Shown one piece after another: positions 1 through 64,000 of a DNA stretch of 64,000 nt. The notes below the pieces were generated by a model. The model made no database searches and was not told where the DNA came from. It saw nothing but the letters and a program-made list of their open reading frames with translations. The stretch is from Paraescarpia echinospica (taxonomy: Eukaryota; Annelida; Polychaeta; Sabellida; Siboglinidae): NCBI GenBank assembly GCA_020002185.1, contig CM034533.1, forward strand, positions 49,152,271-49,216,270, given 5' to 3'. A program made the position numbers and the translations under genes. The number at the start of each line of letters is the position of its first letter. Positions within the stretch are counted from its first letter, which is position 1.

Positions 1-130
1 CACTTGACTGTCATGGCCGCCTCTACTAGCGACGGTACGTCGGAAGTGACGTCGCACCGGAAGTTACTTGACTGTCATGGCGGCCTCTATGCTTCCGGTA
101 TTCCCGGAAATGTATCAACGAATAGAGATC
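1..130. repeat. Two copies of a ~65-bp repeat, third copy near 1625-1700
   Basis: A motif beginning CTTGACTGTCATGGC is present at about 3 and again at about 68. A diverged copy (GTGACTGTAATGGC, then TCCCGGAAGTGTGTCGATGA) lies at about 1645-1700. The copies flank the decayed zinc-finger gene between them. They could be promoter repeats or remains of element termini; nothing in the window decides which. Confidence 0.5.
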
Positions 131-240
131 TATCATGTCCGGTAGATGGCAATACTCTGACTAATTACATTGGTGTCCGTTGAGTGGCGTCGGATGTCGC
201 CTCTCTCAGAAACGTGAACAGTTTTTGTGTTAAGGAAAGT

Positions 241-290
241 CACGTGATGTACGTTCGGTCTGATTGGTTATGTAAATGAGATGACGCCGA
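241..290 (-). promoter_or_regulatory. Promoter-like cluster: E-box, CCAAT and octamer-like motif
   Basis: On the plus strand there is CACGTG at about 241, ATTGG (an inverted CCAAT box) at about 263 and ATGTAAAT (one base from the octamer ATGCAAAT) at about 270. CCAAT next to an octamer is typical of H2A/H2B promoters, but no histone reading frame adjoins it. The call rests on motif matches alone. Confidence 0.25.
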
Positions 291-498
291 AAACTAGTGT
301 AGTGTAGAATTGTTGTCACTGAAACGGGTAAAAGTGAGGTGTATCTTGATGACTATGAAAACTAAAAACAAACACACTCGTCCATAGCATTAACACGATC
401 TTATTTGTCATTTCATATATTTCTGATAAATAATGGACAGAATATTCCCGACATGATTTCTGTTGCACCCTGTTCCTGTATATTCCAAATCATTAATA

Positions 499-1482
499 CT
501 AATATGGTTCCCAACGTGTGATTTGCAAAGGTGTCGCCGAATGAGCTGCGCGCCGCGACGATGCAGGTCGTCTACGATTCCAATGACGAACGCTGTCAAA
601 CGAACTGCTGGTTTCCTTTGACATGTCGTCGTCCACTGACGCTGTCTGCATGTAAAGCCAACGATCTGAGTTCCCAACTAAATCCATTGGCATGTTGACG
701 TCCTTGAGACTAAGAGCGAAGGTTTCCCATCCCACCGGTTCAAACGACTTCCGTTTTCTCAACACGTCATTCACGAGATCTACAATGTTATTTCCGGGTA
801 CCACCTTGTTTCTGTACTTCTTCTCGCCACGATCGTCCATCTAACGGCATTTTTCATTTTATCGAGTAGTCTTCGTGCTTTCTGCTTCATAGTTTTTGGA
901 ACGCTGTCGATGATTTTGTTTTCGATGCTCTCCTTTTCGACGACTTCATTTTCGGTAGCAGGTTGTACTTTGTTTTCGACTTTGGTGGGAAATTTATTGA
1001 TGGCTACACACAGCGGTTCCTTCACACGCTTGTCGGAAAGATCGTTGTACCAACTCAACACCTGGTTATACAACACGACTTTTTCCCTCACGTCTATATC
1101 GTTTCGTTCTAATATGTCTTCCATTTCGTTGTCGAGTCGTCGCAGGACACTCCCTAAAGGATTAATCGAAGGACGTTGCGGTTGAATGTTTTCCAAAATA
1201 CGGGGATCGACCAGTGCCATCTTCTTTGTATGTTCCATGGTCACCTGAGATGGAGACAGGAATGTCGAGTTTGTCGCTGAGGCCAGAGGCACATGTGTCG
1301 TCGTAGTAGGCACAGAGACAAGAGAATTCAGCGACCTAGCATTTGTCGATGGTCCACTGAAACTGCAGAAAATTGTGCCGTTTCCAGCTGTCCCGACGTG
1401 AGAAATGTCTCTTGCAATCTGGGCACTGGAACGATGATGGTGTGGACTTATTGACAGCCGGTAGAATAGGCAATAAACTCAT
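499..1482 (-). pseudogene. Decayed C2H2 zinc-finger protein of an unassigned, possibly element-encoded family
   Basis: Three minus-strand reading frames join into one conceptual gene. The first starts with ATG at 1482 and encodes a C2H2 finger (FQCPDCKRHFSRRDSWKRH) before a stop. A second, one frame away, runs through about 1360-780 and contains MALVDPRILENIQ, a helical acidic stretch (LDNEMEDILERND) and IPKTMKQKARRLLDKMK-like residues. The third, 840-499, contains DDRGEKKYRN, GNNIVDLVNDVLRKRK and GWETFALSLKDVNMP. The frames shift near 1385 and near 842, so the copy is broken at least twice. The layout (finger, helical middle, basic C-terminus) reminds me of small proteins found near Maverick/Polinton-type elements, but this is recollection only. 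Function is unknown. No polymerase, integrase or capsid-like frame is visible nearby. Confidence 0.5.
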
Positions 1483-1710
1483 GATGTAGTTGTTTACGGT
1501 TCAAATGTAAAGAACGGAATGACTCTTGGAATTCGTCGATCTAAGTATAAGTTCCAACTATTGAATTGGTTACCCGTTAGATGGTACCCGCGTATTTATA
1601 GACATGGACTGCTACGCTAGAAGTTCCGTTACACCTCAAGTCATGTGACTGTAATGGCTGACTCTACAGTTCTAACATTCCCGGAAGTGTGTCGATGATG
1701 GAGTAGTTAG

Positions 1711-2025
<315 letters not shown>

Positions 2026-2549
2026 GTGTATTCGGTGGACTGAAGAGAATCTATGTATGTAAATCTCTATAGATCCATTTTTCGTTTACCGATGCCAGGT
2101 TAGGGCTTTTATGATAGAATATTGTTTGAAAGGTTTACCGAACAAGCACGAATTTAAATACTACAGTATGAAAACAGATCAAAAACGATCTAATGCGTCT
2201 TTATACACTTGACCCTTAATACGGTAAACTATATAAATACTGGTATATCCTATCTGGGAGATTATTATGGTCATATACTGTTGATCATAACGCTTCACTT
2301 TGTTACGCGTCTGTTTCGAAAAAGAGGTTTGCAACCAATTCTTTACTCGATACGTTTGATGTCAAGGTCGAAGAGTTAAGAATCATAGCATGATAAAAGG
2401 TTGAAACAATACTGTTGATCTCTAGATGCAGACGAAACACAGATGAGACTTGAACAGGGAACACCAATCCAAAACAGTTTGGAACCAGTTTGGACTCAGT
2501 TTTCAAGCGACGCTCAAGTGAGATACGGCTGGTAAGTCCAAATGTCGTA

Positions 2550-2867
2550 TGTTAGATAATGTTACAGGTCAAAGGGGTTGACCAAAATCCTACATAAATA
2601 GCTGGCAGTTTGAGTGTTTTAACAGATAAGTAACTGTTTTATAATTCCCTATGGCTTAACACGAGCAAATACACGGATGTTCTTCCAACACATAGAGCCT
2701 TGGTTACCAGTTCATACTACCAGTTTGATTATAGCGTGATATGACTGTAGTGTGATGAACGATGTTTTACTCTGAAGGTCGTGATTGAATTTTCTAATAA
2801 ATTTCTTACAAAGGATGGCTAACCAAATCACAATGATAGCTTTGACGTTATACAGGACGCGAGCGCT
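2550..2867. repeat. ~318-bp direct repeat, left copy
   Basis: The sequence from TTAGATAATGTTACAGG to GGACGCGAGCGC recurs almost base for base at 3419-3733. Both copies start and stop abruptly at the same positions. They flank a module with a TATA box and a histone-type stem-loop. No TG...CA ends, primer-binding site or polypurine tract is visible, so a simple LTR reading is weak; unequal duplication is as likely. Confidence 0.85.
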
Positions 2868-2955
2868 TGATAGCTAGTTTTACTTTGCAGTCCGCGTTTT
2901 TGAATTTTTCTAATCTACCGACTGCGCATGTGTAGTTTGCACTCTGAAGTCAGTG

Positions 2956-3057
2956 ATCTTTCGGCACGCCCACGTGACCTTAATGTACTATCCTACAATC
3001 CATAATCTTTCGGCACGCCCACGTGACCTTTATGTTCTATCGAACTGCTATATAAAG
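2956..3057 (+). promoter_or_regulatory. Tandem E-box promoter elements plus TATA box
   Basis: A 26-bp block containing CGGCACGCCCACGTGACCTT occurs twice, at about 2956-2981 and 3005-3030, about 49 bp apart. Each copy carries CACGTG (2971-2976 and 3020-3025). A TATA box, TATATAAAG, follows at 3049-3057. Order and spacing look like a compact RNA polymerase II promoter directed to the right. Confidence 0.5.
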
Positions 3058-3082
3058 AAATTACACACATTACCAGGCGCCT

Positions 3083-3370
3083 TATTTTATTCGTAGTTAT
3101 TTTGCCCGATTTGTGGCTGATTTTGCTGACTTGACGGACGTCTTTGCGCCCTTGGATGCTGTTTTCGGAGCATTGGAGCCATATTTCACACTTCTTGCAC
3201 CGACACATCAGTTGGTGGTACAAGTGAATCTTGTTGCAATGGAGAAGCTGCTGCTGGTGGCGACGGAGAGACTGCAGGTGACGGCCTTTTTGGTGATGTC
3301 GGCGGCTATCGGAATTGGTCGCCTCTTTGATGGCAAGGTCCCGTTAATGAATTTCTACAACAGTATTTAA
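3083..3370 (+). other. Open frame between TATA box and histone-type stem-loop, no recognised family
   Basis: A plus-strand frame without an early ATG (first ATG at about 3236) ends with TAA at 3368-3370. Its peptide is hydrophobic (for example AVFGALEPYFTLLAP) and matches no histone I know. The reverse strand of the same stretch reads Lys/Ser/Ala-rich (KTASKGAKTSVKSAKSA) but contains stops. It is bounded by a TATA box 30 bases upstream and a histone-type 3' stem-loop just after the stop. The real product, if any, is unclear; it may be a decayed or rearranged gene. Confidence 0.25.
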
Positions 3371-3372
3371 AC

Positions 3373-3388
3373 GGTTCTTTTCAGAGCC
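3373..3388 (+). terminator. Histone-type 3' stem-loop
   Basis: GGTTCTTTTCAGAGCC forms a 6-bp stem (one G-U pair) with a TTTC loop. It is preceded by AAAC and followed by AACCACC and then an A-rich CAAAAGAG resembling a histone downstream element. This fits the 3' processing signal of replication-dependent histone mRNAs in the plus orientation. The minus orientation would give the wrong loop. Confidence 0.55.
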
Positions 3389-3418
3389 AACCACCTTCTC
3401 ACAAAAGAGTATTAACTA

Positions 3419-3733
3419 TTAGATAATGTTACAGGTCAAAGGGATTGACCAAAATCCTACATAAATAGCTGGCAGTTTGAGTGTTTTAACAGATAAGTAA
3501 CTGTGTTATAATTCCCTATGGCTTAACACGAGACAAATACACGGATGTTCTTCCAACAAATAGAGCCTTGGTTACCAGTTCATACTGCCAGTTTGCTTAT
3601 AGCGTGATAGGCCTGTAGTGTAGTGAACGATGATTTTACTCTGAAGGTCGTGATTGAATTTTCTAATAAAGTTCTTACAAAGGACGGCTAACCAAATCAC
3701 AATGATAGCTTTGGCGTTATACAGGACGCGAGC
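3419..3733. repeat. ~318-bp direct repeat, right copy
   Basis: Second copy of the repeat at 2550-2867, differing at a small number of positions. Inside it GGCTAACCAAATCACAATG resembles the core of the tandem repeats that begin at about 3883, so the two repeat systems may share an origin. Confidence 0.85.
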
Positions 3734-3882
3734 GCGTTCGCGTCCGCAACCAATAACAAGTCCAGACACGTCTCCAGGCACAGTAGCACCCAGTAGTGTC
3801 GGTTTTGAAGGGTGTTTACAAAAGTATCAAAGAAACTTCTAGAATGAGATTTTACAGGTGAATTTGAACTCACTGTTGATGA

Positions 3883-4412
3883 TCAAATGATGGAATTACA
3901 TTACATATGCGAAAGTTCAAAACAAGGTCTAACCAAATCACTACCTGCTTGACCAACTCACATCGCGTACATAATTACTGCGCGTACCATGACATCACTG
4001 ACCATGACGTCACATGATGGATTTATATTCAAATGCGCGAGTTCAAAACAATGGCTAACCAAATCACTACCTGAATAACCAACTCACCTCGCGTACAAAA
4101 TTACTGCGCGTAGCAGTTTATAGTTTAATGATGTCACTGTATCATGACGTCACATGATGGAATTATATTCAAGCGCGCAAGTTCAAAACAATGGCTAACC
4201 AAATCACTACCTATATAACCAACTCACCTCGCGTACAAAATTATTGCGTGTAGCAGTTTATAATTTAATGATGTCACTGTATCATGACGTCAAATGATGG
4301 AATTACATTACATATGCGCAAGTTCAAAACAAGGTCTAACCAAATCACTACCTGTATAACCAACTCACCTCGCGTACAAAATTACTGCGCATACCATGAC
4401 GTCATACAGAGT
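3883..4412. repeat. Four tandem ~125-145-bp repeats carrying CRE-like TGACGTCA sites
   Basis: Four units each contain GTTCAAAACAA, then CTAACCAAATCACTACCT, CTCGCGTACA and usually CATGACGTCA(C)ATGATGG. The cores begin at about 3915, 4044, 4183 and 4324. The palindrome TGACGTCA, the consensus for CREB/ATF factors, is intact in most units (for example 4005-4012). No gene is attached; a TATA-like TTTATAAGAG lies downstream at about 4470. Confidence 0.8.
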
Positions 4413-4854
4413 GCGCACGCTTAAGCTCGCAACAGACTAACATGTCCAGACACGTCTCGAGTACGGGATTTATAAGAGACACGAATTTGGGTACTACCGT
4501 ACGGAAATGATACCAAACGTATAATTCCAAGATGGCCGCTCTTTTCGAAAAATCGAGGCTATAGGTTCTGATATAACGTAGTCCTATATGTAGTCTACAT
4601 TTCGTATACATTACTTCAGATAAAACGACCTCCGCTGAATTTATAATCCTTTTATTATTTAAATTACGCCTTATTATAACATCACATTTTAGACATGTCA
4701 TTATCAACCAAATAAGGGCTCGGTCCTTTGGCAGAACTTCGGCCTACGGGCCAAACAATCTCGTGTGTGACATATTAAAATGCTGTTTGGTATATTTTAT
4801 TTTTTCAAAAAGTCGTCGGATATCTTTACGATAATACCTCCTATGCTTTAACGT

Positions 4855-5095
4855 GGAGAAAATTTCCTATCTCTTAACCCGGGAGCGCCCTGGTGCAAAA
4901 TTCCTATGCTTTAACATGGAGACAATTTCCTATCTCAACCCGGGAGCGCCCTGGTGCAAAATCCCTATCTTTTAACCCGGGAGCGCCCTGGTGCAAAATC
5001 CCTATCTTTTAACATGGGACTGTAACTACTTTTCCACTCCCTATCCTTTAACCCGGGAGCGCCCTGGTGCAAATCCCTATCTTTTAACATGGGAT
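4855..5095. repeat. Tandem ~37-60-bp repeats containing CCCGGGAGCGCCCTGG
   Basis: At least five irregular units carry TTTAACCCGGGAGCGCCC followed by TGGTGCAAAATCCCTATC. Two units replace CCCGGGAGCGCC with an ATGGGA variant. No coding function is apparent. Confidence 0.75.
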
Positions 5096-6179
5096 TTCTA
5101 CCACAAACGGATTGCGTCCCTCGTAGACCACCTATATTACTACTCATATTCATATACTACTTCGTGTTACCATATTCTGTTCCAATTTACTACACAGTAT
5201 ACCTATTCTATGACTTGTTAAATGACTGAACCAAACACTTGGCCAGTGTTTACCATCTAGCTACACTATCCAGGGTGGCTCCCAACTTGTTTTCAAGTGT
5301 CAGTCTCTAGGGAATATGCTCCACATCCTACCCAGCCAATTCCATAGGGTGATTAATCACGAGGACATTAGTGGCCACTGGGCAGTTTCTGATACTGACT
5401 GCATAGCTTCATAGAACACATTCTGTTGCTAAATGCATATTATTGCCGTATATTAACCTAATAGCACGTAGATTAAGCATCATAATACAAAACACAGTAC
5501 CTGATTAAACATGATTAAAACTGTATACTCTGCAAGTTATATCACCAGCAGAATGCAAGTATTCTAATACTCATTAAGACCACTAGTGTTTACAACCAGC
5601 CAGTGGGGGTCAACCACAGCATCCTGGAGTTTCCACTCAAAGCAATTTTCCATATAGTGAAAACCCTTTTGACTAAATAATTGATTTAAAACATCCAGTC
5701 AAGTTTAGGTCTAATGATGGACCATCTTTCAATTCATGATGTGGTACAATTAGAAAAGGGAAATAATACCTTAAAAGTATTATTTAACAAGTTGACACTC
5801 ACCAAAAATAACTGTCTCCTCCTTGTTGTGCGAAACCTGAGCCAGCCTAGCCCACAGCTGCTGTACCAATTCTTGGTGAAAATACACGTGACCAGTGTCT
5901 CTGGGGTTTATCTCATACTGTTCAAGCTGGTTACTCATAGTAATTAATTACCTAAATATAATTATAATCAACACCTTAACAATTAAATCATGAAAATGTA
6001 GTTTAACAAAATAAAGAATGTGACAATATCCGTCATCTACTTAGCATATGGTGCTGCCATATTGTGGCTGGTAGCGACATTTGAATGAAAATTAAGATGT
6101 ATTCCATCTCTTAATTAGCATGTTACACCATAACTATGAACATGTGTAGGTGTCCAAACTGCTACCTTACATAATAAAA
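5096..6179. other. Unannotated intergenic stretch
   Basis: AT-rich sequence with only short, compositionally ordinary frames. The longest, about 5714-5947 on the plus strand, matches nothing I recognise. No RNA gene, repeat array or transposon end was seen. Confidence 0.5.
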
Positions 6180-6184
6180 CTGGA

Positions 6185-6279
6185 GTGATGCGCAGCCCGG
6201 AGGCACTGGGTCGGGTTTGAAATCCGGTTCCTCTAAACGACAGACCAGCACTCTAAATACTCGACCACTGTGCCCAACG
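6185..6279 (-). mobile_element. tRNA-like sequence, probably head of a tRNA-derived SINE
   Basis: Read on the minus strand, the stretch GGGCACAGTGGTCGAGTATT contains a polymerase III box A-like core (TGGTCGAGTATTTAGAG). About 40 bases later GGATTTCAAACCC corresponds to box B (GGTTCGANNCC). A CCGGGCTGCGC tail follows. Cloverleaf pairing is poor, so it is not a functional tRNA. A SINE head or tRNA pseudogene fits; only one copy is present here. Confidence 0.5.
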
Positions 6280-6659
6280 TATAATTATTATATTGTTACG
6301 TGCTGTGTTGGCATTGGACGGCCTGGACTTGCAAGAAGAAGTAATGAATGTATTCTATTATGCTAAGTGGTGGTCATAAATAGGTCTACAACGACAGGAA
6401 GTCGTCGCTCACGCTCTAAAGTCGTGTGTTCTTCTATAGCGCAGTGTCCAGTCCTGATGACTCTTCTACGAGCTTTACACTTCACCTTTGGCAGATATAT
6501 CTATTCAAACATTATCATCAAATCTCTGAGAAGCATTCTGTCATGCTGCAGTTAATGCGCGAGGAGTATTCGTACACAAATATCCACCGATTTTTATAGT
6601 TAGGTACCCATTCATACAGCTGGGTTAATTGGACGAACGTGGAGTGAATGAACTTGCGA

Positions 6660-7085
6660 AAGATTTGACACGGCAGCGAGAGAAACGATCTGCAGACTGA
6701 ATATCTTGAGTGTGAATATGTAAACACTACGCCGCCGCGCTCTACATCAATAATTTGAGGTCGAGGTGTGCAGAAGGAAAGGTTAAAATGGGCGAGGTAG
6801 ATATTACAGCGACAGGAACGACCTAGAGACAGAATATCGTGAGTGTGAAGCTCTAAATCCTACACAACCGCGCTCTAAAATCAACTGTTGCGGTATAAGT
6901 GCACAGAAAGAAAGGTTAAACTGGACGAGGTAGATACTACAGCGATAGGAACGATCTAGAGACAGAATATCTTGAGTGTGAAGCTCTAAACACTACGCCA
7001 CTGCGCTCTACATCAACAGTTTGAGGTCGAAGTGTACAGTAGGAAAGGTTTAACTGGACGAGGTAAATGTTAAAGCTACAGAGGC
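6660..7085. repeat. Three tandem ~140-bp repeats
   Basis: Units beginning near 6670, 6805 and 6945 share GACAGAATATC(T/G)TGAGTGTGA, then CACTACGCC, CGCGCTCTA, AGGAAAGGTT and GGACGAGGTAGAT. A partial relative lies at about 6385-6430. The minus-strand frames repeat the same Ser-rich peptide, as expected for a tandem array rather than a gene. Confidence 0.75.
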
Positions 7086-7149
7086 GAGACCGGGCAGAAC
7101 GAGACGAAGAAAGGGAGAACACCTGACGACATGCGTAAGTAGATGTTAA

Positions 7150-7569
7150 TTAGGAGTAGGTATAACGACACAGTATCGTCACATTTACTATTGCGATACA
7201 TCGATAATTCGATGTATCGTTACACATGTAATCGTCGTACACTTGGTTGTGCACCTTCGTGACGATGCAGTCTAACACCGGTGTAATTAATACATGGGCT
7301 AGAACTACGATTCTTATGCCCTGTGTCTCGACCCAAAATTGGATCGCCAAGCCATTTTGAATGGTCGTCAAGAGTCTCGAGTGACAGTCCGAACCTATAT
7401 CTTCGTTGTCAATTTTCCAGTACCAGAAGCATGCGAGACGAAAAATTACAAGCTTATACCAACTATTGCATGCATTTAAAACGCTGGGTGATATAGTGTA
7501 ACATGGCATTTCAAACTCTGGCGTTAACAAAGTATTCGTCTCGCGTGGATCTGGGGAGCCACAAGTCAT
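7150..7569 (-). other. 139-codon open frame, unrecognised
   Basis: A minus-strand frame starts with ATG at 7569 and ends at 7150. The product has six or more Cys, scattered hydrophobic segments (IRIVVLAHVLITPVLDCIV) and no motif I can name. There are no visible splice sites, promoter or polyadenylation signal. It may be a chance frame or a transposon remnant. Confidence 0.15.
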
Positions 7570-8284
7570 TCAGTTTGGTGCCGCCGACAGTGAGTGAAGC
7601 GCGCAGTGAGCGAAAATCGATGACATTTTAGAGTCTCTCCATCACAAAAGCCTTCAAAGTAGGTCTATATGTTCAGGGGCATACCCAGGATTGACGTGTT
7701 GGGAGGTTTCTAAACAGGTATTACCAGCGGCGCGGGAACGAATTTCATATTGGGGGACTACCGGAGCTTCAGAATCACTGACAAATTTTTCGCCGCCGCT
7801 CCGTTGGGGGGGCAGTGGTGTTCAAAACTAGGTTATAACCCTAACCCTAGCTGTTCCCGTGCCTATGGGTATTACCGTCATCCTTCCGTATACTCGCGCA
7901 CATTGTCATAATTGTGATCTTACAGCAGTGACATTTGGAGGGGTTTATGGCCAACCAATTTTTTTCTGATGGCCGGCCATGGGGACCGGTGATTTTGTAA
8001 AAGCAAAATTTATTGAGTTACATATAAACTGACAAAAAAATCGACTCTAGTCCCTACTCGGACATGCCGCATATGTAAATGTGTCAGCAAGCTCCTCCAG
8101 AAACTCACCATCTGCAGGGATTTCAATAGCGAGGATTATGCGAAAATCCAGCTGGTCTTAGCTGTGGACGACCTGGCTGCTGACTCGATAGCGGAGGACA
8201 GACAGATACTACTATGACAAACGTGCCCCACCATGCAGCGTCTCCTCCCCGACTTTCACCATAATGACGTATGTCTATCAGAAA
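7570..8284. other. Degenerate sequence left of the Gypsy fragment
   Basis: No intact gene is seen. GTTATAACCCTAACCCTAGC at about 7831 holds only two telomere-like hexamers. The last ~200 bases could be degraded retroelement sequence, but frames are too broken to name a domain. Confidence 0.4.
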
Positions 8285-8352
8285 GGCACCAAGGCCAACC
8301 AATCTGACGGAGTTGCAAAGTCCTTGGTCTAGTCCAATATTACGCGAGGTTC

Positions 8353-9120
8353 ATGGCCAATTTGTCCTCGTTGCTGCAGCCTCTCTTTAGACGTCTTCAT
8401 GCAGGGGTCAAGAGGTCGTGGGATGAGGAATGTGAGGCAGCATTCACTCAGTGCAAAAGAGTACTGACTAGTTGCACCTACGACCAGAGAAAAGAGCTGA
8501 TATTGGCTACCGATGCGAGCCAGTATGGTATTGGCGCAGTTATTAGCCACAAAATGAAGGATGGATCAAAGAAGCCGATAGCATTCGCCTCGCGAACGCT
8601 GAGCAAAGCCGAGAAAAATTACTCCCAGATCGAAAAGGAGGCCTTGGCGATAATATACGGAGTGATCAAGTTCAATATCTACTTCTTTGGTTGCTTTTTC
8701 ACACTGGTGACGGATCATCATCCGCTGGTTCGCATCTTCGGAGAAAAGACTGACGTACCTACGATGACGGCGGCTCGGATACAGCGATGGGCTCTGATAC
8801 TGGCGATTTATCAATATGAGATCCAATTCAAGTCATCAAAAGAAAATGCGAACGCATATGCATTGAGCACATTGCCGGTGGGATCGCCCGAGTCGGCTGA
8901 TCCTGATGAAACGGTGGCAGCAGTCAGCATGTTGTCGGTGGCCGAACTTCCAGTAACGGCTAAAATTATTGCAGGGGCTACCAGAAAGGATCCTACGTTG
9001 GGCAATGTCTATGAATTCACACTGCGAGGCTGGCCAAGCTCAACCGATGAGTCGGTGAATGCATATCGATGCAGAAAAGATCGTTGGAAGATGGCTGTCT
9101 TCTCTGGGGGAGGAGAGTAG
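8353..9120 (+). pseudogene. pol: Gypsy RNase H domain, longest frame of the plus-strand fragment
   Basis: This 255-codon frame encodes the RT thumb/connection (LLQPLFRRLHAGVKRSWDEE) and the RNase H domain: LATDASQYGIGAVISH with its first catalytic Asp, FASRTLSKAEKNYSQIEKEAL with the conserved Glu, and VTDHHPLVRIFG with the TDH motif. The usual ADALSRLP motif reads AYALSTLP, a degraded form. The frame shifts out at about 9080-9120. Integrase pieces follow: PWERIHVDFAEKDGHNFLVV at about 9335, VVSDNGPQF near 9510, and LSDILFQYRNTPHSLTDKTP at about 9680. The copy is inactive. Confidence 0.88.
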
Positions 9121-10235
9121 TCATTCCAGCAGTGTTCAGAGAACAGATACTTCGAGAACTGCATGTGATGCATCCGGGCATGATCAGAATGAAGTCGATC
9201 GCTATATAGAAGCTGCGTCTGGTGGCCTGGCCTTGATGCGGATATCGAGGAATGTGTCCGAAACTTTCGGGAATGCAGCCAGGTAGCGAAAACGCCGAAG
9301 GTAGCACCACTGCATGGTTCTATGGCCGTGGGATACGGGACCATGGGAACGTATCCATGTGGATTTTGCAGAAAAAGACGGACATAACTTCCTTGTCGTG
9401 GTGGATAGTCATTCAAAGTGGCTGGAAGTGGTCTCAATGTCTCGCACCACTGCAAGCAAGACGACAATGCAACTGAGAAGAATGTTCACAGCATTTGGCT
9501 TACCACGCTAGGTGGTATCTGACAACGGACCTCAGTTCGAAAGGCGTCAAGCATAGACTGTGTCTAACCTACGTGTACCACCCGGCGACGAACGGCCTCG
9601 CGTAGAGGAATGCCCAGATGTCCAAGAAGATGCTTGCAAAATCGAACAGCCAACTACCATTGCAACACCGTCTGTCGGACATACTGTTCCAGTACCGTAA
9701 CACACCGCATTCGCTTACGGATAAAACGCCGTCGGTGTTGTTCCTGGACCGAGCGCCACGCACCAGACTTGCGATGTCGAAACCCAGTCTCGAAGCAAAA
9801 GTGCAAGATCGGCAATTAAAGCAGAAACAAAAGCATGATGGAGCTCATTCACGCCTTCGCAAGTTCGACGTTTACCAGAGAGTGAGAGTCCGAAACATGA
9901 GATGAGGAATGGACAAGTGGTCACTGAGAAAGGTGGTCAGAGTTGTAGGGCCACTAACATATTTGGTCAGACTGCCAGGAAACAGGAGGCGATCCGTTCA
10001 TGTGGACCACATGGTCGCGAATGATGACCACCCAGCTACACCATAAGTTTGGAGCGATGTCGCGACTGCACCTCCCATTGTCGTGACATCCGAGACAGAG
10101 CCTGTAGTGGTCGATCCGGTCAGTCATGGAGGGCAAACAGAACAAGCACCTGTGTCCGCCCGTGTTTTGCATCGTTTCTGCAATACTCAGGCACTCTGGG
10201 ATACCGCCAATCTCATATGTAGTTGATTACTATTC
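9121..10235 (+). pseudogene. pol: Gypsy integrase remains, multiply frameshifted
   Basis: Integrase features appear in order across frames. A zinc-binding HHCC-like region (LRELHVMHPGMIRMKS) lies at about 9150-9210. The catalytic core has Asp in HVDFAEKDGH (about 9350) and Asp in VVSDNGPQF (about 9518); a stop falls just before VVSDN. The third catalytic Glu region is missing or scrambled near 9580-9600. The C-terminal domain is RKVVRVVGPLTYLVR (about 9920-9980). There is no polypurine tract or LTR that I can delimit after it. Confidence 0.75.
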
Positions 10236-10254
10236 GAAATATGTCTCCTTAAAC

Positions 10255-11055
10255 ATGCAAACTCCACAATACATAACAGTACTGTACGTCAGCAGTCTTG
10301 TATGTTTGTTGTTTGGTCGGTGTCTGTGCTCGTCCGGTGACAACACCGTTTTGCTTTGTGTCCTTTACGAACACTCGCGACCCTATCTCCAATGGTGGTA
10401 AGTTGAGCGCGCGGTGTCGGGCGTCGATGGTTGTTTTCTGGTAACCTCTCTAGCTTGACTCTTTTGCTCTCAGGTGTATCAAGTCAGGGATGCTTGGCTT
10501 CAGTGTCTCGGTGTATGCCGGAACGGTTGAGCGTAACTGTCGACCCATGAGTAGCTGTGCAGGACTGTATCCATTCGCCAGTGGTGCGTTCCGGTAAGCA
10601 AGAAGAGCCAAATATGGGTCCTCGTTCTTCCACAACAAGTTCTTCACTGTCTGAACAGCCCATTCAGCTTCACCGTTAGATTGTGGGTATCTCGGCGAGC
10701 TGGTCACATGTACGAAACCGTACTTGATGGAGAATTGTTTGAACGTTTCCGCAGCATACTGTGGGCCGTTATCTGACATTACTACCTCTGGTATACCATG
10801 ACGGGCGAAGAACGACTTCAGGTGTTCGATGATCGTTTCAGAATCGGTTCGTTGGAGTTTGGCCACTTCGAAGAATCGCGAGTGATAATCCACAGCGACA
10901 AGATACTCCGAGTTCTGCCAATGGAACAAGTCTGTCCCGATGCGTTCCCATGGCCTCTCTGGAAACTCAAGTGGCATGAGGGGCTCGCTATGTTCTGAAC
11001 GATTTAGTCGACATACGTTGCATGTTCTGACCATGTCTGTTATCTGACTTGACAT
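10255..11055 (-). pseudogene. pol: Gypsy integrase core and C-terminal domain
   Basis: The frame encodes the end of the zinc-binding module (MVRTCNVCRLNRSEHSEPL, C-x2-C). The core has Asp in RIGTDLFHWQNSEYLVAVDY, Asp in VVMSDNGPQYAAETF and Glu in PQSNGEAEWAVQ, so the D,D,E triad is present. A stop ends this frame at 10450. A shifted frame continues to about 10255 with LPPLEIGSRVFVKDTKQNG, a typical C-terminal beta-barrel segment. It is separated from the upstream pol frame by a TAG where a Trp codon is expected (near 11060). Confidence 0.88.
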
Positions 11056-11061
11056 GCATGG

Positions 11062-12747
11062 CTACCAGACGTTCCTTCGGGCGGTCTCTCTGCATTTGTG
11101 TATGCCCAGATGTCCCGTGTGTATCTCCTCGAGTGTCTCTGCCCGCAGTAGACTTGGTATCACGATTCGAGACCCCAACAGCAGGAGTCCTCGTTCAACG
11201 CTAAGCTCGTCGCGAAGTTGATATAATTCACACAATGCTGGATTCTCCGTCATGATTGACGGCCAACCATGTTCACAGTGCTCCATCACCTGCATATACA
11301 CGGGACCGTCCGCGTACGCCGCTTTAATTCGCGTCATCATGGCCGTTGATGCCACAGTACTCTCCAGGACGTACATCACCGACTCTGCGTAGGCCTCAAC
11401 CTGCATTGCAAAGTCCTCGACTTTGTCGTCATTCTCAGCAACTGGCGCTCCTGATAGCACATCTGCGGTGTGTAAGTTCTTGCCTGGCACATAGACAATG
11501 TTGTATGAGTAGCGCATTAGCCGTAGTCTGAAGCGCTGGACCCATATCGGCAATTGGTCTAGCAGTTTTTGCCCGAGCAATGGAATCAGCAACTTATGAT
11601 CCGTCTCGTGGAGGATGTGTACACCAGTAATGTACTGAGTAAATTGATCACACGTCCACGTTATGGCGAGAGCCTCTTTTTCGATTTGGGCGTATCGTTT
11701 TTCGCAGTCCGTCATCGATCGTGATGCAACGACTTTACGACCGCCGTTCGGTTCTTCATGTAGAAGTGTTGCCCCCAGTCCGTAGGAGCTAGCGTCTGCA
11801 GATATGATCAACGGCTTGCTCGCGTCATACCATGCTAACGTCGGTGTCGTGCACAGTTCTGCTTTGATGCCCTCCAAGGCACTCTGCTGGGCAGTGTCCC
11901 ATGTCCACATTACGTCTTTGCGAAGCAACTCTCTGAGCGGACCCGTCAAGGACGTCATGTTGGGTGCGAATCTACCCATCTGGTTAACCATCCCAAGAAA
12001 TCGTTGCAACTCGGTTACGTTTTGTGGCGCCGGAAACTTGGAAATTGCAGTGATTTTCGATGGATCTGCGCGAATGTCGTCCTCGTCAATGATGAAGCCC
12101 AGGAACTTGGTGCTTGTTTTTGAGAACTCGCACTTGTTGTTCAACGTCATGCCGCTTCGCTTGATTTTCTCCATCACCTCATCGACCCGCTGGTCGTGTT
12201 CCTCCTTGGTCGTGCCGTGTATCAGAACATCGTCCATGTGACAGATCACACTAGGAAGACCTTCGAGAATTTTGTTCATCGTCCTCTGGAAAATTTCCGG
12301 GGCTGAACTTATCCCGAAACACAGGCGATGGAAGCAGAATCTCTCGTACGGCGTTATAAACGTGGTGAGTAGTTGCGACTCAGGATCCAGCGGTATATGC
12401 CAGAAACCCGAATTTGCGTCGAGCCGGCTGAAGAATCGAGCCTTGCTCAACTTCGCCAGGCTGTCGTCACGTCGCTCGCACGCCCCCTTTGAGAGTAGCG
12501 ACTGTTCTTGTCGATTGACCACATACAGCACCTCCTGAGTCGAAACGTTGCGGTGGGTAATCGTTGTCGTAACCTGTCCCAGAACATCGAGTTTCGCTTG
12601 ACCCGGACCCATCAGAACTTTGTCCGATTTTATAAGGTCCACCTGTCTCAGGATGGGCACTTTGAACGCGATAACGGATACAGATGCTCCCGTATCAAAC
12701 TTGAAGCAGACCTCATCCTCAGCTGATAATACTGTCACAGCCACCAC
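11062..12747 (-). pseudogene. pol: Gypsy protease-RT-RNase H polyprotein with internal deletion
   Basis: This 561-codon frame opens with a retropepsin (FKFDTGASVSVIAF, DTG active site at about residue 18-20). It passes straight into the RT palm (SRLDANSGFWHIPL), with HMDDVLIHG as the catalytic YxDD-type box and FLGFIIDEDDI downstream. RNase H follows (ISADASSYGLGATLLHE; QIEKEALAI; ETDHKLLIPLLG; LHTADVLSGAP). The RT finger region that should lie between protease and palm is missing in frame around residues 85-105, roughly 150 residues short of a normal element. The finger loss makes an active polymerase unlikely. Confidence 0.92.
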
Positions 12748-12834
12748 AGCACTACAAGAGTCTGTCTTGTTCGACGTTAATTCCCCCAGGAACTGTGGTT
12801 CATCGACCTTGACTTCATTAGTCGTCTTTACTTC

Positions 12835-13280
12835 TCACATTTTCGCGAAGTGTCCCTTCTTTTTGTACTTGTAACACTCAGCATCTTTCGCCGGGCACTG
12901 TTGTACCGGATGAGACTGATTGCCGCATCTACGGCACTGATGTCGTGGTGTCAATTTTGAAGCGGACTTCCATGGGTTTTTAGCGTTGCTTTTCTTGTAC
13001 GAATTTGCTCGCACACTGCACATTCTCAGAACGCCCAGCCGATCTCAACTCTGTTGTCTGTTTGTCGACACACTCGGACTGACGGATCATCGACACCGCC
13101 TTTTCCTCGGTCAGCAATTCGTCTTCCATCATTTGCATTTCCTTGGAGAGACGATCGTCCAAGATGCCAACCACTAGTCGATCGCGTATCTGCGTGCTTC
13201 GATCCGTGAAGTCACATTTGTCGGCCAGTTCATACAGTGATCTGATAAATTGTTCAGCTGGCTCGCCGGGCCTCTGATAT
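12835..13280 (-). pseudogene. gag: Gypsy gag, C-terminal part with zinc knuckles
   Basis: Frames encode RPGEPAEQFIRSLYELADKC, then LVVGILDDRLSKEMQMMED, a capsid-type helical region, then a first zinc knuckle CRRCGNQSHPVQQC. The second knuckle reads CYKYKKKGHFAKM and stops, so its second Cys is Tyr and the last Cys codon is a stop. A frameshift lies near 13010. The upstream half of gag continues at 16121 after the LINE insertion. Confidence 0.85.
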
Positions 13281-16120
13281 CAAGGAGTATAGTAAACAAA
13301 AGAAATGAACTAAACATTATGGTAGAAGATATTGACCCTCATATAATAGGTATAACCGAATCCTGGACCACCACCGATATATCAGATGCTGAATTGGGAC
13401 TGACAGGATATGTAATGTTTAGAAAAGATAGAATAGGAAGAAAGGGAGGTGGAGTTATTTTATATATTAAAGAATCTATTCAGGCTTATGAAATAAAATT
13501 AGAAAGAGAAGCAGATTGCGAAGAAGCTGTTTGGTGTAACATAGTTACAGGAAACTCAACGTTAACAGTTGGGTTAGTTTATCGAAGTCCAAACATAAGC
13601 ATAGAAGAGAATGAAAAAATACAAAACGCTATAAGGGAAGTAAGCAAACGGGACTGTATTATTATGGGGGATTTTAACCACGGGCATATACAATGGAAAT
13701 CTCTACAGAGTATGGGGAGTGAGGACCACAAGTTTTTAGTTTTAGTTCAAGATACATTCCTTTCTCATCATGTGCTAGAACCAACCAGGGGTGAGAATGT
13801 GTTAGACATAGCTTTGACCTCACATAATGAATTAGTTGACAATGTCAAGATATGTGAGCCACTGGGGAGTAGCGATCACAACCAGATACATTTTATCATC
13901 AAAGTAAAATCAGAAAGGAATAGTAAAAAGCAGTATAGGAGAAATTTCCACAAAGGAAGGTATAAGGACATGAGGAAGTATTTAGCAAAGATAGACTGGA
14001 ATAACACACTGAAAAATAAGACGGCAACAGAATGCTGGAATGTATTAAAGATTGAAATTAAGTGCATAGTCGATAAATTTGTACCCTTCAAAAAACAAGG
14101 AAAACGGTCCAAAAAGAAACACTTATCGAAAGAAGCCATTAGAAAATTAAGTATAAACAAAAGATGTGGAAGTCATATAGATGTACTGGAAATGATGAAG
14201 ACTACAACAGTTATAAAGAAGCACTTAACCAAGCTACAGCTGAAATTAGAAATTCAAAGAGAAGCTATAAACAACAATTAGCTAGTAATATAAAACATGA
14301 CAGCAAGAGTTTTATGCGTATGTTCGAAGCAAACAGAAAGTTCAAGATAAAGTCGGTCCTCTAGTAGATAGTGCTGGAAATATAATATCAGAGGGATTCT
14401 TAATGGCAGAAGACCTGAATGAGTACTTTAGTTCAGTGTTTACCAGGGAAGATATTAGTTCACTGCCAGTACCAGAGGCTAAGTTCAAGGGGCAGATTCA
14501 GACTATTTAGGACAATTAATTGTAACCCCGGAAATGGTAGGTAAGAAAATAAGGGCTATGAAGGATAATAAATCACCTGGAGTGGATGGTATTCCACCCA
14601 AACTACTATTGGAAATTGTAGAACAAATTAGCATACCGCTTGTAACTGTTTTCAATTTGTCATTAGAAGAGGGAGTGGTTCCTTTAGAATGGAAAGAAGC
14701 AAACATTATACCGTTATTCAAAAAAGGTTCGAGAAACAAGTCAGAGAACTATAGACCAGTGAGCTTAACATCAGTGATTTGTAAATTGTTAGAAAGACTA
14801 ATTAAAGATCACATGGTGGATTTTCTTGTTAAACAAAACTTGATAAACCCATCTCAACATGGTTTTTTAAAGCGAGGTCATGCTTAACAAATATGTTATG
14901 TTTTTTGGAAGACATCACTAAGTGGGTAGATGAGGATCACCAGTAGATATTGTCTACTTAGATTTTCAAAAAGCTTTCGACAAAGTACCACATCAAAGAT
15001 TACTGCTTAAACTAAAGGCCCATGGCATAGGAAATGGTATAATAAACTGGATAGAACAATGGTTGATTGACAGAAGACAACGTAGTAGTTGATGGGGAGG
15101 CTTCAAACTGGAAATCAGTATTGAGTGGGGTACCACAGGGATCAGTATTAGGTCCTATATTATTCTTAATATATATCAACGATTTGGATGATGAAATAAT
15201 AAGCAAGGTGTTGAAATTTGCGGATGATACAAAAGTGTTTAGAAGAATTAAAAGTGATGGAGATAGACAGCATTTACAAGATGATCTTGACAGGTTGATC
15301 AAATGGTCTGAAAAGTGGCAAATGCTGTTCAATTTTGGGAAATGTAAATGCCTCCACACAGGACATGGGAACGAAGAAGTAGAATATACAATGGGGGGTA
15401 CTGTACTAAGTACTACTGTAAAAGAAAAGGACTTAGGTTAACCATTAGTGCTGATATGAAGGTTTCAGAGCAGTGCGGAATTGCAGCTTCAAAGGGAAAT
15501 CAAATCCTTGGATTAATTAGGCGAAACATAACGTATAAGGAAAAAGAGCTAATAATACCGCTGTACAAAACAATAGTTAGGCCTCATTTAGAATATTGTA
15601 TTCAAGCGTGGAGGCCATATCGCAGGAAGGACATATATATGCTAGAAAGAGTGCAGAGGAGAGCAACTAAAATGATACCAAAACTGAGGGATCTTAGTTA
15701 CGAAATACGCCTAAAAAAATGCGGTTTAACAACACTAGAGACCAGAAGATTAAGAGGAGATCAGATAGAAGTGTTTAAAATATTGAAGGGTTATGAAAAT
15801 ATTGATAGAAATTTTTTTTTCTCAGTTAAGAAAGATAGAAGGACTAGAGGACATGAACTTACATTGGCAAAGGAGCAGAGTAGATTGGATATAAGAAAGT
15901 TTTCATTTTCACAAAGGACTGTAAATGAATGGAACAGATTACCTGCTGATTGTGTGGGTGCTAGTAGCGTGAATGTTTAAAAATAAAATCGACACATACC
16001 TCAGACGGGCGGGATACACATAGATAAAAGGGTCGGACTCTCGATAAGCCAAAGGGCTTCCTTGTCCACCTGCCACCTAGAGTTAATTCTCTGGGTGGCA
16101 ATCTTGTTAAATCTAAATCT
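13281..16120 (+). mobile_element. CR1-like LINE (copy A), 5'-truncated, inserted in the Gypsy gag
   Basis: A non-LTR retrotransposon carrying ORF2 and a 3' UTR that ends in a short AAATCTAAATCT tail at 16109-16120. Gag sequence stops at 13280 and resumes at 16121, so both insertion boundaries are seen; target duplication is at most a few bases. It starts within ORF2, a few codons before the endonuclease, having lost ORF1. It is very similar to copy B at about 27600-23327 (minus), including the 3' UTR stretch GGGTGGCAATCTTGTTAAAT. Confidence 0.93.
13320..15980 (+). pseudogene. LINE ORF2: APE-type endonuclease and reverse transcriptase, frameshifted
   Basis: The endonuclease frame (to 14281) shows ITESWTTTDISDAELG (catalytic Glu), GLVYRSPNIS, IIMGDFNHGHIQW (Asp/Asn) and PLGSSDHNQIHF (SDH). 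RT follows in three further frames. DNKSPGVDGIPPKLLLEIVE and NYRPVSLTSVICKLLERLI are at 14565-14810, DIVYLDFQKAFDKVPHQR at about 14950, GVPQGSVLGPILFLIYINDL at about 15130, and LKFADDTKVFRRIK at about 15215 with the catalytic ADD box. The C-terminal frame (15440-15980) has PHLEYCIQAWRPY and LERVQRRATKM, typical of CR1/L2-type ORF2. Breaks lie near 14280, 14510, 14890, 15075 and 15440, so the copy is dead. Confidence 0.93.
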
Positions 16121-16405
16121 ATCGTTTGTAGAACTTTGCTCTCTCGTAAATAACGTACTTTTTGGGTTTAAAGTACACATTTAGTGCCGCGACTACCATT
16201 TCATAGTTCTTCTGATTTACGTCACTGAGCCCCAATGCCTTTAGCACAGTCTCTGACTGGGGGCCCATAGTATACAAAAGCGAACTAACTTGAATTCCGT
16301 TTCAGTTTCTACCTTTGCTCGAAATCGTGTCCAACGTGTAATCCACTCTTCCCAGTGCGCCGGTTGTGCGAAATCGAAATTATCGGGCGCCCGGAACTTC
16401 GACAT
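16121..16405 (-). pseudogene. gag: Gypsy gag, N-terminal part
   Basis: ATG at 16405 begins MSKFRAPDNFDFAQPAHWEE, a typical metazoan Gypsy gag start, followed by WITRWTRFRAKVETETE. One base is then lost and the next frame continues LLYTMGPQSETVLKALGLS and NYEMVVAALNVYFKPKKYV up to the LINE boundary at 16121. The sequence joins the downstream half at 13280 once the LINE is ignored. Confidence 0.88.
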
Positions 16406-16458
16406 CGTTTCGTTACGTTTACAAAGTTCTCTTGTTTTCGTTTATACTTAGCTGCAAC

Positions 16459-18356
16459 CAGGGTTCGCAAAGGTCGCCGAAAGTCTCGAAAGTTCTTGAA
16501 TTTCGTTTTTTCGTTCGAGTACCCTCGAAAGTTCTTGAATTTGACTGGATGTTCTTGAATGTTCTTGAATCCGATTTTCCCGAATTTTCAAGCACATTGA
16601 TAGCGAGTTGTATGACGATATAATCTTTACTAGCATTTTGTCAAACAATTGTTACAGTAACTTACTAATGTTTGTCTTAAAAATCGGCGGATTGTAAATC
16701 AAAATGGCGGAGATGACAAATTGGTGGCTACTTGATTCGATAGATGGCGCCACATGAAATAGGCTAGTGCTACAAGCCTACAACGTTTGGGGTCAGCACA
16801 CTGTTGGACTTCCTGCTTGATTACAGACGAAAAAAAGTGCAGTATATTTTTGAGAAATGATTTTTTACAATGTTCACTTGCTCTGACATAAGTGCATTTG
16901 AGTAGTCAGATTTCTAGATGTGATTGTAGAAGCTGTTGACAGTAAAATTGTGTCTTTTTAGCTGATTTTACTAAGCGGAAGGGTATCTGGCAGCAATTTG
17001 GCTAGTTGACACTTTAGCCGGTTTACTGCCTGAATCCAGTTGTAAATATTGACGGGTGTCATACATACAGGCATTTTGCAAGAGCTAGAGATATTAGATT
17101 TTGACTAAACTCGACCAGCATGTCAATGAGATGATTATAACAGCAGGTGAGAAGTTTAAGAAACTTTATAGGTCACGTTTTCTTATAATCACACAAAACG
17201 TTAACATGGTCGCCAATGGGAAAACTGACAGTGTGCTGAGCCCGTTTGCTATTGGTTCGTTCAGGAGTGATTGACCAATTAGAGCCGTGTTCTCTTTTTA
17301 TTTTCTACACTACGCCATAATTTTTCATTTCGAAATTCATTCCGGCTTTTGAATTTGCACATGTTACGACGTTTGTGATCATGCCTCGTCAACACGGAAA
17401 TTGTAAGTTTCGCGACGAATGGTTGGTTCATGTACAATTTAAAGATTGGGTAGCAAAAGATCGCACATATGACAAGGTCGCAATGTGCAATCTTTGCAAA
17501 GCCACTTGAAATCCGACCAACACAAGAAGCATATGCACCAGCGATCTAGCGCAACAACTCCTACATCAGTTTTTTTGCAGACAACACATGACGAAGAGGG
17601 AGTATTGCAACCTCTGGGATGTCGTCTTACAGCTCCTAATGCTGTCGCACGGGCAAGCAAGTGTCGAACGAGGATTTTCCATAAACAAGCAGATGGAGCG
17701 GACCAGCATGTGCCATGAGACATTCTTTGCAGAACGTCTTGTGAATGACCATCTCACCTCAGTCGGTGACATCATGGCCGTTGACATCAACAAAGGAACT
17801 GCTGGCATCATGCCGTGCCTCACGCTCAATGTACACAGCGTATCTTGAGGAGGCTCGCCAGAAGAGGCTGGGTGAAGTCGGGTCAAAGAAGAGAAAATGT
17901 GTGATTGATGAGGTTGACGACCTCAAAGACAAGCGCCATCAACTAGAAACAGACATCAGTGAACTCACCAAGTGCGCTGATGAATTTGCCATCACTGCAG
18001 AGAAAAAGAGACTTCAGCTTTGTTGCCAAAAGCAATGCTCTGCGACAGTCGGCAAAACTGAAGGGCAGTGAACTGGTTGCGGTTAAGCAGGACCTTGAAA
18101 CCAAACTTGCCACACTCAAGCCTGGGAGTGTGAGCTGTGAATCGCACTGATGTGACCACTGGCCTGCAGTTACCTTGTGTTAATGTATTTGGTAGCCAGG
18201 GTTGTGTACCACAACTGTTCTCTATCAATAAACTGTTGTTTGAAGTTTTTATTGTACAACTTTCAAGCGGTTCGCTCCTAAAAAGGTTCTTGAAAAAGTA
18301 CTATTCCCCCCCCAAATGTTCTTGAATTTGACTTCATACTTTCTGTATGAACCCTG
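16459..18356 (+). mobile_element. hAT DNA transposon, internally deleted, with 8-bp target duplication
   Basis: The ends are CAGGGTTCGC at 16459 and GAACCCTG ending at 18356, giving inverted termini of at least 8 bp. They are flanked by GCTGCAAC (16451-16458) and GCAGCAAC (18357-18364), an 8-bp duplication with one mismatch. Subterminal GTTCTTGAAT motifs recur near both ends. The interior carries a shortened transposase. The host site is the leader of the minus-strand Gypsy element, between its primer-binding site and gag. Confidence 0.9.
17381..18150 (+). pseudogene. hAT transposase remnant: BED-like finger and C-terminal dimerisation domain
   Basis: ATG at 17381 begins MPRQHGNCKFRDEWLVHVQF and runs to the first half of a zinc finger (MCNLCKAT), then a stop. 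A shifted frame supplies the His half (HLKSDQHKKHM). The catalytic DDE region is absent. A later frame (17588-17848) contains LLMLSHGQASVERGFSINKQ, the hallmark of the hAT C-terminal dimerisation region. The final frames give a coiled coil (DEVDDLKDKRHQLETDISEL). The finger joined to the dimerisation domain without a catalytic core makes this a non-autonomous derivative. Confidence 0.88.
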
Positions 18357-18389
18357 GCAGCAACATGTGTGCGTGTATGTTCGAATAAA

Positions 18390-18406
18390 CACCGCTGCCA
18401 CCATCT
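18390..18406 (-). other. Putative primer-binding site of the minus-strand Gypsy element
   Basis: Just inside the putative 5' LTR end the minus strand reads TGGTGGCAGCGG. Its TGG start and position directly after an LTR ending in TGCA suggest a tRNA primer-binding site. I did not match it to a specific tRNA. Confidence 0.35.
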
Positions 18407-18558
18407 TGCATGTTTGTTGTTTGGTAGAATAAGAACTTAGCAGCTATTTAGTGATCACGAAAATAGAAACCAACTCGTTTATTTTAGCTCCGGTCGAAAC
18501 AGTGTCGCACATCAATCTCGGATAATCTCCGACGATAAATATAGCACATATCACAACA
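18407..18558 (-). repeat. Putative 5' LTR (~152 bp) of the minus-strand Gypsy element
   Basis: Read leftwards, it begins TGTTGTGATATGTGC at 18558, the usual TGT start, contains AATAAA about 90 bases in, and ends ...AAACATGCA at 18407. Its outer edge coincides exactly with the loss of LINE reading frame at 18558/18559. No second LTR is available for comparison, so the boundaries are inferred from these signals. Confidence 0.5.
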
Positions 18559-19255
18559 AGCAGAATTTGATCGGAGGGAGCGTGTGGCTGACACTCAACA
18601 AGAAGCTCGGAAATGTATTGCGGTGTAAGTCCGTGGAGTGCTTCGAAGGTGATCAGGAGAATTTTAAACGTAATTCTTCCTTGGATGTGAAGCCAATGGA
18701 GAGGTTTCAGGACTGGTGTTACGTATTCGTGTTTCCTTGTTCGTGTGATTAGATGAGCTGTCGTGTTCTAAATGCATTGCCTTCTACGTAGCTGACACTT
18801 GTTAATTCCGAACAGCAGCGAATTACAACCATCCAACTTGGACGTTATAAATGAATGGATGATTTGTTCGGCAGCTCCTGGTGCAAGAAATTCGATGATT
18901 TTACCCACATTTCGGATTTGCAGACCAGAAGGTCTGCAGATGGCACTGACTTGTTGATCCATTGTAAGTCCAGCATCGAACATGACCCCAAGATTTCTGA
19001 CACATGTACTGGGTCGGGGGTCACTTGGGTGTCTCCAATGTCGATCTTTGTTGTTTTAGGCATCATTCTGCGCAGCGCATCTGATCCCGTGAGCAGAACT
19101 TCAGTTTTGTCACCATTTAATTGAAGCTTGTTTGCTGTCATCCAACCGTTGATGTCAGCAATGCATGTTTCTAGCTGAGATGTGGCAATTAACAGTGTTT
19201 CGGGGATCTCGAATGTTGTGTAGAGCTGCGTATCGTCAGCGTACATATATGAAAA
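18559..19255 (-). mobile_element. L2/CR1-like LINE fragment (RT C-terminal half)
   Basis: The minus-strand frames start at the catalytic box (SYMYADDTQLYTTFEIPE, about 19250) and continue ANKLQLNGDKTEVLLTGS. A shifted frame gives FDAGLTMDQQVSAICRPSG and ITSKLDGCNSLLFGI. The last frame gives RTRKHEYVTPVLKPLHWL, GRITFKILLITFEALHGLTP and ISELLVEC. It is cut at 18558 by the Gypsy LTR and at its 5' side near 19255. It is a different family from LINE copies A and B. Confidence 0.88.
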
Positions 19256-21530
19256 TACAATTTTATATTTTGTTGTATGTTTGAAACTCTAAAATCCCGG
19301 ACACATTAAATTTCAATTATATGACGAACAATTAAGAAGCCGTTGACGTTGATCATGATGCGTATGTAAAACGATGTACGGACGTTGTATCTGAAGTACG
19401 GATGAATAAACTCAATATTCATGATGAATCTGGAAACGGGTGTTTGCCATATTTATTCACAAACTAATAGACCTTTAGTCGTGAGGGAACAGTACAATAA
19501 CCACACGACGATGCACACGGCGTGGCGAGCGACAACACTTTGTGGGGTAAGACTCCCAGCCGTCTTCTATATCCATTGCGCAACGCCCAAACTGTTGGAA
19601 GAAGAACTTTAAAAGACGATGAAAGAAATAGTTAGTGTGAAATATCCTTATTAATTAGGTTAAGGTTATTATTACTTATGGTTGGGGTTATGGTAATCGC
19701 TGGAACCAATCAGACGACATGAATTAATCGTTGAGTGAAATATCCTTATTCATTAGTGGGGTTAAAATTATTATTATTACTTATGATTGGGGTTAGCTAT
19801 AAGAGTAATAGATGGAACCAATCAGATGACGGGACTAAATAGTTAGTGTGAAATTTCATTATTTAATGTTAAAATTATAGTTGTGGTTGAAATCAGTTAT
19901 GGTTTGGGTTGGTAACAGCTTAACCATTACACCGACGACCGCCCTGTATGCCTGTACTTGTATCTGTTTCATCTGACTAACCTAGATCTATCCAGCCAGT
20001 GATATTGCGCTAACATCATTATATGATTAAGTCTACTAAGTTCTAGTGGTGTATTTAGGATCTCTGGGGGAACAAAGCGTTTTTTGAATCTAAAATCTCC
20101 ACAGCTATTACCTTCATTCACCTTTCGTTAATGTGTCCTTTTGACAGATTCTTATGTAGTTCGACCAACTGCGATTAGACCAAAATCATACACACAGTTT
20201 TAGCTGCATCAATGTAGATCTCATGTCGGCTTCTGGAGACTATTCTGGAACCTTTACATTGCAACGTTTATCATAATTCATCCAATTATGCTATAAACAA
20301 ACTGTTTTAGATTTTAATTACCCTTCGCATTTGACATATTTTATAACATACCGTGTTCTTTAACTCCAAAATGGCATTTTTTTTACAAACTAGGCTTAAA
20401 TAGTATGACAACAAACGGTGGTCTGTGCCACAAGATCTATAAATTACTATTGAAATTACTGGATGTGCCAGTGTATTTAAATGACAACACTTAAAAAAGA
20501 ATTCATTTAATTATATTATAAACAGTTTTATATGTTAATACCGCCTTGTACTGCCAATTTGATGCATTTATCTTATTTTATAACAGAGATCCTTAACATT
20601 TTTTGGCTGCAACCCACACCTTCAATCAATTAACTTGTGATAAGTTATAAAAGGTATAATATAAATAAATTATGAATGAACATTCATATCACACAGCATT
20701 TTATCTGGCATAAATGCTTTGTTTCGCATGCACCTGCTACAGACAACTGGGACACTAAATGAAAGCTCGAACAGCCAAATACAAAGACTCAAAATTGCTT
20801 GGTGACCCAAATATGGTGACTTAGGTGTTAAGAACTGCTGGAGCAGCACTTGGTCACCTACCTGGGGGTTACAATAACGTAGAATGATCTGTTTGAAAAT
20901 AAATACGAAATCACTAGAGTAACAATTTTATTTGTGTGGAAATTAGACTAGAAACTCAACTAGAAAACAATTATGAGCAACTGAGTAGATCTTGCGTGTC
21001 GCTTCACCGCCGGTCAGATTTTTGAATTTAGAGTTGCCTTCCGAGTTAAACAAGTTTTTTTAAAGAAAGTGAATGTACAACATCAATAATATTTACTTAC
21101 TTGAAGGAAGAAACAAAGCAATCAAGTTACTTTAACATCATAATACATTTATTACTGATGCAAATACTCAGTAACACAACACCTTTTATATAGTAAAAAT
21201 GACATTATTTTAGAATACTGCATTTATGTACATGTCTATAAAATGTGGCGGTTGAAAAGCGCGTTATTAACATCATACAACGCATTCATATAATTCATCT
21301 TGCCTTCTGGGACAGGCATACAACGTTAGGAAAGCAACAAACATTTGAACCAAAAAGACAATGTTTAATTTCATGCTCGATTGGGTTCAAATCACCCTCT
21401 GGGAGATTTACCCACCACTCCATAAGTATAATTTACGTATTCAGCCGGGTGAATTTAAACTGTAGGGTGAATACAATAACATTTGCCCTGCTAACACAAC
21501 AAAGGCATTAAAAACAATTTAATATTGATA
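19256..21530. other. AT-rich intergenic sequence with one duplicated segment
   Basis: No gene is recognised. At about 19631-19855 a ~110-bp segment occurs twice in tandem; shared motifs are GTGAAATATCCTTATT, TTATTATTACTTATG and GGAACCAATCAGA. The rest holds short, ordinary frames only. Confidence 0.5.
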
Positions 21531-21639
21531 CCACCTTGTTTATTTTTTAAACCAAGTATTATATGTTCAATCGAACACCATCTCGCCTTCTCTGGGAAGC
21601 AGTAGTGCACATTTTAATGGCAGGGTACTATGCCTCAAC

Positions 21640-22189
21640 GTACTTTATTTACACATGTGAAAATATATACAAAAGATGCTGTTTGATATTAGAAAGTTGG
21701 CTGTCTTCAGATAAATTCACTGAAGGTCTTCTCTCTATGAAATGTTAATTCATAGGTAAGTTATAACTTAGAACTGCTCAAAGTGTGCGACACTTCTGTG
21801 GGAAGTATTCAGCCTGGTGTAATTACTGCCTGACAACATTTTTAACACATTCGTTAACACTATAGCCAAGTGAACTTAGGCAATGTGGTGTGAATAAAAT
21901 TGCCCCAGCAATGACCAAGTTTGTAAGAGCATTGTCTGTTGTCACACACTCGACTCACTGCATTATGTCTGTCTCCAGAAACAACATCTTAACACGTTGA
22001 CTGCGTTCTGTCTTAGTCCAACACAATCCACCCACCCGCTGGACACTCCCTGATGTCAGTTGTCAGTGACGCCAGCCTCGACTTAGTGACTGGACTCTGT
22101 GCTTGGACTCTGACTGTACTCGGCGCTTGAAGTCTGACAGGACTCAGTGGCTGGACTGCGAGGCAGTGGTTGAGTCGACTGAACTGTCA
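21640..22189 (-). other. CCDC12: Probable CCDC12 3' UTR
   Basis: Sequence downstream of the CCDC12 stop at 22190. An AATAAA on the minus strand (plus-strand TTTATT at 21643-21648) gives a plausible polyadenylation signal about 545 bases after the stop. Other TTTATT occurrences (about 21538 and 21148) could serve instead, so the true end is uncertain. Confidence 0.4.
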
Positions 22190-25100
22190 TCAGTCGTCCT
22201 CCTCCCCCTGGCCCTCTGCCTCCACTGTTGCATTCACAGCCTCTGCCAGGTCTGCCTTGCCCATCTGTAGTCGCTCCCCTGAAACAACAGCATCGACTGA
22301 AACAACAGCATTCACAGGCTCTGCCAGGTCTGCCTTGCCCATCTGTAGTCGCTCCCCTGAAACGACAGCACTGACTGAAACAACAGCATTCACAGCCTCT
22401 GCCAGGTCTGCCTTGCCCATTTGTAGTCGCTCTCCTGGAACAACAACATTGACTGAAACAACAGCATTCACAGCCTCTGCCAGGTCTGTCTTGCCCATCT
22501 GTAGTCGCTCCCCTGAAACGACAGCACTGACTGAAACAACAGCATTCACAGCCTCTGCCAGGTCTGTCTTGCCCATTTGTAGTCGCTCTTAAAGGTAGAG
22601 ACCACCATTCTGTGAGTCAATAACAGGTTACGTGTTTTCTGTCCTGTGTGGGAACTATTTCTTCCCCTGGCATAGATATCAGATAGAAGGATCCTTCAGC
22701 TTTTAGTATATCTAAGGTAAGGTGAACTAAATTTCTGATGTTTCGAAATGATGGCAAGTACGACTGGACTACCGTCCCCTTGACTGACAGTCCGGCATAC
22801 TCGACTAATGTGTGCCATTTTATAACAGACTGAAAACACTGAGATTTATAGATTTACTAATTTTTGACCCACAAGTCACACAGCGTATACGGTATGTAAT
22901 AGCTGGTGATTTGTCTAAAATAGAGACTTTAGTTGAGTTGGTAGTTATGGAAGACACGTCCACAACAGTCCAATGTGGCATATAGATAGAGCCAGTTGAC
23001 TTACGAATGAGTTCTGCGATGGCACGTTGTGTCCGCCGCTCCAGTTTCTCCAGCTTCTTAGCGACGTCTCGCTTCAGATCCCAGTCCGGCTTACGGGGAG
23101 CCAGATTCATCAGGTCCTACAACATGTTACACTAACAACACATCTATAGAAAACACTTTGGGTGCTATACACTGTAAATTTGATGTAATCTTCAAAATGT
23201 GGTTTCAATTCATGACACCACCTTAATTCTCCATTACTACATGCTTCTCCAGACATTTAACCAGACGCAGGATAACTCCAGATATCTATCTTTTATAAAA
23301 CCATCTGCAAGACTGGGCCACTTGAATAGATTTAACAAGATTGCCACCCAGAGAATTAACTCTAGGTGGCAGGTGGACAAGGAAGCCCTTTGGCTTATCG
23401 AGAGTCCGACCCTTTTATCTATGTGTATCCCGCCCGTCTAAGGTATGTGTCGATTTTATTTTTAAACATATTCACGCTACTAGCACCCACACAATCAGCA
23501 GATAATCTGTTCCATTCATTTACAGTCCTTTGTGAAAATAAAAACTTTCTTATATCTAATCTACTCTGCTCCTTTGCTAATGTAACTTCATGTCCTCTAG
23601 TCCTTCTATCTTTCTTAATTGAAAAATATATATTTCTATCAATATTTTCATAATCATTCAATATTTTAAACACTTCTATCTGATCTCCTCTCAATCTCCT
23701 GGTCTCTAGTGTTGTTAAACTGCACTTTTTAGGCGTATTTCGTAACTAAGATCCCTCAGTTTTGGTATCATTTTAGTTGCTCTCCTCTGCACTCTTTCTA
23801 GCGTATCAATGTCCTTTCTGCGATATGGCCTCCACACTTGAATACAATATTCTAAATGAGGCCTAACTATTGTTTTGTACAGCGGTATTATTAGCTCTTT
23901 TTCCTTATACGATGTTTCGCCTAATTAATCCAAGGATTTGATTTCCCTTTGAAGCTGCAATTCCGCACTGCTCTGAAACCTTCATATCAGCACTAATGGT
24001 TAACCCTAAGTCCTTTTCTTTTACAGTAGTACTTAGTACAGTACCCACCATTGTATATTCTACTTCTTCGTTCCCATGTCCTGTGTGGAGGCATTTACAT
24101 TTCCCAAAATTGAACAGCATTTGCCACTTTTCAGACCATTTGATCAACCTGTCAAGATCATCTTGTAAATGCTGTCTATCTCCATCACTTTTAATCCTTC
24201 TAAACACTTTTGTATCATCTGCAAATTTCAACACCTTGCTTGTTATTTCATCATCCAAATCATTGATATATATTAAGAATAATATAGGTCCTAATACTGA
24301 TCCCTGTGGTACCCCACTCAATACCGATTTCCAGTTTGAAGCCTCCCCATCAACTACTACACGTTGTCTTCTGTCAATCAGCCATTGTTCTATCCAGTTT
24401 ATTATACCATTTCCTATGCCATGGGCCTTTAGTTTCAGCAGTAATCTTTGATGTGGTACTTTGTCGAAAGCTTTTTGAAAATCTAAGTAGACGATATCTA
24501 CTGGTGATCCCTCATCTACCCACTTAGTGATTTCTTCCAAAAAACATAACATATTTGTTAAGCATGACCTTGCTTTAAAAAAAACATGTTGAGATGGGTT
24601 GATCAAGTTTTGTTTAACAAGAAAATCCACCATGTGATCTTTAATTAATCTTTCTAATAATTTGCAAATCACTGATGTTAAACTCACTGGTCTATAGTTC
24701 TCTGACTTGTTTCTCGAACCTTTTTTAAATAACGGTATAATGTTTGCCTCTTTCCATTCTGAAGGAACCACTCCCTCTTCTAATGACAAATTGAAAACTG
24801 TTGCAAGCGGTACGCTAATTTGTTCTACAATTTCCAATAGTAGTTTGGGCGGAATCCCATCCACTCCAGGTGATTTATTATCCTTCATAGCCCTTATTTT
24901 CTTAGCTACCATTTCTGGGGTTACAATTAATTGTCCTAAATAGTCTGAATCTGCCCCCTTGAACTTAGCCTCTGGTACTGGCTGTGAACTAATATCCTCT
25001 CTGGTAAACACTGAACTAAAGTACTCATTCAGGTCTTCTGCCATTAAGAATCCCTCTGATATTATATTTCCAGCACTATCTTCTAGAGGACCGACCTTAT

Positions 25101-28100
25101 CTTGAACTTTCTGTTTGCTTCGAACATATGCATAAATACTCTTGCTGTCATGTTTTATATTACTAGCTAATTGTTGTTCGTAGCTTCTCTTTGAATTTCT
25201 AATTTCAGCTGTAGCTTGGTTAAGTGCTTCTTTACAACTGTTGTAGTCTTCATCATTTCCAGTACATCTATATGACTTCTATATCATTTGTTTATACTTA
25301 ATTTTTCTAATGGCTTCTTTCGATGTGTTTCTTTTTGGACTGTGTCCCTTGTTTTTTGAAGGGTACAAATTTGTCGACTATGCACTTAATTTCACTCTTT
25401 AATATATTCCAGCATTCTGTTGCTGTCTTATTTTGCAGTGTGTTATTCCAGTCTATCTTTGCTAAATATTTCCTCATGTCCTTATATCTTCCTTTGTGGA
25501 AATTTCTCCTATACTGCTTTTTATTATTCCTTTCTGATTTTACTTTGATGGTAAAATGTATCTGGTTGTGATCGCTACTCCCCAGTGGCTGACGTATCGT
25601 GACATTGTCAACTAATTCATTCTGTGAGGACAAAACTATGTCTAACACATTCTCACTCCTGGTTGGTTCTAGCACATGTTGAGAAAGGAAAGTATCTTGA
25701 ACTAACACTAAAAACTTGTGGTCGTCACTCCCCATACTCTGAAGAGATTTCCATTGTATATGCCCGTGGTTAAAATCCCCCATAATAATACAGTCCCGTT
25801 TGCTTACTTCCCTTACAGCGTTTTGTATTTTTTCATTCTCTTATATGCTTATGTTTGGACTTCGATAAACTAACCCAACTGTTAACGTTGAGTTACCTGT
25901 AACTATGTTACACCAAACAGCTTCTTCGCAATCTGCTTCTCTTTCTAATTTTATTTCATTAGCCTGGATAGATTCTTTAATATATAAAATAACTCCACCT
26001 CCCTTTCTTCCTATTCTATCTTTTCTAAACATTACATATCCTGTCAGTCCCAATTCGGCATCTGATATATCGGTGATGGTCCAGGATTCAGTTATACCTA
26101 TTATATGAGGGTCAATATCTTCTACCATAATGTTTAGTTCATTTCTTTTGTTTTGTTTGCATTTAAACACACACATTTATATCTAGCTTCAGAAGAGTTT
26201 TCCAGACTGTTATTTGCTGATTTATTTGTGCTGTCTTTATCTATGCCTTCATTTTCAGGCTTTTCTGCCCCCGTTCCACTAAGATGGAGGCCATCTCTCA
26301 TGTACATATCTTCCCTCCCAACAAAGTATCCCCATAAATCTGTGAATCCCACCCCCTCTTCTTCACACATCTGCTGAACTAGTGCGTTGATCGCCATCCT
26401 CTTGCAGTTTCTATACGTTGCCCCCCTTCCTCCCATTACTGGCAAAATTCCTGACAAAATAACCTGTTCAACTCTTGTCTTCTTTAGCTTCCTCACTAAC
26501 TGTCTATACTTCTGTACTATCGCAGTTGTTCCCTCCCTGTCTGCATTATTTGTTCCTACATGTACCAGTATAGACCTCCCCTTGCCATGTCCCAATACGT
26601 TCTCTACCCTGTCAGTGACATGTTCAATTCTAGCCCCCGGTAGACAAACAACGACGTCTTTCCCCTCGCTCAGTGTCTTGTCTGTCTTTCTCATAATGGA
26701 GTTGCCCATAAACACCCTCTCTTTCCTCATTGCCCCCGCAATCACTGCCTTAGAATAGCTCCTTCTTCGGTTTGCATCTGTCTGGTTGTTGTCTTTCCCC
26801 CCCTGTCGTCTTCTCTCCTGTCCCATTCTCTTCCGATCCATTCTTTCCTGTCGCTTTTTCTCTTGTCACCTTTCCTCCTGTCAATGTCCCTTTTATCGAC
26901 TTCTCTTCTATCACATTTGCTCTCACTTCCTTTCGTCCCTTCATCTTTCGTCCCATCTCATTTTCTTCTTTCCTCTCCCATCCCATCTTCTCTCCCTCCT
27001 TCTCTACGGTCACTTTTTTCCCTGTCACCTTCACACTTGTCACGTTTTCTGTTGTCGATTTTCCAATTTCTTCCCCTCCAATCGCCTTCCCTCCTCTCAA
27101 TCTCCTTTCATCAGTTTTGTTGTCACTGCTATTCTCCTTCAGTCTTGCAGTATTCTCACCTTTCTCCCTGTCGTCTCTCTCCATTCGACCTGCCTCCTTG
27201 CTAATTCCCATCTCCATTCCCTTCACAATATCTGTCAACCTAACTATCTCCTTCTGCAGACACTCCACCTTCCAACACCCAATGCACTGAAAGGTGAATC
27301 CTTCCTCCATGACTTCCCACAGCCGGACAATGCAAAATCTACCCAGCTGTGGCAGTGATCACACACCAAGTGTCGCTTTACCTTCACTTGCCGTTTGCAA
27401 GGCGCCATATCCCGATCAGAATTTATTTAATAACTTAACTAACTTAGTCTATATAAAGACTGTTTCCTGTATACTACAGCACACTTTAGGTTACAAATTT
27501 CAGTTACACAGCCGACTATTTATCCTGTCACGAACGCTAACATTACCGGTGGTGACCTAATTTAAATACAATCAATTACGTTACGCCGCCCGACTATCGC
27601 CCTTGCTTAGTTTTAACGACAATGCTACCTAATCAAAATATCTAGCAAGTGCTGGCTTACACAGATATTATCTTAGGTAAGAAGTTTGATGGTTGTTACT
27701 TTATCTCCTATATATTCTACCACATAATCAGGTTTGTTAAATCTTGTTTACAACTTACCGAAGGCTAAGTGAGTTACCCTATTATCACTCAATATACTAA
27801 GGTGTTCTAAAATACTTTAACTAACTAACTTTAAGCACAGCTGCTACTCAATATGTGTTTATTGCAACTTTATGAATGATATTAAGGCAAGAATAATACT
27901 TGTCAATCTGTAATTCCACTTGTTTATCAACTTTTCTGCACCACCAATTTCTACGATCTATCTCCGCCAAATATAGCCTCGAAGTGATGATGGATTCTTT
28001 TAACTGGGTTTGGCTGACTAGTGAGATCAGTTAACTGGGTTTGGCTGACTAGTGAGATCAGTTAACTGGGTTTGGCTGACTAGTGAGATCAGTTAACTGG

Positions 28101-31100
28101 GTTTGGCTGACTAGTGAGATCAGTTAACTGGGTTTGGCTGACTAGTGGTGAGATCAGTTAACTGGGTTTGGCTGACTAGTGAGATAAGTTAACTGGGTTT
28201 GGCTGACTAGTGAGATCAGTTAACTGGGTTTGGCTGACTAGTGAGATCAGTTAACTGGGTTTGGCTGACTAGTGAGATCAGTTAACTGGGTTTGGCTGAC
28301 TAGTGAGATCAGTTAACTGGGTTTGGCTGACTAGTGAGATCAGTTAACTGGGTTTGGCTGACTAGTGAGATCAGTTAACTGGGTTTGGCTGACTAGTGAG
28401 ATCAGTTCACAACTGGATTTGGCCCATCGTTGTCTTAAGGCGACCTTGTCTACTTGCATCACCCAAAATCATCAAGTCAAGAGGGCAATACTTTGGCCCA
28501 CTTGCTGTCTAGATTGGGGGAAACAGACTGAGAGCTCAACTTCAAAGAGCTATTGCAGGTATTTGTTGTCTTTGCAACAGCTGTGTTCACTATTCAGGCA
28601 GTTTTTTAAATACAATTTGAACATATCATTCCGAACAATGTGTCAGGCGTCTTAAACACAATTTAGGGGGCAGTATGCCTTCAACATAGTTTTTTTCATA
28701 TTAAGAACACAATGAAAAAGAAATCTTAGTTTGTTTAAATACACAACAGCATGCCATAAAGATAAAGGAGAGATGGGGAGAGAGAGTGTGAGAGGGAGCG
28801 AGAGACAGGGAGCGAGAGGGGGGAGCAAGAGAGGGGGGAGCGAGAGAGAGAGAGCGAGAGAGAGAGAGAGAGAGATTCATAGGATATCTATAACTAGTGA
28901 GTTTGTTTTTTCACCCACCACTTCGTCAACAAGTGGTAGTGGCTTGCTCGCCTCCAGTTGTTCTATCACATGTTCTTTCACTGAAAACAGGCACACTTAC
29001 ACAGGTCAGTCTAACTATATTCTTAATGGTCCTTCACTGAAAACAGACACACATACACAGGTCAGTCTAACTATATTCTTAATGGTCCTTCACTGAAAAC
29101 AGGCACACTTACACAGGTCAGTCTAACTATATTCTTAATGGTCCTTCACTGAAAACAGACACACATACACAGGTCAGTCTAACTATATTCTTAATGGTCC
29201 TTCACTGAAAACAGGCACACTTACACAGGTCAGTCTAACTCTATTCTTAATGGTCCTACACTGAAAACAGGCACACATACACAGGTCAGTCTAACTATAT
29301 TCTTAATGGTCCTTCACTGAAAACAGGCACACTTACACAGGTTAGTCTAACTCTATCCTTAATGGTCCTACACTGAAAACAGGCACACATACACAGGTCA
29401 GTCTAACTCTATCCTTAATGGTCCTTCACTGAAAACAGACACACATACACAGGTCAGTCTAACTATATTCTTATTGGTCCTTCACTGAAAACAGGCACAC
29501 TTACACAGGTCAGTCTAACTCTATCCTTAATGGTCCTTCACTGAAAACAGACACACATACACAGGTCAGTCTAACTCTATCCATAATGGTCCTTCACTGA
29601 AAACAGACACACATACACAGGTCAGTCTAACTCTATCCTTAATGGTCCTTCACTGAAAACAGACACACATACACAGGTCAGTCTAACTCTATCCTTAATG
29701 GTCCTTCACTGAAAACAGACACACATACACAGGTCAGTCTAACTATATTCTTAATGGTCTTTCACTGAAAACAGACACACTTACACAGGTCAGTCTAACT
29801 ATATTCTTAATGGTCCTTCACTGCAAACAGACACACATACACAGGTCAGTCTAACTATATTCTTAATGGTCCTTCACTGCAAACAGACAAACATACACAG
29901 GTCAGTCTAATTATATCCTTAATGGTCCTACACTGAAAACAGGCACACTTACACAGGTCAGTCTAACTATATTCTTAATGGTCCTTCACTGAAAACAGGC
30001 ACACTTACACATGTCAGTCTAATTCTATCCTTAATGGTCCTACACTGAAAACAGGCACACTTACACAGGTCAGTCTAACTATATTCTTAATGGTCCTTCA
30101 CTGAAAACAGGCACACTTACACAGGTCAGTCTAACTCTATCCTTAATGGTCCTTCACTGAAAACAGACACACATACACAGGTCAGTCTAACTCTATCCTT
30201 AATGGTCCTTCACTGAAAACAGACACACATACACAGGTCAGTCTAACTCTATCCTTAATGGTCCTGCACTGAAAACAGACACACATACACAGGTCAGTCT
30301 AACTCTATCCTTAATGGTCCTTCACTGAAAACAGACACACATACACAGGTCAGTCTAACTCTATCCTTAATGGTCCTTCACTGAAAACAGACACACATAC
30401 ACAGGTCAGTCTAACTATATTCTTAATGGTCCTTCACTGAAAACAGACACACTTACACAGGTCAGTCTAACTATATTCTTAATGGTCCTTCACTGAAAAC
30501 AGACACACATACACAGGTCAGTCTAACTATATTCTTAATGGTCCTTCACTGCAAACAGACACCCATACACAGGTCAGTCTAACTATATTCTTAATGGTCC
30601 TTCACTGAAAACAGACACACTTACACAGGTCAGTCTAACTATATTCTTAATGGTCCTTCACTGAAAACAGACACACATACACAGGTCAGTCTAACTATAT
30701 TCTTAATGGTCCTTCACTGCAAACAGACACCCATACACAGGTCAGTCTAACTATATTCTTAATGGTCCTTCACTGAAAACAGACACACTTACACAGGTCA
30801 GTCTAACTATATTCTTAATGGTCCTTCACTGAAAACAGGCACACTTACACAGGTCAGTCTAACTCTATCTTTAATGGTTCTTCACTGAAAACAGACACAC
30901 ATACACAGGTCAGTCTAACCCTATCCTTAATGGTCCTTCACTGAAAACAGACACATATACACAGGTCAGTCTAACTCTATCCTTAATGGTCCTTCACTGA
31001 AAACAGACACACATACACAGGTCAGTCTAACTCTATCCTTAATGGTCCTTCACTGAAAACAGACACACATACACAGGTCAGTCTAACTATATTCTTATTG

Positions 31101-34100
31101 GTCCTTCACTGAAAACAGGCACACTTACACAGGTCAGTCTAACTCTATCCTTAATGGTCCTTCACTGAAAACAGACACACATACACAGGTCAGTCTAACT
31201 CTATCCATAATGGTCCTTCACTGAAAACAGACACACATACACAGGTCAGTCTAACTCTATCCATAATGGTCCTTCACTGAAAACAGACACACATACACAG
31301 GTCAGTCTAACTCTATCCTTAATGGTCCTTCACTGAAAACAGACACACATACACAGGTCAGTCTAACTATATCCTTAATGGTCCTTCACTGAAAACAGAC
31401 ACACATACACAGGTCAGTCTAACTATATTCTTAATGGTCTTTCACTGAAAACAGACACACTTACACAGGTCAGTCTAACTATATTCTTAATGGTCCTTCA
31501 CTGAAAACAGACACACATACACAGGTCAGTCTAACTCTATCCTTAATGGTCCTTCACTGAAAACAGACACACATACACAGGTCAGTCTAACTATATTCTT
31601 AATGGTCCTTCACTGAAAACAGGCACACTTACACAGGTCAGTCTAACTATATTCTTAATGGTCCTTCACTGAAAACAGACACACATACACAGGTCAGTCT
31701 AACTATATTCTTAATGGTCCTTCACTGAAAACAGGCACACTTACACAGGTCAGTCTAACTATATTCTTAATGGTCCTTCACTGAAAACAGACACACATAC
31801 ACAGGTCAGTCTAACTATATTCTTAATGGTCCTTCACTGAAAACAGGCACACTTACACAGGTCAGTCTAACTCTATCCTTAATGGTCCTTCACTGAAAAC
31901 AGACACACATACACGGGTGAGTCTAACTCTATCCTTAATGGTCCTTCACTGAAAACAGACACACATACACAGGTTAGTCTAACTCTATCCTTACTGGTCC
32001 TTCACTGAAAACAGGCACACTTACACAGGTCAGTCTAATTCTATCCTTAATGGTCCTACACTGAAAACAGGCACACATACACAGGTCAGTCTAACTATAT
32101 TCTTAATAGTCCTTCACTGCAAACAGACACACATACACAGGTCAGTCTAACTATATTCTTAATGGTCCTTCACTGCAAACAGACACACATACTCAAGTCA
32201 GTCTAACTATATTCTTAATGGTCCTTCACTGCAAACAGACACACATACACAGGTCAGTCTAACTATATTCTTAATGGTCCTTCACTGCAAACAGACACAC
32301 ATATTCAAGTCAGTCTAACTATATTCTTAATGGTCCTTCACTGAAAACAGACACACTTACACAGGTCAGTCTAACTATATTCTTAATGGTCCTTCACTGC
32401 AAACAGACACACTTACACAGGTCAGTCTAACTCTATCCTTAATGGTCCTTCACTGCAAACAGACACACATACACAGGTCAGTCTAACTCTATTCTTAATG
32501 GTCCGTTGCTCTAATGACGACGCTTGCTTGTCCCTGTTAACGATTTTGCCCAATGATTCTTGAATGTTGTGCCTCTGAGCTCAGATTTGTGGGGATTTAG
32601 GCATCATAGATGTTTGTCATCATTATTACTAAAACTTGCTGTTATACTTTACTAATGGATAGTTAACAGAATGTTTAGAACAGATAACCAAATTAACTTC
32701 TAAAGCCAAAAGGTATTTGTGTGGTTGCAAGGTATAACATCTACAAATATGTAACTTTGTGGGTGCGTGCTTGTGTACGTGCGTGACTCCCAGTTACATG
32801 TACATGAAATAGTTTAAACATGTTTTTAAAATGGGTTCACCTTCTGCAGGGCCGATGGCTGGCAACTGGTTCTCTTTAAGAGTCTCATCTGTTGGCTTGT
32901 AGCTTCGGAAGGTGGGTCTGCGGTTCAAACAAACACTTGTATGTTAACGACACACAGATAAAACAATATATTGGAATCAAATCATCATCAGTAATGATGA
33001 ATCGCATTTTTTATTTTGCCACTATAATCTAAGAGCTAAGTATTACATATTTTAATAAATATGTGTAAAAGTATTTTACCAACTTCAAATAAGAGGCATG
33101 ACGTTCAACACAAAATTATATGTTATGTACAATCAAAAACATGTTAAAAAAGATAATCATATAATATAGAGATATGTTTCAAGTGTTGCATGTGATTTGT
33201 AATAAAACATAAATAATTATTGTATTTTTGGTCTGACTTGTGAATGTATTCATAGTTAAGAGTTGGTTTGATTGTTTTTGAACAAATTGAAATAATTTTG
33301 GTCTTATTTGATGACTTAGGACCTCACAAAGATGGCACTTCTTACTTCTACCATGAATGTCTCTAATCTAGGACTAACCATTTTTCAAATGATTGTGTGT
33401 GATTAATATTATAATATTATTTATATGTCTTGCCCATGTGTGTATAAAGGTTTTGGTGACCGTTTTCCACAATAATGTGAACCTAAGAACAGTCAACAGG
33501 ATTATGGGTTCAGGAATATTAATGGCAAGTGTCATACACGTTTTGATCTTTGTCAAATGAATGTGTTGAAAAATCTTTTACTGCACTGACTAACTCCAGT
33601 ATACTGACTTTGCCCTATATATATGTCTGCTTGATCAATAATTTGATGCTCTGTTTTAGGTCCGTTTGGTTGATGGACAACATTTTGTCATTCAAGGCAT
33701 TCTTAAGTATTCATGGAATCACTGGTCAGTGTGTCAGGAGATTGTGCAATTTGGTGAGAGATGGAGTGCTGTCACCTAAAGACAAACGAAGTCATGATGA
33801 CAGCCACGCCACTGTTGATGTCATGTTGCTGGAAAAAATTGACACTCAAATCAGACGTTACCCGTATGATGCCGTATCGTGTTGCACATTATGGTAAATC
33901 AGGCACAAAAAACGCTACCTGCCATGCAATCTATCCGTTCATATGATGTGGAAGTCATACCTTGAAAAAATGAACCAGGTGCCTATTTGGCAGTAAAACA
34001 AAAAACCTAGCTGTAAAACCTATCAGTAAGTATGAGTTTTTTCTGAAGCACTATTGAAGCCAGTTCAATTACACATTTGGCAGATGGTTAATGTTTGCTC

Positions 34101-37100
34101 ACTGTGCAAAACGTTAACTTTGCAGATATCGGCAGAGGGTGATGTGGCATCAGTGGCTGGTACCGCTTCTTAAGCTACACAAAATAAAAGCTGACCAGTT
34201 CTACCTGTGCATGAAGCAATGTGAAGAAAGGGTAAACAAATACTGAAGAGGGTCATTGAGAAATGATTACAAGTACTTTTTACTTCATGCAAAACATACC
34301 GTTCCCACATATTCCTATTTCTGAAATGTTTACACCAGACAACATATTCGAACTCGGCATAGCCAGGCCGTTTCCGTAGCGTAGATTTAGGGTCAGGCCA
34401 CGGTCTATGTGAATTATTCAAGAACACAGCCACCTTTTTTCTGCCAAAATAGTTTCTAGAATATTTGTGCATATAAAGAACTTTGTAACTGGTGAATACT
34501 TTACAATAATGAATAAGTGTCATACACATGCTTTTATTTATGTGTGTCAATTCAGTTCAGTTGTGCAAGAACAAGGACTGCTTCAGAGTAATTGCATGAC
34601 AATTCAGCATTGATGTTTCATATTCTCCAGCTATGCTTGTTTTAAGCAAGTAGATATTTACATTCTATCATTATTATTAAAATTAATGTATAAGCTAAAT
34701 ATAAGCTAGGAGAAGTTTGGTGTATGTTGGGTTAGTTTTAGACTTTTCAATAGTATTAGTAGGTTTTGACCGGTTTTAAGTGGTCAAAACAGGTTTTGAC
34801 AGGCTAGTGGTAAAAACAGGTTTTGACTGGCTAGAGTGCAACCCTGCTTGTAATACTATTTTGGTTACTAATACTTACTATCCATGTTTCTTCTGGATAT
34901 AGGTTGGGAAATAAAAACCATATCACCATACATCATGCCATATTGATAATCTATCGACCCTTATAACAACGGCTCATCTGTTCAACCCATCCTCGCAAGC
35001 CAGGGCAGTTTGCCATGCAAAACTAACCCTGGCAGATCCCCTATGCGAAGTGCGGAAGTTAGCTGAGTCAAACTAGTAATTGACTTCGCCAGTCGCGACT
35101 GTATCACCCGTGAGAACAGCGCAAATACCCACCCCAATTTGAAGACGGATAAACGACTTCTGGGAATCCCAATATATAATGACCCGTTCGCCCATTAGCA
35201 CGAGCAGCTGAGTGGTATTCTGTATGGTTGAAATTAGTTTTATTATGATCACCTGACCTGCCGACATCTACTGATCTAGTGAGCGATTTCATAGGCTGAG
35301 CTTAAATTCAGAGTTTTGCAAAGCGATCAGCCAGAGGGTACTGCTGGCTGGCACTGACATAATCAGCAGTAGCGACCCCTGGCGTGCGAGGATGGTTCAA
35401 CCGCTTCGGCCAACAGATGGTGATGATGATGGTGAAAGGAACTGATGTACAAAGTAACCTGTTTTCCCAGGTTTGAACAGAATGACTTATAATAGAGAAA
35501 TACTAGGGCATAGTTGTAAATTAAGTAGGTATGTCAATGGGAGGTCGGACCAAAGTCCATTAAGATTTTGCCGACTTCCAACTTGTTTCCACGTAACAAA
35601 ACATTGGTCATAATTTTGTTTCTTTTGAATAAAATTACACTAACTAACTAACTAGTATTGTTTAGGATTATTGATTTCGCTGCAACTTGAAACGGTTATT
35701 ACATAAGCGTGCCTTGAAGCTGCTACTCGTCGGGCGATTTGCATCCGATCGTTTTGACGTGGCCCGGCTTTGCATTTAGGGGCACTCACTTCAACGAAAG
35801 ATGAGCATGTGAGGTCGATATCTGACATATTAATGTGATACATTGAATTAAAGGTAAAATAATAAACTGTTTATAACTAGAACAACATTGTAGGGAGTTT
35901 AGTATAAGGTTGTGAAAAATACAACATGTTTCTTTCCTATACTTGTGAAAATGTAAGTTTGATGTCGTTTTGCCAAGATAATCTTTCACATTTCTACTTT
36001 TAAAAGATATAAAGAAAAGCACTATTGTTGGTCCAGCTCATGTGCCCCTAGAGCTCAGGAGACACCCACACTCCAATTTTGAACATTCAGATGTTTCTGT
36101 GAGCGGCTTCGGCAATATCCTTCGGCTACTGTTGTCAGTATTACATGACGATCAGCAGAGGGCAGCACCATATGATGGGTTTTTCGTCATCATTTCCCAA
36201 AAAAATTGTACATGAGACTAACATCCCACACACTTTTGTTACATACAAGTTAAAGCTAATTTAATACATTTATTACATCCTGAATTGCATTGCTAGCAAT
36301 TTCTTGTAACATTATGAAATAACATAATAAATGTGTCCTGACATGGTCTGTTTTAGCAGAATCATTTATAGAGGTATAGTCTATAATATGGACAGTAGAC
36401 CTGTGCTACAATTTCTCATCTTTAAATCATAATACATATTACTTAGTATTCTTGCCAGAGAGACTCTTAATTTTAAATATTATTATTCAGCTTAGAACAA
36501 TAGCATAATATATTAATGAAGGAAGTTTTTCGTATATCAAGAAGGAGATGTCAAAGGCAGTGAGAGAAAATGTCCCTCTCAGGAAACGAAAACGCAAGAT
36601 GGCTAACAAACTTCCATGGTGGAGTAAACAAATGCTGAGAACAGTGAAGAGAAAGTATGACTTACGTAAATGCTACAAAAGTTCGGGGCTGGACAGAGAC
36701 TATACTGCATATGTCAAACAGAGAAATGAGACAAACGCCAAAATTAGACTGGCACAGAAAGACTACGAGGAGAAACTAATCAACAATTTATAAAAAAACC
36801 AAAGAAATTCTACGGTTACCTGAGATCAAAACAGAAGGTAAAGGTAACAGTAAGCCAGTTGGAGAAAGAAGACGGCAGAATAACAGAAAATGACCAGGAA
36901 AAAGCAAATGTACTGGGTGACTTTTTCAAGTCAGTGTTTGTAAATGAGGATAAGTCTACCATCCCAGAATTTCACCAAAGAACAAACGAGTGTGTAGCTG
37001 ACATCATATTTACAGAAGAGACTGTACGCAAGAAACTACAAAGTATCCATCCCAACAAGGCGCCAGGCCCAGACGGGTTGCACCCGTGGGTACTGAAAGA

Positions 37101-40100
37101 GTGCAGCAAACCCTTGCTAAGCCGATGTACTGGATATTTCGCCAATCATTAGACACTGGTCTAATCCCTACAGACTGGAAACAAGCCCTAGTCACACCAA
37201 TTTTCAAGAAGGGGGTCTAAAGAGAAGGCAGGAAACTACCGTCCAATCAGCCTAACATCATACCCTGCAAGATTCTGGAAGCAATCGTCAGAGAGAGCAT
37301 GATCAAGTTTCTCAACGAACACAGCATCATCAACGATAACCAGCATGGGTTTCTGGAAGGCAAGTCCTGTTTGACCAACTTACTAGAAACCTTTGAGGAA
37401 TGGACACGAACACTGGACGAAGGATACAGTCTGAACGTCATATACCTGGACTACAAGAAAGCGTTCGACACAGTTCCTCACTGCAGACTGGTAAAGAAGC
37501 TAGAAGCTTACGGCATCCGAGGCAAAGTGGTTCGATGGCTGAAAACTTTCCTGACTAATAGAACTCAGCAAATGGTAATCAACGGATCTAAGTCAGAGTG
37601 GGCCCCTGTCATCAGTGGAGTTCCCCATGGATCTGTCATAGGACCGCTTCTTTTTATTCTCTACGTGAATGACATCCCAGACCTGGTCCACTGCAGCATT
37701 AAGATGTTTGCCAATGACACGTAGCTATACGCAACAATCCGTAACCAGGAAGACCAAGACCAACTGCAAAATGACATTGACACCCTCGAAGATTGGAGTA
37801 AAGAATGGTTGCTACAATTCAACCCCGAGAAATGTAAATTAATGAAAGTGGGGAAATCGCCACACAAAACGTACACTATGACACACAAGATTGGAGCCAT
37901 AGTGAACCTCGAGACAACAAACGAAGAAAAGGACGTTGGGGTGTGGGTGACCACCAACCTAAAACTGACATTGCAATGCCAGAAAGCAGTAAAGAAAGCC
38001 ATGCAAGCTCTTGGCATGGTAAAGAGAAGTTTTGAGCACATGACCAAGAAATAATTTGTGACACTCTACCGGGCATATGTCCGTCCACACCTCAAATTTT
38101 TTGTACAAGCAGGGTGATCATATCTGGCAAAGGACATTGACATCCTCGAAAAGGTACAGCGAAGAGCAACCAAGCTGGTTACCAGCGTAGCAAAGCTCAC
38201 ATACGAACAACGATTACAACAACTGAAACTACACTCGTTGTATTACCGACGTCAGAGAGGCGACCTTATTGAAACGTACAAAATACTTAACGGAATCGAC
38301 AAAGTTGAAGCTCGTCACTTCTTCCAGGAGAGGGACAGTACAGCAACACGAGGACACATGAGAAAGAACAAGACTGCTGGTCAGACAGAATTACTTCTCA
38401 GTTAGAACCGTGGATCAGTGGAACAGGCTCCCACAACTAGGGAGGTCAGACCAATTTACCTCCCCTTCTGACAACATGGGAGACAGGGGTCCCAGTTTAG
38501 TGGCCATAGTTTATTATCATGCATTCTACCTGTTGGTTTGTGAATTTTCTTATGTTGTAATAATGTCAATGTGTGTACCTGCGCTGAAAAAATATTTTTT
38601 GGCGGTGTTTATTAGCGGTAATTATTTTTTTACTCTCAGTGTCGTATTTTGGTTTTCTTGATTTACGCGTGCGGCCATCTTAGATCACGTTGACAGGCCC
38701 CACCTATCAAACTGATTTGCGAGATTATGTTAATGAGTACATCCATATTGAAATGTGATGAAGAAAGAGGAAATTCAGAGGGAAATGAATCTGAAAATAT
38801 AATTGTAATCCATCGATAAAAAATTATAGTAATTATGGATTTAAAATGGTCTATGTTTGACGATGTTTTGTGAGTATTTAGTTAGTTGGTTTCAGCGGAA
38901 AGCATATGCCGATGGGTAAAGAATTGTGTGAACGATAACGTGATTACGGTGATGGCTTACCAATTGATAGCACAAACATGCACAACGTCCGTTTATGGAA
39001 CCCCCGTCTAAAATGATATCGCCATTTTGCCTTCTTCCCTGTATGCGCGCAGTGCATCATGGTATACAATGCACTCGTGACTCGGATAGCGATGTGATCG
39101 ACAGCGGGTGACTCTGATTAATACTGCCAAGTACATATGCCTACACCTGAGTAATTCATTGCTGCCATGTTTAATGTAACTTATTGATGTTTATATTAAT
39201 ATATTATTAGTTTATTTATTGGTATTACTTTAGTTTAATTATACAACTGTTGAGCTATTTAGCATATACATAATATTGTGTGTTGGTTACATTATTACAA
39301 TTTATGATAATTTATGTTTAAATTAATTTATTGTATTATTATTTGTTTATAAAATTTTGTATCGTTATAAATTATTTTGATGTAGGGCCTACTGTTTTTG
39401 TATTTGATATGTATATACCAGTTTTTTTATATATTAAGATTACAGAATAAGAGTATATCTTTGTATTTGTCACTATATAGTATACATAAAATAATATACA
39501 TTAAGTAAACATTATGATTTATTGTATCTATTAATTGTATATAATCATAGACAAGTAAGTATAATAGTACGCCCTATTGTTGATGATAACAATGGGTTTA
39601 ACCACAGTATATTACAAGTTAATTGGTTTGGCAATTATAGTAGTTATGGGATTTGCCCAATGTAACAAGTGTAGTGTATTGGGGGACTATTATTGGCATT
39701 TTGTGCCACAGTGTATTACGAGTTAATTGGCTTGTCAATCATAGCAGTCATTGGCTTTGCCCAATAAAACAAGTGTTGTGTAATGGGATACTAGTATTGT
39801 CAGTTTGTGGTTCTAATTCACAATCAACAAATCCTTTCATGTGGTTGTAAGTTCATACAGTTGTTTTAATGTTACAAAGATAGAACCACACTGATCATCT
39901 TTGCTCAGTTGCTGTGTCGTGTTCATGATTTAATGCTATTGTAATACATGATGTGTGTGTGCGTATTTACTTTTTTATGTTTGTATTTATTGTTACATGT
40001 AATTTTGTATTGGCCTTCTTTATAGATGGCAAAAGACTCAAGATGATAAAAAGTAATTTTCTTGTGAATTATGTACACAATCAGATCCGTCAGAAAATAT

Positions 40101-41136
40101 TTGGAAAAATTCATGAAATTTTGAACTTTGCAAAACTGTAGTTTTCTTAATGTTGTACTTAGCTACATGAAATGAATAGCATTGTACTTCTTATAGTGAC
40201 CACTATGTGGGAAAATAAAAAAAAAAAATTGTCCTTGTGATTTATATGCAAAATCAAATCTAACGGAAAATTGTTGGAAAAAAACATGAAATTAGAAATT
40301 TTACAAAACTGCAGTTTCTTTAATATTTCATTGATGTACATGAAACAAGCACCATTGCACTTCTATTAGTGACTATTATCAGGGGAAAATAATGAAAAAA
40401 AATTCTTGTGATTTATAAGCAAAATTAGATCTGTCAGAAAACCGTCAGAAAATGTCATGAAATTCGAAACTTTACCAAGCTGTAGTTGTTTTAATATTTC
40501 ACTTAGATACATGAAACAACTACCGTTGTACTTCTTATAGTGACTACTATCAGGGAAAAATGAGAAAACATTTTTTTTTACGAAACAACATTTTGGTCCG
40601 ACCACCCTACCACAACATGTGGTAGATGCCAAGACCGTCACACAGTTTAAGGCCAGACTCGACAAGCACTGGAATAGCCTGGGATATGGGCACCAACAAA
40701 GGCCAATGGCTTAAATCAGCCCATTAACCTGTAGGCTGTAACTGTAAGTGTATAATTATATAAAAACACAACGTCAACGCCCTGGACCACTCCAGTCTCC
40801 AGTGGCTAGATTATCGAGGCTACGACTACGAGCGTCCAAGACTAAGATTTCAGCTCAGACTGATAGAGCCAGAGATCTAGAGTTCACATGTTTATCTCCT
40901 TCCAAAAATGGAATGTCTACCACGGTGTTGATTCGCTAGTTTGGCTGCCCACAACATTTCAGTGAGTAGTTGTAGTACTGAAATATATATATTATCGCTC
41001 ACTTGGGCAACGCGCTTCCACCATCAGATTTCTTTTTTGAAGGCGGCCCATCATCTTTCAATTTCCCGCCGCTCATAGCCTTTAGCCTCTCTTTTCTCTT
41101 TAACGCTGCATCCTGCATTGTTCCCACAGCTGCCAT
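22190..41136 (-). CDS. CCDC12: CCDC12, spliceosome-associated coiled-coil protein (5 coding exons)
   Basis: Coding exons, minus strand: 41136-41003, 32917-32841, 28980-28919, 23116-23005 and a last exon ending at stop 22192-22190. All junctions are GT-AG and phases agree (2, 1, 0, 1). The minimal product is 157 aa; the human protein, from memory, is about 166. Exon 1 starts MAAVGTMQDAALKRKERLKA; exon 2 has FRSYKPTDETLKENQLP; exon 3 VKEHVIEQLEASKPLPLV; exon 4 the near-invariant NLAPRKPDWDLKRDVAKKLE and RRTQRAIAELI. CCDC12 is a small nuclear protein found in activated spliceosomes, hence conserved across animals. The last exon begins inside a 78-bp coding repeat with several in-frame acceptors (22278, 22356, 22434, 22512), so isoforms of 157, 183, 209 or 235 aa are possible. 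Two introns are loaded with transposons and minisatellites. It is head-to-head with the TMBIM gene. Confidence 0.94.
22200..22600 (-). repeat. 78-bp coding minisatellite over the CCDC12 last-exon 3' splice site
   Basis: About five tandem 78-bp units. Read on the minus strand each holds a pyrimidine stretch and acceptor (GTCGTTTCAG), then GGGAGCGACTACAGATGGGC, the start of the last exon (IRERLQMGK with the preceding exon's ATT C). Because 78 is divisible by three and the units are open in frame, each extra unit adds 26 residues (ERLQMGKADLAEAVNAVVSV...). Acceptors are intact at 22278, 22356 and 22512, altered but usable at 22434 (CCAG/GAG), and lost or weakened in the outermost unit (TTTAAGAG, about 22590). 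Confidence 0.93.
23419..26176 (-). pseudogene. LINE ORF2, copy B: endonuclease and reverse transcriptase
   Basis: Endonuclease in two frames (26176-25841 and 25783-25307) with ITESWTITDISDAELG, GLVYRSPNIS, MGDFNHGHIQW and GSSDHNQIHFTIK. A 379-codon frame (25044-23905) then covers almost the whole RT: SPGVDGIPPKLLLEIVEQ, NYRPVSLTSVICKLLERL, DIVYLDFQKAFDKVPHQR, GVPQGSVLGPILFLIYINDL and KFADDTKVFRR (catalytic ADD). The C-terminal frame ends NEWNRLSADCVGASSVNMF at 23419. Frames break near 25840-25780, 25300-25045 and 23905-23700. Confidence 0.93.
26134..27408 (-). pseudogene. LINE ORF1: zinc-finger and SGNH-esterase protein
   Basis: ATG at 27408 opens a Cys-rich N-terminus (VCDHCHSWVDFALSGCG). 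A one-base shift then leads into EEGFTFQCIGCWKVECLQKE, together a C-x2-C ... C-x2-C finger like the PHD-type fingers of CR1 ORF1 proteins. A long charged linker rich in Lys, Glu and Gly follows (27200-26800), with another shift near 26800. The last third is an SGNH hydrolase-like domain: FMGNSIMRK (block I with Asn for the usual Asp), ILVHVGTNNAD (block III) and DGLHLSGTGA (catalytic Asp-x-x-His). Esterase-type ORF1 is known from CR1/L2 elements. The frame runs into ORF2 with a short overlap. Confidence 0.88.
27601..28004. other. CCDC12 intron 3 sequence, nothing recognised
   Basis: AT-rich intronic sequence between the LINE and the 31-bp minisatellite. No frame, repeat or motif worth naming was seen. 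Confidence 0.5.
28005..28410. repeat. 31-bp minisatellite, ~13 copies, in CCDC12 intron 3
   Basis: Units of AACTGGGTTTGGCTGACTAG plus TGAGATCAGTT repeat with almost no divergence. One unit has an extra GTG and one a C-to-A change. It lies about 500 bp downstream of the exon 3 donor and, unlike the arrays at splice acceptors, shows no clear relation to an exon edge. Confidence 0.95.
28755..28875. repeat. Purine-rich (GA)n tract
   Basis: A run of GAGA/GGGA sequence ending about 40 bases from the donor of CCDC12 exon 3. The Arg/Glu/Gly-rich open frame over it is a composition artefact. Confidence 0.9.
28975..32504 (-). repeat. 56-bp minisatellite, ~63 copies, over the CCDC12 exon 3 acceptor
   Basis: The minus-strand unit includes CCTGTTTTCAGTGAAGGACC, which copies the exon 3 boundary CCTGTTTTCAG/TGAAAGAAC at 28980. 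The real exon is the last unit of the array. Two unit types alternate (AGGCACACTT with CTATATTC; AGACACACAT with CTCTATCC). Most units keep the pyrimidine tract and AG. Splicing to an upstream unit would read TG AAG GAC CAT TAA after the phase-1 join, a stop within four codons. Confidence 0.96.
32505..33680. other. CCDC12 introns around exon 2
   Basis: Apart from exon 2 (32917-32841) this stretch is AT-rich intron without recognised features. Confidence 0.5.
33680..34120 (+). pseudogene. Decayed transposase-like gene fragment
   Basis: One frame (to 33897) reads SFKAFLSIHGITGQCVRRLC, VRDGVLSPKDKRSHDD and IDTQIRRYPYD. Shifted frames continue RYLPCNLSVHMMWKSYLEK and PISKYEFFLKHY, then, after a stop, SQFNYTFGRW. 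The order of motifs (FLSxHGIT...RxRRL, PxDxRG-like, then KRYLxxxLS and FxxxxFNxxFGR) is one I associate with widespread transposon-encoded proteins of invertebrates and fish, although I cannot name the superfamily. Breaks near 33890, 33960 and 34050 make it a relic. It lies in CCDC12 intron 1, antisense to the gene. Confidence 0.45.
34988..35394. mobile_element. MITE-like non-autonomous DNA transposon, 407 bp, perfect 8-bp target duplication
   Basis: Left end CATCCTCGCAAGCCAGGG and right end, reverse-complemented, CATCCTCGCACGCCAGGG are 18-bp inverted termini with one mismatch. Both are flanked by GTTCAACC (34980-34987 and 35395-35402), an exact 8-bp duplication. There is no coding capacity. 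An 8-bp duplication is compatible with hAT or P superfamilies; the termini differ from the CAGGGTTC hAT elements elsewhere in this window. Confidence 0.9.
35403..36540. other. CCDC12 intron 1 sequence, little recognised
   Basis: No gene is seen. CAGCAGAGGGCAGCACC near 36153 resembles a CTCF-type core but is a single motif match. The rest is AT-rich. Confidence 0.4.
36541..38470 (+). mobile_element. CR1-like LINE (copy D), 5'-truncated, second LINE family
   Basis: A plus-strand ORF2 remnant distinct from copies A and B. It lacks the endonuclease and starts just before the RT (LRKRKRKMANKLPWWSKQM). Its readable RT ends near SVRTVDQWNRLPQ at about 38435, after which homology is lost. A fragment resembling the missing 3' end lies at 40605-40700. 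It is in CCDC12 intron 1, antisense to the gene. Confidence 0.9.
36548..38440 (+). pseudogene. LINE ORF2 (copy D), RT with destroyed catalytic box
   Basis: Frames in order: FFKSVFVNEDKSTIPEF and PNKAPGPDGLHPWVLKEC (to 37152); SLDTGLIPTDWKQALVTPIF; then a 141-codon frame (37299-37724) with NDNQHGFLEGKSCLTNLL, NVIYLDYKKAFDTVPHCR and GVPHGSVIGPLLFILYVNDI. The catalytic box that should read ADD is FANDT followed by a stop (about 37720), so the active Asp is Asn and the frame ends. The C-terminal frames give LLQFNPEKCKLMKVGK, VRPHLKFFVQAG and LEKVQRRATKLVTSVAKL. At least five breaks are visible. Confidence 0.9.
38471..39590. other. AT-rich CCDC12 intron 1 sequence
   Basis: No recognised feature. 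Strongly AT-rich from about 39180. Confidence 0.5.
39595..39830. repeat. Two tandem ~118-bp units
   Basis: AACCACAGTATATTACAAGT and GCCACAGTGTATTACGAGT mark the two unit starts. Both continue TTAATTGG(T/C)TTG and end TTGCCCAAT followed by ACAAGTG. The divergence suggests an older duplication. Confidence 0.75.
40035..40560. repeat. Three tandem ~175-bp units
   Basis: Each unit contains TTCTTGTGA(A/T)TTAT, AATCAGATC(T)GTCAGAAAA-like sequence, ATGAAATT, an ACTGTAGTT-like motif, TACATGAAA and CTTCT(T)ATAGTGAC. The third unit ends about 45 bases before a LINE tail. It could be a transposon-associated satellite. Confidence 0.75.
40605..40735 (+). mobile_element. LINE 3' end fragment
   Basis: The frame TLPQHVVDAKTVTQFKARLD continues KHWNSLGYGHQQRPMA and then stops, the usual C-terminus of a CR1-type ORF2, followed by a short 3' UTR (TGTAGGCTGTAACTGTAAGTG). 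It could be the missing 3' tail of copy D, displaced by ~2.1 kb, or a separate copy of the same family. Confidence 0.65.
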
Positions 41137-41366
41137 CGTTAATATTTAGAGACGCCTTGTTCACTTCCTCGCAAGGCAACCGAGCTGCAACACGGCGCGT
41201 TGATTGCTGGGAAGGGAGTTGCGCGAACGTTCGCTTGTCAACAAGAAGGATTGACGGCGGTGACCACCTTGCAACATCGAACGGAGTGTACTTGTTCATA
41301 GTAACATTGTTGTCACTGACACGGGTTGTTTCAGCTCGTATAAACGTAGAAATTTGCAGAGGAAAG
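41137..41366. promoter_or_regulatory. Putative bidirectional promoter and 5' UTRs of CCDC12 (left) and TMBIM (right)
   Basis: Only about 230 bp separate the CCDC12 start codon (41136, minus) from the splice donor of the first TMBIM exon (GGAAAG/GTACGT, exon end 41366). The stretch is richer in CpG than its surroundings. It holds an ETS-type CACTTCC (41162), a GCAAGGCAACCGAG resembling an X-box half, TTGCTGGGAAGG and GCGCGAACGTTCGC. There is no TATA box. Exact start sites cannot be read from sequence. Confidence 0.6.
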
Positions 41367-42496
<1,130 letters not shown>

Positions 42497-42533
42497 CAAG
42501 TTTCTGTACCCTCAACCCCACACTGTTGCAGTC

Positions 42534-55281
<12,748 letters not shown>

Positions 55282-55530
55282 GTCACAGGACAACATTGCG
55301 CGTGACACAGACCTTGCGAGTCTCACGGGGACAACATTGTGTGTGACACAGACCTTGCAAGTCTTCCCATACAGCGGGTGGTACATCAACTGCTTTTTGG
55401 TAATTTTTTAAACATCTTCAAAATGTCCAGCTTTCTAGCAGAAATCTCTTGCTTATGTCATGTTTCATTTCGTGATTTAAGTTTCTGACAATCAACTATT
55501 TGGGGCTTGAATAAATTTATTTACGTGGAG
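55282..55530 (+). other. TMBIM: TMBIM 3' UTR
   Basis: Runs from the stop at 55279-55281 to shortly after AATAAA at 55510-55515. A second AATAAA at about 56325 would give a longer UTR overlapping small tandem repeats. Confidence 0.6.
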
Positions 55531-55799
55531 GAATTATTGTATGATGTAAGTCATGTAATTTGTAAATAGTCATGTTTTAATGGGCAAGCCAAGACATTTG
55601 CTACATGGCGACACCAGTGGAGAAAACCTTGAAGGAATCTCCTGCCTTCCTTGAATCCCACGTGGGAGAGACTCAGACCTCAGTGTTTGTATCTGACGAC
55701 TTGAAGGTCTGTAACACACTGCTGTAGCCCTCTCTGCTGGGCAGTTAGTTAACTACGTATAGCCATTTATCTCTCACCAATTACCATTCTACTTTATAC

Positions 55800-56155
55800 A
55801 GTAAGAATGTATGGATTATGGAGTAAGAATGTATGGACTATGGAGTAAGAATGTATGGACTGTGGAGTAAGAATGTATCAACTAAGAATGTATGGCCTGT
55901 GGAGTAAGAATGTATGGACTGTGGAGTAAGAATGTATGGACTGTGGAGTAAGAATATATGGACTATGGAGTAAGAATGTATGGACTGTGGAGTAAGAATG
56001 TATGGACTATGGTGTACCGCTACATTACACTTGTGTATTACGTTTCCTGGTGTACCGCTACATTACACCTGTGTATTACATTTCCTGGTGTACCGCTACA
56101 TTACACCTGTGTATTACGTTTCCTGGTGTACCGCTACAATACACGTGTGTGCCAT
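55800..56155. repeat. Two adjacent short minisatellites
   Basis: From 55800 to about 56010, ~22-bp units (GTAAGAATGTATGGACTGTG plus GA) repeat about nine times. From about 56012 to 56150, ~41-bp units (GGTGTACCGCTACATTACAC plus CTGTGTATTACGTTTCCT) repeat four times. They lie between the convergent ends of TMBIM and MED27. Confidence 0.9.
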
Positions 56156-56787
56156 TGAGTGTGCTATCAGACAGGTGTTGGTTTACCTAACTGTGCAAAT
56201 TACAGAATGTGTAGAGTGTATGATGAAATGGGGGTATGTCAGAACACATACAGCTGGTTGATTATAAGCACATGTTGTAGTTAGACACTTTAATTAAACA
56301 CTGTGTACATTTTGTTCATGTTACAATAAATAACTGTCACACAGCAAAACATGTTTTATCAATACTTCCCATTTCCTTATGCCCTCCTCCAATTCTGTTC
56401 ATGATTTCCACAACTGAACAAATAAAAGTTCTGTTCTTGTCACTTCACCTCTATATATATACTTGTTCACTCAAACACCAACACAACTTTTCTGGAAAGT
56501 ATTCAGCCATGGTGTATGTAATTATTGCTCAAAATATGTACATTCACATAAGTCAACAAGTATTTGTTATTTATGCGGTTGAGTAGGCAATATGGAGTAA
56601 AAAAACTTTGTCTAAACTTCAAAATGACATTAAAAGGATGTGTACAATGGTCTGTACACTGAGAGTTCTGAGCACAACACAACAATTTCACTTGAAACTA
56701 GGTTAGTGAATCATCAGTTCTACTCGAGACCTGCGTCAGTCACTCCAATGACAACACGAACAGACACGACAGTCTACATGTGATGTC

Positions 56788-57659
56788 TCACGGCCGACAA
56801 CTCTCATGGTAGGCGTCAAGTGTGCGGAAGTCTCGCCAAGTGGGTGGCAAGTTGTCCAGTAGGTGGCTTCCACACTTGTGACATGGCTGCGAGAAGAGAG
56901 TCACATAGCTGTGTAGCCATGTCTGGAAGCAACAAACATACAACTCTGCACAACTCATGTACAATATATGTACAACTCATGTTCAACTGATGTACTGCAC
57001 ATCTTCAAGATACAGACACTCATGATAAAATCACATAGTCTCACATACACTGTATCCATTCTCCTAACGTGTATTAATGAAATAAATGTTTAAAACCCAC
57101 TAACTTATCTGTTTAATGTGAAAATTTCAGAACATCATGTTTACATTTCATATACAGGAGCATAATTTTACAGCTGCATCTGAAAACGAACACCTGCTCC
57201 GAGTCCCGACCCATTCTATCAATATGTATTGGTTTACTGGGAACTGTCAACAGCTGTGCACAAAACAGCCAGGAGTTTAGGAGGATATTAATCAACAGAT
57301 TTACACACATTTCACTGATCAGGTTTTACACTAAAATAACATGACCTTTGGCATGTAACTGATTACATAACTAGGGTAGTTACTCATGACAGTGCCTGGA
57401 ATTGTTTGAAAGCGTCGACATTAAAACGGATTTGGGAAGCAAAAATGTAATTTCTCTTGCTCACTGCCGAGATATCAGTGATGTTTTTATTAGTGTGGTA
57501 TAATTATATAAACCATGATTTGATTGGTTTCTTCACGCTTTGATGTTTCGAATGAGCCTGAAACGTGGTGTTTCTCACCATGAAGGATTGTAGTGCGAGC
57601 TGGCCAGCCACATGAGGCATATGGAAGTGGAGCATCGCCGCATTCGCATGGTCTGTCAC
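56788..57659 (-). CDS. MED27: MED27, Mediator complex subunit 27, last two coding exons
   Basis: Penultimate exon 57659-57579 (27 codons, phase 0 both ends) reads VTDHANAAMLHFHMPHVAGQ and then LALQSFM. The last exon, 56922-56788, starts TWLHSYVTLFSQPCHKCGSH, continues LLDNLPPTWRDFRTLDAY and ends HESCRP at the stop 56790-56788. This is the C-terminal region of MED27; the LPPTWRDFRTL run and the Cys-x2-Cys/His-Cys set are near-invariant in the family. MED27 joins the head and tail modules of Mediator, the nuclear co-activator that bridges enhancers and RNA polymerase II. Splice sites are GCTTCCAG/ACATGG and TTGACAG/GTGACAG, donor ATG/GTGAGA. Upstream exons (about 240 residues) were not found within the window and probably lie beyond 64000. 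The gene converges on TMBIM. Confidence 0.93.
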
Positions 57660-58352
57660 CTGTCAACATACATAGTGACAACATGACGCATTCACATGGT
57701 CTGTCACCTGTCAACATACATAGTGACAACATGACACATTCACATGGTCTGTCACCTGTCAACATACATAGTGAGAACATGACACATTCACATAGTCTGT
57801 CACCTGTCAACATACATAGTGAGAACATGACGCATTCACATGGTCTGTCACCTGTCAACATACATAGTGACAACATAACGCATTCACATGGTCTGTCACC
57901 TGTCAACATACATAGTGAGAACATGACGCATTCACATGGTCTGTCACCTGTCAACATACATGGTGAGAACATGACACATTCACATGGTCTGTCACCTGTC
58001 AACATACATAGTGAGAACGTGACTCATTCACATGGTCTGTCACCTGTCAACATACATAGTGAGAACATTACGCATTCACATGGTCTGTCACCTGTCAACA
58101 TACATAGTGATAACATGACGCATTCACATGTTCTGTCACCTGTCAACATACATAGTGACAACATGACGCATTCACATGATTTGTCACCTGTCAACAAACA
58201 TAGTGACAACATGACACATTCACATGGTCTGTCAACATACATAGTGAGAATATGACGCATTCACATGGTCTGTCACCTGTCAACATACATAGTGACAACA
58301 TGACGCATTCACATGGTCTGTCACCTGTCAACATACATAGTGACAACATGAC
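57660..58352 (-). repeat. 48-bp minisatellite, ~14 copies, over the acceptor of the MED27 penultimate exon
   Basis: On the minus strand each unit carries TATGTTGACAG/GTGACAGAC and CATGTGAATGCG, a copy of the true boundary at 57660/57659 and the exon's first 20 bases. AG is kept in nearly all units. One unit near 58230 is shortened. An upstream acceptor would read V-T-D-H-V-N-A-S-C-C and stop at TGA before reaching the true exon. Because 48 is divisible by three, long frames of 16-residue repeats are open on both strands, but not in the MED27 frame. Confidence 0.95.
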
Positions 58353-59065
58353 CAGGGTTCATACAGACAACTAACAATTAAATTCAAGGGTTTTCTTGAC
58401 ATAAAAACATGCAATTTTCAAGGGTATATATTTCAGTTATTTATTTAGTTTTTCAGCCCCATTTTTTACCGGACCAGTCAATCATTCCATACCTGGGGTT
58501 TACAAGTAATCAACTGGCCATTGAAAAGATCGGTTACACATCAATAAATCAAGCAAGCACACATTTCAGGAATGAATGAAGCAAATAAACAATCAATCAC
58601 AAGACCCTTAGAACAATGAGGGGGATCATTAGCCAAACATTCAAATAACAAATCAATCTTGACGAAGATGCTTAAGTTTTAACTGCCTGTTTTGTTTATT
58701 ACATACAAGATACAGTAAATGAATCAGGAAACAATAACGTTCATTATATACTGTTGCTGTGTCACGTTAGTCTTTTCAGGCTTTTCACTTCTTCTCACTC
58801 AACTGGCGAACTAAACATGTTCTTGGTGTAGCCAGCATGCGGCTAATAGTGTTTCGCGGACACGTTGTTCTTGTGCGTCGCACTTTTAACATGACTGTCC
58901 AGGCTATATCGAACTCCGTTCCCGATGTTGATGGATTTTGCGTAAAATCGACATCGCGCAGAACGAACGTTTCCCGTCGGGTCTCGACACACCCATTCTT
59001 TGTATTCCACGATTGCCAACCATTCATCTTTAAATTTACAGTTCCCTTTCTCGGGAGCCATCGTA
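58353..59065 (-). mobile_element. hAT-related element fragment, second member of the CAGGGTTC family
   Basis: It begins directly after the MED27 minisatellite with CAGGGTTCATACAG, which matches the right terminus of the hAT at 16459-18356 (reverse complement CAGGGTTCATACAG). The N-terminal transposase frame lies on the minus strand near the other side. No left terminus or matching target duplication could be found, so the right limit is only the ORF start; the true element may extend to about 59200 or be truncated. Confidence 0.7.
58843..59061 (-). pseudogene. hAT N-terminal BED-like zinc-finger remnant
   Basis: The frame starts MAPEKGNCKFKDEWLAIVEY and aligns with MPRQHGNCKFRDEWLVHVQF of the other hAT. 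It continues KEWVCRDPTGNVRSARCRFY and LDSHVKSATHKNN. The finger Cys-x2-Cys reads CRFY, so the second Cys is lost, whereas the His pair is present. No dimerisation or catalytic region follows. Confidence 0.75.
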
Positions 59066-59830
59066 ATGCAAATTCAAATTGACCGATAATATTTTCAACG
59101 AACACGCTTTTGTCGCTTTCCAAAATGGCAACTTAATACCCGTATGTAGCATTACCCGTATGATCGGTACTTATGGCGCTATCTAGCGGATAATTATTAA
59201 TATAATTCTTGGTCACTTGGACTCACTCCTCGTGTTTTGTCAATCGCCTTTTAGTTTTGATGTTCCGACGTTGAATTTGAATCGCACATTTACTTTCGCA
59301 CTTATTAAATAATTTCTATTACAATGACACGGCTGAGATATAATAGCTTTGTTGTGTTTTCGCCTATACTGTTAGCATAACGCAAGCGAACATTTGAGTG
59401 ACATTATGAACTGTCAAACTGACATGTTTATTGCAGTCGCAGGCCACGATGCGAAGGGATCATCCCGTAATACATTTTAGTACAATGAGCGGGGAACAGT
59501 CATTGTCATAATGCAATATCCTTCCATTTTTAAAGAAAAGCTAGATTAACATTGCATAAGCATTAGTGTCAATAAAAGTCCATGCAACAGTAGCAATTAC
59601 TCAAAAATAGCAACCAATAGTGTGGACGAGTGAACTGTCCTTGTTCGGAAGTATTCACATAAAAATAAAATTACGCTAGTAGTCTAATCTGACTAACACA
59701 TTAATGTTCATAATAGTGAGTCACTGGACGAATGAACCATACTATTCACTAACAATAAGCTGTTTCTAATTTAAACGTCAGCTCATGGGGAGTCAAACAA
59801 AATTAGAAATATGCTGAATATATACAGTCT
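59066..59830. other. Region between hAT fragment and Gypsy pol; probable Gypsy 3' end
   Basis: Read leftwards from the pol stop there are ~300 bases of non-coding sequence, then AAAAATGGAAGGATATTG at about 59535, a possible polypurine tract and LTR start, and AATAAA within CTGCAATAAACATG at about 59434. An LTR of about 200 bp is plausible here, but with the other LTR out of the window it cannot be delimited. Confidence 0.35.
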
Positions 59831-59837
59831 GTAGTCT

Positions 59838-61049
59838 TCACTTGCAGTCGTAATCTTTGAGGTAGTCCGGCGATTTCACCTGACGACCCGATCTCGATGT
59901 TACGATCTGCGGACGGACGTCTCGACGGATCGGCGTAGATGCGGCTTCGGCGACCGTTGTCGGCATCTCGATTGGCGTAACGTCTTCCGCATCCACATCT
60001 CGTTGAGGGTTGATGATGTCGTCGACAAGCGGTGCGCGGACTTGCAGCGGAGGTTCAGCCGACTTCCTCAGCTGCACGCGGTTGCGCCTGTATACCCCGT
60101 CGCATGTCTCAACCTCGTACGACCTTTCGTCTAGACGCCTGTTGACGACAGCTTTCCTCCAGACACGACTACCCTGAACGAATGGTCTCATCCGCACAGT
60201 ATCTCCCTCCTCCAGAACGGGAAGATCATGGGCAGATCTGTCGTAGTGTGTCTTCTGTTTGGCTTGGCTAAACTGCAGACGTCTCTTATCATCTTCAGTG
60301 GCTGTCGCGGAGCGCGGTTTAAGCAGTTCGCTCGTCATCGGAAGCAAAGTCCTCGTTCGTCGGTTCATGAGCCGCTGGACCGGGCTGCTTCCAACACCTT
60401 GTGTGGGCGTGTTGCGAACGTCTAACAGTGCCAGAAATTGATCAGTGTTCGTGTCTTTGTTTTTTCTCATCAGTCGCTTGGCAGATTTCACAGCGGACTC
60501 TGCCTTGCCGTTAGCCTTCTGGTTCGCTGGACTGACCAGCAAGTGCTCGAAATTCCACTCGACCGAGAAGTCGTGAAACGTCGATGCTGTGAACTGAGGA
60601 CCTGGATCTGAGACAACATAACAAGGTATGCCGTATCTGGCGAAGTGACCCTTCAGCTTGCGAATGACTGTAGTCGTGGTCGTGTCCTCAAGACGATCAA
60701 TTTCCCAAAAATTTGAGAAGTAGTCGACTGTGACTAGGTAAGACTTGCCTTCGAACGAGAAAATATCTGTCCCGACTTTTTGCCATGGTCGGTCAGGGAC
60801 GTCGTGCTGCATGAGTGATTCTCTTGGCTGGTCGACTTCGTATTTGCGACAAGTCTCACATGTGGAGATGTACTCTCTGATATCGGCTGACATGCCCGGC
60901 CAGAACACGCATTCTCTTGCCCTTCGCAAACAGCCATCTATTCCGACGTGTGAGGAGTGGATCGCCTTTTTGATTTCAGATCTCAGGCTACGTGGTATCA
61001 GAAGTACGTTCTCCTTTGAAGATGATGCCATCTTGCATGGACATTTCAT
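59838..61049 (-). pseudogene. pol: Gypsy integrase with C-terminal domain
   Basis: A 403-codon frame. Zinc module: HSSHVGIDGCLRRARECVFW then STCETCRKYEV (H-x4-H, C-x2-C). Core: Asp in KVGTDIFSFEGKSYLVTVDY, Asp in CYVVSDPGPQFTASTF and Glu in NQKANGKAESAVKSAK, so the D,D,E triad is intact. The neighbourhood differs from the common SDNGPQ (Pro for Asn). The C-terminal domain GDTVRMRPFVQGSRVW and RSYEVETCDGVYRRNRVQLR follows, then a Pro/Val-rich tail ending DYLKDYDCK. The annotated start is artificial: the frame shifts out of RNase H/connection sequence near 61000. Confidence 0.9.
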
Positions 61050-61974
61050 CTCTCACGTGGAAATACGGATGCAGAACTGTATGCAGCTGACTTCTGTCAT
61101 CAGGCCACCCTTGGAGTATGACCTTGGAGAGTTGCTGCGATACTTCATCTTGTTCTGTGGCGTTCCGTATCTGTTGTAGTCGTTCGGGGCGGATTGGAAG
61201 GAAGGACACCATGTTCACTTGTTCCAATTCTGCTTGGCTACAGCCGTCGTTTGGCAGATACGCACGGGAGAGCATGTCAGCAATGTGCATTTCTTTTCCT
61301 TTGCAGTAGATGACCTCGATGTCATATTGTTGAACTCTCAGTAGCATTCCCTGCAGACGTCTGTGTGCCTTGGCAAGAGGTTTTTTCACAATGGCCTCCA
61401 GAGGCTTGTGATCGCTGTGGACAGTTGTGTGTCTGCCAAAGGTGTATTGGTGGAACTTCTGCAGTGAAAAGACGATTGCCAGCATCTCCTTCTCAATTTG
61501 CGCGTAGCGAGTCTCGACGTCCGTAAGCGCGCGACTTGCGAACGCAACAGGTTTCCCATGCTGTAGAAGAGCTGCGCCAAGTCCTTTTTCACTGGCGTCG
61601 CACTGTATCACCAGTTCTGACTCAGGATCGTAGAAGCTGAGTAGTGGCGCTTCTGTTACCAGCCTCTTGACTTCTGCGAACGCCTGGTCTTGAATGCGAG
61701 ACCAATTCCACTGCACGTCTTTGCGTGTGAGTTGCCGAATGGGTTCCATAGCAGCGGAGAGCCGTGGCAGGAATTTGGCTAAGTAGTTCACTGTGCCATT
61801 CAGACGATGAACTTCTTCCACTGAGGACGGAGTCTGGAGTTTTGTGATCGCTTCCACCTTCTTGGGGTCGGGTCGGAGACCAACGTCTGACATCAGATGT
61901 CCGAGGAACGAGATTTCGGTTTTCTTGACCTCTGCCTTCTCTCTGTTGAGCGTTATTCCCCTCTCTCTCTGCAT
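60988..61974 (-). pseudogene. pol: Gypsy RT thumb and RNase H
   Basis: Starts within the RT after a frameshift in a GA-rich run. GITLNREKAEVKKTEISFLG and HLMSDVGLRPDPKKVEAI (RT thumb) are followed by LNGTVNYLAKFLPRLSAAME. RNase H shows IQCDASEKGLGAALLQHGKP (first Asp), RYAQIEKEMLAIVFSLQKF (Glu) and VHSDHKPLEAIVKKPL (SDH), then KEMHIADMLSRAYLP with the closing Asp. All RNase H catalytic residues are present. The usual RFLG motif before NYL reads RLNG. Confidence 0.92.
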
Positions 61975-63926
61975 CTCCTCAGCACTTCTTCCAGATTGCG
62001 GTCGTGATTTATCGACGCGTCCTCTGAATTGTCACCTGCACCGTACACGATGATGTCGTCGGTGATGCATATCATGCCTTCTAGTCCTTCCAGAGCTTGT
62101 AGAAGACGCTTCTGGAAGATCTCAGAGCTCACGCTTAGACCGAATGGGAGTCGAAGCCATCTGAATCGCCCAAATCCAGTCTGGAATGTCGTTAGGATGC
62201 TCGAGTCATAGTCGAGGACTACGTGCCAGAATCCCGAGGATAGGTCAAGTTTGGTGAAGTATTTTGCCTTTGCCAGTTCCGGTAGCACTTCATCCATGAT
62301 TGGCATTTGGTACCGCTCTCATTTCAGCGCACAGTTCAGAGGTTTTGGATCGATGCAGATCCTCAGGTCGCCTGACTTCTTTGTCGCGACCACCATGCGG
62401 CTGGTCCAGTCCGTTGGAACGTCGATTGGCGCGATCACTCCAAGTTTTTGGAGTCGATTCAGTTCAGCTTTTACCTGCGAACGCGATGCCACAGGTATGC
62501 GCCCAGTAGCAGAGGTGACAGGGGTGACTGTCTCATCAACATGTAGATGGACTTTCCCGGGTAATGTGCCGATTTCTCGATCAAATACATCTGTGTACTC
62601 GGCGAGCAGTTTCTCGCAAGAGTCAGTGTCCTTTGATGAAATAGATGCGACTTGTGCGAAGTTGCGATAGTTCACTGTGATCAGCTCCATTTGTTCTGCT
62701 ACACGTTTTCCGAGTAAGGGCAGTAGGTCTTCCTGCACCACTACGAACTCGATGCTATACTTCTTCCTGTTAGTAGGATTGCGGATACTCATACGTCGCT
62801 TGCCTAGGGGGATTAGAACTGTACTGTTCCACATTTTCAGAGTCTTGTTATAGGCTTCAAGTTCTAGGCCGGCTGCGAATTTCACTGGCAGTACATTTAC
62901 TGTTGCTCCGCTATCAATTTGAAATTGAACTTCCTGTTCTCCAAGCAGCATCTTGGCAAGAATTTCTTTGCCTGCGCAAGCTGAGAATACTTTCTCCGGT
63001 GTGTCCTCTACACCAAGTACATATTCACTGTCGCTTGATTCAGTTGTCTGTTGCACGGAGTAGACCTTGCCGTGTTGTCTGGGCCTTGCATTTGGCCTTG
63101 ACCTTTGCTCGCATTTTGCAGCGAAGTGATTTCTGCCACCGCATTTGGTGCACTTCTTACCCCATGCCGGACACTCTTCTTTCTTTCTGATGTGTCGGCT
63201 TGTACAAAATCTGCAGTCGATCAGATCTTGAGGGACCTTAGAAGTGTGTCCGCCTGTTTGATTACCTCTTTTGGGCCAGGGTGTCTGCTGCTTGTGAGTA
63301 GGTCTTGTTTGTACTCTGTGTACATGATCTTCGGGGCCGCTCATCACTTTGAAGTGGTTACTGGCTGCTTCAGCGCTGCGGCACATATCAATGCACTTTT
63401 TGAGTGTCAAGTTGGACTGCTGAAGTAGTCTTTTTCTAGTCTGGCTGTCCTTCGTGCCGCGTACAATTCTGTCTCGTAACAGAGAATCTCCGAGACAATC
63501 GCAGAAGTTGCACGTTTTCGCCAGAGTGCGCAGTGCAGTGACGTACGAGTCAATGCTCTCTGTAGCGTCTTGGTTTCTTTCGTTGAAGATATAGCGCTCA
63601 AAAGTTTCGTTTGTGTCTCCAATGATGTGTTGGTCGAACTTTTTGATTACTGTTGGTAGATCGGTCTTGTCTTCTTCCTCACTGTACACGAATGCATTGT
63701 ATATTTTTAGCGCTTCGGTGCCGACACAGTGCAGGAACAGCGCCGTCTGGTAATCGCTTGGCTGCTGGTCAAGATGCGATATGAGACTGTAATTCTTCCA
63801 CATCTGCTTCCAGAGTTTCCACTGATTTGCAGTATCATTGTGTAGTTCGAGTTTTTCGGGTGGCGAAATGTGCGAGTTGAACGCAGGAGCCGGTGGCCGT
63901 TCAGTAGCAGGCTGCGTGTCAGTCAT
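61953..63926 (-). pseudogene. gag-pol: Gypsy gag-protease-RT polyprotein (one internal stop)
   Basis: ATG at 63926 begins MTDTQPATERPPAPAFNSHI. Gag has LHNDTANQWKLWKQMWKNY and a helical capsid region (RDRIVRGTKDSQTRKRLLQQ), then zinc knuckles CRFCTSRHIRKKEECPAW and CTKCGGRNHFAAKC. Protease: VQFQIDSGATVNVLPVKF (DSG active site). RT: VIAPIDVPTDWTSRMVVATK and RICIDPKPLN. An in-frame TGA, where Arg is usual, follows ALK near 62320. The same frame then resumes with YQMPIMDEVLPELAKAKYFT, KLDLSSGFWHVVL and CITDDIIVYGAG, the catalytic box with Thr for the usual Tyr/Met-Val/Ile pair but both Asp kept. It shifts out in a GAGAGAG run at about 61960. Gag and pol share one frame, as in many animal Gypsy elements. 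Confidence 0.92.
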
Positions 63927-64000
63927 GTTCGCGAATTACTGTACCAGAGCGATTGCGAAACACTGACGCAATACGGGCGATAAATAGCAAGCGAGCGTGA
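63927..64000 (-). other. Gypsy leader at window edge
   Basis: Non-coding sequence upstream of the gag start. TGGTACAGTAATTCGCG at about 63947-63931 (minus) starts with TGG and could be the primer-binding site, in which case the LTR end lies within the last ~50 bases. This cannot be confirmed without the rest of the LTR. Confidence 0.3.

What the first reader, a model, noticed from the sequence alone, without database searches (positions are those of the whole stretch)
22200..58352. Five minisatellites in three neighbouring genes are each seeded by the 3' splice site of the exon they abut
Seen directly: in CCDC12 exon 3, the CCDC12 last exon, TMBIM coding exons 9 and 10 and the MED27 penultimate exon, a tandem array ends exactly at the functional acceptor and its unit contains that acceptor plus 12-50 bases of the exon. 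Unit lengths (56, 78, 41, 37, 48 bp) and sequences are unrelated, so this is not one mobile repeat. The mechanism repeatedly starts at the intron-exon boundary. No array was seen at a donor. It suggests a boundary-linked process such as R-loop or branchpoint-region slippage, replication stalling at spliced junctions, or reinsertion of branched intron products. I recall minisatellites spanning intron-exon borders being reported in amphioxus (called mirages); I cannot verify that here. The density of five in about 36 kb appears remarkable.
Basis: partly seen in the sequence, partly recalled or inferred. Interest (0 to 1): 0.93.

Follow-up and report, generated by a model that had tools for sequence, protein, structure and literature searches.

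The report
Introns grown from copied splice acceptors
In three neighbouring genes, likely of an animal, five introns end in a stutter of DNA whose repeated word spans the predicted crossing from intron to exon, in one case with 62 extra copies; the copy touching the exon is likely the one still used, so the cluster would let one test how splicing passes over dozens of equally strong decoys.

Summary
Five minisatellites (56, 78, 41, 37 and 48 bp units) in CCDC12, TMBIM4 and MED27 each run out of an intron across its predicted 3' splice site and stop 11-48 bases inside the exon. They hit 5 of 15 mapped acceptors and 0 of 14 mapped donors. Random placement of the 14 arrays in the interval gives 0.31 on average and never 5 in 20,000 trials. 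The units are unrelated. In three introns the array is 88-93% of the intron. In CCDC12 intron 2 all 62 full decoys keep CAG. In TMBIM4 intron 8 none of the 54 scored decoys has AG.

The kind is known: repeats across splice boundaries were named "mirages" in amphioxus, where donors are hit too. New here are density, size and the acceptor-only pattern. By my reading of translated fragments, four of the five introns have counterparts elsewhere, so these arrays likely grew in old introns. A relative's short contig joins CCDC12 exons exactly at two of the acceptors. A relative's genomic MED27 exon lacks the repeat next to it. Why acceptors are favoured is unexplained: short direct repeats are not enriched there. 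Species and genome-wide rate stay open; the genome search did not complete.

The parts
28970..32504 (-). A1: 56-bp array, about 63 copies, 91% of CCDC12 intron 2; ends about 11 bases inside exon 3
   Evidence: 63 matches to the acceptor-spanning core, all with CAG (62 decoys and the real one); the truncated outermost copy does not reach the acceptor
28919..28980 (-). CCDC12 exon 3 (VKEHVIEQLEASKPLPLVDEV), acceptor at its first base 28980
22230..22588 (-). A2: 78-bp array, 4.6 copies, 43% of CCDC12 intron 4; unit carries 48 exon bases; reading frame stays open through the copies
22190..22278 (-). CCDC12 last coding exon (ERLQMGKADLAEAVN..), acceptor at 22278
52349..54638 (+). A3: 41-bp array, about 56 copies, 92.5% of TMBIM4 intron 8; decoys have lost AG
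   Evidence: TRF end 54619; homology carried by hand to exon base 16
54623..54670 (+). TMBIM4 exon 9, acceptor at 54623
54726..55152 (+). A4: 37-bp array, 11.5 copies, 88% of TMBIM4 intron 9; 18 exon bases in the unit
55129..55281 (+). TMBIM4 exon 10, acceptor at 55129
57639..58352 (-). A5: 48-bp array, 15 copies, upstream of the MED27 penultimate exon; 21 exon bases in the unit
57579..57659 (-). MED27 penultimate exon (VTDHANAAMLHF..), acceptor at 57659

Best explanation
Five tandem arrays in this window repeat the DNA that crosses a predicted 3' splice site (polypyrimidine tract, acceptor and 11-48 exon bases); they are likely mirage-type arrays in which the copy touching the exon remains the working acceptor and the other copies are likely passed over as intron. 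Inferred steps: (1) a local DNA-level duplication copied a segment from 19-44 bases upstream to 11-48 bases downstream of the acceptor; (2) unequal exchange and block duplication then enlarged the array inside an intron that was already old; (3) the array survives because its last copy and the rest of the exon are intact; (4) decoys are probably ignored because only the last acceptor is followed by a full exon with a real donor or gene end (exon definition), while units of 37-78 bp leave no room for an exon plus an intron. In A3 the decoys are also disarmed by loss of AG. What favours acceptors over other intron sites is not known; a mutational bias at the 3' splice site is the likeliest reading.
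For: Arrays span 5 of 15 acceptors and 0 of 14 donors; 0.31 expected, 0 of 20,000 placements reach 5; whole window 0.25 expected, 0 of 20,000. A first test on bare TRF ends and a draft exon map counted 4, with P 0.0002, or 0.0005 when placements that would destroy an exon were barred.

Units match the exon start at fixed phase and are unrelated to each other.

Real acceptors. P0125 is a 137-aa reading, 91% identical to the last 87 residues of CCDC12, whose longest contig is 1,031 nt. It runs from within exon 1 to exon 5. It joins ..GPAE|VKERV and ..ELIR|ERLQMGK exactly, with no added 26-aa repeats. Introns of the size seen here would not fit in that contig.

Introns likely older than arrays. 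Intron-like sequence ending in Q stands directly before the residue at the A4 exon start in 15 of 120 listed TMBIM fragments (181 hits in all). Vertebrate-like CCDC12 fragments change from unlike sequence to ..LV(E)(E/D)KVK at the A1 site in 8 of 120 listed (791 hits in all). A donor-like reading at the A2 intron is seen in 1 of 120 (P0237). A break before VTDHA is seen in 2 of 4 MED27 hits, P0122 and P0124. P0124, 93% identical over 39% of the 71-residue query, shows 14 residues upstream of VTDHA that do not resemble the 48-bp unit.

Expansion. Copies are 89-96% alike at lag 1. A1 is most alike at lag 29 units (0.957) and the 43-bp intron-6 array at lag 11 (0.936), marks of block duplication; A3, A5 and the intron-1 array show no such peak in this ungapped test.

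Strength does not separate real from decoy: 61 of 61 A1, 2 of 2 A2, 7 of 10 A4 and 11 of 13 A5 decoys score at or above the real site on a matrix built from the 10 other acceptors here; 0 of 54 in A3. Using any of the first four decoys would bring an early stop in A1, A4 and A5.
Against: No RNA from this species was available, so use of the last copy is inferred from a relative and from protein alignment; P0125's species may lack the arrays. A2 stays open in frame through its decoys, so its real acceptor could be any copy. The A1 and A3 exon matches are modest and are missed by the blind test. Intron age is my reading of translated fragments, not of gene models: 78 of 120 TMBIM fragments read as coding across the A4 site, so that intron is absent there, 2 of 4 MED27 hits read as coding, and A3 was not tested. 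Acceptor against donor alone is 5 to 0, about 0.037 if equal, and published mirages include donors. Simple slippage does not predict the bias. The CCDC12 tree does not place the organism with chordates, so amphioxus is likely but unproved.
Confidence: 0.75

Rival explanations
1. Ordinary minisatellites arise anywhere in introns; those that happen to cross an acceptor are tolerated because the last copy is intact, and the reader noticed a lucky cluster.
For: Other large arrays lie in introns away from mapped splice sites: 28000-28407, 43678-47208, 50552-51417. The interval was picked after the fact.
Against: 0.31 expected against 5 found, 0 of 20,000 placements; barring exon-destroying placements still leaves about 0.3 expected.
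Confidence: 0.12
2. The arrays created the introns: exonic repeats with AG/GT sites were turned into introns, as proposed for amphioxus globins.
For: The model is in print for mirages. Most decoys outside A3 carry AG, and the A1 array holds 22 GTAAGT and 37 GTATGT motifs.
Against: Introns at the same place are read in other sequences for A1, A4 and A5, and a donor for A2. Half or more of the unit is non-coding in four of the five. A3 was not tested.
Confidence: 0.05
3. A mobile element or reinserted intron lariat placed the repeats.
For: The window is rich in retroelements, and introner-like insertion is known elsewhere (recalled).
Against: Unrelated units; the A1 and A4 cores occur nowhere else in the window at up to 3 mismatches; the units hold intron and exon in one piece, which a lariat would not carry.
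Confidence: 0.02
4. The arrays are kept by selection because decoy acceptors regulate splicing or protein length, for example 26-aa repeats added to the C terminus of CCDC12, itself a spliceosome protein.
For: A2 is open in frame through its copies.
Against: The first four decoys of A1, A4 and A5 lead to stops and A3 decoys have no AG. AG columns are no more constant than many others in A1. The relative's CCDC12 has no added repeats.
Confidence: 0.08

Closest known systems
Amphioxus 'mirages' (Adh3, globins BflGb6 and BflGb9, troponin C, PGBD5)
   Same: Tandem repeats across an intron-exon boundary; varied unit lengths; splice signals kept in many copies; reported not to disturb splicing; concerted evolution of copies (passages of PMC3087553, and PMC3902484; the founding Adh paper was not held).
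   Different: Here there are five in 36 kb over three genes, up to about 63 copies and 3.5 kb, all at acceptors. The copy numbers in the passages I saw are lower (6 and 3 in BflGb6; 2 or 7 and 3 or 6 in PGBD5, by assembly), and donors are included there. Species unproved here.
Exon copies in introns of amphioxus VCBP3
   Same: Complete or partial exons, some with canonical splice sites, lie in introns and are like the adjacent exons (passage of PMC2632668).
   Different: The passage does not describe minisatellites.
Intron creation by internal tandem duplication (Rogers model; Gao and Lynch), seen only as cited in PMC3087553
   Same: Tandem duplication carrying splice signals.
   Different: Here four of five introns are read in other sequences; the duplication seems to enlarge an intron, not to make one.
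Introner elements (recalled)
   Same: Unusual source of intron sequence.
   Different: No shared sequence between the five loci; each array is a copy of its own boundary.

Membership tests
Amphioxus mirages | Tandem repeats whose unit spans an intron-exon boundary | tested here: met
   for A3 the AG is lost in decoys
Amphioxus mirages | Unit length in the reported range (10-72 bp Adh3; 150-160 bp globins) | tested here: met
   37, 41, 48 and 56 bp lie in the Adh3 range; 78 bp lies between the two ranges, though PGBD5 has 60 and 108
Amphioxus mirages | Copies homogenised within an array | tested here: met
   89-96% alike at lag 1; a block-duplication peak in A1, none in A3 or A5, A2 and A4 not tested for it
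Amphioxus mirages | Normal mRNA made despite decoys | tested here: inconclusive
   A relative's P0125 joins at the A1 and A2 acceptors; none from this species
Amphioxus mirages | Copy number differs between haplotypes or somatically | not testable with these tools
   one sequence only
Amphioxus mirages | Host is a cephalochordate | tested here: inconclusive
   CCDC12 tree of 17 rows pairs the window with an unnamed 91% relative and, weakly (83/85), with molluscs
Intron gain by tandem duplication | The intron is new in the lineage | tested here: not met
   my reading of fragments for A1, A4, A5 and a donor for A2; A3 not tested
Introner or other mobile element | Same sequence at several loci | tested here: not met
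   within the window only

The most novel reading that the evidence does not exclude
A distinct mutational process, tied to the 3' splice site and not to sequence, keeps copying the acceptor region of old introns, so that introns in this genome grow from their 3' ends and much of their length is tandem copies of their own boundary.
Probability: 0.3. Interest if true: 0.88.

Novelty: new member of a known kind. Interest (0 to 1): 0.62.

Why it matters
If the acceptor bias holds genome-wide, intron length in this lineage would be largely set by a boundary-linked duplication process, a new answer to how introns grow. Whether or not it holds, CCDC12 intron 2 is a natural test of 3' splice-site choice: 62 decoys in tandem upstream of a 62-nt exon, 61 of 61 scored at least as strong as the real site, in a gene that itself encodes a spliceosome component.

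Tried and rejected
Lariat reinsertion: rejected, units hold intron and exon in one piece. One mobile repeat: rejected within the window. Intron gain: disfavoured for four of five. Short direct repeats as seeds at acceptors: fewer than at random sites (with a draft map gave 0.50, 1.36 and 1.62). Selection for AG in decoys: AG columns have 0 changes in 62 A1 copies, but so do many other columns; no claim. Microhomology at the first duplication (array edges): by eye A1, A2 and A4 could share 4-7 bases and A3 and A5 show none; not scored. Hidden decayed mirages at other boundaries: best of the rest are the CCDC12 exon 2 and MED27 last-exon acceptors (20 of 300 each) and the CCDC12 exon 1 donor (19 of 300) (draft map); no claim. 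Species by CCDC12 tree: inconclusive, Acanthaster long-branched. Rfam: 0 matches at gathering threshold. Paper searches listed two mirage papers and, in the rows shown, no genome-wide survey; lists were capped and the library holds open-licence papers only. I saw passages only of PMC3087553, PMC3902484, PMC2632668 and PMC2206037; a term search of PMC3152781 found nothing. The matrix was trained on 10 acceptors and overfits those; mirage and other acceptors should not be compared on it.

Rows dropped: of 38 TRF rows the placement tests use merged arrays of period 20 or more, nested rows and short-period rows left out (14 in the interval; 19 in the window). One search used bare TRF ends (A3 missed) and a draft exon map; one search uses the final map. 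One search used interior copies with exact spacing only (62, 3, 51, 8, 11 for A1 to A5). One search left out the outermost copy of each array. In one search, of 120 fragments a script called 78 coding, 23 intron-like and 19 unclassified; 15 of the 23 end in Q with no likeness to the coding form, by my reading; five unclassified ones also end in Q and were not counted. In some searches the 8 CCDC12 fragments are P0131, P0135, P0136, P0141, P0148, P0183, P0185 and P0200, by my reading.

Full report
The window holds three genes that could be mapped by reading frame and homology. CCDC12 lies on the minus strand: E1 41136-41003, E2 32917-32841, E3 28980-28919, E4 23116-23005, E5 22278-22190. TMBIM4, a Bax1-I domain protein that I call TMBIM4 from recall, lies on the plus strand in ten coding exons from 42534 to 55281. 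The last two exons of MED27 lie on the minus strand (57659-57579, 56922-56791). The joined CCDC12 and TMBIM4 coding sequences have no internal stop. This gives 15 acceptors, all AG, and 14 donors, all GT.

Walking each array back from the true acceptor and building the interior consensus shows that the last copy is the real boundary. Intron part against the real boundary: 42/44, 27/30, 23/25, 17/19 and 26/27 for A1 to A5. Exon part: 9/12, 48/48, 11/16, 18/18 and 20/21. Shuffles of the exon bases reach the match in 100, 0, 109, 0 and 0 of 100,000. The arrays make up 91% (CCDC12 intron 2), 43% (CCDC12 intron 4), 92.5% (TMBIM4 intron 8) and 88% (TMBIM4 intron 9) of their introns.

Chance. With the final map, 5 of 14 merged arrays cross an acceptor and none crosses a donor. 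Random placement in 22190-58352 gives 0.31 and 0.30 on average, and no placement of 20,000 reaches five. For the 12 arrays of score 200 or more it gives 0.28 and 0.26, again with none of 20,000 reaching five. Over the whole window, 19 arrays give 0.25 at acceptors and none of 20,000 reaches five. A3 counts only because I carried its end to exon base 16. The interval was set by the finding, so these figures flatter it somewhat. A blind alignment of the first 40 exon bases to 400 upstream intron bases finds A2, A4 and A5 (0 of 300 shuffles each), misses A1 (272) and A3 (296), and flags no donor (lowest 19 of 300).

State of the decoys. A1: 62 of 62 full decoys keep CAG (63 matches including the real site), and 61 of 61 scored reach or exceed the real site's matrix score. 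A4: 8 of 10 keep AG. A5: 12 of 13. A2: 2 of 2 interior copies. A3: 0 of 54. The A3 sites read GTG (53), CCA, CCG and GCG (one each). Using any of the first four decoys brings an early stop in A1, A4 and A5, and adds 26 codons per copy in A2. The A1 array also holds 22 GTAAGT and 37 GTATGT motifs, so most units look like a tiny pseudo-exon, but too little space is left for an intron (inference).

Are the exon-adjacent sites the ones used? No RNA of this species was at hand. P0125 is a 137-aa reading, 91% identical to the 87-residue query, whose longest public contig is 1,031 nt. It runs from within exon 1 through exon 5 and joins at exactly the A1 and A2 acceptors, without repeat peptides. The introns here total far more than 1,031 nt, so if the relative's introns are of like size this is a spliced message. 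Joined MED27 exons align to a PDB MED27 chain with one single-residue gap inside the penultimate exon, and the CCDC12 exon 4-5 join to a PDB CCDC12 chain without a gap; that these chains are human is recalled.

Which came first, intron or array? In other sequences, intron-like sequence stands directly before the A4 exon start (15 of 120 listed fragments; 78 others read as coding across it). The A1 exon start is preceded by unlike sequence in 8 of 120 listed. The A5 exon start shows a break in P0122 (named Staurois parvus) and P0124, 2 of 4; the other two read as coding. P0237 reads a donor at the A2 intron (1 of 120). These are my readings of translated fragments, not gene models. P0124, from a 313-kb contig and 93% identical over 39% of the 71-residue query, shows MLVLYVSRAVCVHQ before VTDHANAAMLHF, not the 48-bp unit, so the array seems absent next to the exon in that relative. 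The A3 intron was not tested. Thus at least four arrays likely grew in introns that were already there.

Growth. Copies are 89-96% alike at lag 1. A1 peaks again at 29 units (0.957) and the 43-bp intron-6 array at 11 units (0.936). The 31-bp array is identical at 9-10 units, over a short overlap. A3, A5 and the intron-1 array show no such peak in this ungapped comparison. Block duplication by unequal exchange or a like process is inferred. The five units, and three intron-only units, show no kinship (28 pairs, lowest 6 of 200 shuffles).

Why acceptors? Six-base direct repeats spanning the boundary are rarer at acceptors without arrays (0.50 per site, n=10) than at donors (1.18, n=11) or random sites (1.54), so a ready supply of slippage seeds does not explain the bias. 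Five to nothing against donors is 0.037 under equal chance. Published mirages occur at both boundaries. The cause stays open; a mutational bias at the 3' splice site is my best guess, unproved.

Known or new. Tandem repeats across splice boundaries were reported in amphioxus Adh3, globin, troponin C and PGBD5 genes and called mirages (passages of PMC3087553; PMC3902484; the founding paper was not held). The window meets three defining features. Normal mRNA and the host stay inconclusive, and copy-number change could not be tested. So this is a new, unusually dense and large set of a known kind. Searches of the library showed no genome-wide survey of mirages in the rows listed; closed papers are not in it.

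Limits.

Noticed in passing
window 49462-49510: A GTCT tetranucleotide array starts at the fifth intron base after the donor of TMBIM4 exon 4 (exon ends 49457); it carries no exon bases.
   Followed up: partly
window 56939-56995: An 11-bp array (TACAACTCATG) ends at intron position -17 of the MED27 last-exon acceptor (exon starts 56922); exon start and intron show weak likeness (20 of 300 shuffles).
   Followed up: partly
window 43678-47208: A 3.5-kb array of 32- and 45-bp units fills much of TMBIM4 intron 1, away from any mapped splice site.
   Followed up: no
window 50552-51417: A 43-bp array in TMBIM4 intron 6 whose unit contains an acceptor-like CTCTCCTTGCTGCTGTGCCCCAG but no known exon; higher-order repeat at 11 units.
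   Followed up: partly
window 22190-22588: CCDC12, itself a spliceosome protein, has a last coding exon that stays open in frame through the upstream 78-bp copies, so decoy use would add 26-aa repeats.
   Followed up: partly
window 41003-42612: The CCDC12 and TMBIM4 start codons lie head to head about 1.4 kb apart, perhaps with a shared promoter region, with a CA repeat between them (41930-42079).
   Followed up: no
window 8308-15980, 23905-26865, 59838-63935: Several retroelement frames: reverse transcriptase, RNase H, integrase, endonuclease and a GDSL-esterase frame beside a non-LTR element; one set lies upstream of the mapped MED27 exons.
   Followed up: partly
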